The notes under the pieces: generated by a model
Database searches by the model: none
What the model saw: only the letters and a program-made list of their open reading frames with translations
Told to the model about the DNA's origin: nothing
Translations under genes and position numbers: made by a program
Source: Chelativorans sp. Marseille-P2723
GTDB lineage: Bacteria > Pseudomonadota > Alphaproteobacteria > Rhizobiales > Rhizobiaceae
Direction of reading: 5' to 3'
Assembly: GCF_902809845.1 (NCBI RefSeq)
Contig: NZ_CADDWI010000013.1
Span: 310,001 to 374,000 of the forward strand
Length of the DNA stretch: 64,000 nt
Shown: piece by piece, positions 1 through 64,000 of the stretch
Layout: every line of letters starts with the position of its first letter
Numbering within the stretch: the stretch's first letter is position 1

Positions 1-560
1 CAAGATGCTATCCCGCCGACTACTATACACCTTGGCGTCAGGCGGGATGCGATATTAGGGAAATCAGCCTACCACCTCATCAGCCTTCTCAAACCATCGC
101 TCGATAAGTCGGTTCAAGCGCGTTTGGAGCGATAACCCAGAACCCTCGTTTCAGATTCCGATGAATTGGTTATGGCCTCCTCGTACGCGTGATCAGATCA
201 AGTGTCGGGTTGATGGCACTGCCTTGACGGCACAGCAATGGACGAACTCCTTCAACTTGAAGCACAAGCTGAAGAGCATTTACGAGAGGATATCGCGGCT
301 TGCCTCTTCATCGAAGACGAAAATGCTGACTCCCTCAAATGGAGAAGGTTCGACCGTAGTCACTTTCCCTCCGCCATTATCCGATAGCAAACTCCCAACA
401 GCCCGATTTGGGCGCCGAAATTCCTTTTGATTTCAAAGCGGGTTAGCGGTTTCGACCGAACCTCTGAGACTGCCGCACAGCCGATTTTGAGTCTCTGAAT
501 GGCTTTCGTCTCAAACCATGCGAACCTCGCGCGATTTGGTTCGGTCTAAAATTTCACCAT
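1..560. other. No recognisable gene
   Basis: I find no convincing coding region here. An 89-codon open frame at 161-430 on the plus strand has no family resemblance and no clear ribosome binding site, and the composition is less GC-rich than in the genes that follow. The stretch probably holds the upstream region of the mgtE gene plus decayed DNA. No riboswitch could be supported by eye. Confidence 0.4.
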
Positions 561-764
561 GATTCCAATGCGTTGCGGTTTCTGAGCTGCGCCCGAATTG
601 TAACTGGTGCTGCCACCAGTCGACCTGAACAGAGACACCCGAGATGGGCGTTTTTCAGCGAAAGTACGCGGCACATCGAATATCGATGTCGATTGTATCT
701 TCCATGTGGGCCTGCGGAACAAAATCCCGCTATAAGCCTTGCCTGCCGTCGGAAAGGACTCTGT

Positions 765-2108
765 ATGCCCCAAATCAAGATCGCGGATCTTGCCGAGCAG
801 TTGGTACGCACTGATCCCAGCCAAATATCCAAGAACTTTGGTTCAGAACATGCAGCCGATCTTGCTGCCGCTTTGCAGAAGATCGATCCACACCAGGCAT
901 GGTCGATTTTGAAGAATATGGCTCTACCTACCCGGGCAGACATATTCGGATATCTCAATGTCGGATTTCAGGCCAGGCTCGCAGCGATCATGCCTCGGCC
1001 GGACCTTGCAACGATCTTCGTTGCGATGGGGTCCGATGATCGCGCCGATCTTTACAAGAAGCTTTCGGACGCACAACGCAACGCCCTGATGCCTGCTCTC
1101 GCTCAGGCAGAACGTGAGGAGATCAGGCGGCTGGCGGCCTATGACGAAGATATGGCCGGCGCAATTATGACTTCTGACTACGCGTCGCTGCTACCGCAGT
1201 TCAGCGCTACGGAAGCGCTTGAGAGGCTTCGGCGTGAGGCGCCGAACAAGGAGACTATCTATCGCGCCTATGTCATCGACGCCGACCGCAAACTAATCGG
1301 CTCGGTCAGGTTGCAGGAACTCATTACAGCGCCAGAGGACGTCAAGATCGTCGACATTATGGAGCGCGATACCCACGCGATCCGGGCCGACGACGATGTG
1401 GAGGATGCGGCACGCAAGCTCGCCCGGTACGACGTGATCGCCCTACCGGTCGTCGATGCTGAGAATCGCCTAGTCGGCATCATCACCTATGATGATGCGA
1501 TGGACGTGATGGAGGCCGAGGCGACTGAAGATTTTCAGAGACTCGGGACGGTCACCAATCTGGGATCGAGTGTCGCAACTGCAACCGTCGCTATGCTCTA
1601 CCGCGCCCGGATTGGCTGGCTGATGCTGCTTGTCTTCGGAAACATCTTTTCGGGAGCCGGCATCGCATACTTCGAGGACACCATTGCTGCGCATCTTGCG
1701 CTGATGTTTTTCCTGCCCATCCTCATCGCGTCAGGAGGCAATGCCGGATCTCAGTCAGCCACATTGATGGTGCGGGCGCTGGCAACCGGCGATATCCGTA
1801 TCACGGATTGGGCCCGTGTATTGGGACGCGAACTGGTCGTTGCGGCTCTGCTTGGTCTCAGCATGGCGGCAGCCATCGCCTTCATTGGTGCTTTTCGCGG
1901 CGGCCGGGATATCGCGATCGTCATCTCTTTCTCGATGGTTCTGATTGTTATCGTTGGAAGCATGATTGGCATGCTGCTGCCATTCATCCTCAGTCGCTTT
2001 GAACTGGACCCAGCCACAGCGAGCACTCCGCTCGTAACCTCGATCGCCGACGCTACCGGGGTCCTGATCTATTTTTCAATAGCGAAGGCGCTGTTGCCCG
2101 TACTTTGA
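765..2108 (+). CDS. mgtE: Magnesium transporter MgtE
   Basis: Inner-membrane Mg2+ channel/transporter of 447 residues, the usual length for the family. In order it shows the alpha-helical MgtE N domain (about residues 10-125), the YDEDMAGAIMT junction motif, two CBS domains (about 135-255) that sense cytosolic Mg2+ in this family, and a C-terminal membrane domain with about five hydrophobic helices and the GGNAGSQSATL pore-type motif. The open frame extends 64 codons further upstream, but the ATG at 765 is preceded by GGAAAGGA at 751-758 and gives the normal N-terminus, so I chose it. It is followed on the same strand by the baeRF-like and stress-protein genes, with gaps that allow a loose operon. 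Confidence 0.92.
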   Translation: MPQIKIADLAEQLVRTDPSQISKNFGSEHAADLAAALQKIDPHQAWSILKNMALPTRADIFGYLNVGFQARLAAIMPRPDLATIFVAMGSDDRADLYKKLSDAQRNALMPALAQAEREEIRRLAAYDEDMAGAIMTSDYASLLPQFSATEALERLRREAPNKETIYRAYVIDADRKLIGSVRLQELITAPEDVKIVDIMERDTHAIRADDDVEDAARKLARYDVIALPVVDAENRLVGIITYDDAMDVMEAEATEDFQRLGTVTNLGSSVATATVAMLYRARIGWLMLLVFGNIFSGAGIAYFEDTIAAHLALMFFLPILIASGGNAGSQSATLMVRALATGDIRITDWARVLGRELVVAALLGLSMAAAIAFIGAFRGGRDIAIVISFSMVLIVIVGSMIGMLLPFILSRFELDPATASTPLVTSIADATGVLIYFSIAKALLPVL

Positions 2109-2268
2109 ACGGGGATATGAGGCAGTCAGTCGCAACAAGATGATTGTTGGGCATCTGGTAGCTATATGTAATTTGCGGAGCCACCGAAGCGGTCATGGTT
2201 GAAGCGGAAGCATGCAATCGGCTTCAGAGGTGATCAGTCCATGCTCTGCCGTAGATACAGGAGAGTTC

Positions 2269-3390
2269 ATGCTTTACGTCGACATCCCAACGCGAACCGA
2301 ATTCACGTCTCTTTCCGGCGCACGCTCTGATGCTTGCGTTTCAATTTATCTGAAGACCACGCCTGTTACCCAGGAAGTCGGAACATCCCGGATCGAGTTT
2401 GGCAACCTCATACGCGAAGCGCAGTCACAGCTGCAGGACGCGAATTTCGACAAGAGGCGACTCGCTGGATTGCTCGACAGCTTGAACGATCTGCTCGACG
2501 ACGACGAGTTCTGGCGCTTCCAGGCCAATAGCCTGGCCGTGTTCGCGACTCCGGACACGATCCGCGCATACCGCCTGGCGAATGATTTGACGTCTATGGT
2601 ACAGGTTTCCGACCGTTTTCATATGAAGCCGCTCTTGCGCGCAGTGACGTTCCCGCACTCGGCTTTCGTTCTCGCTCTTTCGGAGAATGCTGTCCGGCTC
2701 GTCGAAATGCATGCCGACCTGCCACCCGACGCAGTGAAGGTGCCCGACATGCCCAGGGATGCCGCGTCATCAGTTGGGAAATCGACCTTGAACGACCGCT
2801 CCTTCAGTGGCCGCATCCACGGTTCGGAAGGACAGAATGTCCGGTTCCAGCAATATATCAGGCAGGTCGATGCCGCCCTTCGTCAGGTGCTGTCCGGTCG
2901 CGAGATCCCGTTGGTATTGGCGGCCACCGGGAGGCTCGCTTCAATCTTCATGCAGACTTGTTCATATCCACACTTGTTGAAAGACACGATCGCCGACAGC
3001 CCCGACAGGTTCAGCGAAGCCGAGCTTGCCAGCAAGGCTCGACCTATCCTTGACGAGGCTTATGCATCCGAAATTGCGGAAATTCACAGCCTCTTCGACA
3101 GGCGGGCGAGTGAGAGGCGCGTTACTATGGACATAGCTGATGCCGCTCGTGCAGCGACGTTCGGTGGCATTCACAAACTGCTTATCAATATTGACTCCAC
3201 AATTCCGGGATTCGTCGATGACGAGACCGGTGCCGTCACATTCGTCGAACAGGATGACGCGAAGGCCTATGGCGTTGTCGATGAGATCGCGGCGCGGGCA
3301 CTTGCAAGCGGCGCGCGCGTGATGGGCGTGCGGCGTGAGGATATTCCAGGCGGGAACGAACTGGCGGCCATTCTCCGTTATCCGATTTGA
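2269..3390 (+). CDS. baeRF-like (archaeo-eukaryotic release factor family) protein
   Basis: Soluble protein of 373 residues resembling the bacterial archaeo-eukaryotic release factor-like (baeRF) proteins, which are found next to stress genes in proteobacteria and are thought to act on stalled ribosomes or tRNA; no member of this branch has a firmly established role that I can cite. Seen in the sequence: an N-terminal alpha/beta segment, a central RNase-H-fold-like region with FVLALSENAVRLVE, and a C-terminal region with a VDEIAARALASGARVMGVRR helix-strand like the L7Ae-type end of release factors. The ATG at 2269 has AGGAG at 2259-2263 and is preferred to an in-frame start at 2212. It lies between mgtE and a universal stress protein, consistent with a stress context. 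Confidence 0.6.
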   Translation: MLYVDIPTRTEFTSLSGARSDACVSIYLKTTPVTQEVGTSRIEFGNLIREAQSQLQDANFDKRRLAGLLDSLNDLLDDDEFWRFQANSLAVFATPDTIRAYRLANDLTSMVQVSDRFHMKPLLRAVTFPHSAFVLALSENAVRLVEMHADLPPDAVKVPDMPRDAASSVGKSTLNDRSFSGRIHGSEGQNVRFQQYIRQVDAALRQVLSGREIPLVLAATGRLASIFMQTCSYPHLLKDTIADSPDRFSEAELASKARPILDEAYASEIAEIHSLFDRRASERRVTMDIADAARAATFGGIHKLLINIDSTIPGFVDDETGAVTFVEQDDAKAYGVVDEIAARALASGARVMGVRREDIPGGNELAAILRYPI

Positions 3391-3448
3391 GGATGAAGGC
3401 GGAAAACCACCGACATCAGCTCCCTTTGAAGCACCGGGAGAGCACAGT

Positions 3449-4327
3449 ATGACGATTAGGACGATAGTCGCGGCAGTCGCGCTTGAGAACGGCGATGAGC
3501 CGGTTATGCATCGCGCATCCCGGATTGCTCAGGAGCATGGTGCGCGGCTCCTCCTTGTTCATGTGATTGAAAGCTTGCCGGCGACCGCCGATCTCCCGTT
3601 GCCGGCCGACGAAGAAATTGTATCCAGAGTGCTCGTAGCCGATGCAACCCAAGCGCTTGAGCGCTTGGTCCCGGCCTCAGGCGTACGAGCAGAAATCAAG
3701 GTCGATTTCGGCAGAGCCGATCAGGTGATCGAGCGCTTTGCGCGTGATCATGCAGCCGATCTTCTAATTATCGGTCCGGGAAAGCCACAAAATCTGCGTG
3801 AAAAGCTGTTCGGATCGACAGTGGATCGCCTGGTGCGGTCAAGTCCGTGTCCAGTGCTCGTCGTAACGCAACAGGCTGATGATGGTTACCGCCGTGTAAT
3901 TGCCGCAATCGACTTCTCGCCGATGTCGTTTGCTGCTGCACAGAGTGCGGTGCGAATGGCGCCAAATGCAGCCATGGAGCTCGTTCACGTTCTTGAGATT
4001 CCGCTGGCCTTTATGCAAGCGATGCGGAAAGCAGGCACTTCACAGGCTGAAATTGATCAATACCGTCGCGCGAAAAGCCAAGCCGCATTAAAGGAGTTGC
4101 GTTTAGCATGCGTCTCATTTTCGATACCAAAAGAAAGCAAAATCCGGGTTGTGCACGGTGATGCCGCAGCAACACTGATCGGGCTGGCAAGGGGAGGAGA
4201 GACGGATCTCGTGACGCTGGGTGTCCAGGGTAGAAACGCTGTCTCCAAGATGATCCTTGGAAGCGTAGCGCGCAGGGTGGTCTCGTTATCGCCTTGCGAT
4301 ATATTGCTAACCCGTGAGCCCTTCTGA
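3449..4327 (+). CDS. Universal stress protein, two UspA domains
   Basis: Cytoplasmic stress protein of 292 residues made of two tandem Usp folds. The first domain (about 1-145) ends in GPGKPQNLREKLFGSTVDRLV, and the second (about 150-292) has GVQGRNAVSKMILGSVARRVV. Both approximate the GxxG(x9)GS/T ATP-binding signature, the second more closely. The chosen ATG at 3449 has GGGAG at 3436-3440; an upstream in-frame start at 3335 would overlap the previous gene and lacks a ribosome site. The gene closes the mgtE/baeRF/usp group. Such tandem proteins are commonly induced by hypoxia or stationary phase, but no regulatory site is visible here. Confidence 0.88.
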   Translation: MTIRTIVAAVALENGDEPVMHRASRIAQEHGARLLLVHVIESLPATADLPLPADEEIVSRVLVADATQALERLVPASGVRAEIKVDFGRADQVIERFARDHAADLLIIGPGKPQNLREKLFGSTVDRLVRSSPCPVLVVTQQADDGYRRVIAAIDFSPMSFAAAQSAVRMAPNAAMELVHVLEIPLAFMQAMRKAGTSQAEIDQYRRAKSQAALKELRLACVSFSIPKESKIRVVHGDAAATLIGLARGGETDLVTLGVQGRNAVSKMILGSVARRVVSLSPCDILLTREPF

Positions 4328-4566
4328 CCGGCGCCACTGCGATGTGATCGGCGGAGAGATTTTAACAAGGAGACAGCAGGGTTTCCCTAATTCAAGCGAA
4401 AGTACTCGATCAGTCGTTAGTAGCCTCGATGAATTCAGCGCACTTTCAGTATGTCTTTAATGTAGTTTTCTAATCTGTTCTGGATCCAATTTGCAGGGGT
4501 TGCCAATTTCAGCGGCAGCTTGGACATTTCCCAATGCTGCTCAGTGCCACGGGGTCAAAAGCTGCC

Positions 4567-4965
4567 TCACGGCGTAGAACCTGATGCCGTGCCGAACACC
4601 ATCTTCATCTGCTCTGCCCACGGCCGTTCGGCGACCGCCATCAGATCGTTGAGTGATAACGCCGGTGGAATGCGGTGGAGGAGCAGTTTCTCCAGCACCT
4701 CCGGCGCGAGATAGGCCAGCCTTACCATGCGGCTGACGTAACGATCGGAGAGGTTTTCGGCGTTGGCAATGTCGGCAATGGTCGAAGCCTCGCCGCGCTC
4801 CAGCCTGCGCCGCCAGTTCCAGGCGCGAGCGATGGCGCGCAGCACATGCGCGTCCTGCGCCCGCGCCTCGGCGGGTCCGTGGTCAGCCGGCGGCAGAATC
4901 TTAGGGCGGCCGTTCTTACGGCGAACAGTGAGCGGGATGACTACGCGGATGGTGTTTTCCGTCAT
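4567..4965 (-). CDS. Recombinase-associated hypothetical protein
   Basis: A 132-residue basic protein that recurs directly downstream of large serine recombinases in rhizobial islands; its role is unknown. The N-terminal part contains VVIPLTVRRKNGRPKI, and the central part holds a helical segment with DRYVSRMVRLAYLAPEVLE that looks like a helix-turn-helix or a KorB/ParB-type HTH (SDRYVSRMVRLA), suggesting DNA binding. Its start ATG overlaps the stop of the recombinase gene by four bases (ATGA), so the two are translationally coupled. A role as accessory DNA-binding protein of the recombinase is an inference. Confidence 0.6.
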   Translation of the reverse strand: MTENTIRVVIPLTVRRKNGRPKILPPADHGPAEARAQDAHVLRAIARAWNWRRRLERGEASTIADIANAENLSDRYVSRMVRLAYLAPEVLEKLLLHRIPPALSLNDLMAVAERPWAEQMKMVFGTASGSTP

Positions 4966-6278
4966 GCCGCATCCTTTTCCATCTGCGGTGCCAACATCTG
5001 TCTCGCCAGTGATTTGAGGCCGTCATGGCGCAGATCGATGGCAATACCGGCCACACCCACCGTGACACGCGCCACCAGAAGCTGGACGATGCGTGCCTGC
5101 TCGGCAGGAAACAGTGACGACCACAGCGTGTCGAAATCATCAAGCGCGGCAATCACCGCCTTGTCGTCGATGTCTGGCATGTCTGATTTCAGGGCGGCAA
5201 GTGCTCGCGCCCTGATTTCGGGCGTGGCGATCATGCGGCGGATTTCGCCGACAACCGTATCCTCGACCATGGCGGCAGGAAGCCGCTGCGGTCCTTCCGC
5301 ATCGGTGGGTCGGTTTCGAATAAGGTCCATTGAGGTGTAGTAACGATAGAGCTTGCTGCTCTTCTTGGTGGCAGTCGGCGTCATTGCAGCGCCGCTGTCA
5401 GTAAAAATCAGCCCCTTCAGCATCGCAGGGGTCTGGTTTCTTGACGCGGCGGCACGTAGCCGAGGGCTGGTCTTCAGGACGGAATGGACCGCGTCCCATA
5501 GCTCGCGATCGATGATCGCCTCATGCTCGCCGGGATAGCTCGTCCCCTTATGCACGACCTCGCCGATATAGATGCGATTGTTGATCAGCTTGTAGAGAAA
5601 GCCCTTGTCGATCCGCCTGCCGCGCTTGTTGACGACGCCTTCGGCTGCCAGCACCCTCGCCAGCCTGGTGGCCGATCCGATCGCCACGAAGCGCTCGAAG
5701 ATCATCCGGACCGTTGCCGCCTCTTCTTCGTTGATCACCAGTTTCCGGTCGCGGACATCATAACCAAGCGGGACATAGCCACCCATCCACATGCCCTTCT
5801 TGCGCGAGGCGGCGAATTTGTCGCGAATGCGCTCGCCAATCACCTCGCGCTCGAACTGCGCGAACGACAGCAGGATGTTGAGCGTCAGACGTCCCATCGA
5901 CGTCGTGGTGTTGAAGGACTGGGTGACGGAGACGAACGTCACCTGGTTGCGCTCAAAGATCTCGACCAGCCGGGCAAAGTCCATCAGCGAGCGGGACAAG
6001 CGGTCGATCTTGTAGACAACGATGACGTCGATGAGCCCGGCTTCGACATCGGCCAGCAGCCGCTGCAATGCCGGTCGCTCCAGCGTGCCACCGTGGCCGC
6101 CATCGTCATAGCGCTCGCGAATGGCGGCATAGCCTTCCGAGCGTTGGCTGGCGATGTAGGCCTCGCAGGACTCACGCTGCGCATCGAGCGAGTTGAACTC
6201 CATGTCGAGGCCTTCCTCGCTCGACTTGCGCGTATAGATGGCGCAGCGCAAACGGCGCTGCGGCGGGCGAATAGTCAT
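4962..6278 (-). CDS. Large serine recombinase
   Basis: Site-specific DNA recombinase of 438 residues. The N-terminal resolvase domain (about 10-150) carries the catalytic serine in CAIYTRKSSEEG, the LDAQRE segment, and the KIDRLSR and FAQFEREVIGERIRDK motifs. It is followed by the recombinase (PF07508-type) domain with GYVPLGYDV and by a C-terminal region with YRYYTS. The zinc-ribbon cysteines usual in phage integrases are absent (LKGLIFTDSGAAMTP), which is typical of this rhizobial subgroup rather than damage. Both ends overlap neighbours by ATGA, so the DUF2924 gene, recombinase and 132-residue gene form a tight operon. No attachment sites could be recognised. Confidence 0.87.
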   Translation of the reverse strand: MTIRPPQRRLRCAIYTRKSSEEGLDMEFNSLDAQRESCEAYIASQRSEGYAAIRERYDDGGHGGTLERPALQRLLADVEAGLIDVIVVYKIDRLSRSLMDFARLVEIFERNQVTFVSVTQSFNTTTSMGRLTLNILLSFAQFEREVIGERIRDKFAASRKKGMWMGGYVPLGYDVRDRKLVINEEEAATVRMIFERFVAIGSATRLARVLAAEGVVNKRGRRIDKGFLYKLINNRIYIGEVVHKGTSYPGEHEAIIDRELWDAVHSVLKTSPRLRAAASRNQTPAMLKGLIFTDSGAAMTPTATKKSSKLYRYYTSMDLIRNRPTDAEGPQRLPAAMVEDTVVGEIRRMIATPEIRARALAALKSDMPDIDDKAVIAALDDFDTLWSSLFPAEQARIVQLLVARVTVGVAGIAIDLRHDGLKSLARQMLAPQMEKDAA

Positions 6279-6775
6279 CGTTCACTCCTGCGCGCATCGC
6301 CAAGGCCGAAGAAGCGATAGCCATTCCAGTTGCTGCCGGTGATCGCGCGTGCAGCCGCCGATAGCGATTTGAACCGTTGCCCCTGCCACTCGAAGCCATC
6401 GCGCAGCACGGTCACCGTGTGCTCGACACCATCCCATTCACGCACCAGCCTGGTGCCGACAACTGGAGTGCGCGGGTCGGCGAGGATCGCCTTGCGATCG
6501 GATTTGCCGTCGACCTCGTCGGCGAGCAACTCCAGCATCCTGGCCGTCTGACGGGACAGACCGCCCAGCGCCATCTCCTGGATGCGCCAGGATAGCCGCA
6601 ATTCCAGATTGCCGCGGCTGTTGTTCGGTGCTGGCGTGTCGAACAACGCTTCCCACTCGAGTTTCAGCTCCTTGACGGACATGCGTTTCAGCGCCGCCAA
6701 TCGGGCCAGGACCGGCGCTTCGTCATCCGGCAGATTTTTGCGGCTTTCGGCGTGCTTCCGGACTGCTTGATTCAT
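6275..6775 (-). CDS. DUF2924 domain protein
   Basis: A 166-residue protein of the DUF2924 family, which accompanies large serine recombinases in prophages and islands of alphaproteobacteria. Characteristic segments are LKLEWEALFDTPAPN near residue 40, LSWRIQEMALGGLS near residue 65, a central basic linker, and the C-terminal GFEWQGQRFKSLSAAARAITGS region resembling a nucleic-acid-binding RAMA/SWIB-like fold. Function is unknown; a recombination directionality or accessory role is only an inference from constant linkage. The start ATG overlaps the stop of an upstream small frame (ATGA at 6772-6775). Confidence 0.8.
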   Translation of the reverse strand: MNQAVRKHAESRKNLPDDEAPVLARLAALKRMSVKELKLEWEALFDTPAPNNSRGNLELRLSWRIQEMALGGLSRQTARMLELLADEVDGKSDRKAILADPRTPVVGTRLVREWDGVEHTVTVLRDGFEWQGQRFKSLSAAARAITGSNWNGYRFFGLGDARRSER

Positions 6776-6949
6776 ACCTGCTCTCCAACTCGGTTGCTCG
6801 GTTTGCGACGACGAGCACGGCGTTTGAGAGCGAGAATGTCGAGGGAACTCTCTCTGCCGGTTGCCGATAAAGAACTGGACTGTTCAGCCAGGACACGCCT
6901 TACGGCTGCAGCCAGGATCTCACCGATCTCGGACAGGCGCTGATTCCGC
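6772..6949 (-). pseudogene. Start-less small gene of the recombinase module
   Basis: Reading the minus strand from about 6949 to the TGA at 6774-6772 gives an uninterrupted small protein containing QRLSEIGEILAAAVRRVLAE followed by a basic tail KRRARRRKPS. This resembles the short helical protein that usually precedes DUF2924 in these modules, with its stop overlapping the DUF2924 start. Here no ATG, GTG or TTG precedes the conserved part: the frame opens after a TAA at 6978-6976 and the sequence upstream is unrelated. The 5' end therefore seems to have been lost at a junction near 6950, next to an IS3 remnant. Translation of DUF2924 by coupling to this frame may be affected. Confidence 0.55.
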
Positions 6950-7087
6950 CGACATCCGGTCCGGTGACAAAAGTCTTATGGGTTGATGCGCGATGTTCAT
7001 GAGACGGTTCGCCATTACCTTCGATAAGCGAACGGTACATCAAGAACGTACTTTTACAAGCGATATCAATGGGTTGTCTAAGTGGTG

Positions 7088-7384
7088 CGAAATCTTGAGC
7101 GTTCCTTCCGCTTCGCATCGGGCGTCACCATTTTTTTGCTGCGACATCCTTCAAGATCGCGTTGTCCAGCATCTGCTCGGCAAGGAGCTTCTCAGACGGG
7201 CATTCTCCAGAGTCTTCAGGCGACGGGCGTCGGAAACGTCCATACCGCCGAACTTCGCCTTAAACTTGTAAAAGGTCGCTGCCGAAATGCCGTGCTTGCG
7301 GCAGACATCAGCCGTCTTCGCACCGGCCTCCTGCTCCTTCAGCATCCCAATAATCTGTTCTTCCGTGAACCGCGAGGGTCGCAT
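7088..7384 (-). pseudogene. IS3-family transposase OrfA remnant
   Basis: The minus strand from the ATG at 7384 reads RPSRFTEEQIIGMLKEQEAG, then an HTH with VCRKHGISAATFYKFKAKFGG, which is the OrfA of an IS3-family (IS407-like) element. After LKTLE the frame is lost: by comparison with the family consensus about six bases are missing and a further single-base deletion shifts the frame, so the leucine-zipper part (LLAEQMLDNAILKDV) continues in another frame. Only the first codons of OrfB remain before the sequence becomes unrelated near 7085. This is a dead fragment; the right inverted repeat may lie near 7425. Confidence 0.7.
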
Positions 7385-7417
7385 TGTCCGTCTCCGTGAT
7401 CGACGGACTCTACCCAA

Positions 7418-8288
7418 TTCTGGAGGAAGTTCAGGGTCTCAGGTCGCGGTTAACCAAGCGAAATGAACTCGATGATCCATGCCTCCCCCTTCAGTATCTG
7501 GGAGTTCATTTTGAAAGGCGAGCTACCTACTCGGTAATTCCTTTCCAACGAAACAGGCAACGCCGCCTTATTTCGCCTGCACTCAGAGCTGCTGGTCTAG
7601 GTCTCCCATTCCGAAAGCTTCTCCCCCTTCGCTTGATGCGTTAGCTCAGCGTAATCGGCCCTCCGGTATTATACAGATACGCAACAATCGATTTGCTCTT
7701 AAAAGCGGCACATGAAGGGTAACCCAACGAGTCTTTAGCGTCTGATGGAAGGTGCGGAGGGTAGAATTATAAAGCAATGTTTATTTGAGCTGAAAATTAT
7801 AGAAAGCACGAATAATAGGCACGCGCAATGTAGCGCGCGTATGAGCAAGTTCTGGAGAAAAGCCTTTAACCGATTGCCTCAAAAGAGACCGTTCAGTGCC
7901 GTAGCGCCCGTAAATTCATGTCGTTTTCGGTTGCGATCCGGGGAAGTCAAATGTGCCGCGCACTACGGCGCAGCAATAGTATCCTCAAGCGTCGCGGTCC
8001 GGCAGATCACGGACGCCGGCGAAACCAAACTGCTCCAGAAAACTTGCGTGCTTCGCATAGGTATTGTGCGCCGGGGTTGTGGAGAGCGCGGTCCTACAGT
8101 GATTATGTCGGGCCGTCGCAACCAAACATGCGTCCCGTTAAATCTCCGTTGCTCCAGGAGCAGTCGAGCCGCAACAAACATAAACGAAGCCTCCGCTCAA
8201 CTCCGCCGGTTTCTCACCGTCTTGACGAAGCGGGCAGGTTGATTTGTTGCGGTAGTGAAGCGTGAGCGCGAGCATCTGGGAGGTCGCT
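7418..8288. other. No recognisable gene; decayed accessory DNA
   Basis: About 870 bases between an IS3 remnant and an intact-ended IS630 element. Several open frames of 60-165 codons exist on both strands (for example 7745-8242 plus) but none resembles a known family, none has a good ribosome site, and their amino-acid composition (rich in Arg, Ser, Cys) looks like out-of-frame translation. I see no tRNA and no repeated structure. Confidence 0.4.
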
Positions 8289-9339
8289 TAGAGTCTTTCA
8301 TGTTTTGACGGAAGCGTATCCGGCGTTTGCGAGGTAGTTTGCGCATTCGCCGGGTTCGATGGTTGAGACGAGGTGCCCGATGTGACGCCATGTGTCCTCG
8401 ACGGTTCGTTTCTGGGCATGGCGCATCCAGTGCTTGATCTTGGCAAAGGCCTGTTCGATCGGGTTGAGGTCTGGTGAATAGGGCGGCAGGAACCAGAGCC
8501 TGGCGCCGGCCGCCCGGATTGAAGCTCGGACGGTGGCCGACTTGTGGGAACCCAAATTGTCCATAACGACGATGTCGCCGGGTTTGAGGACCGGCACGAG
8601 CTGCTGCTCAACATAGGCCCGGAAGCACTGTCCGTTGATTGGTCCGTCAAAGACGCAAGGTGCTGTCAGCCCATCGCAGCGCAGCGCGCCCACGAAGGTC
8701 AGCGTGCGCCAGTGACCGTGCGGGGCAAAGCCGCGCAGGCGCTTGCCGCGTGGTCCCCAGCCGCGCAGGGGCGCCATGTTGGTCTTGATCCAGGTTTCGT
8801 CGATAAAAACCAGCCGGTGCGGGTCAAGGCTCGCCTGAAAGGAACGCCAGCGCTGACGCCTGCGCGCTATGTCGGCCCGCGCCTGCTCAAGGGCGAACAG
8901 TGTTTTTTTTGAACCGAAGCCCCTCGCGCTGCAGAAACTGCCACACGGCATTGTGCGACACCTTCACCCCGCGCGCAGCCAGTTCATCCTTGAGCCGGTG
9001 CAGCGACAAATGCGGCACCTGATTGATGCGCTCGACGATGAACGCCCGGTGCGGCTCGAGCACCCGCTTTCGGTGGCCGCCCATCTTGCCCGGCGCGACC
9101 GAGCCCGTCGCACGATAACGTTGATGCCACTTCACCACCGAAGAAACCGAGACACCGAACCGGGCGGCCGTCGACCGGCAACTCTCCCCGGCCTCGATCG
9201 CTCCAATCACGCGCTTGCGAAGATCATTGGAAAGAGGTGCTGTCATAAGATGCTGGCCTCCTCTCCAGCCAACATCTTGAATCACAAAAAGGACCCGATG
9301 GGAACCCCAACCGATTCAGACAAAGAATGAACCGCTCTA
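8289..9339 (-). mobile_element. IS630-family insertion sequence (copy 1)
   Basis: A 1.05-kb element bounded by imperfect terminal inverted repeats: TAGAGTCTTTCATGTTTTG at 8289 and the complement of the right end, TAGAGCGGTTCATTCTTTG, ending at 9339. Both ends carry the TA dinucleotide that IS630/Tc1-type elements duplicate. The limits are supported by a second, internally deleted copy at 38668-39181, whose similarity stops at the same bases. The element contains one transposase gene on the minus strand, split by a frameshift. Confidence 0.85.
8298..9246 (-). pseudogene. IS630 transposase, frameshifted at an A8 run
   Basis: The N-terminal part (from ATG 9246) encodes two HTH motifs (RSTAARFGVSVSSVVKWHQRY and a second one) and runs into an A8 tract at 8903-8910; the remaining part continues in another frame with the DDE catalytic residues in [16 protein letters not shown] and NPIEQAF, ending in NAGYASVKT. 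With seven A residues the two parts would join as one [16 protein letters not shown] protein of about 315 residues. The eighth A is therefore either an inactivating insertion or a slippage site that lets polymerase or ribosome restore the frame. I favour simple inactivation but cannot exclude slippage. Confidence 0.8.
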
Positions 9340-9409
9340 GAACTCCGACTGGAATGCTGGGAAGATGAGCGTGACGAAAGCGCACTTACTGCACGTTGGC
9401 ACCGCCTCG

Positions 9410-9730
9410 TCAGAGGCAGGCCGTGCTGACGACAACTGGGGAGAGGGTCCACAATGTGGAAACCAGGGCCGCTACGGCCAAGGTCAGGCTGAGTCTGCGC
9501 ACGAAAGGCGAGGACGAGCCCATGCGTGGCGAGCGCAGGGCGGCAAGGAATGCGACCTGCAGAGCCGTCGCCGCAATCCAGGCCGCTATAAGGGCGGCTC
9601 GGCCGGAAGTGAGACCGAATCCAGCTTGTGCCCAGCGGTCCGAGCAGACCAAGCCTTGGAGCCCGTAGACGGCGCTGAAGGCGGCGAGCCAGGCTGTCAG
9701 CGGAACGGAAATGCGCAGGATATCGGTCAT
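9410..9730 (-). CDS. Small membrane protein of the oxidase operon
   Basis: A 106-residue protein with three likely membrane helices (about residues 8-26, 43-65 and 82-102: ISVPLTAWLAAFSAVYGL, ALIAAWIAATALQVAFLAAL, LSLTLAVAALVSTLWTLS). The ATG at 9730 overlaps the stop of the subunit I/III gene by four bases, so it is the last gene of the oxidase operon. A longer in-frame start at 9799 would lie inside the upstream gene and is rejected. It could be a small structural (subunit IV-like) or assembly component; no conserved motif identifies it. Confidence 0.6.
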   Translation of the reverse strand: MTDILRISVPLTAWLAAFSAVYGLQGLVCSDRWAQAGFGLTSGRAALIAAWIAATALQVAFLAALRSPRMGSSSPFVRRLSLTLAVAALVSTLWTLSPVVVSTACL

Positions 9731-12210
9731 GTCAACACTCCTGGAAGCCAGGCGGCGGCAAGGCCGATCAGCGCAACGCCCACGGCGTAGTCCGACCAAA
9801 GCCGGACAATGCGTGCTTCGCCGATTCTTTGCGCCGAGACGTAGCCCGCCGTCACACGGAGGGCGAGGAACGCCTTCATAAGCCCAGCAAGGGCCAAATG
9901 TAGCAGAACGTAGCCCGCCACCACCCAGAGCGTTGCGTCATAGGCATGGGCATTGTGGGCGGTCCCTGTGAGGACGGTGACCCCTGCGGCGGCGAGGGCC
10001 GCAAGCCCGGCGAAGCTCAGTAGCAGCCCTGGCAGGGATCCAGCGCCCCGTTGAAGGGCCCGATCGGCCATACGGATTCCCACCAGCGTCAGCACCGCTC
10101 CTCCCAGCGCCAAGGCAGGGCCGGTGATTCCGGGTTCCAGATAGGAGGGCGGTGGCCAGTTCGGCGCAACGGTCCAGAGGAAGGCGTATCCGAAGAGAAG
10201 CGATCCGAAGAAGACGCCGTTTGCCAGGAGCAGGAACAGCGAACCCCACCAGCCGGGCGGTTCCGAGGCGTGAGAAGCGAGCGGGAGCGCCAACCCGTTC
10301 CCTACATCCTGCGGGCTCTGATCCTCCTGGCTCCCAAGACTCCAGGCCCACCAGATGCCAAGCCCGGTCACGCCTAGGAGAGAGAGCGGTATGAGCCAAT
10401 AGGCCTTGATCAGCATTCCAACGAAGAAGCTTCCGGTGACCAGAGCCATGACGATAGGCAGCGCCGAGTTGGTCGGAAAAATGACGAGGTGCTTCGGCCG
10501 CCCGCTGGCAATCTCCACCATCAGAATCTCGCGCCGACCGTCGGCTGGAGGGGTCCCGAGATAACCCTCGCCCCGCGCAATGCGCAGGGGTAGGTCGGGA
10601 TCATCGTGAAGCGGATAGCGACTGCGGATCACCGGTAGGGATGCTAAATTGAAGGATGGTGACGGCGACGGCATGGCCCAATCGAGCGTTCCCGCCCGCC
10701 ACGGATTGCGGCGGCCACGACCTGCCACCGCTGCGTTTACCGCGACATCGATAAGAACGAGAGCGAAGCCGATCGCCATCACGAATCCGCCGATCGACGC
10801 CAAAAGGTTGATGAGTTCCCATCCAGATCCAACCTCGATGAAATCAATGCGCCGGCGCATTCCCAGCAAGCCTGCCCAGTGCAGCAGCAGGAAAGTGCCG
10901 TGAAAGCCGAGGACGATCAGCCAGAATGCCGTCTCGCCGAGCTTGAAATATCGCTTCCGCCCGGTGAAGTTCGGCAGCCAGTAATAGAGGCCGGCAAGCA
11001 TCGGGAAGACGAAACCGCCCACCAGCACATAATGAAAGTGCGCCACGACGAAGTAGGTATCGTGTGACTGCCAGTCGAATGGCACCATCGCCACCATGAC
11101 GCCGGTAAGCCCGCCCATGACGAAGGTCGCAAAGAAGGCGAGGATCCAGAGCATCGGCAGGTGCATCTCGGGCCGTCCCTTCCAGATGGTCCCGATCCAG
11201 GCGAAGATCTGGATGCCGGTGGGCAGCGCCACCAGCGTCGAGGCGGCCGAGAAGAAGGCGAGCCCCATATGGGGGATGCCGGTGGCGTACATGTGATGGA
11301 CCCAGAGTCCGAAGCTCAGCACGCCCAACGCGGCGGCCGCTGCAACGATCCACCCGTATCCCAGGAGTGTCGTGCGCGCCATCACCGGAAGCACAGTCGA
11401 AACAACTCCTGCTGCAGGCAGGAAGATGATGTAGACTTCCGGATGGCCGAATAGCCAGAACAGGTGCTGCCACAGGAGGGAGTCTCCTCCCGACTCGGCC
11501 TGGAAGAAGGGCATGCCGAAGGCGCGTTCGAGTTCCAGCAGGATCGAGCCCAGGATCAGCGGTGGAAAGGCGGTCAGGATCATCACCGCCACGATCAGCA
11601 TGTACCAGGCGAAGATGGGAAGCTTGTCCAGCGACATGCCTGGCGCACGATAAAGGAGCACCGTCGCAACGATTTCTACAGCCGCCGAGATAGCGGAAAT
11701 CTCCACGAAAGTAATTCCTAGGAGCCAGAAGTCGGGATTGATCCCCGGAGATCCCAAGGTTGAGGAGAGCGGCGGATAGAGAAACCAGCCGCTATCGGGT
11801 GCAATGCCTGCGACGAGTGCGAAGATCAGCATCGAACCGCCGAAGAGATAGCACCAGAAGCCGAAAGCGCTCAGCCGTGGGAAAGCCAGGTCGCGCGTTC
11901 CCAGCATCTTCGGCAGGAGATAGATGGTCAGTCCTTCAAATAGAGGGATCGCAAACAGGAACATCATGATGGTCCCGTGCATCGTGAAGACCTGGTTGTA
12001 GATGTCAGGTCCCATGAATGCCGAGCGCGGGGATGCCAATTGGGCGCGGATCAGCATTGCCAGAATGCCTGCGATCACGAAGAAGGTGACGGCGGTAAAC
12101 AGGAACATCAGGCCGATGTCATTGTTGTTCACCGTCGTGAGCTTGCCGCGCCAACCTGGTTGGGCTGACCAGATGCGCTCGAGTTCCCGATGGCGGCGAA
12201 GCGCGTTCAC
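9727..12210 (-). CDS. ctaD: Heme-copper oxidase subunit I/III fusion
   Basis: Terminal oxidase core subunit of 827 residues. The subunit I part has the heme ligands in FTMHGT (H78) and HFHYVLVGG (H391, H393), the CuB ligands in HPEVY (H256, with E258 and cross-linked Y260) and VHHMY (H305, H306), and the D-pathway aspartate in GTRDLAFP (D107). At the K-pathway position the usual lysine of PTGIKIF is glutamine (Q334), and the usual asparagines near D107 are missing. The C-terminal part, from about 640, is a subunit III-like domain (WWGSLFLLLANGVFFGSLLF). The GTG at 12210 overlaps the upstream stop as GTGA and is preferred to an ATG at 12240. The partner subunit II lacks CuA, so the donor may be quinol. 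Confidence 0.9.
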   Translation of the reverse strand: MNALRRHRELERIWSAQPGWRGKLTTVNNNDIGLMFLFTAVTFFVIAGILAMLIRAQLASPRSAFMGPDIYNQVFTMHGTIMMFLFAIPLFEGLTIYLLPKMLGTRDLAFPRLSAFGFWCYLFGGSMLIFALVAGIAPDSGWFLYPPLSSTLGSPGINPDFWLLGITFVEISAISAAVEIVATVLLYRAPGMSLDKLPIFAWYMLIVAVMILTAFPPLILGSILLELERAFGMPFFQAESGGDSLLWQHLFWLFGHPEVYIIFLPAAGVVSTVLPVMARTTLLGYGWIVAAAAALGVLSFGLWVHHMYATGIPHMGLAFFSAASTLVALPTGIQIFAWIGTIWKGRPEMHLPMLWILAFFATFVMGGLTGVMVAMVPFDWQSHDTYFVVAHFHYVLVGGFVFPMLAGLYYWLPNFTGRKRYFKLGETAFWLIVLGFHGTFLLLHWAGLLGMRRRIDFIEVGSGWELINLLASIGGFVMAIGFALVLIDVAVNAAVAGRGRRNPWRAGTLDWAMPSPSPSFNLASLPVIRSRYPLHDDPDLPLRIARGEGYLGTPPADGRREILMVEIASGRPKHLVIFPTNSALPIVMALVTGSFFVGMLIKAYWLIPLSLLGVTGLGIWWAWSLGSQEDQSPQDVGNGLALPLASHASEPPGWWGSLFLLLANGVFFGSLLFGYAFLWTVAPNWPPPSYLEPGITGPALALGGAVLTLVGIRMADRALQRGAGSLPGLLLSFAGLAALAAAGVTVLTGTAHNAHAYDATLWVVAGYVLLHLALAGLMKAFLALRVTAGYVSAQRIGEARIVRLWSDYAVGVALIGLAAAWLPGVLT

Positions 12211-12911
12211 CGGGCTTCTCCTTGCAGGAAGGCGTCCCATTCGGCCTTGTCATGCGCGCGTACCGTGAAGCGGTGCCCGGCATAACCCCTGCCGTTGAAC
12301 TCGGCGCTCACGCCCGCATAGTCGCCGGGATTGTCCGCTTCGATCCGCAGAACGTTGACGTGACCAGGAATCGCGTCGAGCTTGCCAGCCAGCCTCGGCG
12401 CCCAAAAGCTGTGGATCACGTCGGTCGAGGTGATCTCCACGTCGATCGGCCGCCGGGCGGGGATGTGGAGGACGCCCTCTGTCGTGCGGCCAGGTACATC
12501 GGCATAGGAGAAGCGCCAAACCCATTGAGAGGCTTCGGCGCGCACCGTGACAACCTCGGGGCCTGGCCGGGGCAGGAGCCGCTCGCCCACGACGAGACCG
12601 TAGGCAGTCAGCGCCGCCAGAATGGTCATCGAGAAGCCGAGACCGAGGCCCCAGATCCAGATCCGCTCGCGCCTTGCCTCCGCTTCCGGCGTCGCAGGTC
12701 CGGACGGACGGTAGAATCCCACTACAAGGAGCACAAGGACCAGCAGGAAGATCGCGGCCGATCCGAACAGGAGCACCCACCACATCATCGCGATGGCCTC
12801 TGCGGCGGGGCCGGCCGGATCAACCGTGGACAGCCGCCCTTCGCAACCGGTCGGCGCGAGGAGCGTTAACAGCCAGACTGGTCCACGCAGGAGAGATGCC
12901 CGATGGCCCAA
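12207..12911 (-). CDS. Oxidase subunit II without CuA cysteines
   Basis: Subunit II of the heme-copper oxidase: lipoprotein-like signal (LLTLLAPTGC), two membrane helices (about 40-66 and 84-108) and a periplasmic cupredoxin domain. The aromatic electron-entry segment (SQWVWRFSYAD) and one CuA-type histidine (VIHSFWAPRLAGKLDAIPG) are kept. The loop that normally reads CAEFCGxxH is here SAEFNGRGYAGH, so both cysteines of the CuA centre are Ser202 and Asn206. Such loss is known in quinol oxidases (CyoA), so quinol rather than cytochrome c may be the donor. The start is uncertain: TTG at 12911 gives 234 residues; an ATG at 12962 is possible. Either overlaps the divergent DUF2231 gene. Confidence 0.82.
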   Translation of the reverse strand: MGHRASLLRGPVWLLTLLAPTGCEGRLSTVDPAGPAAEAIAMMWWVLLFGSAAIFLLVLVLLVVGFYRPSGPATPEAEARRERIWIWGLGLGFSMTILAALTAYGLVVGERLLPRPGPEVVTVRAEASQWVWRFSYADVPGRTTEGVLHIPARRPIDVEITSTDVIHSFWAPRLAGKLDAIPGHVNVLRIEADNPGDYAGVSAEFNGRGYAGHRFTVRAHDKAEWDAFLQGEAR

Positions 12912-13421
12912 ACGCCTACCCCGAGCCGCGAACGTAAACTCACCGATCCAGTTATTCTGCATCCAGGCTACGATGAGACAGGGTCGAAGGTTGCGATAGC
13001 CAGCCACCCGATCCACGCTATGGCTGTCGCCTTCCCCATCGCGTTGACCTTCAGCAACTTTGGCGCGGACGCATTCTACTGGTGGACAGGCGACGTCTTC
13101 TGGGCGCGGGCTGCTCTTTGGGCGGCTGGGGTGGCCTTTCTGCTGGGGCTGGCTGCTGCCGCCACGGGCCTTCCGGAACTCCTGTTCGTTCCGGGCATCC
13201 GTGTCAGGGCATCCGCTTGGACTCACGCAGCCGTTGCGATGGTGCTTCTGTCGATCCTCGGTATCAATTGGGGCTACCGACTTTACGGCTACGAGGCTGC
13301 GGTCCTGCCCTATGGAATTCTCCTTTCGGGGTTTGGCGTCATCATGGTGGGCGCGACGGGGTGGCATGGCGGCAAGCTTGTTTTCGACTACAACCTGGGC
13401 GGCGCTTCAAAGGGAAGCTGA
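12903..13421 (+). CDS. DUF2231 membrane protein
   Basis: A 172-residue protein with about four membrane helices and the SHPIHAMAVAFPIALTFSNF motif of the DUF2231 family, whose members often sit beside oxidase and cytochrome genes; the histidines suggest heme or metal contact but the role is unknown. The ATG at 12903 is preceded by AGGAGAG at about 12888-12895. Its 5' end overlaps the divergent subunit II gene by a few bases, and its last 34 bases overlap the 3' end of the convergent CopD-like gene, an unusually compact arrangement. Confidence 0.75.
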   Translation: MAQTPTPSRERKLTDPVILHPGYDETGSKVAIASHPIHAMAVAFPIALTFSNFGADAFYWWTGDVFWARAALWAAGVAFLLGLAAAATGLPELLFVPGIRVRASAWTHAAVAMVLLSILGINWGYRLYGYEAAVLPYGILLSGFGVIMVGATGWHGGKLVFDYNLGGASKGS

Positions 13422-13903
13422 CGGCTGCGAGGTTCGATCAGCCAGTCCGGTAAGGGGATCTCCTCCAGTTCAGGCTTAGCCAGGACAAGGATCAGAATTC
13501 CGATGATCGGAACCAGCAGCAAGAGAAGCGGGAACAGGGGTGCGGGCGTCTGATACTTTCCCCCTGTCTCACCCACGGCGACGACTATGCTTCCGATCCA
13601 TGCATGAAAGCCGATCAGCAGCGCCACGAAGACCAGTTTCGCGAACATCCAGACTACGAAGACCTCACGAAGGAAGATGAGGAGAATGCCGACCGCAATC
13701 GCGGACAGCGCGGCCGGAGTGACTACCCAGGCATAGCCGTAATGACATGCCAGCCGGATCCGGCTGTAGTCTGCCGGCCCGATTGCCGGGTCGTGCCGCG
13801 CCAGCATCAGAGGAAGCGCAAACAGTCCCGCGCACCAGATCGCCAGCGCAGCTATGTGAAGTGTCTTCAGATAAGAGACTGCGCCCTCAAGCCACACGAT
13901 CAT
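13388..13903 (-). CDS. CopD/HemJ-like membrane protein
   Basis: A 171-residue integral membrane protein with four hydrophobic helices. The first holds the conserved histidine in LKTLHIAALAIWCAGLFALP and the third a second one in KLVFVALLIGFHAWIG, a pattern shared by CopD copper-resistance and HemJ heme-biosynthesis proteins. Near an oxidase and CtaG, a role in copper or heme delivery to the oxidase is the reasonable inference. The ATG at 13903 overlaps the CtaG stop (ATGA). The 3' end overlaps the convergent DUF2231 gene by 34 bases. Confidence 0.72.
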   Translation of the reverse strand: MIVWLEGAVSYLKTLHIAALAIWCAGLFALPLMLARHDPAIGPADYSRIRLACHYGYAWVVTPAALSAIAVGILLIFLREVFVVWMFAKLVFVALLIGFHAWIGSIVVAVGETGGKYQTPAPLFPLLLLLVPIIGILILVLAKPELEEIPLPDWLIEPRSRQLPFEAPPRL

Positions 13904-14607
13904 GCAGCTCCTTGCGCCATCGACTGCCATTCCCGGCGAGCAAGCAGGATGCTCCACAGCGCGAAGGGCAATCCGGCCGGAACCCACATGATCAATCCGC
14001 CCAACTGCTGGTCGGCAAGCGGCGTAAAGCCCCAGGCCCAGGGCGCAATGGCGTGGATCGCATAAAGCGGTTCCGGCGCAAGGGTGAGGAGCGCACCAAG
14101 AAGCGCCATCTGCATGAAGCCGGCGAGGATAAAAAGGAGGGCGCGGCCCGAGCCTTGGCGCCGATCGAAAACGGCACGCCAGAAAGCAACGGCGGTTACC
14201 AGAAGCGTCGCCTGCATTACCCAGTAGACGGCAATATTGCTGAGAGCCAGATCGTAGGCTTGCGGAAGATGCCACAGCCAGAGAACGCTGGTCGAAACGA
14301 TGAAGGGAATTGCGATGGAGCGCACTTCCCGCGCCGGCCAGGCCAGAGCGATCAGCGGCCCTGCCGCTGCCACCAGGAGAACATGGTGGACGACGCGCGC
14401 GGAAAAGAGCGCTGCCGACAAGGCGCAAAGGGGCGACACGAAAACGATGACCAGAGTTGCGACCGCTAAGGCCCCGGGTTTGGTCCTCGATACCGTCAGA
14501 GCAAAGATCCCGAGCGCCAGAAGGAGGAAGGGGTCCAGGTTCCAGGCCATCCAAAGCTCGCTTGGGGCAGGCGGCGGCCCGCAATAGGTTCCCTGCAATG
14601 CCTCCAT
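13900..14607 (-). CDS. ctaG: CtaG-type cytochrome oxidase assembly protein
   Basis: Membrane protein of 235 residues with about seven hydrophobic helices belonging to the caa3-type CtaG family (Bacillus CtaG), needed for assembly of the CuB-containing subunit I. Supporting segments are FSARVVHHVLLVAAAGPLIALAWP, LWLWHLPQAYDLAL, FWRAVFDRR and ADQQLGGLIMWVPAGLPFALW, all typical of the family. The ATG at 14607 has GGGAAGG just upstream. It is the first gene of a run (ctaG, copD-like) on the minus strand; the oxidase genes follow beyond the oppositely oriented DUF2231 gene. Confidence 0.87.
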   Translation of the reverse strand: MEALQGTYCGPPPAPSELWMAWNLDPFLLLALGIFALTVSRTKPGALAVATLVIVFVSPLCALSAALFSARVVHHVLLVAAAGPLIALAWPAREVRSIAIPFIVSTSVLWLWHLPQAYDLALSNIAVYWVMQATLLVTAVAFWRAVFDRRQGSGRALLFILAGFMQMALLGALLTLAPEPLYAIHAIAPWAWGFTPLADQQLGGLIMWVPAGLPFALWSILLARREWQSMAQGAA

Positions 14608-14779
14608 CGCACCTTCCCTCCTCTGGACGACTATCAGGCGGATGCCGCTCCAATTCGGAACCATTCTGAGGGCAACAGGTTCCAACAAGCAGAACCAGTC
14701 CAGTTCTTTCTGGCTGGACAACCGCAATCCCACCCATCTCTCGGACTTTGCCGGGGTAACCTGAGACGGAGGGACGCAA

Positions 14780-15121
14780 ATGCGCATTGGCTATCTTTTC
14801 GCTCTTGTGCCTGCCATTGCCGGCGTCGTGTTGGGGGCTATCGCCTATTTGCGACCGGAAACCGGTGTGGATGGAACGCCGGGTGCCCTGCTTGCGATGG
14901 TGGGCGCCGCCGCCACCGTGATCGGAGGGTTCCTCGCCATGCTGCCGGCGATAAGCGGCAGACTGCTGAAGACGCTGATTTTTCTGACGGGCTTGGCCGC
15001 TTTCCTGACAGCCATCGCGGCATGGTTCCTGATGCAATACGCTTTCGCCATCGTCATGGTGCTGGCCCTTGTCAGCCTAGGCGTCGCTCTCGCCATCCCG
15101 AACCGGAGGGTTCGTGCATGA
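14780..15121 (+). CDS. Small membrane protein coupled to PQQ dehydrogenase
   Basis: A 113-residue protein of four predicted membrane helices (about 5-23, 36-58, 63-87 and 90-107) with almost no soluble part. Its stop TGA overlaps the ATG of the dehydrogenase gene (ATGA at 15118-15121), so the two are translationally coupled. Membrane-bound glucose dehydrogenases carry an N-terminal helical membrane domain, and the polyol dehydrogenase SldA has a separate small membrane subunit SldB; by position and topology this protein could play that anchoring, quinone-site role. That is inferred, as I see no sequence motif proving it. Confidence 0.6.
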   Translation: MRIGYLFALVPAIAGVVLGAIAYLRPETGVDGTPGALLAMVGAAATVIGGFLAMLPAISGRLLKTLIFLTGLAAFLTAIAAWFLMQYAFAIVMVLALVSLGVALAIPNRRVRA

Positions 15122-17022
15122 CCACACGTCTCCCTGTCGCTCTCGCTTTTATAACCTTCGCTGGCCCGGCGGCAGCCGATCAGACGAGTTGGACTCATTT
15201 CCACGGCGATCTTGCCTCGACCAAGTTCGCCAACGTGGAGAGTTTCACGCCGGAGTCCGTCAGTCGGCTAGAACGGGCCTGGGAGGTCCGCACCGGAGAC
15301 GTGTCCGATGGGTCCGGGGAACGGCCGGCTTCTGTCTGGTCGGCGACGCCCGTTTATGCGAACGATACGGTCTATCTTGCCACCCCATTTTACCGCGTGC
15401 TTGCGCTCGAGCCGGCGACCGGCGAAGAAAAATGGAGCTATGACAGCCGCTCTACACTGGAGGCGCTGACCCAGCCTGCGCTCAAGACGCGCGGCGTAGC
15501 CTATTGGGAGAGTGGCGATGACGGTCCCTGCGAGAAGCGCGTCTATCTCGGTACGATGGACGCTCATCTCCACGCGCTCGACGCCAACACCGGCGAACTC
15601 TGCTCGGATTTCGGCGATGGCGGCGTCCTCAACGTTAACCAGTGGAACACGCAAACCCCCGTCTGGCCGCTATCGCTCCTCCAACAGCCGACCGTGGCGG
15701 GCGACCGCCTGTTCATCGGCTGGTCCGGCATGGACTGGGAATACACCGCAACCCCGCCGGGCAACCTGATGGCGGTGGATGCGCGTACCGGCGAACTTCT
15801 GTGGGACACCGGCTTTATCCCCGAGGAGCTGATTCCCGTCACAGGCACCGCCAACATCTGGACGGCGATGTCGGCTGATCCGGAACTCGGCCTGATCTAC
15901 GCCCCGATCTCGGCCCCGGAACCCAATTACTGGGGCGGTAATCGCGGCGACGGCATACCCTTGGCCACCTCGGTAACGGCGCTTGACATGGAGACGGGTG
16001 AGATCGTCTGGAGTCGCCAGCTCATCTATCATGACCTGTGGGACTATGACACGCCGTCGGCTCCTACCCTGGTCGACATCGAGCGCGACGGGCAGGTGAT
16101 CCCCGCGCTGGTGCAAACCACAAAGCAGGCAATGATCTGGGTGCTCGACCGCCGGACGGGCGAACCGCTCTTTCCGGTGGAGGAGCGGCCGGTGCCACCG
16201 AGCGACATCGACAGCGAGAACGCCTCCCCCGTGCAGCCTTTTGCCGAGATGCCTCCGCCCACACTTGACTATACGGAATTTCCCGGGCCGTGGTGGGTGG
16301 CCGATCTGGTCAGCGCCGGTCAATGCTCTCGCGACCTTGAGACCTTTCGCTATGAAGGAATCTACACGCCGCCCTCGCTGGAAGGGACGCTGTTTTATCC
16401 GGGAACGGCCGGCGCCAACAATTGGGGCGGCGCGGCTGTCGATCCTCGAACCAATACGCTCTATGTCAATACCTCGCGCGTCGTGCAGGTGATCCGCCTC
16501 ATTCCAAACGACCGTTTCGAGGATGAGGTTCGCCAAGCCACCGGCGGCGACCTGCAAGGCGGCAGCGACGAGGGCTTTCATCCCCAGCGCGGCTCGCCCT
16601 ACGGCATAGAGATCTATGAGTGGCTGAACTGGGCCGGACTGCCCTGTTGGGCGCCCCCATACGGCACCTTCTCGGCCTACAATCTTAATACGGGGGAGCG
16701 GCTCTACGAGGTGCCTTTCGGCCTATCACAGCAATGGGGTTTCTACGGACTGGCCGCATGGGGCTCGCCTACGCTTGGCGGCCCGGTGGTGACTGCTGGC
16801 GGCGTGGTGTTCATCGGTGCCTCAATGGATTCGCGGGTGCGCGCGCTTGACGCCGCATCCGGCAAAGAGGTCTGGTCAGATCTTCTCGCCGCTCCCGTGG
16901 TGGCCAACCCGGCCGTCTATACACATGAAGGCGTGGATTATGTCGTCTTTGTCGCCGGAGGCAATTCGATCCTGAAGGAGGAGGTCGCGGATCAAGTTGT
17001 AGCTTACCGGCTGGCTGACTAG
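15118..17022 (+). CDS. Periplasmic PQQ-dependent dehydrogenase
   Basis: Quinoprotein of 634 residues with a cleavable signal (VALAFITFAGPAAA, cut before DQT) and an eight-bladed beta-propeller. It is most like the glucose/quinate/polyol dehydrogenase branch: LIYHDLWDYDTPSAPTLVDI holds the expected catalytic aspartate, TKQAMIWVLDRRTGEPLFPV and the blade ending in GLPCWAPPYG match that branch, and WSATPVYANDTVYLATPF is a typical first blade. It lacks the N-terminal membrane domain of glucose dehydrogenase, but a small membrane protein gene is coupled directly upstream. Electrons probably pass to ubiquinone and then to the oxidase encoded upstream. The oxidised substrate cannot be told from sequence. 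No PQQ biosynthesis genes are in the window. Confidence 0.85.
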   Translation: MTTRLPVALAFITFAGPAAADQTSWTHFHGDLASTKFANVESFTPESVSRLERAWEVRTGDVSDGSGERPASVWSATPVYANDTVYLATPFYRVLALEPATGEEKWSYDSRSTLEALTQPALKTRGVAYWESGDDGPCEKRVYLGTMDAHLHALDANTGELCSDFGDGGVLNVNQWNTQTPVWPLSLLQQPTVAGDRLFIGWSGMDWEYTATPPGNLMAVDARTGELLWDTGFIPEELIPVTGTANIWTAMSADPELGLIYAPISAPEPNYWGGNRGDGIPLATSVTALDMETGEIVWSRQLIYHDLWDYDTPSAPTLVDIERDGQVIPALVQTTKQAMIWVLDRRTGEPLFPVEERPVPPSDIDSENASPVQPFAEMPPPTLDYTEFPGPWWVADLVSAGQCSRDLETFRYEGIYTPPSLEGTLFYPGTAGANNWGGAAVDPRTNTLYVNTSRVVQVIRLIPNDRFEDEVRQATGGDLQGGSDEGFHPQRGSPYGIEIYEWLNWAGLPCWAPPYGTFSAYNLNTGERLYEVPFGLSQQWGFYGLAAWGSPTLGGPVVTAGGVVFIGASMDSRVRALDAASGKEVWSDLLAAPVVANPAVYTHEGVDYVVFVAGGNSILKEEVADQVVAYRLAD

Positions 17023-17099
17023 AATGGGCGGAGGCTGCCGAACCGGATGGACGGCAGCGCTGACCAGTTCACCGCGCTAAGGCGTTGCTCGCGAACTTG

Positions 17100-17580
17100 A
17101 TTGGTTTGCCAACGGCCGCGCCTACCCAAAAGAATTGGCGCATCGAAGCCCGGATCCAGCGCTTATTTTCGCTAACCTGGACTGGTTCTAATTCCACTGG
17201 TTTCGCCTTCGCAAGGCCGCCGCGACGTTGTCGCCACTGTCGATGAATTGGCCAAGCTGGATCAGGGCTCGTGTTTATCGGCCAGACTGGCTGCCGACGA
17301 AGCTAATGCGCCAAGCCGCGCGCGCTGCGCCTTGGCGGACATGTCCGTGCCTTTACCTATGACGGCGCAATGAACGGCACTGTGTTCCTGGCGTATTTCG
17401 AGCAGGTGCTGGTTCCCACCTGTCGCCGGTACATCGTCGCGATGGACAAGTTGCAGCCCAGAAGGCCGCGGGCATGCGCGAGGCGGTTGAGCGACAGGCG
17501 GGGCCCTGCTTTACCTGCCGATCGATCGACGGTCCCGATCCGTCGAGAACGCCTTTGCCAAGCTCGGTTAGCTGAACGAC
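17100..17580 (+). pseudogene. Degenerate IS630-family transposase remnant
   Basis: The plus strand near 17337-17420 reads GHVRAFTYDGAMNGTVFLAYFEQVLVP, a well-known internal segment of IS630-type transposases, and the following bases still show pieces equivalent to VVMDN and to the NAFAKL end. Many frameshifts and substitutions break it up, and upstream the segment corresponding to FIDETW is also scrambled (VFIGQTG). It is of a different IS630 subgroup from the copy at 8289-9339. No clear ends were found. It separates the respiratory locus from the following catabolic block. Confidence 0.6.
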
Positions 17581-17721
17581 TGAGATTGGGGAGGCAGTCG
17601 TTACCTGGCCGGGTCCCAGCAGCCGCTTCAGGTGAGGCATAGTTTTCCTGCCGCGCGTCCCAGTTCCCATGCGACTGCTTGTTGTACGGCCTTGACGGGT
17701 GAACTATAGTAGCACAGTCTA

Positions 17722-17734
17722 GAAACCTTGTTTC
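17722..17734. promoter_or_regulatory. Inverted repeat GAAAC-N3-GTTTC
   Basis: A perfect palindrome with five-base arms (GAAAC CTT GTTTC) lies about 95 bases before the carboxymuconolactone decarboxylase-like gene. The word GTTTCAT recurs in an inverted repeat in front of the first TRAP binding protein gene. These could be operators for the IclR-type regulator at the end of the block, but the evidence is only two short sites. Confidence 0.25.
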
Positions 17735-17827
17735 ATATGAGAGAACTGCGTGAATTCATGGGCTGGTGAAAAGAACGTCCCGATTGAAGAATTCGCGCTC
17801 TCAGAGCGGAGCAGCAGGAGGAATTAC

Positions 17828-18232
17828 ATGACAATCGAACAAAGCGTGCAGGACGCTCTAGCCCACGGAAAAGCGCACTTCATGGAAACGCTCGGCAATG
17901 TGCCAGAGCCTATTCGCGCAATGATGGAGCATCTACCGAATCATTTTGCCGGTTATTTGCAATTCCGTGAGGCGGTCTATGCTCAACCTGAGGGACCCGG
18001 GCATCTCGACCTCAAGACGAAGGAACTTCTATACACGCTTCTGGACATTGTGACAGGCAATCTTGAGGGGGCCAAGAATCATGGGCGCGCCGCGTTCGAG
18101 GCCGGTATGACCAGTGGCGAGCTGGCTGAAGGATGTATGCAGGTAATGCATGTTTGCGGCGTCACCACATGGGGGAAAACCGGCTACAAAGTGGTCGATT
18201 ACATTGCCGAACTCGAGCGGGAACAACGTTAA
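17828..18232 (+). CDS. Carboxymuconolactone decarboxylase-like protein
   Basis: A 134-residue cytoplasmic protein of the AhpD/CMD fold. The central helix pair contains the family pattern around ELLYTLLDIVTGNLEGAKNHGRAAFEAGMTSGELAEG, with the conserved glutamate and histidine. The CxxC pair of AhpD-type peroxidase partners is absent, so a redox role is unlikely and a decarboxylase or isomerase-like role in ring-acid breakdown is more plausible. The ATG at 17828 has an excellent AGGAGGA at 17816-17822. It opens the block of ligase, TRAP, dehydratase and dehydrogenase genes, all on the same strand. Confidence 0.78.
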   Translation: MTIEQSVQDALAHGKAHFMETLGNVPEPIRAMMEHLPNHFAGYLQFREAVYAQPEGPGHLDLKTKELLYTLLDIVTGNLEGAKNHGRAAFEAGMTSGELAEGCMQVMHVCGVTTWGKTGYKVVDYIAELEREQR

Positions 18233-18366
18233 TTGGATGCTTAGATCGTCCCAGCAGATTTTAGATATGCTGAAATGATCTAAAGTCTCTTTGTCTCGAT
18301 ATCCCCGGACATAATCGAGAGAGCATTCTTCCTGGAGTTGCTTTAAGTTCAAACCGGTTTAGCAGG

Positions 18367-19887
18367 ATGAATTTCGCACATTTTCCAGAGATGCACGCGC
18401 GTTCCGACCCTAACGCGCTTGCAGTCGCAGACTCGCGGATGCGCTTGAACTATGCAGAGCTTGACGAGGCGGCCTGCCGCTTTGCGAACCTGCTTATGAA
18501 CTATGGTGTAGAGGTAGGATCGCGTGTCGCGTTCTATTTGCCCAATCGGGTTGAGTTCGCCATCTGTTTCTTAGGCGCCTTAAAGGCTGGTGTGATCGCA
18601 GTTCCGATTAATTGGCGTCTCCGAACAGCGGAGCTTTCTGCTGTGCTCGACCATTGTGCGCCGGCGATCCTAGTCACCACCGACACCCTGGCGCCTGAGG
18701 TACCGGAAAATTCAAAACTTCTCCTACTGAGAGTTTCCGACGGCCCAGGAAAGGGCAGCTTCTGGGATGCTTTGAAAGATGCCTCGGCGGAATTTACCAG
18801 CCGCGGGCGGCAGAATGATGATATTGCCAACCTGCTCTACACCTCAGGGACAACCGGTAAACCAAAAGCCGTTATCCACACGCATGGAATGCGCACGGCA
18901 ATCGCCGGCACAATGATCGACCGCTTCGCGATGTGCAGGCATGACGTCGGCCTTGCCGTATCCCCGATGTTCCACACCGGCGGACTGAGCGTCTTCGCCA
19001 ATGCGATGTTGTGCGGAGGTGCAGTGAGGCTGATGGAAAGATGGAACTTGGAGGAATTTGTAGACGCTCTAGTACAAGATCGAGTGACCTACATGCATCT
19101 AATCTCCACGGTCGTCGTCGACATCGTGCGAGCGCCGGCTGAAAAATTCGCCAGGCTTCCGAAGACGGTTCGTTTCACCTGGGGTGGTGGACATTCAACC
19201 GATGCTGAATTGTTCAAGGAATTTGAGCGGCGGATCGGAGGCGTCTACCTTCAAGGATATAGCCGAACAGAAGGCGGTATTACCTATAACTTACTCGCAG
19301 GAGAGAAGCGGCGCTTCGAAATCAATGGCTATCCAAGCCGAGACAATTCGGAAATTGCCATATTGGAAGAAGGATCCGATACCCCATGCCCATACGGGAC
19401 AGTCGGTGAGATCGCCGTTCGCGGAGATGGAGTATCGCCGGGATACTGGAACCGCAGTGATGCTCAAGCCACGGTCCAGCAGCGTGCCTGGCAGAGGACT
19501 GGCGATATCGGGTATATGGGAGCTGACGGGGCATTGGTCTTCATCGGCCGCCGAGACCACATGATTAAAACAGGTGGCGAGAACGTTTATCCCAACGAGG
19601 TCCTCCGCGTAATTCTGGAAATACCTGAAGTATCTGATGCGGTGGTATTTGACATGCCCGACGATCGGTTTGGCCAATGTGTCGCTGCTCTCGTTGTACC
19701 CAAGGCAGGCGTTCATCTGACGGAGGCAATGGTCGATGCTGCTTGCCGAGCGGCTCTTGCAGGCTTCAAGATCCCGCGGCGTCTTGCAATTGTAGACGAA
19801 CTGCCCAAGCTGGGATCACAGAAGGTGGATATCGCCGCCAGCCGTAAGCTTCTGCAAGATTTCCAAGCCAAGGGCGCGGCAGAGTAA
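18367..19887 (+). CDS. AMP-forming acyl-CoA ligase
   Basis: Cytoplasmic ATP-dependent acid:CoA ligase of 506 residues, of normal family length. Motifs in order: NLLYTSGTTGKPKAVIHTH (P-loop-like A3, about residue 157), the GYSRTEGG substrate/adenine loop (about 300), TGDIGYMGADGALVFIGRRD (A7-A8 hinge) and KTGGENVYPNEV with the C-terminal lysine region ending LPKLGSQKVD. The acid substrate is unknown; neighbours (TRAP uptake of carboxylates, MaoC-type dehydratase, maleylacetate-reductase-like enzyme) suggest it activates an imported organic or ring-derived acid. The ATG at 18367 gives a normal N-terminus although the ribosome site (AGG) is close and weak. Confidence 0.87.
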   Translation: MNFAHFPEMHARSDPNALAVADSRMRLNYAELDEAACRFANLLMNYGVEVGSRVAFYLPNRVEFAICFLGALKAGVIAVPINWRLRTAELSAVLDHCAPAILVTTDTLAPEVPENSKLLLLRVSDGPGKGSFWDALKDASAEFTSRGRQNDDIANLLYTSGTTGKPKAVIHTHGMRTAIAGTMIDRFAMCRHDVGLAVSPMFHTGGLSVFANAMLCGGAVRLMERWNLEEFVDALVQDRVTYMHLISTVVVDIVRAPAEKFARLPKTVRFTWGGGHSTDAELFKEFERRIGGVYLQGYSRTEGGITYNLLAGEKRRFEINGYPSRDNSEIAILEEGSDTPCPYGTVGEIAVRGDGVSPGYWNRSDAQATVQQRAWQRTGDIGYMGADGALVFIGRRDHMIKTGGENVYPNEVLRVILEIPEVSDAVVFDMPDDRFGQCVAALVVPKAGVHLTEAMVDAACRAALAGFKIPRRLAIVDELPKLGSQKVDIAASRKLLQDFQAKGAAE

Positions 19888-20164
19888 CCCTGCATCAGCG
19901 GAGTCGATTTCGTTGCTATGCCTCTAATGGGCAGGCATCGCGACTTATTTCGGCTGATTCCGCGGATCAATTCTGCTTCTCGCTTAGTTCAGCCTTGCGT
20001 CTGCAGGTACGCCCATTACCCGGCTGACAATGAAGCTCCTCCGCAGCTTCCAATTTTAAGGCTAGAATCCGCTTCCGTTACGCGAAAAATTTAGTGCGCC
20101 CGGGAGCCAGGCCAGAGCATTACCGGCACATCAAGTTACATTCAGCAACGATGCTCTTTTCGCG

Positions 20165-20231
20165 TTGACAGTGCAATTTTGCAGGACTACCGTGTATCTG
20201 TAAGGTAAATAATGTTTCATCACTGGAAACA
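20165..20231 (+). promoter_or_regulatory. Candidate promoter and operator before TRAP genes
   Basis: A perfect -35 hexamer TTGACA lies at 20165-20170, but the expected -10 position (about 20188) is poor (TACCGT), which fits a regulated promoter. Downstream, 20213-20231 holds an inverted repeat TGTTTC-N7-GAAACA ending 15 bases before the start of the first TRAP binding protein. Its half-site resembles the TGGAAA-type words bound by some IclR proteins, and an IclR gene closes the block. Confidence 0.35.
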
Positions 20232-20245
20232 CTGGGAGGGCGCTC

Positions 20246-21268
20246 ATGCGTATGGGCTTACCGGCGCTTCTTGCCCTTACATTGGGTCTACTGCCCCACG
20301 TTGCGCACGCGGAGGATGAGACGCTCACCCTGCGTATCGGTGACGTCTATCCAGAAGGCCATTACATGGCCGAGGCGCTCATCAAGCCTTGGTTGTCAAA
20401 GGTGAAAGAGCGGCTCGGCGACCGGGTCTCGCTCGAATATTTTCCAGCTAGCCAACTGGGCAAGGGCCCGGAACTTCTGACGCTCACTAAATCCGGCGTC
20501 ATCGATGTCGGGCTGGTCGTTCCTGCCTTTACTCCGGACAAGCTGCCACTGTCGGCAGTCGCCGAGTTGCCTGGCGCTTTCGAAAGAGGATGCCAAGGCA
20601 CCAAAGCGTTCTGGAAGTTGGCAACCACGGGAATACTGATGGAGAACGAGTATGCTCCCGAAAATATAAAGGTGCTGCTAGCGCTGGTGTTGCCGCCATA
20701 CCAGTTATTCATAGACGACCCAATTGAAGGTGTTTCGAGCTTCCAGGGTAAGAAGATCTATTCAACGGGTGGCGCAAAGGATCTGACGGTTCGTGCCCTC
20801 GGTGCGGTTCCAATGCGCATGCCCACACAGGAACTCTACGAATCGCTCACGCGCGGAACCATCGACGGCGGCCTGATGGCGTATGGTACCGCTCTAGCTT
20901 ACAGGATACCCGGGCTTGTCAATTACGGCACTAAGGATGAGAATTTCGGTTCCGGTGTTGTGTCCTATGCAATCAGCATCGAGCGTTGGGAGGCGCTCCC
21001 TGAAGATGTTCGTACCGTATTAGAGGAAGTTGGCAATGAGGTAACGGCCGACGCTTGCGCTCAGATCGACCTGGGCGTGGAGAGCGATATGGCTGAACTG
21101 GCCGAAGAGGGGGTGCAACTCGTCTCCATTCCCGCATCGGATCGGGAGATGATTGATCAGGCGCTTGAGAGGATCTCGCAGGACTGGGCACGCGAACTTG
21201 ACGCGCGAGGCAGGTCCGGTTCCGAAGTGCTGCAAGCTTTCCGGCATGAGCTCTCGGCGCTCGAGTAG
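20246..21268 (+). CDS. TRAP transporter substrate-binding protein (first)
   Basis: Periplasmic DctP-type solute receptor of 340 residues with signal peptide (LLALTLGLLPHVAHA, cut before EDE). The DctP fold is supported by LRIGDVYPEGHYMAEALI, YFPASQLGKGPELLTLTKSGVIDVG, and the ligand-binding region around GKKIYSTGGAKDLTVRALGAVPMRMPTQELYESLTRGTIDGG, where a basic residue normally binds the ligand carboxylate. It is clearly a paralogue of the next gene (20-base gap). One DctQ/DctM pair follows, so two receptors may feed one permease. The ATG at 20246 has GGGAGGG upstream. Confidence 0.9.
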   Translation: MRMGLPALLALTLGLLPHVAHAEDETLTLRIGDVYPEGHYMAEALIKPWLSKVKERLGDRVSLEYFPASQLGKGPELLTLTKSGVIDVGLVVPAFTPDKLPLSAVAELPGAFERGCQGTKAFWKLATTGILMENEYAPENIKVLLALVLPPYQLFIDDPIEGVSSFQGKKIYSTGGAKDLTVRALGAVPMRMPTQELYESLTRGTIDGGLMAYGTALAYRIPGLVNYGTKDENFGSGVVSYAISIERWEALPEDVRTVLEEVGNEVTADACAQIDLGVESDMAELAEEGVQLVSIPASDREMIDQALERISQDWARELDARGRSGSEVLQAFRHELSALE

Positions 21269-21288
21269 ATAACCGAGGAGGAGAGCAC

Positions 21289-22308
21289 ATGCGTCGATCC
21301 GCATTGATAGCATTCGCCATACCAGTTTCGCTTGCTTTGGCGAGCGTGGCTGCAGCGCAGGAAACGATCACTCTGCGCGTTGCGGACCACTATCCGCCCT
21401 CCTCAGCAACGCCGAAATACACGATCCAGTATTTCATGGACTACGTGAAGGATAAAGCTGGCGATAGGGTCGAGTTCGAGTACTATCCCGCAGAGCAGCT
21501 TGGCAAAGCTAAGGATATGCTCTCTTTGACCCAGCAGGGAGCAGTTGACATCAGCTTGGTGGTCCCGGCTTACGTTTCCGACAAGATGCCGCTTTCGGCA
21601 GTTGCCGAGCTGCCGGGAACCTACGCCACCTCTTGCCAAGGCGCGGAAGCCTACTGGAATATGGTGAAGGAAGGCATCCTTGCGGAGCAGGAGTTCGAGA
21701 AGAATGGTATCAAGCCATTATTGGCTTTCATGCTACCACCATATCAGATCCTGACACGCGAGCCCATCAATACGATTGACGATCTCTCCGGACTAAAGCT
21801 TCGCTCCGGCGGAACTGCCCAGGACATTACAATTAAGGCTCTGGGCGCGGTGCCGGTAAGAATGGGGGGCGTTGAGGTAAATGAAGCACTTACTCGCGGG
21901 ACGCTGGACGGTGCTGTTTTCCCCTTGCAGGCGGCAATCGATTTTCGTCTGACCGAGACCCTAAAGGCGACCACGATTGGTCAGAACTTTGGCGGATTCG
22001 CGGCAACGTATTCCATATCGAATGAAAAATGGGATGCGCTGCCTGACGATCTGAAAGCCCTCTTCCACGAGGCCAGTGAAGCCGCAGTCCGCGACGCCTG
22101 CCAGCGGCTTGATGCCGATAACAGCGGTCCGGCGCTCGAACGCATGGCCGAGCAAAGTGTCAAAGCAAGCAAGTTGCCCGAAGACGTAGCGGCCGAAGTC
22201 GCGACGAGGCTTGCCGACGTGCATCGTAGTTGGGCTGACAGCCTGAACCAACGCGGTTTACCTGGAAGTGAGTTGCTAGATGCATTTCTAGCCGAACTCG
22301 ACAATTAG
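21289..22308 (+). CDS. TRAP transporter substrate-binding protein (second)
   Basis: Periplasmic DctP-type receptor of 339 residues, signal peptide ending ASVAAA before QET. It shares the segments YYPAEQLGKAKDMLSLTQQGAVDIS, VSDKMPLSAVAELPGTYATSCQG and GLKLRSGGTAQDITIKALGAVPVRMGG with the preceding receptor, so the pair arose by tandem duplication and diverged. The ribosome site GAGGAGAG lies just upstream of ATG 21289. The two receptors probably bind related carboxylates, or one may have a new specificity; the sequence does not tell which. Confidence 0.9.
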   Translation: MRRSALIAFAIPVSLALASVAAAQETITLRVADHYPPSSATPKYTIQYFMDYVKDKAGDRVEFEYYPAEQLGKAKDMLSLTQQGAVDISLVVPAYVSDKMPLSAVAELPGTYATSCQGAEAYWNMVKEGILAEQEFEKNGIKPLLAFMLPPYQILTREPINTIDDLSGLKLRSGGTAQDITIKALGAVPVRMGGVEVNEALTRGTLDGAVFPLQAAIDFRLTETLKATTIGQNFGGFAATYSISNEKWDALPDDLKALFHEASEAAVRDACQRLDADNSGPALERMAEQSVKASKLPEDVAAEVATRLADVHRSWADSLNQRGLPGSELLDAFLAELDN

Positions 22309-22390
22309 CCCGACAAAGTTTTCAACGGAAAGCAAGGCTGCCGACACCCGCGACGGATGCGGCAGCACAGTAAGCAACAGCGAGGCGTTC

Positions 22391-23545
22391 ATGGCGAGTT
22401 CCCTCATCGCATCGGCACTACCTGAAGACGATCTCGAGCAGGCGAGATCGCTTTTAGGCATGCCCATTCGCGTGGAGTTGTGGAACCATGAAGCAACACG
22501 CGATACGATCCGGCATTACGCTTGGGGGATTGGCGACGACAACCCGCTCTATTGCGAGCCTGACTATGCCGCAAAGAGTAGGTGGAAGGCGATCATCGCA
22601 CCCCCCACGTTCTATTTTAGCGTGTTCGATGCCGTGGTAGCACCCGGCTTGCCTGACGTTCAGTGGTTCTATGCCGGATCCGACTGGGTATTCTACAAGC
22701 CGGCTTTCCGTGGTGATCAGTTTACCGTCAAGGCTGAATATACCGACGCACGTCGTGTGGGCGGCGAGAAGGTAAAGCGCATGCTCCTTCAAACCGGAAC
22801 GGTTGAATATTTCAACCAGGGCGGCGAGAAGCTTGCCGAGGTACAGTCTCATTGCTTCCGCATACCGCGGCCAGGTGCGACGGGCGCGCTTTCCTATGAA
22901 CCGCGCGCACCGCACGCTTATTCCCGCGCGGAGCTCGAAGAAATTCAGCAGGCAGTGCTAAATGAATACCGCCGCGGCGGCAACACCCTCTATTTTGAGG
23001 ATGTCGCGGTGGGTGACGTAATGCCGGGCACTGTACGTGGGCCCATCACGCTGATGGACATGACGTGCTACTATGCGGGGGCAGTCGGTACATCCGGTTA
23101 CAAATCCACCAAGCTGAAATGGAAATACAACCACTGGGCTCATCATGCCCCAGAAAAACTGCCCAATAACTATGATCCAAGCTACTACGCAGCTTCGGTG
23201 CTCCCGTCGATCGGGCATCAGGATGCCAAGATCGCTGTCAGCGAGATAGGCATGCCGGGCCCCTATGACAACGGTCCACAACGCATTGGCATGATCGCTA
23301 CCTGCTTGACTAATTGGATGGGAGATGACGGCTTCTTGCGCGAGTATAGTGTTCGCTTGCACCTGCCAGTGATTTTTGGCGACACCACCTACACAAAAGG
23401 GGAAGTAACCGGCAAGCGTATGGAAGGCAGTAGGGGTCTAATCGAAGTGCGGGTATGGGCAGAAAACCAACTTGGTCAGAAGACTGCCTCCGGAACAGCC
23501 TTGATCGAATTGCCCACGCGGCTGAATATTTCCGCGCACGCGTAA
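22391..23545 (+). CDS. MaoC/FAS1-like dehydratase
   Basis: A 384-residue double hot-dog protein. The N-terminal half (about 20-155) is a FAS1-like dehydratase domain (IGDDNPLYCEPDYAAKS, IIAPPTFYFSVFDA), and the C-terminal half (about 195-375) is MaoC-like (FEDVAVGDVMPGTVRGPITLMDM, TYTKGEVTGKRMEGSRG). Such proteins hydrate or dehydrate enoyl-CoA or related thioesters; mesaconyl-CoA hydratases have the same two-domain layout. It lies between the TRAP receptors and the TRAP permease genes, in one transcriptional direction, which ties it to catabolism of the imported acid after activation by the acyl-CoA ligase. Confidence 0.82.
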   Translation: MASSLIASALPEDDLEQARSLLGMPIRVELWNHEATRDTIRHYAWGIGDDNPLYCEPDYAAKSRWKAIIAPPTFYFSVFDAVVAPGLPDVQWFYAGSDWVFYKPAFRGDQFTVKAEYTDARRVGGEKVKRMLLQTGTVEYFNQGGEKLAEVQSHCFRIPRPGATGALSYEPRAPHAYSRAELEEIQQAVLNEYRRGGNTLYFEDVAVGDVMPGTVRGPITLMDMTCYYAGAVGTSGYKSTKLKWKYNHWAHHAPEKLPNNYDPSYYAASVLPSIGHQDAKIAVSEIGMPGPYDNGPQRIGMIATCLTNWMGDDGFLREYSVRLHLPVIFGDTTYTKGEVTGKRMEGSRGLIEVRVWAENQLGQKTASGTALIELPTRLNISAHA

Positions 23546-23637
23546 TCTGCTTTCATGAGCATTTTCCGAGGCAGACCTCATGGACCACGTGTACAAGCAA
23601 ACTCCCCGTATGCTTAACCGCGAGGCGGATTAAGTAG

Positions 23638-24210
23638 ATGCGGAATTTGCTGCTACTTGCCAATCGGTGGGCCAGCAGGGTTGAGGATCTGATGCTTCAA
23701 CTTGCTGGGATCACCACATTGGTGATCATGCTGATCGTTGGCGCAGACGTGGGCATGCGTTATGTGCTCAACGCGCCATTTTCCTGGTCTTATGATCTGA
23801 TAGGGATCTATCTGGTTCCAATAAGCTTCTTTTTCGCGTTATCAGCGACGTTTCGCCAAAATCATCACATTTCAGTTGACATCCTCTATCTACGCTTTCC
23901 CCAGTTTTTGCAAAAACTTGCCCGCTTAGGTGTTGCACTCATTTTCGGGCCGTTCGCTTTCTGGATCGTTTTGTTAGCGGTAGAGGATAGCCGTGAGAGA
24001 TACCTGGCTGGCAATGCTATTTCAGGCACCATTTTGTGGCCTACATGGATACCCGCAGCAATTGTGGCCGTAGGTTTCTCGGCGCTCACGCTGCGCCTTC
24101 TGCTTGATGGAGCAGCGCTCATTGTGGCCTTCGTGCGAGGCACGACGGAGGTAGTTGGCGAATCGCCAGCGCGCGCGTCGGCATCTGTTAAGGCGGAGGA
24201 CGAGCTCTGA
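23638..24210 (+). CDS. TRAP transporter small permease (DctQ)
   Basis: Inner-membrane DctQ-type subunit of 190 residues with four hydrophobic helices: one at about 22-43 (TTLVIMLIVGADVGMRYVLN, with the family VGMRYVLNAPFSWSYDL segment), then about 57-75, 95-118 and 137-165. It pairs with the large permease encoded immediately downstream; the stop TGA overlaps the apparent CTG start of that gene. The C-terminal tail is longer and more polar than usual. Confidence 0.87.
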   Translation: MRNLLLLANRWASRVEDLMLQLAGITTLVIMLIVGADVGMRYVLNAPFSWSYDLIGIYLVPISFFFALSATFRQNHHISVDILYLRFPQFLQKLARLGVALIFGPFAFWIVLLAVEDSRERYLAGNAISGTILWPTWIPAAIVAVGFSALTLRLLLDGAALIVAFVRGTTEVVGESPARASASVKAEDEL

Positions 24211-25493
24211 ACGCTACGATCGGACTTCTAGCACTCTTCGCCCTGCTGGCCCTGGGCATCCCGGTCGGCTTCGCCATGCTGATTTCCGGCGCCCTCGGGC
24301 TCTGGCTTGTGGGCGGTACGACACTTGTCGTCGGCTACCTTAGCACAACGCCGCTCGCAACAACATCGGCCTACGAACTCATTACGGTTCCGATGTTCAT
24401 TCTGATGGCTGAACTTGTCATCCTCTCCGGCGTGGCCAACTCACTCTTCTCAGCCGCAGCCGTCTGGGTAGGCCGCATGCCGGGTGGGCTCGGGGTAGCC
24501 ACAGCCCTTGCTGGAGCCGGATTCGGCGCCATCTGCGGGTCAAGCACGGCGTCCGCTGCAACGCTTTCGGCGACTAGCGTGCCTGCGATGCTGGAACGTA
24601 ATTACCATCCGAAGATGGCAACGGGCGTCGTCGCGATTTCTGGTACATTGGCGATGCTAATACCGCCTTCGATCGCGCTGGTCCTTTATGCGATCATAGC
24701 CGATGAAGACATTGGAAAATTGCTTATCGCAGGTGTAATCCCCGGCATCGTAGTGATGCTCGCGATCGCCGCGACAGTGTATATTCTGGTACTCATTAAT
24801 CCATCGCATGGGCCTGGCGGTCGCCGCTATAGCATGCGTGAGAAACTCGCCTCTTTGAAGGTTGCTGGACCAGTCGTCTTCCTTTTCATGCTGGTTACCG
24901 GAGTGATTTATTTTGGTATTGCAACCCCCACGGAGGCTTCAGCTCTCGGGGCGACCGGGGCGATGCTCCTGACCATTTGGCAGCGCAAGCTCACATGGAG
25001 GACGCTGATCCGCGCATTAATGGCGAGTGCTGCCACCTCCTGCATGATCTTCATGATCATCATGGGCGCGAAATTCTTCGGCTATTTCTTCACCCTTACC
25101 CGCATCACCCAGAATACGATTGTCTATATAGATCAGCTTGGGCTGGCGCCTGTTACCGTGTTGATCATAGTGCTAGCCATCTATTTCGTGCTTGGCTGCA
25201 TAATGGACCAGGCTGCGATCCTGATCCTTACCGTGCCCATTGTCCTGCCGGTGATGGTTGCGCTTGGCTATGATCCGATCTGGTTCGGTGTCATCGTTAT
25301 TATTATGGCAGAGATCGGGCTTGTGACCCCGCCCCTTGGGCTAAACGCCTTCGTGGTGTCAAAATATACGCGAAGACCGCTTGAGGAGGTATTTTCCGGC
25401 CTTTGGCCGCACATCTTCGCACATCTCCTGGTGGTGGCCTTGTTGTGCATTTTTCCACAGTTCGTTCTCTGGCTGCCGGAGCAGATGCGTTAA
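24207..25493 (+). CDS. TRAP transporter large permease (DctM), CTG start
   Basis: Inner-membrane DctM subunit of 428 residues, about twelve helices, with family segments VPMFILMAELVILSGVA, GAGFGAICGSSTASAATLSA, ISGTLAMLIPPSIALVLYAI and TPTEASALGATGA. The normal N-terminus NATIGLLALFALLALGIPVG is encoded upstream of the first ATG (24276), and no ATG, GTG or TTG lies between it and the in-frame TAA at 24189-24191. A CTG at 24207 forms a CTGA overlap with the dctQ stop, with GGCGGAGGA six bases ahead. I therefore propose CTG initiation, perhaps aided by coupling; starting at 24276 would delete half of the first membrane helix. Confidence 0.85.
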   Translation: MNATIGLLALFALLALGIPVGFAMLISGALGLWLVGGTTLVVGYLSTTPLATTSAYELITVPMFILMAELVILSGVANSLFSAAAVWVGRMPGGLGVATALAGAGFGAICGSSTASAATLSATSVPAMLERNYHPKMATGVVAISGTLAMLIPPSIALVLYAIIADEDIGKLLIAGVIPGIVVMLAIAATVYILVLINPSHGPGGRRYSMREKLASLKVAGPVVFLFMLVTGVIYFGIATPTEASALGATGAMLLTIWQRKLTWRTLIRALMASAATSCMIFMIIMGAKFFGYFFTLTRITQNTIVYIDQLGLAPVTVLIIVLAIYFVLGCIMDQAAILILTVPIVLPVMVALGYDPIWFGVIVIIMAEIGLVTPPLGLNAFVVSKYTRRPLEEVFSGLWPHIFAHLLVVALLCIFPQFVLWLPEQMR

Positions 25494-25501
25494 ACACCTA
25501 A

Positions 25502-25531
25502 CACTCCAGCTTCGCCCGAAATCGTGGAGTG
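25502..25531. terminator. Intercistronic hairpin
   Basis: CACTCCA at 25502-25508 pairs perfectly with TGGAGTG at 25525-25531, with a small inner TTCG/CGAA pairing, 9 bases after the dctM stop and about 60 bases before the Fe-ADH start. It is followed by ACATCTCTTT rather than a clean T tract, so it may be a weak terminator or an mRNA-stabilising stem that lowers expression of the downstream gene. Confidence 0.3.
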
Positions 25532-25589
25532 ACATCTCTTTGGGAGTGGCGGCATTTCAAATTCAAACAGAATGGAACAGGAGAAGCAT

Positions 25590-26810
25590 ATGTCCGCCGA
25601 GGCAATGGCTTCAGACGCGGCCGAACCGCCACAAACCGGCTATTGGACGAACTACACCAATACTGGCAGTCGCGTCATCTTGTGGCCGGATGCTATTGAA
25701 GCCATCCCTGAAGAAATTGCAAAACTGGGATGCTGCAGGCTGATGGTGCTGTGTGGGCGCAGCACTCGCCGTTCGCGCCTCTTTCAGCGGATTGTCGATA
25801 GTCTTGGCAAAACGGTTGTGGCTCTTGTTGATGATGTAAAAGCCCATACTCCTCGCGAAATGGTCATGAGGACGGCCGCGCTGGCGCAAGAAAAAGGCTG
25901 TGACGGCTTCCTTGCAATCGGCGGCGGCTCTGCCTCGGACACCGCCAAGGCTATCTCCATTGTTCTTGCGGAGGGTGGCGATATTGCCGATCACGCGTCA
26001 CGCTTCGTTCCCCCGGACCAGTTTTATCCCAAGGAATTGCATGAGCCGAAGCTGCCTGTCATTTCGGTTCCAACAACTGCCTCTGCGGCGGAGGTGACGC
26101 CTGGCCTTGGCGTGCGCGGCGACGACGGCAAGAAAATGTTGTTCTGGGATGTCAAAGTCGCCTCTCGCCTGATCGTGCTTGATCCGCGCGCCAATACAGA
26201 AATCCCCGCCGATCTCATGGCGCAAACGGCGATGAACGCTTTTGCCCATTGTGTGGAGGGCCTTTATTCACGGCTTAGAAACCCCATCTCCGAAGCTTTG
26301 GCGCTTCAGGGTATCCGCGTACTTCATCGCGCTATTCCTGCCATGGTGGAAAATCCCGACGATGAGGAATACCGCGGGGGTGTTCTGGCGGGAGCCCATC
26401 TTTCTGGCATGGTCATCTCCAATGCCCGTGTTGGCGTCCATCACGCCCTGTGCCACAGCCTGGGTGGATATGGTGGCCTAGGACACGGCGAAGCAAACTC
26501 AATCATGTTGCCCTTCGCCATGGCCTACAATCTTGATACTGCGGCATCCGAACTCGCGCAGATTGCGGAGGCAATGGGTATTTCCAGAGCTGGTAGTACT
26601 AAACATGAAGCGGCGGAGGCGGCCATTGAGGCAGTGCGGGAGTTGCAGCGCAAGGCAAGAGTCCCAATGCGCCTGCGCGAGACCAGCCTTGATCGCGCGA
26701 AGCTGCCGCAAATCGCTCAGCATACGCTTCTGGACCGAGGCATCTTCTTCAATCCGCGACGGACCGAGAATGCCGATGAGTTGCTGAACGTGCTTGAGGA
26801 GGCCTGGTAG
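25590..26810 (+). CDS. Iron-type alcohol dehydrogenase, maleylacetate-reductase-like
   Basis: Cytoplasmic NAD(P)-dependent dehydrogenase/reductase of 406 residues. The nucleotide site is GGGSASDTAKAIS and the metal-site helix GVHHALCHSLGGYGGLGHGEANS. At the position where Fe-ADHs have the metal aspartate (DALTH) this protein has MNAFAHCVEG, the asparagine version typical of maleylacetate reductases, which act without bound iron. A role in reducing a ring-cleavage product is therefore plausible but not proven. The ATG at 25590 has AGGAG at 25579-25583. It follows the TRAP genes and precedes the IclR regulator. Confidence 0.82.
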   Translation: MSAEAMASDAAEPPQTGYWTNYTNTGSRVILWPDAIEAIPEEIAKLGCCRLMVLCGRSTRRSRLFQRIVDSLGKTVVALVDDVKAHTPREMVMRTAALAQEKGCDGFLAIGGGSASDTAKAISIVLAEGGDIADHASRFVPPDQFYPKELHEPKLPVISVPTTASAAEVTPGLGVRGDDGKKMLFWDVKVASRLIVLDPRANTEIPADLMAQTAMNAFAHCVEGLYSRLRNPISEALALQGIRVLHRAIPAMVENPDDEEYRGGVLAGAHLSGMVISNARVGVHHALCHSLGGYGGLGHGEANSIMLPFAMAYNLDTAASELAQIAEAMGISRAGSTKHEAAEAAIEAVRELQRKARVPMRLRETSLDRAKLPQIAQHTLLDRGIFFNPRRTENADELLNVLEEAW

Positions 26811-27055
26811 TCTCCAGCGGGTTGCGGATGAGTCGCATGGCGGTCACCAAAACTGCTGAATATCGCTCTCCGTCAGACTTAAAGCTTGCGTGAACAAGGA
26901 GTCCGTAAGGTTGAATCTGCGATGCGCTAAGCCGGACTCTGCGAAAGGGGATCATTGCACCACCATTATCAACTGCGCAGATCTCCCTCACCTGCTGGGG
27001 GATGGCATGACGGATGCACCTTCCGAGTTCGAGCCGCCTCACGTGGGAGTTACGA

Positions 27056-27823
27056 ATGAAGTCGCTTGATTCGGCCATGCGGGTCCTAACCTCCTTAATG
27101 GAGGAGCAACAAAACTTCGGTGTCAGCGAGCTCGCGGGTCGGCTTGGATTGCCGAAAAGCCAGGTGTCGAAGGTCCTGGCTACTCTGCGTCGGCACGGGC
27201 TAGTACAGCAGGACCCGGTGACGCGTCGCTATTCGGTAGGATTACGCGCCTATGCGCTCGGCTCCCGCTTCATTACCTACGATCGGCTATCTCGTGAGTC
27301 CCTTCCGATAATCCGCTCCCTGGTAGAGGAGACCGGTCACAGTGCACGCTTAAGCGTGCGTGACGGGGATGAGGCAATCTATCTGATCGGGGTCGAAGGC
27401 CCACACTTCATCGATACCGGCTGGCATGCTGGAACTTGGTTGCCGTGGCATGCAACTTCGGCTGGACGCATATTACTGGCCTTCATGGAGGAGGAGGAAG
27501 TTGAACGCATTATTGCGGCAAAAGGGATGGCGCCAGTCACGAGTTACAGCGTCTCAAGCCATTCCCGGTTAAAAACCGTGCTCGCACGAGCGCGGAAGCG
27601 CGGCTACGATGTTCAACGAAACGAGACCACAATCGGGTTGGGGACAATAGCAGTGCCGATATTTGGCGAACAACAACGCGTGGTCGGCGCGCTAAGTCTG
27701 GTCTTTCCGGAGACAGTAGTAGATGCCGGTGAGGAACCAGAATTGGCGAGTATATTGCACGGGCGCGCCCGGGTCCTTTCAATGCGAATGGGTAGCGTCG
27801 TCTACCCTGTGGGACAGGGTTAG
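27056..27823 (+). CDS. IclR-family transcriptional regulator
   Basis: A 255-residue regulator with an N-terminal winged helix (about 1-65: AMRVLTSLMEEQQNFGVSELAGRLGLPKSQVSKVLATLRRHGLV) and the IclR effector domain (about 80-250), including HSARLSVRDGDEAIYLIGVEG, the LPWHATSAGRILLAF segment and a C-terminal VGALSLVFPE strand. IclR proteins commonly control degradation of aromatic and organic acids, which fits the preceding block. It is encoded last and co-directional. The ATG at 27056 has GGGAG close upstream; an alternative in-frame start at 27014 would add 14 residues. Confidence 0.88.
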   Translation: MKSLDSAMRVLTSLMEEQQNFGVSELAGRLGLPKSQVSKVLATLRRHGLVQQDPVTRRYSVGLRAYALGSRFITYDRLSRESLPIIRSLVEETGHSARLSVRDGDEAIYLIGVEGPHFIDTGWHAGTWLPWHATSAGRILLAFMEEEEVERIIAAKGMAPVTSYSVSSHSRLKTVLARARKRGYDVQRNETTIGLGTIAVPIFGEQQRVVGALSLVFPETVVDAGEEPELASILHGRARVLSMRMGSVVYPVGQG

Positions 27824-27902
27824 GCAGTCGAAAACGATACCTGCCGCTTGCAATAGGCTGCGCATCTCCAGAGCGGTTCAGCTGGACCGGGTACGGTTGC
27901 TC

Positions 27903-27930
27903 AGTTTTGTGATTCAAGTTTTGTGATTCA
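27903..27930 (+). repeat. Exact 14-bp tandem duplication
   Basis: AGTTTTGTGATTCA occurs twice in direct tandem (27903-27916 and 27917-27930) in the gene-free stretch after the IclR gene. It looks like a simple slippage duplication. I see no protein-coding or RNA feature built on it. Confidence 0.7.
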
Positions 27931-28114
27931 TATGTGACCACCCGGTTAGCAATATTCTTGTGGAGCTTCTGTTCGCCGCTTTCATATGCTCGCGCCTTTT
28001 GAGGGGCGCTTTCCGCTGGTCGGATAGAACTCTGCGAACGAAGCTCCAGAGCAACGGCCGTTCAACGCGACGCGTGGCGGTCTTCTTGAGAGATTATGAT
28101 GGCGGTGGGTTCCT

Positions 28115-28278
28115 CAAGGGCCGAAAGATGCCTGATCGAGCGCCTTAATGCGCTCCAGCCCTTCAGGGGTCAGTTCGCCGGCATGTCGCGGGCGACGCCC
28201 AACAGGCGCGGATCTTTCCTTGCACATCCAGAAAGCGGGTTTCTCCCGCGCCGGATCACAAACTCGAACAAGTTTCAT
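28115..28278 (-). pseudogene. Truncated fumarylacetoacetate-hydrolase-family gene
   Basis: Directly behind the minus-strand SDR (stop 28300) an ATG at 28278 with GGGAACGGGAA upstream starts MKLVRVCDPAREKPAF; after one frameshift it continues DVQGKIR, and after another the frame holds LTPEGLERIKALDQASFGP. These pieces line up with the N-terminus of the intact FAH protein at 46136-46981 (MKLARVGEPGLEKPAI, LTPEGLQSLRSVDTGSLP). About 55 codons remain and the rest of the gene is gone. The SDR-FAH pair at 45.4-47.0 kb therefore once existed here too. Confidence 0.72.
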
Positions 28279-28299
28279 TTCCCGTTCCCATCCTGTTTT

Positions 28300-29046
28300 T
28301 CAATAGGTTGCACGCCCTCCGGACAGGTCGAAGACGGCACCGGTGGTAAAGCTGTTTTCCTCACTGACAAGCCAGGCGATCATGGCCGCCACCTCGTCGG
28401 TTTTCAGGAACCGGCCGCGAGGGATACGCGAAAGCATGTAGTCGATATGAGATTGCGACATCTGGTCAAAGATGCGGGTGCGTGCCGCGGCAGGGGTCAC
28501 GCAGTTGACGGAGATGTTCTTGTCGGCGTTCTCTTTGCCAAGCGATTTGGTTAGGGCGATGACGCCGGCCTTGGAAGCGGAGTAGGCGGCGGCGTTCGGG
28601 TTGCCTTCCTTGCCGGCGATCGAAGCCACATTGACGATGCGCCCGTAGTTGCGGGCTACCATGGCAGGCAAGATCGCCTTGCAGCAGTGGAAGACACCGT
28701 TGAGATTGATATCTACAATCCTCCGCCACTCCTCCACCGGGTATTCCACGACCGTAGCGTTCATGCCTGCTATGCCAGCATTCGCGACGAGAATGTCGAT
28801 GCGGCCAAGAACGTCCTCTGTCGCACGGGCGGCGCTTTCGACCCGACCAAAATCGACCTGGTCCACTACTTGAAAAACAGTGCCTTCGCCGAGTTCGCCG
28901 GCGGTTCGCTCAACCAGTTCCGCATCCGCGTCCCAAAGGGATACGCGCGCACCGGAAGCGATCAACCGTTCGGCGATCGCGCGTCCAATTCCTTGCGCGC
29001 CGCCAGTCACGACGGCCATCCGGCCCTCCAGATCGATCTGGTTCAT
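28300..29046 (-). CDS. SDR dehydrogenase (paralogue of 45362-46123)
   Basis: NAD(P)-dependent short-chain dehydrogenase of 248 residues with the nucleotide motif TGGAQGIG (about 15-22), NAG motif (LVANAGIAG), catalytic serine in VASIAG, and YSASK active site. The acidic residue after the second strand (LWDAD) points to NAD rather than NADP. It is very similar by eye to the SDR at 45362-46123, including the whole C-terminal third (SEENSFTTGAVFDLSGG). That paralogue sits with an FAH hydrolase, and here an FAH remnant lies directly downstream, so both probably acted as 2-keto-3-deoxy-sugar-acid dehydrogenases. Confidence 0.88.
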   Translation of the reverse strand: MNQIDLEGRMAVVTGGAQGIGRAIAERLIASGARVSLWDADAELVERTAGELGEGTVFQVVDQVDFGRVESAARATEDVLGRIDILVANAGIAGMNATVVEYPVEEWRRIVDINLNGVFHCCKAILPAMVARNYGRIVNVASIAGKEGNPNAAAYSASKAGVIALTKSLGKENADKNISVNCVTPAAARTRIFDQMSQSHIDYMLSRIPRGRFLKTDEVAAMIAWLVSEENSFTTGAVFDLSGGRATY

Positions 29047-29062
29047 CTTTCGCCCTTCCTTA

Positions 29063-29833
29063 CTATTTTACCGGCAGGAGCCCTGCGGCCGTGCGCAAAT
29101 CGGGATCGCGAATATCCACTTCCTCACCTGCATATCGACGGCCTGCATCGGAACAGAGATAAGCCAATGCGCGAGCTGGTTCCGAAGGGTCGGCCAGGCT
29201 TGCGCGTGGAAGCCGGCTGACAGGGTTGATGCCGGATTCACGTATTTTTTCCTGCATGCCGGTATCTACAACCCCCGGGGAAAAGCCCACGGCAACGATT
29301 CCATCTGCACCATATTCGAGATGGATCGAACGGGTGAGCATCGCAAGACCGGCTTTTGACGCGCAATAGGCCGACCAGCCCTCGAGCGGATGGAAGGCGG
29401 CTCCGCTGGAAAGGTTGACGATCGTACCTTTGCCGGCCTGCAGCATGACCGGCAGAGTCGCGCGCACGGCGTGATAAGCTCCCACGAGGTTGACCTTTAT
29501 CGCGCGCATCCATGCATGCGGATCCGTATCGACGATCCGCCCTATGGGGTCGATGACGGCAGCATTGTTGATAAGCCCGTCGATCCGGCCAAAACGCTCG
29601 CGGACCTGCGAAACCATGGATTCGACAGAGGCAAGATCTGATACGTCGCATTCGACGGCAACTGCGCTGCCGCCAGTTGCCGCGATCGCGTCAGCGGCGC
29701 TTCGTGCGCCCTCGATCGAGCGAGCGGTGACGGCGATGTGCGCGCCCTGCAGTGCCAGTTGCTCTGCAGTTCTTGCACCGATGCCGCGCGCCGAACCGGT
29801 GATGACTATGATTTTTCCATCAAGGTTGGACAT
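29063..29833 (-). CDS. SDR family oxidoreductase
   Basis: NAD(P)-dependent short-chain dehydrogenase of 256 residues: TGSARGIG nucleotide loop (about 12-19), DVSDLASVE acidic segment, LINNAAVIDPIG, catalytic serine in LSSGAAFHP and YCASK active site. It is a more distant relative of the downstream SDR, with which it shares direction and a 16-base gap, so the two form an operon. Possible roles are sugar or sugar-acid oxidation; the substrate is not evident. It diverges from deoC across a gene-poor 660-base region. Confidence 0.85.
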   Translation of the reverse strand: MSNLDGKIIVITGSARGIGARTAEQLALQGAHIAVTARSIEGARSAADAIAATGGSAVAVECDVSDLASVESMVSQVRERFGRIDGLINNAAVIDPIGRIVDTDPHAWMRAIKVNLVGAYHAVRATLPVMLQAGKGTIVNLSSGAAFHPLEGWSAYCASKAGLAMLTRSIHLEYGADGIVAVGFSPGVVDTGMQEKIRESGINPVSRLPRASLADPSEPARALAYLCSDAGRRYAGEEVDIRDPDLRTAAGLLPVK

Positions 29834-30496
29834 TCAACTTCCTCTACGCTCGCCGTGCTCACGCCGCCATCGCTTCGCGCGTATTGCGTTCGATATTTCG
29901 CACGTGTTTCTTCCATGGCTGCTCCCAGGCGGTCCCGATCACGCGCGGCCACGCTTCGACAATAGCATTGTGATCGCACGCGCTTTGCTGGATAACGCCC
30001 GGCTTTTGCGTCGTAACGCGGCGTGTAAAGCGACCCGGCTATCTCGCGCGAGCACCATCGCCTCTGATGGGATCATGGTGGCGGCCCATTCAGTGTAATT
30101 CCCATCAATTAGCATGGGAGCCTGACAAAGCATCTCCATATCGTTGGGCGTCGAACTCGAACCGGGTAAGCCGGGGATGGCCTCATGCTCCGAGCGGACG
30201 TCGCAGATTCATCATCATCCATGAATGACGCGCCGGCGGAAGTGCATTTCGGCAGCAGCGCTGAGGATTTGGGCGTGTTGGCTTCCAGCGTCATCCTTTA
30301 AAGATGCAGGACCTGGGCGCAGAGGTGAGTAACGACAAACCCAAATCTGAGGCGGAGCCGATAGCTTTGCCGATCTAAAGTGTCCTGTTCCCTTTCGAAC
30401 TTCCTTCCAGCGCGTCGCAAGCCGGGATAATCATTTCTCCAAGGTCCTGTTAAGGCCATAAAGGGTCGTGGAATGATCGACCACGGGAGGATAACC
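29834..30496. other. Divergent region between SDR operon and deoC
   Basis: About 660 bases carrying the promoters of two divergent operons. A minus-strand frame at 29939-30139 (with VLARDSRVALHAALRRKSRAL) and a frame near 30180-30300 look like worn pieces of a former gene, perhaps a regulator, but I could not assign them to a family. A ribosome site GGGAGG at 30485-30490 serves deoC. Confidence 0.35.
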
Positions 30497-31507
30497 ATGA
30501 ATGCTGAAGCCTCCGCCGCAGCCAAGACAGCCCTCACGGGCCCAATAAGCGCATCGAATCGGCGCCGCAATCCCGGCACTGCGTTGCGCCTGGAGATGTT
30601 CAAAGGACATCCGGCCAATCGCCGCGCGGCCGAGCGGCGGGTCGCGATACTGACGACAGGGCGTTCGGTGAAGAAAGAGTGGCAGGCGGCGTGGCTTGTC
30701 AACGCCGTGCGCTGCATCGATCTGACGACACTCGCCGGGGACGACACCGCCGCCCGCGTTGCACGCCTTTGTGCCAAGGCACGTCAGCCGCTAGCGCCCC
30801 ACATCGTTGAAGGGCTCGGAATTGAAAACATGGGGCTGACCACTGGCGCCGTCTGCGTCTATCCGACGATGGTAGCCCACGCGGCAAAGGCGCTTGCGGG
30901 CACGGCCATTTCGGTCGCTTCCGTCGCCACGGGCTTTCCGACCGGGCTGATGCCGCTCAGGCTCAGATTGGAGGAAGTCCGCTACGCGGTTGAGGAAGGC
31001 GCCGATGAGATCGACATCGTGATTACGCGCGAGCATGTGCTGAACGGCAATTGGAGCGCGCTCTACGATGAGCTGTGCGCCATGCGCGAAGCCTGCGGCG
31101 GGGCGCATATGAAGGCGATCCTTGCCACGGGCGACCTGCAAACGCTGCGCAATGTCTACGCTGCTTCCATGGTGGCCATGCAGGCCGGTGCCGATTTCAT
31201 CAAGACCTCGACGGGAAAGGAGGGCGTGAATGCCACACTTCCTGTCGGCCTTATCATGGTGCGCGCTCTGCGCGATTATCACGAGGAGACAGGCGGTCGC
31301 GTCGGCTTCAAGCCGGCTGGCGGCATGCGTTCATCAAAGGATGCGCTCAACTGGCAGTTCCTGATGATGGAGGAGATGGGGCGCGAATGGCTGGAGCCCG
31401 ACCTCTTCCGTCTCGGCGCCTCCTCCATGCTGGGCGATATCGAGCGCCAGCTCGAACATTTCGTGACGGGCCGCTACGCGGCTTCCTCGCGCCATGCAAT
31501 CGCGTAA
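30497..31507 (+). CDS. deoC: Deoxyribose-phosphate aldolase
   Basis: Class I aldolase of 336 residues that splits 2-deoxyribose-5-phosphate into glyceraldehyde-3-phosphate and acetaldehyde. The Schiff-base lysine is in FIKTSTGKEG, with the second catalytic region GRVGFKPAGGMRSSKDAL and the phosphate-binding RLGASSML end. The early DLTTLAGDDT and VCVYPTMV strands are typical of DeoC. The length matches the longer alphaproteobacterial type. ATG 30497 has GGGAGG six bases upstream. An aldehyde dehydrogenase gene begins 10 bases after its stop, fitting removal of the acetaldehyde. Confidence 0.93.
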   Translation: MNAEASAAAKTALTGPISASNRRRNPGTALRLEMFKGHPANRRAAERRVAILTTGRSVKKEWQAAWLVNAVRCIDLTTLAGDDTAARVARLCAKARQPLAPHIVEGLGIENMGLTTGAVCVYPTMVAHAAKALAGTAISVASVATGFPTGLMPLRLRLEEVRYAVEEGADEIDIVITREHVLNGNWSALYDELCAMREACGGAHMKAILATGDLQTLRNVYAASMVAMQAGADFIKTSTGKEGVNATLPVGLIMVRALRDYHEETGGRVGFKPAGGMRSSKDALNWQFLMMEEMGREWLEPDLFRLGASSMLGDIERQLEHFVTGRYAASSRHAIA

Positions 31508-31517
31508 GGAAATGACG

Positions 31518-33878
31518 ATGAACGCGTTCATGAAGATACTTGAAACCCTGGATTATGGGCCTGCGCCTGAGGATTCCAGCATCGTGGAAACCTGGTTGAA
31601 AAAGCACGGGAAGGGCTTCGGCCATTTTATCGGCGGCGCGTTCACCAAGCCCGGTAAGAGCTTCGCGGTGATCAATCCGGCGACGGGCGAGGAGATCGCC
31701 CGTGTAACGCAAGGCACGAAGTCCGACGTGGATGCGGCGGTCAGGGCTGCGCGCATCGCGCAGCCTGAATGGGGAAGCCTGTCCGGACACGAGCGCGCAA
31801 AGCATCTTTATGCACTAGCCAGGCACGTTCAGCAGCGCAGCCGCTTCCTTGCCGTTCTGGAGACAATAGGCAACGGCAAGCCAATCCGCGAAAGCCGCGA
31901 CATCGACATTCCGCTCGTGGCGCGCCACTTCTACCATCATGCTGGCTGGGCGGAGATCCTGGAAGACGAGTTCCCCGGCTCCAACCCCCATGGCGTGTGC
32001 GGGCAGGTGATTCCGTGGAACTTTCCGCTGCTGATGCTCGCCTGGAAGGTTGCCCCCGCCCTGGCCGCCGGCAATACAGTGGTTCTGAAGCCAGCAGAGT
32101 ACACCCCGCTCACGGCCCTCGCCTTCGCCGAGATTGCAAGGGAGACGGGGCTGCCCCCAGGGGTGCTCAATATCGTCACCGGCGACGGTGAAACGGGTGC
32201 GGCCCTCGTTGCCCATGAAGGGATAGACAAGGTGGCCTTCACCGGCTCCACCGAGGTTGGCCGCATCATCCGCCGCCAGACGGCGGGAAGCGGCAAGGCA
32301 TTGACGCTGGAGCTGGGCGGCAAGTCGCCCTTCATCGTCTTCGCCGATGCCGATCTGGACGCGGCTGCCGAAGGTGTGGTGGATTCAATCTGGTTCAATC
32401 AGGGCGAGGTCTGCTGCGCGGGTTCGCGCGTCCTAGTGGCCGAATCGGTTGCGGCTCGTTTCGAGGAACTGCTGCGACGTCGCCTGACAAAGCTCAGAAC
32501 GGGTGATCCGCTTCAAAAATCGACCGATGTGGGTGCAATCGTTCATCCGATTCAACTCGAACGCATTCGCAAGCTCGTAGAAGAAGGAGTGAAGGAAGGC
32601 GCTGTGCTTCACCAGGCGCCATGTCCCGACGGCTGTTTCTTTCCGCCGACTCTCGTGACCAATGTGCATCCCGCCTCCATCCTGTGCAGCGAGGAAATTT
32701 TCGGTCCGGTCGTGACGCTGACGCCGTTCCGGACGCCAGCCGATGCTGTCGCTCTCGCCAACAATACGCGCTACGGCCTTGCCGCCTCCGTCTGGTCGGA
32801 AAATATCAGCCTGGCGACTGACATCGCTGCGAAGGTGAAGGCAGGGGTGGTCTGGATAAACTGCGCAAATATCTTCGATGCCGGGGCGGGCTTCGGTGGC
32901 TACCGCGAAAGCGGTTTCGGGCGTGAAGGCGGTCGCGAGGGCATGGCCGCTTATCTGAAGGTTCCAGCTCCCGCGGCAAAGAAAACCGAAGAGGCTCTGC
33001 CCGCTCTCGATCCTACTCCTTCCGAACCAATCGCAGGCGGCTCCATAGATCGCACCGCAAAACTTTACGTCGGCGGCAAGCAGACACGCCCCGAGAGCGG
33101 CTATTGCTATACGGTTGCGGGAGCAAACGGGCCGGTGGGCCTTACCGGATTCGGCAACCGGAAGGACATACGCAACGCGGTGGAAGCCGCTCACAAGGCC
33201 GCTGATTGGGGGGTGCAGACTGGCCACAACCGGGCGCAGGTGCTTTATTACCTTGCTGAAAATCTGTCGGCGCGGGCCAGCGAGTTTGAGCAGCGCCTGA
33301 AAAGTTTTGGCCAATCGGCAGCTAGCGCGCGGCTGGAAGTCGAGACGGCAATGCACCGCATCTTCTGGTATGCGGCCCAGGCCGACAAGTATGACGGCGC
33401 GGTGCATGCCACCAAATCGTCCCATGTGACCCTGGCCATGAACGAGCCGATCGGAGTCATTGGCATCGCCTGTCCGGCCGGCTTTCCACTCCTGGGTTTT
33501 GTTTCTCTGGTGCTGCCGGCTATTGCCATGGGTAACCGGGTGGTGGCCGTGCCATCGCAAACCCATCCCCTGGCAGCCACGGACCTTTACCAGGTGATCG
33601 ACACGTCGGACGTACCGGGCGGGGTAGTCAATATCGTTACAGGTGCGCGTGAGGCGCTTGTAAAGACACTGTCCGAGCACGACGGCGTGGACGCACTTTG
33701 GTATTTCGGCACGAAAGAGGGTGCGCGCGTGGTGGAGGAAGCTTCCGCCGGAAATCTCAAACAAACCTGGACTGAGGATGGCGCCGCACGGAACTGGGCC
33801 GCTACCGAAGGACAGGGCAGGTTGTTTCTTGCACGCGCTACGCAGGTCAAGAATATCTGGTTACCTTACGGTGAGTAG
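31518..33878 (+). CDS. Double-domain aldehyde dehydrogenase
   Basis: A 786-residue protein with two aldehyde-dehydrogenase folds. The first (about 1-480) is complete: PWNFPLLMLAWKVAPALAAG, FTGSTEVG, catalytic glutamate in LELGGKSP, nucleophile cysteine in GEVCCAGSR, and EEIFGPVV. The second (about 520-786) has ALDH-like segments (GVIGIACPAGFPLLGFVSLV) but no catalytic cysteine motif and ends early, so it is probably structural. Such long ALDHs are regularly linked to deoC in rhizobia and would oxidise acetaldehyde or glyceraldehyde. The ATG at 31518 has TAAGGA overlapping the deoC stop; ATG 31512 is an alternative. Confidence 0.88.
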   Translation: MNAFMKILETLDYGPAPEDSSIVETWLKKHGKGFGHFIGGAFTKPGKSFAVINPATGEEIARVTQGTKSDVDAAVRAARIAQPEWGSLSGHERAKHLYALARHVQQRSRFLAVLETIGNGKPIRESRDIDIPLVARHFYHHAGWAEILEDEFPGSNPHGVCGQVIPWNFPLLMLAWKVAPALAAGNTVVLKPAEYTPLTALAFAEIARETGLPPGVLNIVTGDGETGAALVAHEGIDKVAFTGSTEVGRIIRRQTAGSGKALTLELGGKSPFIVFADADLDAAAEGVVDSIWFNQGEVCCAGSRVLVAESVAARFEELLRRRLTKLRTGDPLQKSTDVGAIVHPIQLERIRKLVEEGVKEGAVLHQAPCPDGCFFPPTLVTNVHPASILCSEEIFGPVVTLTPFRTPADAVALANNTRYGLAASVWSENISLATDIAAKVKAGVVWINCANIFDAGAGFGGYRESGFGREGGREGMAAYLKVPAPAAKKTEEALPALDPTPSEPIAGGSIDRTAKLYVGGKQTRPESGYCYTVAGANGPVGLTGFGNRKDIRNAVEAAHKAADWGVQTGHNRAQVLYYLAENLSARASEFEQRLKSFGQSAASARLEVETAMHRIFWYAAQADKYDGAVHATKSSHVTLAMNEPIGVIGIACPAGFPLLGFVSLVLPAIAMGNRVVAVPSQTHPLAATDLYQVIDTSDVPGGVVNIVTGAREALVKTLSEHDGVDALWYFGTKEGARVVEEASAGNLKQTWTEDGAARNWAATEGQGRLFLARATQVKNIWLPYGE

Positions 33879-34177
33879 CGGGAGCCCTCAGCGAGGCCTG
33901 GAACTGACCGAGGGATACAACTATCAGCGGAATTCTGAGCGCCCGCATCCAAGGCCTCTCAGCCGTCAGGGCGGTTCGGTTTGCCTTAATCCGAGCAAGT
34001 AGCGGGCCATCCATGATTTCTATTCCTCAGCATGGGCGTGAACCGATGCTGGCCCGCAGCATAAATCAAACCGAAGAGCCTATTAGTCGCGCAGGTGCTA
34101 CTTGGCGCTGCTGCCCTCTCTGAAGATGTAGGGCTTCAGCGGGGGCTGTAACATTTCCACGAAGGACGGAGCTTCCC

Positions 34178-35974
34178 GTGAAGCCACAGTTCAACAAGCC
34201 AAGCCCACCCGCGTACAAACCCGACCCGAGGCTGGATACGTTTCGAAAGAGGAACGGCGACCACCTCGCAAAGATGCAAAAGGGGACACAAGCCCTTCGC
34301 AGGAACGAAGCGCAACCGGCTCAAACCGCCGATGTCCCATCACCACCCCCGGTGCCCTACGAGGCATTGACGCGGGTAGCGCCATCGATCGGCAATATCG
34401 GTTCTCAGATTGGCAAGGGATTGCAGTCGAATTCCTTTGCTGGAAGAGTCCTGTGCTTAAGTGCGCTTCTGGCGCTGACAAGTCAAACCTCTGCGGCACC
34501 GTTGATGACGAGCAGCGAACCAGAAGAGTGGGTGCCCCCAGAGGACCCAGCGACGGACAATATCGCCCTTTTTAAGGAGTATGTTTTTTCAGGAAACGCT
34601 GCACACTTCTACAAAATGGAAAAACAATCCGAGCTGCGGACCGCCTTAAAGCCTACAGTGCTCCAGGGCTCGCGCTTCCCATCAGCTTTAAAACAGGAAA
34701 TCAAGCCACCCATAATAGAAGATGGCGCTCTATCGAATATTGCGGGCATGCGGTTCCCTGATCTCCTGCAAAGCGACTACATACGCTCCCAGACAAAAGC
34801 CTGGAACTTTTCGCCTTCTGAGGTTGAAACACTTCTTGGTGACGTCCTGCAAAGCAACGGGATCAGCACAGCCTTTACCTTCGGCTCGGAAGAAAACGCC
34901 ATCGCCTCGGTTGTCTTAGGCAGAACCGGCCAAGCATATGGCGAAAAGGACCTTGACCAAATCCAGAAGGAGTTCAAGCAGCTCGTTCTCGACTGGCACA
35001 GTGGGGCTAGCAGGGGCAAGGACCCCTGTCACGACGCTGCCAAGAACATCGCGATCGCCAAGGGGTTAGGTCCAGACGCAACGGGCTTTATCACCGACAT
35101 GGCCACGTTGCTGCGTGCCAAATATCTGGGCGCACCGGGCCCCGGTGAAAGCAGAATCATCCTGTCCGATGAGCCGGAAACTACTCGCTCGGCGCCATCG
35201 CGGGAAGCCATCGACGCCCTTGAGCGGGAGGTGGTGGACCGCGAATTGAAACCGGTCGAGGCACGAACGCTGGACGAAATCATCGACAAGCTATCACGCA
35301 GACTTGAGTTGGATCCGCTTGCTCAGGTCCTGAAAGACGTGGAAGGGTTCACCATCAAGGACGTCGCCGATAGTCACGCAATAAGGGCGCGGTATCGTGA
35401 CCTGGACAAGGCTACCCTCCGGTCACGCGTTAAACTCTGGGCCGACGAAAAAGGCATCGACACAAGCTTCCCGATGGGATCGGCAGTCCATGCCATGGCA
35501 ACCGTCGTCAAACGGATTACGGGGGAGGAGTTTCCCTTAGAGCAATGGAACGACGTCATTGAGACGTTCCAAAAGCTCGAGGAACGAATGCCGCTGGAGG
35601 AGGCATTGCTCCGCGCAGCCTGTATCCTCGAACTTGAGAAGGGATGGCCCGAGCTTGCACCGGACGATCCGACAGCCGTGAAGAAGGAGCGAATTCAGGC
35701 GCTGATGGACCTGCGACAGCTGGAGGTCGGTTTCCGTACAGGGCCGTTCAACGAAACCTTGAGGACTTGCCCCGCCCACAGTTCAAAGAAGCGTGCAGTC
35801 GGTTGCCACAGCAGCGCGAGGATAAACAGCGGCCCAAGGGACACCAGTATGGCTATCGCCACCTTGGCAATAACTAGGAACAATGCCCCCGTTGCAACGA
35901 CGCCTCATTTCTTCCAGGTCCCGCAGGCTCAGACTGTAGGCCAGGTACCAGCGCACGCAAAGCAGGATGACTGA
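34178..35974 (+). CDS. Repeat-containing hypothetical protein with chimeric 3' end
   Basis: A 598-codon frame starting at GTG 34178 (AAGGACGGAG upstream). I do not recognise the family. Visible: a proline-rich charged N-terminus (1-70), one hydrophobic stretch (VLCLSALLALTSQTSAAP, about 90-108), and two copies of a roughly 110-residue helical repeat (WNFSPSEVETLLGDVLQSNG...FGSEENAIASVVLGRTG and LDKATLRSRVKLWADEKG...MGSAVHAMATVVKRITG). From about codon 526 the frame runs antisense through a VirB6 fragment and an IS6 fragment, so the natural C-terminus is lost. Composition differs from the neighbours. A secreted effector or symbiosis-island protein is possible but speculative. Confidence 0.5.
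   Translation: MKPQFNKPSPPAYKPDPRLDTFRKRNGDHLAKMQKGTQALRRNEAQPAQTADVPSPPPVPYEALTRVAPSIGNIGSQIGKGLQSNSFAGRVLCLSALLALTSQTSAAPLMTSSEPEEWVPPEDPATDNIALFKEYVFSGNAAHFYKMEKQSELRTALKPTVLQGSRFPSALKQEIKPPIIEDGALSNIAGMRFPDLLQSDYIRSQTKAWNFSPSEVETLLGDVLQSNGISTAFTFGSEENAIASVVLGRTGQAYGEKDLDQIQKEFKQLVLDWHSGASRGKDPCHDAAKNIAIAKGLGPDATGFITDMATLLRAKYLGAPGPGESRIILSDEPETTRSAPSREAIDALEREVVDRELKPVEARTLDEIIDKLSRRLELDPLAQVLKDVEGFTIKDVADSHAIRARYRDLDKATLRSRVKLWADEKGIDTSFPMGSAVHAMATVVKRITGEEFPLEQWNDVIETFQKLEERMPLEEALLRAACILELEKGWPELAPDDPTAVKKERIQALMDLRQLEVGFRTGPFNETLRTCPAHSSKKRAVGCHSSARINSGPRDTSMAIATLAITRNNAPVATTPHFFQVPQAQTVGQVPAHAKQDD
35758..35883 (-). pseudogene. VirB6/TrbL-type secretion gene fragment
   Basis: The minus strand reads VIAKVAIAILVSLGPLFILALLWQPTARFFELW, the characteristic helix-loop-helix of type IV secretion inner-membrane proteins of the VirB6/TrbL family. 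Only about 42 codons survive; the sequence becomes unrelated at about 35757, where the plus-strand hypothetical gene loses its own C-terminus, and it ends against an IS6 fragment at about 35900. It is a scar of a former conjugative or type IV secretion locus. Confidence 0.65.
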
Positions 35975-36069
35975 CTGGTCAAACTGGCGGCCCTTGAACA
36001 TTCAATCCTCCGAAAGATCAGAAGCTCTCCTTGCCACAAAAACGGTATTCAAAACGTTGCAACACAACC
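35905..36069 (-). mobile_element. IS6-family fragment
   Basis: The ATG at 36001 on the minus strand starts MFKGRQFDQSVILLCVRWYLAYSLSLRDLEEM, the invariant N-terminus of IS6-family transposases; the match stops near 35905. The sequence GGTTGTGTTGCAACG, matching the IS6 terminal repeat type, ends at 36069, about 70 bases before the ATG as in complete elements. The rest of the element is missing. The fragment separates VirB6-like DNA from the terC remnant and may mark an IS6-mediated deletion. Confidence 0.72.
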
Positions 36070-36087
36070 ATCGAGAGGAGCAATCCC

Positions 36088-36422
36088 GTCGAATTTCTTT
36101 TTGCCGATTGGCTCGGCACTCCGCATGGTTCTGGCTAGCCTTCCTTGGTCTCGTCGTTGCGCTCACCGCCTTTGACCTGGGCATCCTCCGCAAGGAGGAT
36201 CGCGAGATGGGAATTGCGGAGAGCCTGAAGCTATCCGCCTTCTACATTTGTATTGCGTTGCTGTTTGGCACGTGGGTTTGGTATGCCCGCGGACCCGAGC
36301 CGGGAATGCAGTATTTTACAGGCTTCTTCATCGAGAAGGCGCTGTCGATTGACAACGTATTCGTGATCAGCCTCATATTCTCCTATTTCGCCATTCCCTC
36401 GAAATACCAGTCTGACCTCTAG
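36088..36422 (+). pseudogene. terC-like membrane protein pseudogene
   Basis: Pieces of a TerC-family inner-membrane protein (tellurium resistance / Mn export family). The first codons (EFLFADWLGTP, with AGGAG at 36075-36080 and GTC where the start should be) are in one frame; after a one-base loss near 36120 the protein continues WFWLAFLGLVVALTAFDLGIL, then IEKALSIDNVFVISLIFSYFAIPSKYQ, the conserved metal-site region. Similarity stops at about 36418. The start mutation, frameshift and missing C-terminal two thirds make it non-functional. Confidence 0.72.
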
Positions 36423-36477
36423 CTTTCCTGCGGTTAATTGACCTCATCGATGCTACGCTCGTGGTGACTATGCCTTA

Positions 36478-36511
36478 TAGCAGCGACATCTGGTTAGCAG
36501 CGACATCTGGT
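36478..36511 (+). repeat. Perfect 17-bp tandem repeat
   Basis: TAGCAGCGACATCTGGT occurs twice in immediate succession (36478-36494 and 36495-36511), and a partial third version (GTCGCAGCGATATCT) follows at about 36522. Multiple short repeats at an end are a feature of IS21-like elements, so this could be a remaining IS end, but no transposase is attached. Confidence 0.6.
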
Positions 36512-36651
36512 ATTTTGCGTTGTCGCAGCGATATCTCGAGAGTTCCAGTCGGAACTATCAATGAGCAGCGCCGTCAGTGCGGCATTTCCAACCTGAACCG
36601 CGCCGCCACAAGGGTTCTTTTTATAAGCGATCGCGCCAAGGTGGACTAATT

Positions 36652-36672
36652 TCGTATAATCGTATACGATTA
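36652..36672. promoter_or_regulatory. GntR operator, site 1
   Basis: TAATCGTATACGATTA (36657-36672) is a perfect 16-bp palindrome preceded by TTCGTA, ending 24 bases before the start of the ABC ATPase gene. The same word occurs at 44071, 51309 and 53112. GntR proteins of the FCD/FadR branch bind GTATAC-centred palindromes, and the only GntR gene nearby is at 51362. The position at the expected promoter suggests repression. Confidence 0.7.
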
Positions 36673-36696
36673 CCGTGTTAGCAGGGCGGCTCGCGC

Positions 36697-37674
36697 ATGA
36701 CACAACCAGTACTCGAAGTTCAGAACCTGCGGGTTTCGATAGGACGCACCACGATCGTCGATGGAGTATCTTTCTCGCTTAGCGAGCGCGAGGTTGTAGG
36801 GATTGTCGGTGAATCGGGCAGCGGGAAAAGTGTTTCATCGCTTGCGCTTATGCGTCTCTTGCCACGCCATGCGATGATCGAGGCGGACAAACTGACCCTC
36901 ATGGGCGAGAACCTGCTTGCAGCAAGTGAGCGACGCTACGAGCAGCTCCGCGGCGCGGTGATGTCAATGATATTTCAGGAGCCTATGACAGCGCTCAATC
37001 CGGTACTTACCGTCGGGGAGCAGGTTATCGAGACGGTCCGTAGGCATCAGGGCATGAGCAGGAGCCAAGCGCGCCGGTACGCCATCGATATCCTGGCGCG
37101 GGTGGGAATTCCAGCACCGTCGCAGCGCGTCGACGATTATCCACATCAGTTGTCGGGCGGGATGCGCCAGCGTGCGATGATTGCAATTGCGCTCGCCTGC
37201 AATCCGCGCGTTCTGATAGCAGACGAGCCAACCACCGCGCTGGACGTGACGATTCAGGCCCAGATCCTTGAACTCCTCCAGGACCTGCAGGAAGAGTATC
37301 GCATGGGTACTATCATGATCAGCCATGATCTCGGCGTGGTCTCTTCGTTCACCGACCGGGTTCTAATCATGTATGCCGGCAAGGTAGTGGAGGATGCGGC
37401 AGCGGAAGAGATGTTTGAGCGGCCCCGCCATCCCTACACAGAAGGCCTGTTGGCGAGCATTCCCTCAAGCGAAGAGGACGTAGAGCGACTTTACGCAATT
37501 CCCGGCACTGTGCCGCCGCCCTTTGATCTGCCGCCGGGGTGCCGCTTTGAGCCGCGCTGCCGTCATGCCCGCCCACCTTGCAGCGAGGCACAACCATCCT
37601 TGATGGAATGTGCCCCGGATCACCGGGCGGCGTGCATCCGAAATACTGGCTACCGCTTCGAAGGGAGACAATGA
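36697..37674 (+). CDS. Oligopeptide-type ABC ATPase (DppD/OppD-like)
   Basis: Cytoplasmic ATPase of 325 residues for a peptide/nickel/opine-type importer: Walker [10 protein letters not shown]-loop [10 protein letters not shown], signature LSGGMRQR, Walker [13 protein letters not shown] and the H-loop SHDLGVV, plus the C-terminal Cys-rich oligopeptide extension ([15 protein letters not shown]) that may bind an iron-sulfur cluster in this family. It overlaps the next ATPase gene by ATGA. No permease or binding protein is adjacent; the SBP-permease set at 47.8-51.3 kb lacks ATPases and has the same operator, so the two groups likely form one transporter. Confidence 0.9.
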
Positions 37675-38645
37675 CAGAAGCAAGACCCCTGCTGCGCGTA
37701 GACGCACTGCGTAAGGAATTCACCGTCAGTTCCGGCTTGTTCGCAAAGCCCCGCACAATACGTGCGGTGAGTGACGTTTCGTTCTCCATAATCGCGGGCG
37801 AGACGCTCGGCCTTGTCGGCGAAAGCGGCTGCGGCAAGACGACCGTCGGCCGGCTGATTCTCAATCTGATAGAACCCACGGCCGGGCTTGTCGAGTTTGA
37901 TGGGACTGACCTCCGTGCACTCGACGCGAGTCAGATGCGCGCTATGCGGCGGGATCTGCAGATCGTCTTTCAGGATCCGCTTGGCGCGCTCAATCCCCGG
38001 ATGACTGTCGGGGAGTTGATCATGGAGCCGCTCGTCATTCACGGTGTGGGAGACAATGTGGACCGCCAGCAGAGATTGGGAAAGCTATTGTCGCTGGTAG
38101 GACTAGCCAGCTACCATGCTGGCCGTTTCCCACACGAGTTCTCAGGGGGCCAGCGGCAGCGCATTTGCATTGCGCGCGCGCTTGCCCTGAACCCGCGATT
38201 CATAGTGTGTGACGAAGCAGCATCCGCGCTTGACGTGTCGATACAGGCTCAGACCCTGAACCTGCTCCAGGATCTCAAGGCCGAGCTTGGGCTGACCTAT
38301 CTCTTCATTAGCCATGATCTCGGTGTGATCCGACATATCTCGGACAGGGTGATCGTGATGTATCTCGGCCGGGTAATGGAAAGCGGTACGAAACACCAGA
38401 TATTCCGTTCCACCGCCCACCCCTACACGCGCGCACTTTTGGGTGCTGTGCCGTCGCGCAAACATGGCAAGATGCGCTTCAACGCCTTGAAGGGCGAGCT
38501 GCCAAATCCGGCTAATCCGCCTGAAGGGTGTCGCTTTAACACGCGTTGCCCGATGGTGAGGGATATCTGCCGGACTGCGCCTCCGCCATTGATGAAGCTG
38601 GAGGACGGCCACGAAGCTGCCTGCCACTTCGCCGGACAGATCTGA
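37671..38645 (+). CDS. Oligopeptide-type ABC ATPase (DppF/OppF-like)
   Basis: Second ATPase of the pair, 324 residues: Walker [10 protein letters not shown]-loop [13 protein letters not shown], signature FSGGQRQR, Walker [13 protein letters not shown] (ALD preceded by AAS instead of the usual PVS), H-loop SHDLGVI, and the C-terminal [15 protein letters not shown] segment. The ATG at 37671 overlaps the previous stop. The gene ends 22 bases before an IS630 copy, so any following genes of the original operon may have been displaced by the insertions that now occupy 38.67-40.21 kb. Confidence 0.9.
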
Positions 38646-38667
38646 GTATTACGGCCGTCAGCGTTCC

Positions 38668-39181
38668 TAGAGTCTTTCATGTTTTGACGGAAGCGTATCC
38701 GGCGTTTGCGAGGTAGTTTGCGCATTCGCCGGGTTCGATGGTTGAGACGAGGTGCCCGATGTGACGCCATGTGTCCTCGACGGTTCGTTTCTGGGCATGG
38801 CGCATCCAGTGCTTGATCTTGGCAAAGGCCTGTTCGATCGGGTTGAGGTCTGGTGAATAGGGCGGCAGGAACCAGAGCCTGGCGCCGGCCGCCCGGATTG
38901 AAGCGCTAACGGTAGCCGACTTGTGGGAACCCAAATTGTCCATAACGACGATGTCGCCGGGTTTGAGGACCGGCACGAGCTGCTGCTCAACATAGGCCCG
39001 GAAGCGCAGCGCAGCGCGCCCCACGAAGGTCAGCGTGCGTCCAGTGACCGTGCGGGGCAAAGCCGCGCAGGCGCTTGCCGCTGTCATAAGATGCTGGCCT
39101 CCCCTCCAGCCAACATCTTGAAACACAAAAAGGACCCCGATGGGAATCCCAACCGATTCAGACAAAGAATGAATTGCTCTA
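38668..39181 (-). mobile_element. Internally deleted IS630 element (copy 2)
   Basis: Both outer ends match copy 1 (8289-9339) exactly in position (TAGAGTCTTTCATG at the left, TA at 39180-39181 at the right), but the element is only about 514 bases. At least two internal deletions remove the HTH domains, the first catalytic aspartate and the region around the programmed A run. The remaining minus-strand frame at 38677-39165 still encodes [14 protein letters not shown] and [13 protein letters not shown]. It could only move with transposase supplied by another copy, like a young MITE. Confidence 0.82.
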
Positions 39182-39182
39182 G

Positions 39183-40213
39183 CTGTGGAGCCTCAAGAGG
39201 TTGTCCCCGGACCGAGGCGGGTGATAGGCGTTTTGGATTTCAAACTGCCATGCGGGCGATGCCAATTGTAGCGGTGCAGCCAAACGGGCAACTCGGCAGC
39301 TCGATGCGCCGAGGTTGGGTAGGCGACGGCATAGGCCCATTCCCTGATCGCGGTCCGGATGAACCGTTCGGCCTTGCCATTGGACTTTGGCGTGTACGGC
39401 CTTGTGCGGATGTGCTTGAGCCCGAGATCGCGGCAGGCTCTGCCGAAGGCCCGGGACCTGTAGCAGGATCCGTTGTCGGTCATGACGCGGCTGGCGGTGA
39501 TGCCAAGGCTTGCGTAGTAGGCAATCGCCGCCTGGAGGAAGGCAACGGCACTCTCCTTCTTCTCGTCCGGCATGATCTGCGAGAAGGCGACACGCGAGGC
39601 ATCGTCGATGCAAACGTGGACGAACTCCCAGCCGACGCCGCGGCTGTTGGAGTGGCCGGTGCGATCGCCGGTGATGCGGTGTCCGACGCGGTCGAAGCGA
39701 CCGAGTTCTTGATGTCGATGTGGATCATGTCGCCCGGATCGTCGTGCTCGTAGCGACGCACCGGTTCGGCAGGCTTGAGGTCCTTCAGCCGCGACAATTT
39801 CGCCCGCGCCAGCACCCGGCTCACTGCCGCCGGCGAGACGGCAACCACACGTGCAATGTGCTTGGCCGTGAAGCGCTGGCGTCGCAACGCAATGATCCGA
39901 TCGGCCACGGCCTTGCCAGTCGCGTTCGGGCAGCGTCTCGGCCGCGACGAGCGGTCGGCCATGCCGGCCCGCCCTTCGGCCTCGTAGCGCTCCACCCACC
40001 GCTTCACAACCTTCGCCGTCACTGCGAATTTCAACGCTGCCTGGGCTTGGGAGAGGGAGCCTTTCATGACCGCCAGCGCCATTTCCTCTCGACGCAGCGG
40101 CGTGAGACGGGCGTTCTTATGGATGTTCATTCGGACCCTCCGGTGAATCTGAAGTGTGGTAACTCCAGTCTCCACGGTCAGGTCCGAATGGACAACCTCC
40201 TGAAAGCTCACAG
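39183..40213 (-). mobile_element. IS481-family insertion sequence nested in IS630 end
   Basis: A 1.03-kb element with inverted ends CTGTGGAGCCTCAAGAGG (from 39183) and CTGTGAGCTTTCAGGAGG (complement, ending 40213), both leading into AGGTTGTCC. It is flanked on both sides by CTAG (39179-39182 and 40214-40217), a target duplication known for IS481-type elements. The left CTAG includes the terminal TA of the IS630 copy, so IS481 inserted into the junction created by IS630 and is the younger event. Confidence 0.8.
39193..40130 (-). pseudogene. IS481 transposase, frameshifted
   Basis: From ATG 40130 the minus strand encodes an HTH region (NARLTPLRREEMALAVMKG, VVKRWVERYEAEG, ADRSSRPRR) up to DMIHIDIK, which holds the first catalytic aspartate. 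There AAGAACTCGG stands for an expected AAGAAGCTCGG, a one-base loss. The rest is in another frame: GRFDRVGHRITGD, the second aspartate in VMTDNGSCYRS, the glutamate in SNGKAERFIRT, and HRPHGSLKSKTP at the end. No slippery sequence is obvious, so the element is probably no longer autonomous. Confidence 0.78.
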
Positions 40214-40304
40214 CTAGACCGTGAGGCGGTTTCGGCCGGCATCATGGTCTAGCAATTGATTTTATAGAATTTATACGACGCTGATTCCACCTGGCTGCAA
40301 CATG

Positions 40305-41480
40305 TTAGAGCGCCGGCGTTTTGTAAAGAAGCTTGCCACCGACTCGAATCTCGGTGTCAACGAGGTAGGAAGCGATACCGGAAACATTGACCTCCATGCC
40401 GAGGCCGGGCGCCTCCGGTGCGCAGATATACCCGTTTCCATCACGCTGGATCTGATTTGTGGTAATCGCGACAGCCAACGGCTTGAGGGCTGCCGGATAC
40501 TCGCAGATGCGGCTATCGGCAAGACCCGCGAAAGGTTGCATCGAGGCGGATAGAGCAAGATGCGATGTAAACGTGTGGTTCACATAAGTAGCGCCCTGCG
40601 CGACGGCCAGATCAGCCACCCTCTTGGCCGGCCCGATGCCACCGATCCGGCCACAGTCGATCTGGACGAAGCCGATATTGGCATATTCGAGGAGGTGAGC
40701 AGCCATATGGAAATTGTGTGCCGCCTCGCCACCTGCCATGCGCACCTTGGCTCCCTTTTCGGAAAGCGCGCGATAAGCAGCGAGGGCGCCGGCATGGAAC
40801 GGCTCTTCCAGCCATAACACGCTTGCCTCATCCAGAGAGGGAAGACGTTCCCCGGCAGCGGCGATATTATCGCCAAAGATCTGGCCGACATCGACCATTA
40901 GGTCAGCTTCGCGGCCAAGCCCCTCCCGCGCAGCGGCGAACTGGTCGGCATCGCTGCGGGCGTCACCGCGGCCAATCGGTCCCCAACCGAATTTGGCGGC
41001 AGAGAAGCCGTCTTTCACAGCTCGCCTCGCACGCTCCAGGGTCGTTTGCGGCGTATCGCCGAAGAGAAGGGATGCGTAAGGCGTTTTGGCGCACGAATGA
41101 TCATAGCCAAGAATGTGCCAGACCGGTTCGCCGAGCTTGCGGCCCAGAAGGTCCCATAGCGCCATCTCAATACCCGAAAGAATATGTGGCGCTTGCAGGA
41201 GGTCCATAGAGTTATACCCGACCAATGCGCTGATACGCGCGATGTCGGCGGGGTCGTTCAATTTCTGGCCGATGACGGACTCACCGACCGGACGGCATAC
41301 CCCGTGCGACTTTGGACAAACGAAGGCGGCTATGGAAGGCAGCGGCGCTGCTTCGCATTCGCCCCAGCCTACGAACCCACCGGCGCTGACGCGTACCAGC
41401 AGGGCATCCTGGCTACCGTCGGCTTCGTCGGTGACCTCCGGCATTGACAGGTAAAAAAGATCAACATCCTCAATCTTCAT
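40305..41480 (-). CDS. Enolase-superfamily (MR/MLE) enzyme A
   Basis: A 391-residue mandelate racemase/muconate lactonizing enzyme-type protein. Metal ligands are D197 (MVDVGQ), E225/E226 (WLEEPF) and E252 (AGGEAAH); a candidate base is the lysine K163 in KFGWGPIGR and a histidine in VNHTFTSH. Such enzymes abstract a proton alpha to a carboxylate, for example in sugar-acid dehydration or racemisation. The GWGPxGR motif is shared with MR/MLE enzyme B at 44147 (KIGWGPFGR), marking one subfamily. It is the last gene of the operon aspartoacylase-like, M81 peptidase, MR/MLE, 12 bases after the M81 stop. Function is not known. Confidence 0.83.
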   Translation of the reverse strand: MKIEDVDLFYLSMPEVTDEADGSQDALLVRVSAGGFVGWGECEAAPLPSIAAFVCPKSHGVCRPVGESVIGQKLNDPADIARISALVGYNSMDLLQAPHILSGIEMALWDLLGRKLGEPVWHILGYDHSCAKTPYASLLFGDTPQTTLERARRAVKDGFSAAKFGWGPIGRGDARSDADQFAAAREGLGREADLMVDVGQIFGDNIAAAGERLPSLDEASVLWLEEPFHAGALAAYRALSEKGAKVRMAGGEAAHNFHMAAHLLEYANIGFVQIDCGRIGGIGPAKRVADLAVAQGATYVNHTFTSHLALSASMQPFAGLADSRICEYPAALKPLAVAITTNQIQRDGNGYICAPEAPGLGMEVNVSGIASYLVDTEIRVGGKLLYKTPAL

Positions 41481-41492
41481 GCTGCGTTCCGT

Positions 41493-42989
41493 TTATAATC
41501 GACGATAGACGATACCTTGCGGCTCGAATGCCTTGATGTCGTCCAGCGGAAACATCGGGCGTGCGCAAATGGTGTGCCCCAGACGGGGAATGTCGGCTGA
41601 GGTTGCGCCGGCGACGTCGATGTTGAAGTTCTTCTCCACCCATTGGTCGTACATATGGTACTCGGTGTGTGGGGATTTCACGACGATCAGGTCGAAATCG
41701 ACGGGGTCGAGGCCGTTTGCATAATACATGGCGCGGTCGAACAGGCTTACCGAACGCGACATCACTACGATCGTAAAGTTTTCGAACTCGAGCACAGCGG
41801 TTGGACCCGCATCAAGCGGAATTTTCATTGTTTCGAGACTGGCACGACCGTCTGACAGGAGCTTGACCTTAACGCGGATGTCTAATGGCTGGAACCGTAG
41901 CGGATCCATCGCACCACCAAGCTTCACGTCGACAATCGCGCCGACACCGGCCCGATGGGCTGTCGCGGCCACCGCGGGATCAACGATCTGCAGAAGCGCG
42001 CGTTTCCGGTATCCATGCTCAATAAGTCCACGCAGAATGGAATTGGAATCGCCGGTCGCGCCGGATGAGGTAGCATCTGCCGCGTCGGTGAAGCAGACGG
42101 GGCCTTCGATCGTCCGGGCCTGCGCAATCGCCCGTTCGAGCGAAATGAGCTTGCCTTGCATTCTGTGTCGCATTGGCCAGAATTCACCAGCGATGCGCTC
42201 GGCCTCGCCTCGTGCCGTCGCCTCATCGCCATCTGTCACTACGATCACCTGACTGCAAAGTTCCGGTACGTCGGTGAATGGATTACCAATCATAATTCCG
42301 GCGGAAAGAGCCCTGCCCTCGCGCTCAAGCCGCTGACACTCGCGGATAAGGTCGCCGTAGCAGCCTGTTCGCGTGATAAGCTCATCACCGCGCACAAGCG
42401 CAGGAATGACAACACGGGCGACGATGGGCGCCTGCTGTTTTGACAGAAGGTTAAGCAGCAGCATGGCTGCACGCGCTCCTGTTTCTGCGAAATCGATATG
42501 CGGATAGGTGTGATATATGGCTATGCCATCGACTTGGCGGATCATTCGCTCGGTCAGGATGCCGTGCAGATCCAACGAGATGACAATCGGTATGTTGGGG
42601 CCCGCCATCTCACGAAAGCGTTTGAGCAGGTATCCTTCCGGATCAAGCTCGCCGTCGGCTCCCATGGCACCGTGCAGCGAGACGAAAATGCCGTCTACCT
42701 CCTCGACATGGGATCTGACGGCTTCCAGTATCTGCTTGCTGAGCCGGTCCCAACCGGTCCGAGACAACAGTCCGGCGCTTCCCGCTCGCGCGGCAATAGC
42801 AGGAACGACTTCAAAATCCGGCTTGGCTTCGAAGACCCTCAGAGCGCCGCCAATAGCCGTGTTCCTGCCCCTATGCCGATAAAGCTCTTCGCCCTCTTCT
42901 ATCTCGAAATAGTCGTACTCGGATTGAACGGGATTGAACGAGGAGATTTCCTGCATGCACTCCACGATGAGGATTTTCTTCTTCATCAT
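41493..42989 (-). CDS. M81-family metallopeptidase (MlrC-like)
   Basis: A protein of about 498 residues related to MlrC, the zinc peptidase that finishes microcystin breakdown. The N-terminal DUF1485 part has SLHGAMGA, SLDLHG and IYHTYPHIDFAETG, which supply the metal histidines and aspartates; the C-terminal MlrC part follows with TDAADATSSGATGDSN and VVKSPHTEYHMY. The usual ETNTFSP near the N-terminus is QEISSFNP. Members occur in many catabolic clusters and probably cut unusual peptide or amide bonds. I start it at ATG 42989, two bases past the stop of the preceding gene; a TTG at 42995 is also possible. Confidence 0.82.
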   Translation of the reverse strand: MMKKKILIVECMQEISSFNPVQSEYDYFEIEEGEELYRHRGRNTAIGGALRVFEAKPDFEVVPAIAARAGSAGLLSRTGWDRLSKQILEAVRSHVEEVDGIFVSLHGAMGADGELDPEGYLLKRFREMAGPNIPIVISLDLHGILTERMIRQVDGIAIYHTYPHIDFAETGARAAMLLLNLLSKQQAPIVARVVIPALVRGDELITRTGCYGDLIRECQRLEREGRALSAGIMIGNPFTDVPELCSQVIVVTDGDEATARGEAERIAGEFWPMRHRMQGKLISLERAIAQARTIEGPVCFTDAADATSSGATGDSNSILRGLIEHGYRKRALLQIVDPAVAATAHRAGVGAIVDVKLGGAMDPLRFQPLDIRVKVKLLSDGRASLETMKIPLDAGPTAVLEFENFTIVVMSRSVSLFDRAMYYANGLDPVDFDLIVVKSPHTEYHMYDQWVEKNFNIDVAGATSADIPRLGHTICARPMFPLDDIKAFEPQGIVYRRL

Positions 42990-42991
42990 CT

Positions 42992-44041
42992 TCAACCTGC
43001 TGCCTCACTCGACCAATCGTCCTGGTAGTCCTCCATGACGATCGCGACTGCATCGCCGCGCGCCACGCGACCAGGTCCGGCTCCGAACCACACGATACCG
43101 TCCTTCCCGTAGGTTAGTTCGATGGGGTCGGCATCCACATCCTCGATAAAGTGGAGATAGCCAGCAATCTCGCCTGCCCGAACTTCTTCGCCGGCATAGT
43201 GGGCCGGCTCGAACAATCCGCCCTTTGGCGCGAAGACATATGACGCGGGTTCCCGCACCATCTTGTGCGCGGTACAGGCCGCCCCGTCCTTCTGCGCCGT
43301 TTCAGGACGGCCCTCGATAACCCCCATATGTTTCAAAATGTTGTAGCAGCCCCGTCTTCCGATACGTACGCCCTCGATATTCACGCGGCCCCAGCCGCCA
43401 AGTTCGGTCCCGAGCGAAATTATGCCCCGCCTCTCCACACAGGAGGTGAAGGTAGAGTCCTCATCGACACCGCCGAACACCACATTGTAGGGGGCGCCGA
43501 AAGCCGCCGCCGCGGCCAGCGTTTTTCTACGGATCTCGTCATCGGCGACGTGATGCATGTTCGTGGAAAGCGCGGAATCGAAGGAATGGCCCGCAGTGTG
43601 CATATCGATCGATATGTCTGCCATGGGCAGGATCACGCTGTCGAGGAAGTGCGCCAGCATCTGGCTGAACGTCCCTTTCGGATTTCCGGGGAAGCACCGA
43701 TTGATATCCCAACCGTCTACCGGTGACAGACGCGTGTCTGCCAGAATGCTGGGGATATTAACGGCCGACATCATGATCACGCGGCCTTGGACCTGCTCCG
43801 GTCGCAATTCCTGCGCGAGGCGCGAGATGGCGATCGGGCCTTCGTATTCGTCGCCGTGCAGGCCGCCGGTGAAGAGAACCGTTGGACCCGACCCGTTCTT
43901 CACGACCACTATCGGAATTTCAACCGTTCCCCAGCCGGAATTATTGCGGGACAGAGGGGCGCGCGCATAACCGGCCTGACGTCCCTCCTTGTCGAAATCG
44001 ATGGGGCAAACGATGCGGCTCTTCGCCGAGTTAGCGGTCAT
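42992..44041 (-). CDS. Aspartoacylase/succinylglutamate desuccinylase-family protein
   Basis: Zinc carboxypeptidase-fold enzyme of 349 residues (AstE/AspA family) that would remove an acyl group from an amide or a C-terminal residue. Zinc ligands are visible as GGLHGDEYEG (H and E) and IDMHTAGHSFD (H); DINRCFPG supplies the family Asn-Arg pair, and TELGGWG holds the catalytic glutamate region. The C-terminal domain (FEPAHYAGEEVRAGEIAGYLH) is the biotinyl-like fold of this family. The ATG at 44041 has GGAGAGGA upstream; the longer in-frame start at 44104 would cover the operator. It is first in its operon, next to operator site 2. Confidence 0.86.
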   Translation of the reverse strand: MTANSAKSRIVCPIDFDKEGRQAGYARAPLSRNNSGWGTVEIPIVVVKNGSGPTVLFTGGLHGDEYEGPIAISRLAQELRPEQVQGRVIMMSAVNIPSILADTRLSPVDGWDINRCFPGNPKGTFSQMLAHFLDSVILPMADISIDMHTAGHSFDSALSTNMHHVADDEIRRKTLAAAAAFGAPYNVVFGGVDEDSTFTSCVERRGIISLGTELGGWGRVNIEGVRIGRRGCYNILKHMGVIEGRPETAQKDGAACTAHKMVREPASYVFAPKGGLFEPAHYAGEEVRAGEIAGYLHFIEDVDADPIELTYGKDGIVWFGAGPGRVARGDAVAIVMEDYQDDWSSEAAG

Positions 44042-44070
44042 GGCGTCAAATTCCTCTCCGGATACTTGTG

Positions 44071-44090
44071 TCGTATGATTGTATACGATA
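44071..44090. promoter_or_regulatory. GntR operator, site 2
   Basis: TCGTATGATTGTATACGATA contains the core ATTGTATACGAT (44078-44089). It lies between the divergent aspartoacylase-like gene (start 44041) and MR/MLE gene B (start 44147), so one site could control both operons. It differs from site 1 by only a few bases. Confidence 0.7.
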
Positions 44091-44146
44091 TTGATCCGTG
44101 TCAAGGAGTCATCTTCCGCACATTCGCATCACGGAGAAGAACAAGC

Positions 44147-45346
44147 ATGCATTCGCCCGTCGACAGGCCGCAACAAAACTCCAGCTATGCGCGTCTGCCT
44201 GACATCCGCATCAGGAGCATCCGTGTCGCGCCGTTGCGCGGTGAGAGCCCCCAGGGAGGGTGGAGTCACGAGATAGATGAACGGGATTCCGTTCATGCGC
44301 TTATCGCCGTCCACACGGACGAGGGCGTTACTGGCTACGGAAGCGTCTTCACCAATGGCGGCCTTGTGGAGGCCGCGGTCTCGGTTCTCGAGCCGCTGAT
44401 CATAGGTGAGAATGCGCTTGAGCCGGAGCGGGTCAGCGAGAAGTTGCACCAGAATACGTTCTGGATGGGCCGGGGCGGTTCGATCACGCACGCGATAAGC
44501 GGCATCGATATGGCGCTGTGGGATATCTTAGGCAAGACAACGGGCTTGGCGGTTGGGCGGCTGCTTGGCGGCCGCTACCGGGACCGGGTTCAACCCTACT
44601 GTTCGCTGTTGATGGACGAACCGGAGAAGATGGCCGGAATTATCGCTCCCCATTTTGAGCACGGTTTCCGCGCATTCAAAATCGGATGGGGGCCGTTTGG
44701 CAGGCGTGATGATTTGCGGAAGGACGAAGCCATCATTCGCGCAGCGCGCGAGGCTGTCGGAGAGAATGCCCGCCTAATGGTCGATGCCGGGGCAAGCGAT
44801 GCCTACTGGCCGAATGGTCTGAAATGGGCGCTGAATGCGTCACAGATGTTGAAGGATTATGCGATCGGCTGGTTTGAGGAGGCGCTTCGGCCGGATGCGC
44901 TTGAGGACTTCATCGAACTGCGAAGGGCAAGCCCCGTTCCGATCGCCGGCGGGGAGGTTCTGACCCGCCGCCAATCTTTTACGCCATTCCTGGTTCGTGG
45001 TGCCTTTGACATCGTTCAACCAGACGTGACGAAGGTCGGTGGCATCAGCGAACAACGGCGAATTGCCTGGATGGCTCAGGAGTTCGGCATCCGCTATATC
45101 GGACACGGCTGGAATACAGCACTGGGACTTGCCGCTGACCTGCAACTGGCATCCGCGATCTACGATTGCGATCTTATCGAATATATCGGCGGCAGCGCGT
45201 ATGTCGATCGATTGGCAAACAAGGCGTTTGCGCTTGACGAGGAAGGTTATCTTGAAATCCCCGACCTCCCTGGCCTTGGGATCGAACCCGATTTGGATCA
45301 ACTCAAGCGGTATACGCCGGATGCGGCGGGATTTTTCCAACCTTAA
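44147..45346 (+). CDS. Enolase-superfamily (MR/MLE) enzyme B
   Basis: A 399-residue MR/MLE-type enzyme. Metal ligands are D213 (MVDAGASD), E244/E245 (WFEEAL) and E270 (AGGEVLT); K178 in FKIGWGPFGR and H320 in YIGHGWNTALG are the likely acid/base pair, as in mandelate-racemase-group sugar-acid dehydratases. Followed after 15 bases by an SDR and then an FAH hydrolase, the order seen for fuconate-type pathways (dehydratase, 2-keto-3-deoxy-acid dehydrogenase, diketo-acid hydrolase). Substrate unknown. ATG 44147 has GGAGAAGAA upstream; a very long open frame extends further 5' but runs antisense through the neighbouring gene. Confidence 0.86.
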   Translation: MHSPVDRPQQNSSYARLPDIRIRSIRVAPLRGESPQGGWSHEIDERDSVHALIAVHTDEGVTGYGSVFTNGGLVEAAVSVLEPLIIGENALEPERVSEKLHQNTFWMGRGGSITHAISGIDMALWDILGKTTGLAVGRLLGGRYRDRVQPYCSLLMDEPEKMAGIIAPHFEHGFRAFKIGWGPFGRRDDLRKDEAIIRAAREAVGENARLMVDAGASDAYWPNGLKWALNASQMLKDYAIGWFEEALRPDALEDFIELRRASPVPIAGGEVLTRRQSFTPFLVRGAFDIVQPDVTKVGGISEQRRIAWMAQEFGIRYIGHGWNTALGLAADLQLASAIYDCDLIEYIGGSAYVDRLANKAFALDEEGYLEIPDLPGLGIEPDLDQLKRYTPDAAGFFQP

Positions 45347-45361
45347 AAGAGACGAAACGCC

Positions 45362-46123
45362 ATGGCACTTATCCAGCGCAATGCGATCGATCTGACTGGC
45401 CGCATAGCGGTCGTAACGGGCGCAGCACAAGGCATAGGTCGCGCGGTGGCCGCGCGGCTGATATCCTCGGGTGCGCAGGTAGCCTTGTGGGACCGGGACG
45501 CCGACCTGGTGGAGCAGAGCGCCAGGGAACTGGGGAAAGCCGCGTCATTCCAGGTCGTCGATCAGGTCGACTATGAGGCAGTGACAGCGGCTGCGCAAAA
45601 GGACGAACAGCGCTTCGGGCGCATAGACATACTCGTTGCCAATGCCGGCATCGCCGGCGCCAACGCGCCGGTAGCCGATTATGACGTCGATGAATGGAAA
45701 CGCATTATCGACGTGAACCTCAACGGACCGTTCCATTGCTGCAAGGCGATTCTGCCGGGGATGATCTCGCGTGGGTACGGCCGCATCGTGAATGTGGCCT
45801 CGATCGCTGGCAAAGAAGGCAATCCAAATGCGGCAGCATACTCGGCCTCGAAGGCCGCCGTGATCGCGCTTACCAAATCCATTGGAAAGGAAACCGCCGG
45901 AACCGGTCTTTCGGTCAACTGCGTAACGCCCGCTGCTGCGCGTACGAGCATCTTCGATCAGATGTCGCAGACGCACATCGATTATATGCTTTCGAAGATT
46001 CCACGCGGACGATTTCTCGAAGTCGAAGAGGTGGCTGCGATGATCGCCTGGCTGGTCAGCGAGGAAAACAGCTTCACCACAGGAGCCGTATTTGATCTCT
46101 CCGGCGGACAGGCCACTTACTGA
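45362..46123 (+). CDS. SDR, probable 2-keto-3-deoxy-sugar-acid dehydrogenase
   Basis: NAD-type short-chain dehydrogenase of 253 residues: TGAAQGIG loop, LWDRDAD after the second strand, LVANAGIAG, catalytic serine in VASIAG and YSASK. It is encoded between an MR/MLE dehydratase-like enzyme and an FAH hydrolase, exactly where the 2-keto-3-deoxy-L-fuconate dehydrogenase stands in the fucose route, and the paralogue at 28300-29046 once had an FAH gene behind it too. The function is inferred from context; the sequence itself only proves an SDR. Confidence 0.86.
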   Translation: MALIQRNAIDLTGRIAVVTGAAQGIGRAVAARLISSGAQVALWDRDADLVEQSARELGKAASFQVVDQVDYEAVTAAAQKDEQRFGRIDILVANAGIAGANAPVADYDVDEWKRIIDVNLNGPFHCCKAILPGMISRGYGRIVNVASIAGKEGNPNAAAYSASKAAVIALTKSIGKETAGTGLSVNCVTPAAARTSIFDQMSQTHIDYMLSKIPRGRFLEVEEVAAMIAWLVSEENSFTTGAVFDLSGGQATY

Positions 46124-46135
46124 AGGATATCCTGT

Positions 46136-46981
46136 ATGAAACTTGCACGCGTTGGGGAACCGGGACTAGAAAAACCAGCGATCATTCACACTGATGGCTC
46201 GATCCGTGATCTGTCGAATGTAGTCAGAGACATTTCCGGCCAGACTTTGACGCCGGAGGGCCTGCAGTCGCTACGTTCGGTGGACACGGGTTCACTGCCA
46301 CTGGTGGACAGCGATATTCGATATGGCCCCTGCGTCGGCGGCGTCGGGAAGTTTATTTGCATCGGACTGAACTATGCCGATCATGCAGCGGAATCCGGTG
46401 CACCGGTACCTACCGAGCCGATCATCTTCATGAAAGCAACGAGTGCAATTTGCGGGCCAAACGATACCGTTCTGATTCCGCGCGGTTCCGTCAAAACCGA
46501 TTGGGAGGTCGAACTGGGCGTCGTCATCGGCAAGCCTGGCAAATATATCCGCGAGGCTGATGCTCTCGCCCATGTTGCCGGTTATTGCGTGATCAACGAC
46601 ATCTCCGAGCGAGAATTCCAGCTTGAGCGTGGTGGAACCTGGGACAAGGGCAAGGGCTGCGATACGTTCGGCCCGATTGGGCCCTGGATGGTGACGGCCG
46701 ATGAGGTCTCGAATCCGGGCGACTTAGAGATGTGGCTGGAGGTTGACAGCAAGCGCTATCAGCACGGATCGACTCGAACCATGATTTTTGGCATTGCGCA
46801 ACTCATCAGCTATGTCAGCCGCTTCATGAGCCTGCAGAGCGGCGACATCATCTCTACCGGCACTCCACCGGGTGTCGGGATGGGCCAGAAGCCGCCAGTC
46901 TATTTGAAACCGGGACAGGTCATGCGCCTTGGAATTGAAGGACTGGGTGAACAACAGCAGCGGGTCGCGGCAGACGCTTGA
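46136..46981 (+). CDS. FAH-family hydrolase, diketo-deoxy-acid hydrolase-like
   Basis: Fumarylacetoacetate-hydrolase-fold enzyme of 281 residues, most like the 2,4-diketo-3-deoxy-L-fuconate hydrolase/ureidoglycolate-lyase-type group. Seen: KFICIGLNYADHAAESG (substrate loop), PIIFMKATSAICGPNDTV, metal ligands in WEVELGVVIG and INDISEREFQ, KGCDTFGPIGPW, and the closing GDIISTGTPPGVGMG. The reaction would be hydrolytic C-C cleavage of a 2,4-diketo acid to pyruvate and a small acid such as lactate. It starts 12 bases after the SDR stop and converges with the next SDR (27-base gap). Confidence 0.88.
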   Translation: MKLARVGEPGLEKPAIIHTDGSIRDLSNVVRDISGQTLTPEGLQSLRSVDTGSLPLVDSDIRYGPCVGGVGKFICIGLNYADHAAESGAPVPTEPIIFMKATSAICGPNDTVLIPRGSVKTDWEVELGVVIGKPGKYIREADALAHVAGYCVINDISEREFQLERGGTWDKGKGCDTFGPIGPWMVTADEVSNPGDLEMWLEVDSKRYQHGSTRTMIFGIAQLISYVSRFMSLQSGDIISTGTPPGVGMGQKPPVYLKPGQVMRLGIEGLGEQQQRVAADA

Positions 46982-47008
46982 AGCGGCAATGCCGGATAAT
47001 GGGGGCGG

Positions 47009-47731
47009 TCATATAGACCAACCGCCATCAATCGCATAGGTCTGGCCAGTCGTATAGGTCGCCTGTGCAAGATGGACCGCCAGATCTGCTATTTCCTCGG
47101 CAGTGCCAAGGCGGCCCATCGGCTGCCTCGCGATAAAGGCCTGCCGCGCAGCGGCATAGTCGCCCTGCGCCCGCATCCGGTCCTGTAGCGACGGACTGTC
47201 TACCGTCCCCGGGCATATAGCATTGCATCGGATACCGCGCGTCACGAAGTCGGCCGCGACCGACTTCGTCAGGCCGATCACAGCCGCCTTGGTGGTACCA
47301 TAGACAAAGCGGTTTGGCGCCCCTTTCAAGCTTGAAACGACGGATGCCACATTGATGATGCAGCCGTCGCGATGTTCGAGCATCGGGGGCAAGAAGGCAC
47401 GAATCGAACGTATCATTCCTTTGACGTTGATGTCGCATGCGAGATCAAACTCGTCCCAGGTCATGTCCAATACCGAGCCCGAATGAACGACTCCAGCGCA
47501 GTTGACGAGGGTATGGATCCTCCCCAGTTCTGCCGCAGCTTCCCGGACCGCCTTATCGTCGCGGACATCGAGACGGCGCACCTGTATGCCCTGCCGCTGG
47601 TGAAGGTCATTTAGCAGGGCTGTGTCAATGTCGGTCGCGATAACGCGGGCGCCGGCCTGCGCGAACGCGACTGCGATAGCGCGCCCAATGCCCTGCCCTG
47701 CGGCGGTGACCAGCACCGATTTATCATTCAT
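47009..47731 (-). CDS. SDR of the DHRS6/BDH2 type
   Basis: Short-chain dehydrogenase of 240 residues, strikingly like the human DHRS6 group: TAAGQGIGRA loop, ATDID acidic site (NAD), LVNCAGVVHSGSVLD, SVVSSLKGAPNRFVYGTTKAAVIGLTKSV with the catalytic serine, tyrosine and lysine, and the CPGTVDSPSLQDR segment. This group includes 2-keto-3-deoxy-L-fuconate 4-dehydrogenases, 4-oxoproline reductase and 3-hydroxybutyrate dehydrogenases, so it is another candidate for the deoxy-acid oxidation step. It is the last gene of the SBP-permease operon. ATG 47731 has GAGG upstream; ATGs at 47743 and 47746 are possible. Confidence 0.85.
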   Translation of the reverse strand: MNDKSVLVTAAGQGIGRAIAVAFAQAGARVIATDIDTALLNDLHQRQGIQVRRLDVRDDKAVREAAAELGRIHTLVNCAGVVHSGSVLDMTWDEFDLACDINVKGMIRSIRAFLPPMLEHRDGCIINVASVVSSLKGAPNRFVYGTTKAAVIGLTKSVAADFVTRGIRCNAICPGTVDSPSLQDRMRAQGDYAAARQAFIARQPMGRLGTAEEIADLAVHLAQATYTTGQTYAIDGGWSI

Positions 47732-47760
47732 TTTTTGCCTCATCATAACACTGTATGTCT

Positions 47761-48675
47761 TTAGCCGGCTTCCCGCTCGGATCGCATGCGAGGATCGGTC
47801 ACGTCGCGCAGACCGTCACCCATCAAGTTTAAGCCAAGGACGGCGGCGGCAATGGCCAGGCCGGGGAAAAGAGCAATCCAGCCAGCATCCTGAAGATAGT
47901 TGCGGCCCTCAGCGATGATGTTGCCCAGCGAGGGCGCAGGTGGTGGTGGCCCCACGCCGAGAAAGCTGAGGATGGCTTCGGCAAGGATCGATACCGCGAA
48001 GACGAAGGTCAACTGCACGATCAGGGGCGAAAGCGAGTTGGCGAGTATGTAGCGGAAGATAATTCGCCCGTGCCCGGCTCCTACCGCAAGCGCAGCTTCC
48101 ACATAGGGCAGTTCACGAACGACCAGTACGCTTGATCGCACGACGCGGGCCGTCCTCGGAGTGAAGGTGATGGTGAGCGCGATCACAGCGTTCAGGGCGG
48201 AAGGTCCAAGTGCTGCGGCAAGAGCGATCGCCAACAGCACGCCGGGAAATGCCATCAGCCCATCCATGATCCGCATCAGCAGATTATCTAGCCATCTGAC
48301 ATAGCCGGCGAGCAAACCGAAGAAGATGCCAAGTACGCCTGTGGCTACGACAACCGCAAGACCTATGCCCAGCGACACACGGGTGCCATGGATCACACGG
48401 CTGAAAATATCACGGCCAAACCCATCCGTGCCGAACCAATGGTCGAGGGACGGCGGCATGAGGATACTGCGATAGTCGCTCTTGTTAGGATCGTAGGGCG
48501 CGACGAAGTTTGCGCAGAGGGCGAGCATCACAATCATCAGGAACAGCGCGAAGCCAATCTTGAATGACCCGTGCGCGGCCAGACGCCTCATGAACCGAGC
48601 CCAGCCCCGACGACGTGCCTTGGCGAGCTCGCGCTTGATCGCACGGACATCCGCGATTTCGGTATCAGCGACCAT
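47761..48675 (-). CDS. ABC permease, DppC type
   Basis: Inner-membrane permease of 304 residues with an N-terminal cytoplasmic tail, about six helices, the FGTDGFGRDIFSRVIHGTRVSL entry typical of DppC/OppC, and the ATPase-contact loop EAALAVGAGHGRIIFRYILANSLSPLI. The C-terminus ends in GLNLMGDGLRDVTDPRMR. Its start overlaps the DppB-type gene by 11 bases. The ATG 48675 has CGAGGG upstream. No ATPase genes are in this operon; the pair at 36.7-38.6 kb shares the operator. Confidence 0.9.
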   Translation of the reverse strand: MVADTEIADVRAIKRELAKARRRGWARFMRRLAAHGSFKIGFALFLMIVMLALCANFVAPYDPNKSDYRSILMPPSLDHWFGTDGFGRDIFSRVIHGTRVSLGIGLAVVVATGVLGIFFGLLAGYVRWLDNLLMRIMDGLMAFPGVLLAIALAAALGPSALNAVIALTITFTPRTARVVRSSVLVVRELPYVEAALAVGAGHGRIIFRYILANSLSPLIVQLTFVFAVSILAEAILSFLGVGPPPPAPSLGNIIAEGRNYLQDAGWIALFPGLAIAAAVLGLNLMGDGLRDVTDPRMRSEREAG

Positions 48676-49612
48676 GGCGGACCCTCGGATCGAGCCAGCC
48701 ATAAGCCAGATCGACCATGATATTGACGAAGACGAACACGGCGGCAGTTATCAGCAGGCCACCCTGGATGATCGGGTAATCACGCCGCTGAATTGCTCCA
48801 ATGATCAGGCGGCCGACGCCCGGCAGCGAAAACACTGATTCGATTACCACCGCGCCTCCGAGGAGCACCCCAGTCATGACGCCGATCACGGTGATGATCG
48901 GGATCAAGGCGTTTCGCAAGGCGTGCTTGAAGATAACCGTCCGACGGACCATGCCCTTCGCTTTCGCAGTGCGTATGTAGTCCTGGCTCATTACCTCCAG
49001 CATGGCAGAGCGTGTCATGCGGGCAATGACGCCCATTTGGGTGATGGCCAATGCCAAGGCAGGGAGCGTCATGGATTTTGCCCACCCCCAGAAGTTTTCA
49101 GACGCCGGCACGTAGCCGCCACTCGGAAACCAACCCAGTCCGACGGCGAAAACCGAGATCAAAACGAGCGCAAACCAGAAATCCGGGATGGAAAGTCCAA
49201 ACAACGCTAGGGACATGGAGCCTTGATCCAACCAGGTTCCATGTTTGGTGGCAGCCAGGATGCCAAGCAGTACGCCCAGGACGATCGCCAGGACGAGCGC
49301 CAAACCGGCAAGCGAGAGGGTGACTGGTAGCCGTTCGAGCACCGCCTCGGTGACGGGCCGGTTGAGCAGGAAGGATTGTCCCAGATCGCCCTGCAACAGG
49401 CGGCCGTACCAGCGCAGGGCCTGTTCATGCAGGGGGCGATCAAGGCCCAGCCGTTCACGAATCTCGGCCCGCTGAATCTCGGTGGAATCGCTGCCCGCGA
49501 TCTCGGCTGTCACGTCGCCAGGAACGATTGCGATGATGACGAAGCTGACGAGGGACACGACAAACAGTACAGGTAATGCGCTCGCGAGCCGCCGCAGGAG
49601 AAAATAGATCAA
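48665..49612 (-). CDS. ABC permease, DppB type (TTG start)
   Basis: Inner-membrane permease of about 315 residues: RRLASALPVLFVVSLVSFVIIAIVPGD N-terminus, LGLDRPLHEQ, the GDLGQSFLL segment and the ATPase-contact EAA loop (MLEVMSQDYIRTAKAKGMVRRTVIFKHALRNALIPI). I start it at TTG 49612, which has AGGAGG eight bases upstream; the TTG at 49630 lacks a site and no suitable ATG exists nearby. It pairs with the DppC-type permease and the binding protein encoded upstream. Confidence 0.88.
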   Translation of the reverse strand: MIYFLLRRLASALPVLFVVSLVSFVIIAIVPGDVTAEIAGSDSTEIQRAEIRERLGLDRPLHEQALRWYGRLLQGDLGQSFLLNRPVTEAVLERLPVTLSLAGLALVLAIVLGVLLGILAATKHGTWLDQGSMSLALFGLSIPDFWFALVLISVFAVGLGWFPSGGYVPASENFWGWAKSMTLPALALAITQMGVIARMTRSAMLEVMSQDYIRTAKAKGMVRRTVIFKHALRNALIPIITVIGVMTGVLLGGAVVIESVFSLPGVGRLIIGAIQRRDYPIIQGGLLITAAVFVFVNIMVDLAYGWLDPRVRHGR

Positions 49613-49688
49613 TGCTTGCCCTCCTGCCAAAAGGCCTGGCCGGGCGGTTTTCCCCCGCCCAGCAACGAATCAAGGTTGTTGAACCGCT

Positions 49689-51251
49689 CTACTCGGCAAG
49701 CCAGACATCGTAGACGCGCGGGAAGCGGAACGGTTTGAACCCTTCGACATTGGCCCTAGTGGCTTGCATGAGGCCCGTCTCGCCCAGTTTCACAACACCG
49801 AAGAACTCGTAGAGACGCTGCTGGATGCGTGCGAAAACTTCCTTACGCCCTTCCTCGCTATCGGTTGAGATAAGTTCTTCATAGAGTTGATCGAGCTGAT
49901 CGTCAGTTGCACGAAAATGGGGCTGGTCTCCCGTCAATGTCGAGATAAGTGCCACGGGGCCGAGATATGGTTCGATGCCCATCATCAGGGTCCAGCCGTT
50001 CCACCCGCTATCCTGGAGGCGAATATTGAGCGCTGTCGGCCAGTCGACCTGATTGACAGTTGCATTAATACCTACTGCCTGGAGTTGCTCGGCGATGACG
50101 ATTGCTGCCTTGCCATGTTCGGGAATGTTCGAATCGGTCAAGATCGAGAATGGTTCGTTGTTGTAGCCAGCCTCTGCCAGTAACTGCTTGGCGCGCTCGC
50201 TATCGGCAATGTTGTAATATTCCTGCCCGATGTCGCCGGCATCATAAGGCGAACCCTCATACATCCAGCCGTGATAGAGTTGGAACAAGCCCTCCGTAGC
50301 TATGCCCATGACCTCTTCATTATTAAGAGCGACCTGGACGGCTTCGCGGAATTTAGGATTGTCACTAGGTGCTTCCTTCATGTTGAACACGAAGGTGAGA
50401 AACGCCCATGGCATATTCTCATAGAGCTTGATGTTCTCGTTCGAGGCTAGACGACGTGCGGTGGGAACAGGAATCTGTTCCAGCATCTGGATCTCGCCGG
50501 TCTCCAGGGCAGCAACTGCAGCGCCAGGTTCGGGGATGACACGGAAAGTCACGGTGTCGAGATAGGCGGTCTTGCGCCCGCCAAAACCGTCGATGCCTTC
50601 GAAATTCTCGTTGGGAGTGTAGTCCTCGAACCGCTCCAGCGTCACGTGGCTGTCCGGAACGTATTCCACGAATTTATAGGGTCCCGTGCCGATGAATTCG
50701 ATCTCGTTCGGTTCCTTTGCTGCTTCCTCGGCCGGAATGATCACTGCAGGCGCGCGAGGCGAGGCGAAGGCTTCCAGAAAAGTGGGGCTTGGTTCATCGA
50801 AGGTTAGAGTGACCTCGTAGTCTCCAGTGACCTCGATTGATTTGACTGGTTCCAGCATCGTGCCTGTACCGCCGTGCTGCTTATAGCGGTCGAGAGAGGC
50901 CTTGACGTCCTCTGCGGTCATTTCCTTTCCATTGTGGAACATGACGCCCTGGCGCAGAAGGAAGCGATAGGTCAGACCGTCCTGCGATATCTCGACATCT
51001 TCCGCCAAGATAGGAATGGGACGAATGTCTTCACTGAAACCATACAAGGTTTCGTAGATGTTCATGGTGATATTGCGAGAGGCTTGGGACGTTGTCACCA
51101 TGGCATCTAGACTGGGAGGGTTGGAGCTTTGCGCAACGATGAGATTGCCGCCAGCAGTCTGAGCGTTTGCGACGCTCACATCGACAGATATGATCGTCAC
51201 TGCTCCGAAAAGTGCACCGAACAGTTTCCTCCGGCTGAATGTTCTTTGCAT
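49689..51251 (-). CDS. Oligopeptide-type (family 5) solute-binding protein A
   Basis: Periplasmic receptor of 520 residues, SBP_bac_5 family. The N-terminus FSRRKLFGALFGAVTIIS followed by a cleavage site at VANA-QTA has a twin-arginine look (SRRKLFG). Typical segments are IYETLYGFSEDI, PILAEDVEISQDGLTYRFLLRQGVMFHNGKE, and TGPYKFVEY. It is a clear paralogue of the receptor at 53207-54781 (same PVPTARRL, NNEEVMGIATEGLF segments). It is first in an operon of SBP, permease, permease and SDR, with operator site 3 upstream. Confidence 0.9.
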   Translation of the reverse strand: MQRTFSRRKLFGALFGAVTIISVDVSVANAQTAGGNLIVAQSSNPPSLDAMVTTSQASRNITMNIYETLYGFSEDIRPIPILAEDVEISQDGLTYRFLLRQGVMFHNGKEMTAEDVKASLDRYKQHGGTGTMLEPVKSIEVTGDYEVTLTFDEPSPTFLEAFASPRAPAVIIPAEEAAKEPNEIEFIGTGPYKFVEYVPDSHVTLERFEDYTPNENFEGIDGFGGRKTAYLDTVTFRVIPEPGAAVAALETGEIQMLEQIPVPTARRLASNENIKLYENMPWAFLTFVFNMKEAPSDNPKFREAVQVALNNEEVMGIATEGLFQLYHGWMYEGSPYDAGDIGQEYYNIADSERAKQLLAEAGYNNEPFSILTDSNIPEHGKAAIVIAEQLQAVGINATVNQVDWPTALNIRLQDSGWNGWTLMMGIEPYLGPVALISTLTGDQPHFRATDDQLDQLYEELISTDSEEGRKEVFARIQQRLYEFFGVVKLGETGLMQATRANVEGFKPFRFPRVYDVWLAE

Positions 51252-51308
51252 CACCTACCTCCCACCGAGATGTTTGCCTAATGATCTCTAGTCTATTAAT
51301 TGTCTTTA

Positions 51309-51328
51309 TCGTATAATCGTATACGATT
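51309..51328. promoter_or_regulatory. GntR operator, site 3
   Basis: TCGTATAATCGTATACGATT is identical over 19 bases to site 1 and includes the 14-bp perfect palindrome AATCGTATACGATT (51315-51328). It lies in the short gap between the divergent SBP-A gene (start 51251) and the GntR gene (start 51362), so the regulator probably controls both its own gene and the transporter. Confidence 0.75.
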
Positions 51329-51361
51329 TGCGCGTGTCAATCAAGGAGTATGGAAAGGGTC

Positions 51362-52123
51362 ATGAGCCCTAGAGAATCCAAAAAGAACGAAACGGGCGGC
51401 ATGAAGAAGCTGGTTCCGCTCCAGGCCAAGACGCTCGTTGACCAGGTTGTGGACGCTATCGTGGAAGCAACAGCGACAGGGGTGTTTTTGCCTGGCGACC
51501 GGGTCGTCGAGGCCGAAGTCGCCCGGTCGCTCAGTGTCAGCCGCGTACCTGTTCGTGAAGCTCTGCGGATACTCGAAAGTCAGGGCATCGTAGTCAATGA
51601 GCGCTATCGGGGCATGCGATTGATGGATGTTAGCGTCGATCGACTCGAAAAGATCCTCAAGGTGCGTACTGCTCTTGAGACGCTAGCGGTGCAGGAGGTG
51701 TTGCAAGCCAAGCAGGAACATCCAGATATCCTGGCGCCTCTGGAGGAGATCATGGAGCGATTGCATGAAGCCGTCCGGAAGGAGGATCCTTATGGTGTCG
51801 CCAGCCTGGACACGGAATTCCACCGCACACTTTGTCGCCTTTCCGGCAATGACGTTCTCGTTCGCATGTGGGAACCACTTTCAAGGCAGCTCACGATTAT
51901 ATTTGGCCTCTCGACCCTTCAGAAGAACCTCGACGTTATTGTCCAGGAGCATGATGAGCTGCTCACTGGGTTGAAAGCGGGAAACAGCGCCCAAATCGTC
52001 GAACTCGTCCGGGTGCATATTCTGGACTATAGTCGCGCACTCGACTACGAAGGCCTTGTCACTGCACGACGCTCAGAACGCAAGAAAATTTCGGCCGACG
52101 AAGCCCCCGCTCCGAGGGGTTGA
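51362..52123 (+). CDS. GntR-family (FCD) regulator of the cluster
   Basis: A 253-residue transcription factor with a winged helix (about 20-90: GVFLPGDRVVEAEVARSLSVSRVPVREALRILESQGIV, the GntR signature) and an FCD ligand-binding domain (about 100-235). The metal/ligand histidines of the FCD pocket are visible in DTEFHRTL, QEHDELL and RVHILDYS, so the inducer is probably a carboxylate. Operator site 3 lies just upstream, and three further near-identical sites front other operons. ATG 51362 follows GGAAAGG; ATG 51350 is an alternative. A hairpin terminator overlaps its 3' end. Confidence 0.92.
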   Translation: MSPRESKKNETGGMKKLVPLQAKTLVDQVVDAIVEATATGVFLPGDRVVEAEVARSLSVSRVPVREALRILESQGIVVNERYRGMRLMDVSVDRLEKILKVRTALETLAVQEVLQAKQEHPDILAPLEEIMERLHEAVRKEDPYGVASLDTEFHRTLCRLSGNDVLVRMWEPLSRQLTIIFGLSTLQKNLDVIVQEHDELLTGLKAGNSAQIVELVRVHILDYSRALDYEGLVTARRSERKKISADEAPAPRG

Positions 52124-52135
52124 CGTCGGCCTTTT
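52093..52135. terminator. Bidirectional hairpin terminator
   Basis: GGCCGACG (52093-52100) pairs with CGTCGGCC (52124-52131), with an inner CCCC/GGGG pairing, followed by TTTT. On the other strand the stem is followed by GAAATTTTC. It spans the stop codon of the GntR gene and lies just before the 3' end of the convergent D-2-hydroxyacid dehydrogenase gene, so it can serve both. Confidence 0.7.
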
Positions 52136-52142
52136 ACAAACA

Positions 52143-53078
52143 TTAGCCAGCAACCGGTGTCAAAAGTGCGCGGCTTTCGAAAAAGGCGGAGAGATTCGCC
52201 TTGACGAGGTCGCAGGCGTCTTCCCAGGTCTCGATTGTGCCGCCTCCGCGATGCGGCATCAGAACCACGTTTTCCAAGCTCATCAGGCGTTCGGGGACGA
52301 AAGGCTCGTGTTCGAATACGTCAAGCCCGGCGCCAGCAATTTCACCCTGCTCCAGCGCCTCGATCATCGCCTGTTCGTCTATCACGGCACCGCGAGAAAT
52401 ATTGACAACAATGCCCTCGGAGCCCAGCGCTTTAAGCACAGCACGATCAACGAGATGATGAGTTGCAGTACCACCGGGACATGCAACGACGAGAACATCC
52501 GCCCATGCTGCAAGTTCCGGCAGCGAGTTGAAATAGGTGTAGGCTTCGCTCTCCAGGGGCTTCCTGTTATGATAGCCGACCGGCATGTTGAACGCTGCCG
52601 CCCGTCTAGCGATTGCGCGACCGATCCTTCCCATGCCTAGAATGCCGACTTTGCGGTCCCCCACTTTCCGGACAAGCGGATAACTATTTTGGGTCCACTT
52701 GCCCGCCCTGACGAAGCGATCTCCGCGAAGAACATCCCGCGCTACCGCGAGGAGGAGCGCCATCGCCAGATCGGCCACGCATTCGTCAGTGACATCCGGT
52801 GTGTTGGTGACCGCAATGGACCTTCTCGCCGCGGCATCCATATCGACCTTATCATAGCCGGCACCGGCGTTAGCGATGAGTTCAAGGCGGGGTAGAGCAG
52901 CGATGAGTTCTGCTGAGACGGGCCCCGCAGCCACAAGCGCACGCACACGGGACCGGACCTGATCATTCAACCCGCCGGCATTACCGTCGGGAAGCCGGTG
53001 CAGGAAGAAGTCATCGGCAAACCGCTGAACATACCACTCCGGTCCCCCACCAACAAATACGATTTCCGGCTTGTCCAT
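52143..53078 (-). CDS. D-isomer 2-hydroxyacid dehydrogenase
   Basis: Cytoplasmic NAD(P)H-dependent 2-ketoacid reductase / 2-hydroxyacid dehydrogenase of 311 residues. Nucleotide motif GILGMGRIGRAIARRAAAFN, NRKP after the second strand (the arginine favours NADPH), NISRGAVIDEQAMIEAL with the substrate arginine, GLDVFEHEP with the catalytic glutamate, and PHRGGGT with the catalytic histidine. Most like glyoxylate/hydroxypyruvate/2-ketogluconate reductases. It is transcribed away from SBP-B across operator site 4, so it belongs to the GntR regulon. ATG 53078 has GGAGG upstream. Confidence 0.88.
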   Translation of the reverse strand: MDKPEIVFVGGGPEWYVQRFADDFFLHRLPDGNAGGLNDQVRSRVRALVAAGPVSAELIAALPRLELIANAGAGYDKVDMDAAARRSIAVTNTPDVTDECVADLAMALLLAVARDVLRGDRFVRAGKWTQNSYPLVRKVGDRKVGILGMGRIGRAIARRAAAFNMPVGYHNRKPLESEAYTYFNSLPELAAWADVLVVACPGGTATHHLVDRAVLKALGSEGIVVNISRGAVIDEQAMIEALEQGEIAGAGLDVFEHEPFVPERLMSLENVVLMPHRGGGTIETWEDACDLVKANLSAFFESRALLTPVAG

Positions 53079-53111
53079 GTCGTGCAACCTCCACTCAACT
53101 TCATTGACAAT

Positions 53112-53131
53112 CGTTAGATTGTATACGATTA
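53112..53131. promoter_or_regulatory. GntR operator, site 4
   Basis: TCGTTAGATTGTATACGATT carries the core ATTGTATACGAT (53119-53130) shared with site 2. It lies between the divergent hydroxyacid dehydrogenase (start 53078) and the five-gene ABC transporter operon (start 53207). Confidence 0.7.
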
Positions 53132-53206
53132 TTGTCCGCATACAACGGGGGTCTGTGGCGCAGGCACCGGATTGTATCAACCAAGAACGCACAGGGGATC
53201 AACGAC

Positions 53207-54781
53207 ATGCGCATTAGCAGACGAGACCTTTTTAAGGGTGCGGCTACAATGGGGCTGGCAGGGCAGTTTTCCGCACATCCGTTAAAGCTGTTTGCTCAGA
53301 CGACTACGCCTACCCGGGGCGGCTCGGCTGTCGTGGCGATGAATGCCGCTACTGAAACGATTGACCCGCATTTCTCGCGTTCGCAGGCTGCTCGCAACAT
53401 CCTGATGCACATTTACGAGACCTTGGTGACGATCGATGAGAGCGGCGCGCCGAAACTGCAACTCGCAGAAAAGCTCGACGTTTCTGACGATTTTCGCGTT
53501 TACACATTCACCTTGCGGCAGGGCGTCACCTTCCATAACGGCAAGGAGATGACGTCGGAGGACGTCAAGCGTTCGCTCGAACGCTACGCGCGCATAAGCC
53601 CGGAAAAAGTCCGGCTTGAGCCCGTCGAAAGCATCGATACTCCCGATGCTTACACAGTTGTCGTTACGCTCAATAAATCGATACCGAGCTGGATCGAGCT
53701 GATTAAGTCGCCGGCCTCCCCGATAACGATCATCCCGGCGGAGGAGTGCGACAAAGGTCCCAATGAGATCCAGCCAATCGCAACCGGGCCATTCGAGTTC
53801 GTTGATTGGGATGGCGTCACACGGCTGCGCATCAAACGCTATGAAGATTACCGCCCGGACGAAACCCATCAGGACCGCGATGGCTATGGTGGTCGAAGGG
53901 TTGCCTATCTTGACGAAGTGACGTTCACCGTCGTCTCGGAGGCCAGTAGCCGGGTAAGCGGCATCCAGTCGGGGCAAATCACGATTGCCGATGACATCCC
54001 GGTTCCGGCGGCCAGGCGTCTCGAATCCGATCCCATGTTGGCAATCTATGACCGGTTGCCGGTCTCGATCAACCTCGTGCCGATGAACGTTCAGCGGGCG
54101 CCGACCGATAATGTCCTCGTCCGCAAAGCCATCCAGCAGGTACTCAACACTGAAGAGATCATGGGGATAGCCACAGACGGGCTATTCAATCTCAACCCTT
54201 CTTTCGTCTACCCCGACAGCGAATTCTATCCCGGTAATGTAGATCAGCTTGTTTACAACGTGTCCGACACCGATCGTGCCAAGGCGCTTCTGCAGGAGGC
54301 AAACTATCAGGGCGAAGAAGTAGTCATTCTGACCAGCTCGGATATCGTCTCGTTGCAAGAAGCGGCGGTCGTCATGTCGGAGCAGATCAAGTCGATCGGT
54401 ATCCCGGTCCGGGTGCAGGTGCTCGATTGGCCCGGCGCCAACGCGATGCGCGCCGATCCCACTGCCTACAATATGTTCAGCACCGCCTACGCTATCCAGC
54501 CCATGCTGGGACCATTCCAATATCAGCGCCTCGTTTCCGGCGATGGGAACTGGTTCTTCTACGAAGAAGACAATGAGATGGAATCGGCTTGGGAAGAACT
54601 GCTGGCAGCACCCTCGCCCGAGGAACGGCGTGCCGCATGGGACAAGATCGAGTTCCGCCTGAATGATCAGGCCTATCTCCTTAAGCTTGGAGATCGGGGG
54701 ATCAAGCAGGTTGCGCAGGCTCGCCTTCAGAACTTCCAGCCTTACGACGCCATCCGGATGTGGAACGTCTGGATTTCGTGA
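53207..54781 (+). CDS. Oligopeptide-type (family 5) solute-binding protein B
   Basis: Periplasmic receptor of 524 residues with a clear twin-arginine signal (SRRDLFKGAATMGLAGQF). Family segments are IYETLVTIDESG, DDFRVYTFTLRQGVTFHNGKE, TGPFEFVDWDG and NTEEIMGIATDGLF. Closely related in layout to SBP-A at 49689-51251, so the two transporters arose by duplication. It heads a complete operon of SBP, two permeases and two ATPases. ATG 53207 with AGGGGATC upstream is preferred to an in-frame start at 53132 that overlaps the operator. Confidence 0.9.
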   Translation: MRISRRDLFKGAATMGLAGQFSAHPLKLFAQTTTPTRGGSAVVAMNAATETIDPHFSRSQAARNILMHIYETLVTIDESGAPKLQLAEKLDVSDDFRVYTFTLRQGVTFHNGKEMTSEDVKRSLERYARISPEKVRLEPVESIDTPDAYTVVVTLNKSIPSWIELIKSPASPITIIPAEECDKGPNEIQPIATGPFEFVDWDGVTRLRIKRYEDYRPDETHQDRDGYGGRRVAYLDEVTFTVVSEASSRVSGIQSGQITIADDIPVPAARRLESDPMLAIYDRLPVSINLVPMNVQRAPTDNVLVRKAIQQVLNTEEIMGIATDGLFNLNPSFVYPDSEFYPGNVDQLVYNVSDTDRAKALLQEANYQGEEVVILTSSDIVSLQEAAVVMSEQIKSIGIPVRVQVLDWPGANAMRADPTAYNMFSTAYAIQPMLGPFQYQRLVSGDGNWFFYEEDNEMESAWEELLAAPSPEERRAAWDKIEFRLNDQAYLLKLGDRGIKQVAQARLQNFQPYDAIRMWNVWIS

Positions 54782-54803
54782 ACGGCACGAGAAAGCAGCC
54801 TTC

Positions 54804-55748
54804 ATGATCGAAGTAATATTGCGGCGCCTGATCAGCACCATTCCGGTGCTGATTGGGGTCAGCCTCATAACGTTTGGATTGATCCACATTATTCCAGGCG
54901 ACCCTGCGATCGTAATAGCTGGCCCCGACGCTTCGGTCGACCAGGTGGAATCGATCCGGCAGTTGTTGGGCCTCGACCGGCCGCTGCACATCCAAATGAG
55001 CGTCTGGTACATGAACCTGCTGCAAGGTGATCTCGGCAACTCCTTCATGCTTGGGCGCAGCGTTCTGCAAGCGATTCAAGAGCGGCTGCCTACCACCCTT
55101 CTCCTCACGGCCTACTCGATCGTGATCACCATGCCGTTGGGCATTGCTGCCGGATTGCTAGCGGCTTACCGGCAGAATACTTGGGTGGACACGGCGGTCA
55201 TGTCGGTGGCCTTGTTGGGTGTATCCGTACCCAGCTTCTGGCTCAGTATAATGGGAATCCTCGTGTTCTCCGTCATGCTCGGTTGGCTGCCTTCCAGCGG
55301 TTACGTGCCGCCGAGCGAAGGCATTCTCGCCTGCCTGCAGTCGCTTACGTTACCCGCTTTCTCGCTAGCGGTCTTCCAGATCGGATTGCTCGCCAGGATG
55401 ACACGTGCGACGACACTGGAGGTGTTGCGGCAGGATTTCATCCGCACGGCTCGCGCCAAGGGCCTTGCCGAATGGAAGACCGTTGCTAAGCACGCGCTTT
55501 CCAATGTGATGATACCGATCATCACCGTTGTCGGGCTGCTGGTAAATGTCGCAATCGCGGGAGCCGTCGTGATCGAGCAGATATTCGTGCTGCCCGGCGT
55601 CGGCCAACTCGTCGTCCAGGGCATCCTTCGCCGGGACTATCCGGTAATTCAGGGCTCGATTCTTGCCGTGGCTCTGATTCTCGTCCTCATCAATCTGATC
55701 GTGGACCTACTCTACGCCTATCTCGATCCGAGACTTCGCAATGACTGA
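54804..55748 (+). CDS. ABC permease, DppB type
   Basis: Inner-membrane permease of 314 residues: ILRRLISTIPVLIGVSLITFGLIHIIPGD, GLDRPLHIQ, GDLGNSFMLGR and the ATPase-contact loop LEVLRQDFIRTARAKGLAEWKTVAKHALSN. The start ATG at 54804 gives the standard N-terminus although its ribosome site (GAGAAAG) is modest. It follows the SBP-B gene by 22 bases and overlaps the DppC-type gene by 8 bases. Confidence 0.9.
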   Translation: MIEVILRRLISTIPVLIGVSLITFGLIHIIPGDPAIVIAGPDASVDQVESIRQLLGLDRPLHIQMSVWYMNLLQGDLGNSFMLGRSVLQAIQERLPTTLLLTAYSIVITMPLGIAAGLLAAYRQNTWVDTAVMSVALLGVSVPSFWLSIMGILVFSVMLGWLPSSGYVPPSEGILACLQSLTLPAFSLAVFQIGLLARMTRATTLEVLRQDFIRTARAKGLAEWKTVAKHALSNVMIPIITVVGLLVNVAIAGAVVIEQIFVLPGVGQLVVQGILRRDYPVIQGSILAVALILVLINLIVDLLYAYLDPRLRND

Positions 55749-56612
55749 ATCGACGCTCCAGGCCGTGCCGCTAGAAAAGCCGCGCAATCAACTTCTGAGC
55801 CGTATGCTGTCGCATCGGGGACTCGTCATTGGTGCCGGGATTCTTGTGGTGATGGTTTTAGCCGGCATCGTAGGTCTTCTCGGTCTGGCCGGAGATGCCT
55901 TGAAGATCAGCTATCAGTCTCGCTTTGTTGAGCCATCTGCCGAGTTCGTCTTCGGCACCGATCATTATGGGCGCAGCATTTTCAGCCGGGTGGTGACTGG
56001 CACCCACCTTTCGCTATTGATCGGGATCAGCGTTGTCGCAATCACTGCGGTGTTCGGCGTATTGATCGGGGCAATAGCAGGTTATTTCCCGCGGTTGGAC
56101 GGATTGATCATGCGCTGCATGGACGCTTTGATGGCCTTCCCGCCTATCATGCTTGCCATTGCTATTGCCGCCGCGCTCGGCGCTGGCCTGCTCAATCTCA
56201 TCGTTGCTCTGGGTATCACCTATACGCCGCGAACGGCGCGGATTGTGCGAGCGGCAGTACTTGGGGTGCGAAATTCGGAATATATCGAATCTGCGCGGCT
56301 GTCAGGCGCTAGTGACGGTCGCATTATCGTCAAGCATGTGCTGCCCAACTCGATGGCACCCGTAATCGTCGACCTGACCTTCGTCTTCGCTTACGCGATT
56401 TTGGCGGAGGCTGCGTTGAGCTTTCTTGGTGTGGGACCACCGCCACCAGTGCCGACCTGGGGCAATATCATCGCAGAAGGACGCGACTATCTGGTCGACG
56501 CGCCATGGATCAGTATCTTTCCGGGCCTAGCCATTGGTTTCAGCGTTCTCGGCCTCAACCTCCTGGGTGATGGTTTGCGCGATGTGCTCGACCCACGACT
56601 GACATCGAAGTG

Positions 56613-56613
<1 letters not shown>
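55741..56613 (+). CDS. ABC permease, DppC type
   Basis: Inner-membrane permease of 290 residues with the FGTDHYGRSIFSRVVTGTHLSL entry, the ATPase-contact loop SARLSGASDGRIIVKHVLPNSMAPV and the closing GLNLLGDGLRDVLDPRL. It starts within the end of the DppB-type gene and its stop overlaps the ATG of the next ATPase (TGATG), so the operon is tightly coupled. Confidence 0.9.
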
Positions 56614-57622
<1,009 letters not shown>

Positions 57623-57626
<4 letters not shown>

Positions 57627-58597
57627 CCGCCGGAGATCTCCTCCAGGTCAGGGACCTGAAGAAACATTTCAGCATCGGCAGCAGCCTCCTCAAATCGCGT
57701 CGTCAGACCGTTCATGCGGTGGACGGCATTAGCTTCGACCTCGCTCCTGGCGAGACACTGGGCCTGGTCGGAGAATCTGGCTGTGGTAAGTCAACTGTCG
57801 GCCGACTGCTTGTGCGCCTGATTGAGCCGACGGAAGGCAGTGTGAGGTTTGACCGAAGAGAAATGCGTACTCTGGCGGGGCATGATCTTCGTGCAGTGCG
57901 GAAGCAGTGCCAGTTTATCTTCCAGGATCCCTATGGTTCGTTAGATCCTCGCATGCGTATCTGGGACATCGTGACCGAACCCATTGTGATAGAAGGAACG
58001 ATGACAAGACCGCAGCGCCGTACCCGCTCGATCGAACTGCTCGAGAAGGTCGGACTTTCTGCGGCAGCCGCCGACCGATATCCACACGAGTTTTCCGGCG
58101 GCCAGCGTCAACGCATCGGCATTGCCCGAGCGCTTGCCCTCAATCCCCGACTGATCATTTGTGACGAGCCGGTCTCCGCCCTGGATGTCTCGATCCAGGC
58201 GCAGGTCATCAACCTGATGGCCGATCTAAAAAAGGAACTGCAGCTCAGCTACCTCTTCATCTCGCACAATCTTGCTGTTGTTCGCCATATAGCTGACCGG
58301 GTGGCAGTCATGTATCTGGGCAAGATCGTGGAGCTAGCGCCAAAGTCTGAGCTTTATCATCGTCCACAGCATCCATATACACGCGCGCTGCTGTCTGCGG
58401 TCCCCGTGCCCGAACCGGATCAACCAACCGAACCGATGGAATTGCACGGCGACATCCCGAGCCCTATCAATCCGCCCGCCGGCTGTCGGTTCCACACACG
58501 ATGCCCATTCGCATTTGATCGTTGCCGCAGCGAAGAGCCTATCTTGAGAGAGAGCCGGGCAGGACATCAGGTCGCCTGCCATCTCGACGCGGGCTGA
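57623..58597 (+). CDS. Oligopeptide-type ABC ATPase, DppF type
   Basis: ATPase of 324 residues: Walker [10 protein letters not shown]-loop [13 protein letters not shown], signature FSGGQRQR, Walker [20 protein letters not shown], and C-terminal [15 protein letters not shown]. Last gene of the SBP-B operon. No clear terminator follows; the next 385 bases hold no gene. Confidence 0.9.
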
Positions 58598-58982
58598 TGC
58601 GAGGAAGGAAGCGACTGCTAGGTCAAGAATTAAAGAGACATTATATGAAATGCCTGAACCGGTGTAGCGCAAATTAGCCCGACCATAGCTCAGAAAATGT
58701 AGTCATCAGGTAGAAGAGCACAATCGGTCGCAAGCATGTACAAGGTGCCGAGGATGAGTTCTTTCCAATGTGCCTGGGGGCCGTGCCAACGGCATCCTAC
58801 GGATCTGGCCGCTCTTGATGGTTTTTATCGGATTCAGTTCTCTCCACCAGATCAAGCGGCCCAAAGGCCATGACCACAGAAAACAGGAAATGGAATGACG
58901 CCGGGCTGATTACCCTGCTTGCAGAACAGTACAAACAGTCTGGTAGGTTGCTGGCCGGGATAGAATTGCTCGTGCAGGCTGC
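58598..58982. other. Convergent gap without a gene
   Basis: About 385 bases between the ends of two convergent operons. I found no coding frame with family support, no palindromic operator and no clear hairpin terminator. Confidence 0.4.
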
Positions 58983-59825
58983 CTAACGGCGCGAAATAAT
59001 CAGCTTGTTCATAGTTCCAGAGAGAACGCGCTTCAGCTCGGATTCGCAAAAGGGACCGTGCTTACGGATAAGCGACAGGGTCTGACGATAGGTCATGTGC
59101 CGCCGCGATACCGGATAATCGGAACCCCACACGAGACGATCCGGACCGAACGCCTCCTTAAGCGCGGAAAAGATCCATTGAAGCTGCTCATACGGATACT
59201 CGTGCTGCGAGGCTGCCACATTGCCCATGCCGGACAGTTTTAGAAATACGTTGGGATGTCGGGCAAGCGCGGTGACGAGATCGCGTGCGCTTGGGGTGCC
59301 GGCGCTGCGCGGTCCGAGAAAACCCATATGGTGGCAGATCAGCGTCAACTCCGGGAACAAAGCAGCCAGTCTCCCCACATGAGGCATCTGGTGTGGCATC
59401 ACCGACAGGCTTGCAATCAGCCTTTTTTCGGCGGCAACTGAAAAGAACGACCGTCCCTCCTCGCCGGTGAGCCACGACCCGTCCTCCTCCTCGGTCAGAT
59501 AAGTCGTGAACCCGCAGAAGCTCCAGCGTTCGAGCGCTGTCTCCAGCCGGTTAGCTGCCCCAGGTGTACGGAACTCCGGCGACCAGCGGCATTCAAGATC
59601 GGGAAAGACGACGAGACGTCCCGCATGTCGCGTTGCTGCGTCAAAGGCATAATCCGCGTTGTGCGGGTTGTCGCCGATCGCAGCGCAGATGACGACGGCA
59701 CGTTCAACCTCCGCTGCATCCATCTCGAACAGAACCTGCTCGGCGCGCGCCCTGCTTTGCGGATCGGGGACCTCCGGCTTATATGGCCAACTCTCCCATA
59801 TATGGATATGAGCGTCAAAAATCAT
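58983..59825 (-). CDS. Amidohydrolase-family TIM-barrel hydrolase
   Basis: A 280-residue member of the amidohydrolase-2 family, which includes L-fuconolactonase and related sugar lactonases. Metal motifs are DAHIHIW at the N-terminus (HxH), the histidines of LICHHMG, and the aspartate in WGSDYPVS. A lactonase role fits the sugar-acid enzymes around it, but decarboxylase or amidase activity is also possible in this family. The ATG 59825 overlaps the stop of the upstream ATPase gene by four bases, so it is the last gene of the right-edge transporter operon. Confidence 0.82.
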   Translation of the reverse strand: MIFDAHIHIWESWPYKPEVPDPQSRARAEQVLFEMDAAEVERAVVICAAIGDNPHNADYAFDAATRHAGRLVVFPDLECRWSPEFRTPGAANRLETALERWSFCGFTTYLTEEEDGSWLTGEEGRSFFSVAAEKRLIASLSVMPHQMPHVGRLAALFPELTLICHHMGFLGPRSAGTPSARDLVTALARHPNVFLKLSGMGNVAASQHEYPYEQLQWIFSALKEAFGPDRLVWGSDYPVSRRHMTYRQTLSLIRKHGPFCESELKRVLSGTMNKLIISRR

Positions 59826-60799
59826 TTCGCCACATCCTGGGCGTCGCTTACGGCTTGCTGGATTTTAGCAATTGTCGTCTTCTCGCCGTCACGGTCCGGT
59901 GGGCCAGCGATCGCCCGTAGTGGATCAACGCGGAAAAGCACCTGCTCTATCGTTGCGTCCACCTCATGCAGCTTTTCTGCTGGATCAGCTTCCAGATTCC
60001 AAGGTATGTCGGGATCAGGCGACGGGACGGCGGCAATCAGCGCCTGCGTATAGGGATGCTTGGGATCGTGGATCACGGCCTCCGCGTCACCGACCTCCAT
60101 CACCTGCCCGCCATTGAGCACCACAATCGTTTCGGCCACCTGATAGGCCGTTGCGAGATCATGGGTGACGTAGACCAGCGAAATACCCTTCACGCGATAA
60201 AGATCGTAGAGGATGTCTAGAATTGTGGAGCGCAGTGAGGCGTCCACCATGGAAACCGGCTCGTCGGCCAGAATAATAGCTGGGTCGAGCAAAAGAGCGC
60301 GGGCGATCATCACGCGCTGACGCTGCCCGCCGGAAAGCTGATGTGGATATCGCCCCAGCGTCTGCCCCGGTTCGAGGCCGACCACCTTCAGCGTCTGCTC
60401 GATCTCGGCATAAGCTTCGTCGCGTGAAGCCACAAGCCCAAAATTGCGTAGCGGAGCCAGAAGCGCGTGATCGATCCTGTAGAAGGGATTGAACACATCG
60501 AACGGGTCCTGGAAAATCGCCTGCACCTCCCGCCGGAACATCATCTGCTCCTTGCGGCTCATCAAATGGAGAGGCCGGCCTGCATAACTGACGCTGCCCC
60601 GCGTGGCAGCTTGCACGCCGAGCAAGAGCCGGATCAGGGTGCTTTTGCCGGACCCGCTTTGGCCGACAACAGCCGTGATCGACGAGCGCTCACCGCCCAC
60701 CGCCATCGTGATATTGCGCAGAGCCATATTGCGGAGGCGTCCTCCAATGCCGGATGCGAAGACGACGTCGACGTCGGAGACTTCGAGGGCAGTCGTCAT
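59822..60799 (-). CDS. ABC ATPase, DppF-like (third transporter)
   Basis: ATPase of 325 residues: Walker A GQSGSGKS, Q-loop IFQDPFDVFNPFYRI, signature LSGGQRQR, Walker B IILADEPVSMVD and THDLATA. The D-loop is SMVD instead of SALD. Instead of the Cys-rich oligopeptide extension it ends in an alpha-helical tail with PSPDPDIPWNLEADPAEKLHEVD, a variant seen in sugar-linked Opp-type transporters. It follows the other ATPase gene by one base and precedes the amidohydrolase gene. Confidence 0.88.
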   Translation of the reverse strand: MTTALEVSDVDVVFASGIGGRLRNMALRNITMAVGGERSSITAVVGQSGSGKSTLIRLLLGVQAATRGSVSYAGRPLHLMSRKEQMMFRREVQAIFQDPFDVFNPFYRIDHALLAPLRNFGLVASRDEAYAEIEQTLKVVGLEPGQTLGRYPHQLSGGQRQRVMIARALLLDPAIILADEPVSMVDASLRSTILDILYDLYRVKGISLVYVTHDLATAYQVAETIVVLNGGQVMEVGDAEAVIHDPKHPYTQALIAAVPSPDPDIPWNLEADPAEKLHEVDATIEQVLFRVDPLRAIAGPPDRDGEKTTIAKIQQAVSDAQDVAK

Positions 60800-60800
60800 A

Positions 60801-61604
60801 TCATGCCCGCCTGCGAGTTCGGTTGAATGAAGGCAGCGAGTCGATCAGCATACGTGTATAGGCATGTTGCGGATCAGCGAAGATCTTGCGTACAGATCCC
60901 ATCTCGACCAAGCTGCCCTGGTACATGACCCCTATTCTATCCACGAAGTGCGCCATCAGCGCCATGTCATGGCCAATAAGCAGGACGGAGGCACCGAGAT
61001 CGCGTTGCACCCGTCCAAGCGTGGCAAGCACTTGCTTCTGCACCATCACGTCGAGCGCGCTCGTTGGCTCGTCGGCTAGAATGAGGGTCGGTCGCAACGC
61101 GATCGACATGGCAATGCAGACGCGCTGCTTCATACCACCCGAAAGCTGGTGGGGGTAAAAGCCGAGCACAGTCGGCGGCAAGCCGACACGGGCGAGCAGG
61201 TTACGCATGGCTTCTATCTGTTCACCGCGCCTCCAGCGGATGCCGTGATCATCGTAAATATCGGCGATCTGGTCGGCGATGCGCAGTACTGGATTGAGCG
61301 AGCTCATCGCGCCTTGCGGTACCAATGACATCTCGGCGAAGCGTAATTGGCGGAAGGCGCTGGCGGGTGCAGCCAGAAGGTCGCGACCGTTGAGCCGCAC
61401 CTTCCCGCTTTCCACCCAACCGGAGCGCAACATTCGCATTAGCGCCAGAATAGTTGTAGACTTGCCGGATCCCGATTCTCCGACTAGGCCGAACCGCTCG
61501 CCCGAGGCCAGGGAGAAGCTGACATCCCTGACGGCGTGAAAGGGGCCTCCCGGCGTGTCATAGACGACATTGAGGCCTTCGATTTCGAGCACGGGCGCCG
61601 TCAT
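60801..61604 (-). CDS. ABC ATPase, DppD-like (third transporter)
   Basis: ATPase of 267 residues, shorter than DppD because the C-terminal oligopeptide extension is missing: Walker [10 protein letters not shown]-loop LVPQGAMSSLNPVL (Q-G-A in place of Q-D/E-P), signature LSGGMKQR, Walker B LILADEPTSALD, GHDMALM. ATG 61604 overlaps the permease stop (ATGA); a longer frame to 61715 would lie inside the permease gene. Confidence 0.88.
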   Translation of the reverse strand: MTAPVLEIEGLNVVYDTPGGPFHAVRDVSFSLASGERFGLVGESGSGKSTTILALMRMLRSGWVESGKVRLNGRDLLAAPASAFRQLRFAEMSLVPQGAMSSLNPVLRIADQIADIYDDHGIRWRRGEQIEAMRNLLARVGLPPTVLGFYPHQLSGGMKQRVCIAMSIALRPTLILADEPTSALDVMVQKQVLATLGRVQRDLGASVLLIGHDMALMAHFVDRIGVMYQGSLVEMGSVRKIFADPQHAYTRMLIDSLPSFNRTRRRA

Positions 61605-62461
61605 TGGCCGCCTCTCACACGCTTGTTGACGAAGCTGTCCATGCCGACGGAGGTCAACATAAGCCCGATGAAAATCAGAGATATGGCCAGAATAGGCGGG
61701 CCTACCCACCACCACATGCCGCGAATGATCGCACTATAGAACTGCGCCCAATAGATCGTCATACCGAGTGTCAACTCGTTCTGAGGCCCAAGGCCGAGAG
61801 CTTCCAAGGCGATGCTGGCGAGCATCGCCTGTGAGACAGTGATGACGAAGCTTGCGGTAATGAAGGGCAACAGGTTTGGCAGGACTTCGACAAAAACGAG
61901 GTTGAATGTCGAAGCACCACTTAGCCGCGCTACATGCACATAGCCACGCTCGCGCAAGGAAAGGGTCTGCGCCCGGATAGTGCGTGTTGCTACCATCCAG
62001 GAGAGCGAGGCTACGATCGCTGCCATTAACTCGACTGTCATTTCACGCACATTGGCTGCCACGAGCACCAGGATAGCAATCCCAGGGATGGTCATCACCA
62101 CATCTGAAATAAGCCGAATAATGATGTCCACCTTGCCGCCTACGAAGCCCGCAACAAGTCCGAGCACGACGCCCACGGCCAGACTGATCAGTCCGGCCAT
62201 GAGGCCGATCTTAAGGGTCTGCGGCAGGGCTAACGCCATCACGGTCAGCATATCGCGGCCCTGGCCGTCTGTTCCCAGCCAGTGATCTGCGGAAGGTGCC
62301 AGGCGCGGGGTGGTTGCACCTACCCGAGCCATGGCCGGATCTAGGAACAGTGGCCCTATAAGGGCGCAAAGACCGATCAGGCCCAGCACCACAAGTCCCG
62401 CGAGCAGAGTGCGGTTCTGCACCACTTCACTGTGACGTCCAGCAAAAATCGCCATCGTCAT
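61601..62461 (-). CDS. ABC permease, DppC type (third transporter)
   Basis: Inner-membrane permease of 286 residues: LGTDGQGRDMLTVMALALPQTLKIG, ATPase-contact loop VARLSGASTFNLVFVEVLPNLLPF and about six helices. It is only distantly related to the two other DppC-type permeases of the window. ATG 62461 overlaps the preceding stop by four bases. Confidence 0.88.
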   Translation of the reverse strand: MTMAIFAGRHSEVVQNRTLLAGLVVLGLIGLCALIGPLFLDPAMARVGATTPRLAPSADHWLGTDGQGRDMLTVMALALPQTLKIGLMAGLISLAVGVVLGLVAGFVGGKVDIIIRLISDVVMTIPGIAILVLVAANVREMTVELMAAIVASLSWMVATRTIRAQTLSLRERGYVHVARLSGASTFNLVFVEVLPNLLPFITASFVITVSQAMLASIALEALGLGPQNELTLGMTIYWAQFYSAIIRGMWWWVGPPILAISLIFIGLMLTSVGMDSFVNKRVRGGQ

Positions 62462-63462
62462 GTCCTCTGGGCAGTGATCCGCGGATCGATGAGCGGATAG
62501 ATGAGATCAAGGATGAACATGGCCACGGCCAGCGACACGGACAGGAGGAGCACGATACCCTGGATAACAAAGTAGTCCTGCGACTGGATGGCTTGATAGA
62601 GCCTGAAACCAATGCCTGGATAGGAGAAGATCACCTCCACCAGGATCGCACCCGAAACAATATGGCCAAGTGCCATGGCTAGCTTGGTAAGTTGTGGCAG
62701 CATGGCATTGCGCATCCCGTACCAGAGGAAGACGCGTTGCTTCCGCAACCCTTTCGCTTCCGCCAGCGCGATGTAGTCCTCGCCGAGCACGCTGATCATC
62801 ATGCCGCGCATGCCGATCGCCCAAGCGCCGACTTCTGCGAGAATGATAGAAAGAGCCGGCAACGTGCCATGCCAGGCAATGGCTTTGACGGTCACCCAAT
62901 TCAGGCCGATATCGACGCCGAAGGGAATGCCACCGCCCGCGGGAAAAATGCGCAACACGATCGCGAAGACATAAAGCAGGATCATGCCGATCAGGAAGTA
63001 GGGCACCGAGGAAAGCAGGAGAATACCGCTACCGAACACACGGAAGAATCGGTGCGCCTGGGGCCATGCCATCAGCCCGCCGAGCCATGTGCCGAGAAAA
63101 AAGCTCACAGCCGTCGCGAAGCCGAGCAGGCCAAGCGTCCAAGGCAGGCCCGCGAGGACACCATCTATGACGCGTTCTGGAAAATTGACCAGTGAATAGC
63201 CGAAATCGAAGCGAAATGCCGCTTGCCAGAAGGAAAGGTACTGCTGCCAAAGCGGATCATCGAGGCCGAAGCGTTCCCGGTAAGAATTGACAAGCGCCTG
63301 CACATCGCCGACCGCGCCACCAGATTCCGCCATGATGCGATTGAGTTGTGCTTCGATTGGATCGCCCGGCATTAGCCGTGGCAGCGCGAAATTGATTGAT
63401 ACTGCCAGAAAGATGACAAGCAGCATGATGCCGAAGCGACGGAGAACGTAATCAGCGTACAT
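62458..63462 (-). CDS. ABC permease, DppB type (third transporter)
   Basis: Inner-membrane permease of 334 residues: RRFGIMLLVIFLAVSINFALPRLMPGDP, FGLDDPLWQQY, RFDFGYSLVNFP and ATPase-contact loop LGEDYIALAEAKGLRKQRVFLWYGMRNAMLPQ. Like its DppC partner it belongs to a different branch from the permeases at 48-56 kb, resembling those linked to sugar or oligosaccharide uptake. ATG 63462 has GGGGGCGG upstream. The binding protein gene is not seen and may lie beyond the window. Confidence 0.88.
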   Translation of the reverse strand: MYADYVLRRFGIMLLVIFLAVSINFALPRLMPGDPIEAQLNRIMAESGGAVGDVQALVNSYRERFGLDDPLWQQYLSFWQAAFRFDFGYSLVNFPERVIDGVLAGLPWTLGLLGFATAVSFFLGTWLGGLMAWPQAHRFFRVFGSGILLLSSVPYFLIGMILLYVFAIVLRIFPAGGGIPFGVDIGLNWVTVKAIAWHGTLPALSIILAEVGAWAIGMRGMMISVLGEDYIALAEAKGLRKQRVFLWYGMRNAMLPQLTKLAMALGHIVSGAILVEVIFSYPGIGFRLYQAIQSQDYFVIQGIVLLLSVSLAVAMFILDLIYPLIDPRITAQRT

Positions 63463-63530
63463 CGACCGCCCCCACAGCCCGCATCTTCCGGCCAGCAAAG
63501 CCAGAAACACTTCCCATCACGCAGTTGTTA

Positions 63531-64000
63531 CTATACCCGCAGCGCATCGAGAACAGCATCCGTCAGTCCGAGCCCGAAGCCTGGCTCATTATTTGGTACA
63601 AGCCATCCGTCTTCCGGCACTGACATTCCCGGGAAAACGACAGTTTCCTTCAGCGGCGTGCCAGGGCCGCCGCCGACGAAATACTCACCCCAGCGCACAT
63701 TCGGGGAAGAGAAGCTGAAATGCTGGCCGTAAGGCGTGTTCATACCGGCATGCAGGATCACCTCGATTCCCGCCGCCTCGGCGATGTGGCTGATCCTTTG
63801 GCAGCCGGTGAAACCGCCTACCCATGCGATATCGGGTTGAAAAATATCAGCTAGATCCAGTTTCGCAGCGTGCGAGAAGGGATAAGGGGTGTACCAGTGT
63901 TCGCCAGTTGCGAGTGTCATCCAAGGCAGCCGCGAACGCAGACTGCTGTGTGCATTGAAATTCTCAGGCGTCAGGCAATCTTCGATCCACCGCAGTCCAT
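63531..64000 (-). CDS. L-rhamnonate-dehydratase-like MR/MLE enzyme (partial)
   Basis: C-terminal 156 residues of an enolase-superfamily enzyme; the frame is open to the window edge, so the start lies beyond 64000. Visible: RWIEDCL (metal glutamate strand), a GEHWY segment, DIFQPDIAWVGGFTGCQRISHIAEAAGIEVILHAG with the catalytic histidine, TPYGQHFSFSSPN and PGFGLGL near the end. The VGG, histidine and C-terminal arrangement is that of rhamnonate dehydratases. It precedes the third transporter operon on the same strand (69-base gap) and is the third MR/MLE enzyme of the window. Confidence 0.82.
   Translation of the reverse strand, partial: GLRWIEDCLTPENFNAHSSLRSRLPWMTLATGEHWYTPYPFSHAAKLDLADIFQPDIAWVGGFTGCQRISHIAEAAGIEVILHAGMNTPYGQHFSFSSPNVRWGEYFVGGGPGTPLKETVVFPGMSVPEDGWLVPNNEPGFGLGLTDAVLDALRV

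What the first reader, a model, noticed from the sequence alone, without database searches (positions are those of the whole stretch)
36652..53131. Four near-identical GTATAC palindromes define a GntR regulon
The 20-base word TCGTAT(A/G)AT(C/T)GTATACGAT(T/A), or a close version, occurs at 36652, 44071, 51309 and 53112 and I saw it nowhere else in the window. Each copy lies in front of an operon, three of them between divergent genes, and one directly upstream of the only GntR/FCD gene nearby (51362). This ties about seventeen genes, apparently without a pathway name, to one carboxylate-sensing repressor.
Basis: partly seen in the sequence, partly recalled or inferred. Interest (0 to 1): 0.75.

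Follow-up and report, generated by a model that had tools for sequence, protein, structure and literature searches.

The report
GntR repressor regulon for sugar-acid use
Four copies of one short DNA word mark the switches of a gene set that probably imports and breaks down a sugar-acid compound under one GntR-type repressor; the regulon looks real but of a known kind, and its food molecule is still unknown.

Summary
The word is at 36652, 44071, 51309 and 53111 and nowhere else in the window; in the 3.77 Mb genome its core ATYGTATACRAT is exact only there. A matrix built only from relatives' sites ranks the four first (26-35 bits; next independent place 6.9). Similar sites lie by the same genes in 15 of 19 loci with a relative of the regulator.

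I read it as the local regulon of the GntR/FCD protein at 51350, covering 19 genes. The operator is a FadR-type palindrome, ATnGTATACnAT, with, in alphaproteobacteria, a third half-site ATCGTAT 8 bp upstream. It overlaps promoter-like elements: a leftward -35 hexamer stands near it at 10 of 15 divergent sites and 0 of 5 non-divergent ones (post hoc).

The genes encode two peptide-type importers, two metallohydrolases, two enolase-superfamily proteins and a dehydrogenase-hydrolase pair resembling 'Route III' sugar-acid breakdown. Two products have very close solved relatives, 2hzg and 3cdx, under generic names.

Verdict: real, well supported by comparison, a new member of a known kind. Substrate and effector are unknown; nothing was tested at the bench.

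The parts
36652..36671 (+). operator site 1, in front of the two ATPase genes (no divergent gene)
   Evidence: 33.5 bits, matrix from relatives only
36697..37674 (+). peptide-type ABC transporter ATPase D1
   Evidence: ABC_tran, oligo_HPY
37668..38645 (+). peptide-type ABC transporter ATPase F1
   Evidence: ABC_tran, oligo_HPY
40305..41480 (-). enolase-superfamily (MR/MLE) protein, close relative of solved chain 2hzg
   Evidence: E 4.1e-195
41493..42995 (-). M81/MlrC-type metallohydrolase
   Evidence: 3iuu, 1e-56
42992..44041 (-). AstE/AspA-type deacylase, close relative of solved chain 3cdx; start codon at 44041 chosen by me (the open frame begins at 44104)
   Evidence: E 8.1e-189
44071..44090 (+). 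operator site 2, between divergent deacylase and dehydratase operons
   Evidence: 33.5 bits
44075..44104 (-). leftward promoter-like pair TTGACA-18-AATCAT overlapping site 2
44147..45346 (+). enolase-superfamily sugar-acid dehydratase-like protein (MR_galD); start chosen by me
   Evidence: 3sjn, 7.3e-59
45362..46123 (+). SDR dehydrogenase SDR1, relative of 6d9y (putative L-2-keto-3-deoxyrhamnonate 4-dehydrogenase)
46136..46981 (+). FAH-family hydrolase, relative of L-2,4-diketo-3-deoxyrhamnonate hydrolase 8gsr
   Evidence: E 5.6e-97
47009..47746 (-). second SDR dehydrogenase, last gene of the SBP1 operon
47761..48702 (-). ABC permease C1
48665..49630 (-). ABC permease B1
49689..51251 (-). family-5 solute-binding protein SBP1
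51309..51328 (+). operator site 3, between divergent SBP1 operon and the regulator gene
   Evidence: 35.3 bits
51313..51340 (-). leftward promoter-like pair TTGACA-16-GATTAT overlapping site 3
51350..52123 (+). GntR/FCD regulator (start 51350 or 51362)
52143..53078 (-). D-2-hydroxyacid dehydrogenase; start chosen by me
53104..53132 (+). rightward promoter-like pair TTGACA-17-GATTAT overlapping site 4
53111..53130 (+). operator site 4 (2 mismatches), between divergent dehydrogenase and second transporter
   Evidence: 26.0 bits
53207..54781 (+). family-5 solute-binding protein SBP2, 40% identical to SBP1
54807..58597 (+). second transporter: permeases B2, C2 and ATPases D2, F2
   Evidence: open frames; B2 and C2 by Pfam; D2 and F2 only by their matches to relatives' transporter ATPase genes

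Best explanation
The four sites are operators of the GntR/FCD protein at 51350. They hold down a gene set, probably acquired horizontally, for importing a sugar-acid-containing compound and breaking it down. Shown by sequence: the sites, their exclusiveness in the genome, their recurrence beside the same genes in relatives, and promoter-like elements overlapping them. Inferred: a dimer binds the AT-n-GTATAC-n-AT palindrome, probably helped in alphaproteobacteria by a further contact at the half-site ATCGTAT 8 bp upstream. It thereby covers the -35/-10 region of promoters there, and it lets go when a carboxylate (a sugar acid or its 2-keto-3-deoxy product) binds the metal site of the FCD domain. 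The released genes make two ABC importers, hydrolases that free the sugar acid, dehydratases giving a 2-keto-3-deoxy acid, a 4-dehydrogenase, and a hydrolase that cuts the 2,4-diketo acid into pyruvate and a hydroxy acid. The stated confidence is for the regulator-site link with repression; the pathway reading is less certain (about 0.5).
For: Site scarcity: and (matrix trained on 17 relatives' sites, window excluded). Recurrence by the same genes. Motif and regulator occur together. Promoter overlap: where 3 of the 4 best-scoring pairs in 18 kb lie on the sites, and (10 of 15 divergent sites against 0 of 5 others). Operator of the FadR-subfamily type with 2-nt GT..AC spacing, extra half-sites at 7-12 nt known (PMC4494728, passages and section 17). 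A related FCD repressor binds ATGTATACAT, overlapping the -10 boxes of two genes (PMC7797058, passages). Invariant HTH arginines R65 and R69 and D154/H158/H201/H223 in a 10-sequence alignment. Route III enzymes: and PMC6336799 passages.
Against: No binding or expression data. Four of 19 loci with a GntR relative have no GTATAC site near a mapped regulon gene (L010, L017, L019, L023). G051 has a regulator relative but no site at up to 3 mismatches, as have two betaproteobacterial genomes. Relatives' sites were collected by searching for GTATAC, so its invariance is by construction. The promoter test was post hoc, allowed spacers of 14-21 bp (8 of the 10 hits have 16-18, one 19, one 20), used only the 21 alpha sites of 30, and orthologous sites are not independent. 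The total number of promoter-like pairs is what shuffles give (8 against 8.1). Forward promoters are weak: the -10 reading of TATRAT has no matching -35. The hydrolase misses the curated cut-off of its nearest named family (429 of 500 bits), and SDR1 here lacks an arginine that four orthologues keep. Site 4 is the weakest, and I did not find the dehydrogenase and second-transporter genes beside it in the relatives' stretches.
Confidence: 0.81

Rival explanations
1. The GntR protein activates, or both activates and represses, from these sites; the third half-site serves RNA polymerase recruitment at one of the two divergent promoters.
For: The alpha sites have one orientation relative to the rightward gene (one of 21, G051 AspA, was oriented by gene direction because its half-site is poor). 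The half-site lies upstream of the core, and forward promoter elements are weak, as in activator-dependent promoters.
Against: The operator core lies inside the -35/-10 region of the leftward promoter-like pairs, a repressor's place; the FCD relative Atu1419 with this kind of site represses (PMC7797058 passages).
Confidence: 0.12
2. A different regulator, not the neighbouring GntR, uses the sites; the genome has 17 GntR-domain genes.
For: 17 GntR-domain genes in the genome; many GntR-family regulators share the NyGTNxACNy type of site (PMC4494728 passages).
Against: Motif and this regulator occur together across distant genomes, including small plasmid clusters with only GntR, dehydratase, SDR, a sugar porter and one more gene.
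Confidence: 0.05
3. The repeated word is a mobile or repeat element, or conserved promoter sequence, without regulator function.
For: Insertion-sequence-like remains lie inside the cluster (38667-40211; my reading of the open frames, no family search). Part of the word, TATRAT, looks like a -10 box.
Against: The window's four sites lie 32-84 bp from the start codons I assigned. Sites are conserved across classes with unrelated flanks, and the TCG of the half-site is kept in several sites where the TAT is not.
Confidence: 0.02

Closest known systems
FadR subfamily (FCD domain) of GntR regulators; Atu1419 of Agrobacterium fabrum (PMC7797058, passages seen)
   Same: GntR plus FCD domains; short AT-rich palindrome with GT-2 nt-AC spacing (ATGTATACAT there, ATnGTATACnAT here); operator overlaps promoter boxes; local catabolic regulon
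   Different: A third half-site is part of the site in alphaproteobacteria; other target genes; oligomer state untested
Additional half-sites beside GntR-family operators (PMC4494728, section 17 and passages read)
   Same: An extra box 7-12 nt from the palindrome centre; here 10.5 nt
   Different: Described there as weaker than the true half-sites; here at the third base of the half-site it is more constrained (C in 20 of 21 alpha sites) than either half of the palindrome (G in 14 of 21 on the right, no base above 9 of 21 on the left)
Route III non-phosphorylating sugar-acid pathway (PMC6336799 passages; PMC11199699 passages and section 14)
   Same: Sugar-acid dehydratase, SDR 4-dehydrogenase and FAH-family hydrolase in one operon, near ABC transporter and regulator genes
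   Different: Peptide-type importers and two metallohydrolases (M81, AstE/AspA-like) suggest a conjugate rather than a free sugar; substrate unknown; the hydrolase is only a remnant in Cereibacter and not found in the Martelella stretch
PhnR (TIGR03338) family of GntR regulators
   Same: Best-scoring named NCBIfam model for this protein
   Different: 115.8 bits against a cut-off of 271.5; no phosphonate gene among the cluster genes that I put through Pfam

Membership tests
FadR-subfamily (FCD) GntR regulator | N-terminal GntR winged helix and C-terminal FCD domain over curated cut-offs | tested here: met
   GntR 47.8 (cut-off 27), FCD 84.1 (24.3)
FadR-subfamily (FCD) GntR regulator | operator of type NyGTNxACNy with x of 2-3 | tested here: met
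   GT-AT-AC, x = 2; rule from PMC4494728
FadR-subfamily (FCD) GntR regulator | conserved Asp/His/His/His metal site for carboxylate effectors | tested here: met
   D154, H158, H201, H223 invariant in 10 sequences; that these are the metal ligands is recalled from FCD structures, not taken from a call and not measured
FadR-subfamily (FCD) GntR regulator | binds the operator and releases it on a ligand | not testable with these tools
   needs EMSA or footprinting
PhnR regulators (TIGR03338) | score over the curated cut-off | tested here: not met
   115.8 of 271.5 bits
Atu1419-like tetrameric VanR regulators | tetramer in solution | not testable with these tools
Route III sugar-acid pathway | enolase-superfamily sugar-acid dehydratase in the operon | tested here: inconclusive
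   superfamily met; best named equivalog, galactonate dehydratase, under its cut-off (184 of 311 bits); substrate open
Route III sugar-acid pathway | SDR 2-keto-3-deoxy-acid 4-dehydrogenase | tested here: inconclusive
   E 5.8e-86 to 6d9y, called a putative L-KDR 4-dehydrogenase in PMC11199699; the residue I take for R247 of 6d9y aligns with Q here but is R in 4 of 4 orthologues (numbering mapped by me, assuming an 8-residue tag)
Route III sugar-acid pathway | 2,4-diketo-3-deoxy-acid hydrolase with His and Glu of the catalytic set | tested here: inconclusive
   E 5.6e-97 to 8gsr with the H-x-x-E pair kept in the alignment (the pair as catalytic from PMC6336799); NF053535 429 bits under cut-off 500

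The most novel reading that the evidence does not exclude
The cluster is an undescribed catabolic pathway for a sugar-acid conjugate (for example a sugar acid amide-linked to an amino acid, or an opine-like compound) taken up by peptide-type importers. The regulator binds a three-half-site operator built into face-to-face promoters, so that one bound complex shuts two operons. The regulon would give a function to two solved but generically named protein families (2hzg, 3cdx).
Probability: 0.35. Interest if true: 0.55.

Novelty: new member of a known kind. Interest (0 to 1): 0.36.

Why it matters
It ties together about 19 genes, several conserved but without a named substrate, into one testable pathway under one switch. 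It offers a clean promoter assay for finding the substrate. Very close relatives of two of its proteins have solved structures, and my searches found no paper that gives them a role. The cluster lies on plasmids in Cereibacter and Martelella, and a smaller relative sits on Klebsiella plasmids, so it looks like a portable nutritional trait.

Tried and rejected
Rejected: the idea that TATRAT inside the word is the -10 box of the rightward gene. No -35 at 16-18 bp: mean 2.43 of 6 matches against 2.36 in controls, over 30 sites. Corrected: the reverse-strand positions printed were off by 6; one search then searched the wrong range and found nothing (5 of 6 or better at 1 of 15 divergent sites), with the corrected range, gives 10 of 15. 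The range was chosen after seeing the pattern.

Led nowhere: 16S in this genome for naming the host (none found), so the host genus is not determined; a PDB-code literature search for 2hzg/3cdx (3 papers, listing only; one holds 2hzg once, the two with 3cdx are unrelated by title); searches for M81 function (44 papers, 20 listed; 779, 15 listed); a search for the cluster's gene names together (0 papers). That I know of no description of this regulon rests only on (95 papers, 20 listed; 2 papers) and 85 in an open-access library, mostly seen as listings. Class-wide and order-wide searches for the regulator (E up to 1e-50) found 1 of 385 and 5 of 297 genomes, own genome included, but scored at most 6 and 8 candidates per genome, so these are lower bounds.

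Dropped rows: of 40 GTATAC places in relatives I used 26 and dropped 14: two from L002 (same genus as L021), one from L018 (same contig as L009), one inside a gene (L008), one in L017, two in L019, three in L022, four in L024. Two of the dropped ones, L017:18280 and L019:18147, look like true sites near unmapped genes. Of 18 plasmid records with a relative of the regulator I fetched 4. In one search (11 genomes or records, up to 3 mismatches; 8 have a match) four places lie off the cluster contigs: G599:C18:98 (2 mismatches), G599:C22:9639, G022:C23:388957 and G714:C249:20109 (3 each); I did not look at their genes.

Full report
Observation. The 20-base word occurs four times in the window (36652, 44071, 51309 exact; 53111 with two mismatches) and in none of 100 shuffles. 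The genome (3,774,004 bases, 13 contigs; the window is C13:310001-374000) has exact ATYGTATACRAT only at these four places, with four further places at one mismatch, as many as the reversed control gives per strand. The longer pattern at up to 3 mismatches adds one 3-mismatch place at C13:56805. A weight matrix built from 17 sites of alphaproteobacterial relatives, with no window site in it, gives the four sites 35.3, 33.5, 33.5 and 26.0 bits in the window. The next place that does not overlap a site scores 6.9.

Surroundings. Site 36652 precedes two peptide-type ABC ATPases. Site 44071 lies between a leftward operon (AstE/AspA-like deacylase, M81 metallohydrolase, enolase-superfamily protein) and a rightward operon (enolase-superfamily dehydratase, SDR, FAH-family hydrolase). 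Site 51309 lies between a leftward operon (solute-binding protein, two permeases, SDR) and the GntR/FCD gene. Site 53111 lies between a D-2-hydroxyacid dehydrogenase and a second five-gene transporter. That is 19 genes. SBP2 is a paralogue of SBP1 (40% identity).

Relatives. In 15 of 19 distinct loci a GTATAC site lies within 400 bp of a mapped regulon gene; the misses are L010, L017, L019 and L023. Gene content varies. As far as the stretches reach, Nitratireductor, Martelella and Cereibacter keep most of the set. Elioraea (L004) and a Comamonadaceae genome (L007) keep importer, M81, both enolase-superfamily proteins and the regulator. Klebsiella plasmids keep only dehydratase, regulator, an SDR, a sugar porter and a sensory-rhodopsin-transducer-like gene, a family proposed to bind sugars in PMC2739507 (abstract and passages). 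The dehydrogenase and second transporter of site 4 were not found in this arrangement in the relatives' stretches. The regulator is absent from 15 of 15 same-genus genomes at E 1e-30, and a TerC fragment with four stops lies just left of the cluster. Both fit horizontal acquisition.

Motif and regulator together. Of 61 related genomes, 3 carry a regulator relative at E 1e-30 (G000, G022, G051) and 3 have the motif at up to 2 mismatches (G000, G022, G039). G039's single place is at the level of the reversed control (one place each in G039 and G042). In 11 genomes or records with a regulator relative, 8 have matches at up to 3 mismatches, mostly on the cluster's contig; G051 and the two betaproteobacteria have none, because their upstream half-site has diverged.

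The operator. I aligned 30 sites, 4 of the window and 26 of relatives; 14 further GTATAC places were dropped (listed under Tried and rejected). Collection by GTATAC makes that hexamer invariant by construction. The flanking information is not by construction. The core is AT-n-GTATAC-n-AT: A at -3 in 29 of 30, T at -2 in 26, A at +7 in 30, T at +8 in 29. A further half-site ATCGTAT lies 8 bp upstream, with its C and G each in 20 of 21 alpha sites; the 4 gamma sites have TG there and the 5 beta sites neither. Its centre is 10.5 nt from the palindrome centre, inside the 7-12 nt range reported for extra half-sites of GntR regulators (PMC4494728 section 17). Where the box's TAT is changed (the window's fourth site, Gemmobacter and Cereibacter AspA/MR) the TCG stays, though not in G051, so protein contact is a better reading than promoter constraint.

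Promoters. On the leftward strand a TTGAC hexamer (5 or 6 of 6 matches to TTGACA) stands 14-21 bp before a hexamer inside the operator in 10 of 15 divergent alpha sites and 0 of 5 non-divergent ones (chance 0.026 per site). Eight of the ten have spacers of 16-18 bp. One further alpha site of unclear class has none, and the 9 beta and gamma sites were not tested. The test was made after the pattern was seen and orthologous sites are not independent, so the contrast matters more than the p-value. A blind promoter scan of 36000-54000 gave 8 pairs (8.1 expected by shuffling); 3 of its 4 best, all TTGACA with 10 of 12 matches, lie on sites 2, 3 and 4. Rightward promoters are weaker, except at site 4. 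A bound protein would block the divergent pair; this is inference.

Regulator. GntR 47.8 and FCD 84.1 bits. HTH residues R65 and R69, and D154, H158, H201, H223, are invariant in 10 sequences, and the same columns hold in an 18-sequence alignment. It is not PhnR (under cut-off).

Pathway. SDR1 matches 9jve, 6d9y and 9kq1 (E 1e-84 to 1e-87); 6d9y is called the closest structure to L-KDR 4-dehydrogenases in PMC11199699 (section 14). The FAH protein matches L-2,4-diketo-3-deoxyrhamnonate hydrolase 8gsr (E 5.6e-97). With the dehydratase this is the Route III order of PMC6336799 (passages). The window's SDR1 ends SGGQATY where four of four orthologues have SGGRATY, so its substrate may differ. The M81 and AspA-like hydrolases and peptide-type importers suggest that the sugar acid arrives in a conjugate. 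SBP1's solved relatives include AgaA and the agrocinopine binder AccA beside peptide binders (that AgaA binds an opine is recalled), a lead only. The enolase-superfamily protein at 40305 and the deacylase at 42992 match 2hzg and 3cdx at E 4.1e-195 and 8.1e-189.

Conclusion. A real local regulon of a known kind with a well-defined operator. The substrate, the effector and the role of the third half-site are open and easily tested in Cereibacter sphaeroides. The host genus was not determined.

Noticed in passing
36315-36497: TerC gene fragment with four stop codons just left of the cluster, matching positions 1-58 of 178 of the family; two TerC matches without stops lie elsewhere in the genome. 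Probably marks the edge of the acquired segment.
   Followed up: partly
38667-40211: Remains of two insertion sequences (transposase-like open frames by my reading, no family search) between the ATPase genes and the rest of the cluster; the annotated Martelella and Cereibacter stretches have nothing between these genes.
   Followed up: partly
L021:11182-11558: In Cereibacter sphaeroides the FAH hydrolase shows only as short matching pieces (85 and 13 residues) without an annotated gene; the Martelella stretch has no match, so another enzyme may finish the pathway there or the step is lost.
   Followed up: partly
46100-46120: SDR1 ends SGGQATY while four orthologues end SGGRATY; the arginine appears to be R247 of 6d9y, discussed as a likely substrate-binding residue in PMC11199699.
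   Followed up: partly
L022:10612-15459 and L024:10621-15473: Klebsiella pneumoniae plasmids carry a small version: dehydratase, GntR, SDR, sugar porter and a sensory-rhodopsin-transducer-like gene, with GTATAC sites before the dehydratase/GntR pair and before the porter.
   Followed up: partly
L019:18147 and L017:18280: Two well-formed sites about 8 kb from distant relatives of the regulator, beside genes that I did not map.
   Followed up: no
34178-35974: 598-residue open frame with no Pfam match at E 0.001.
   Followed up: no
58983-60799: Amidohydrolase-like gene and what looks like another ABC ATPase gene, leftward, just beyond the second transporter; no operator-like site in front of them.
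   Followed up: no
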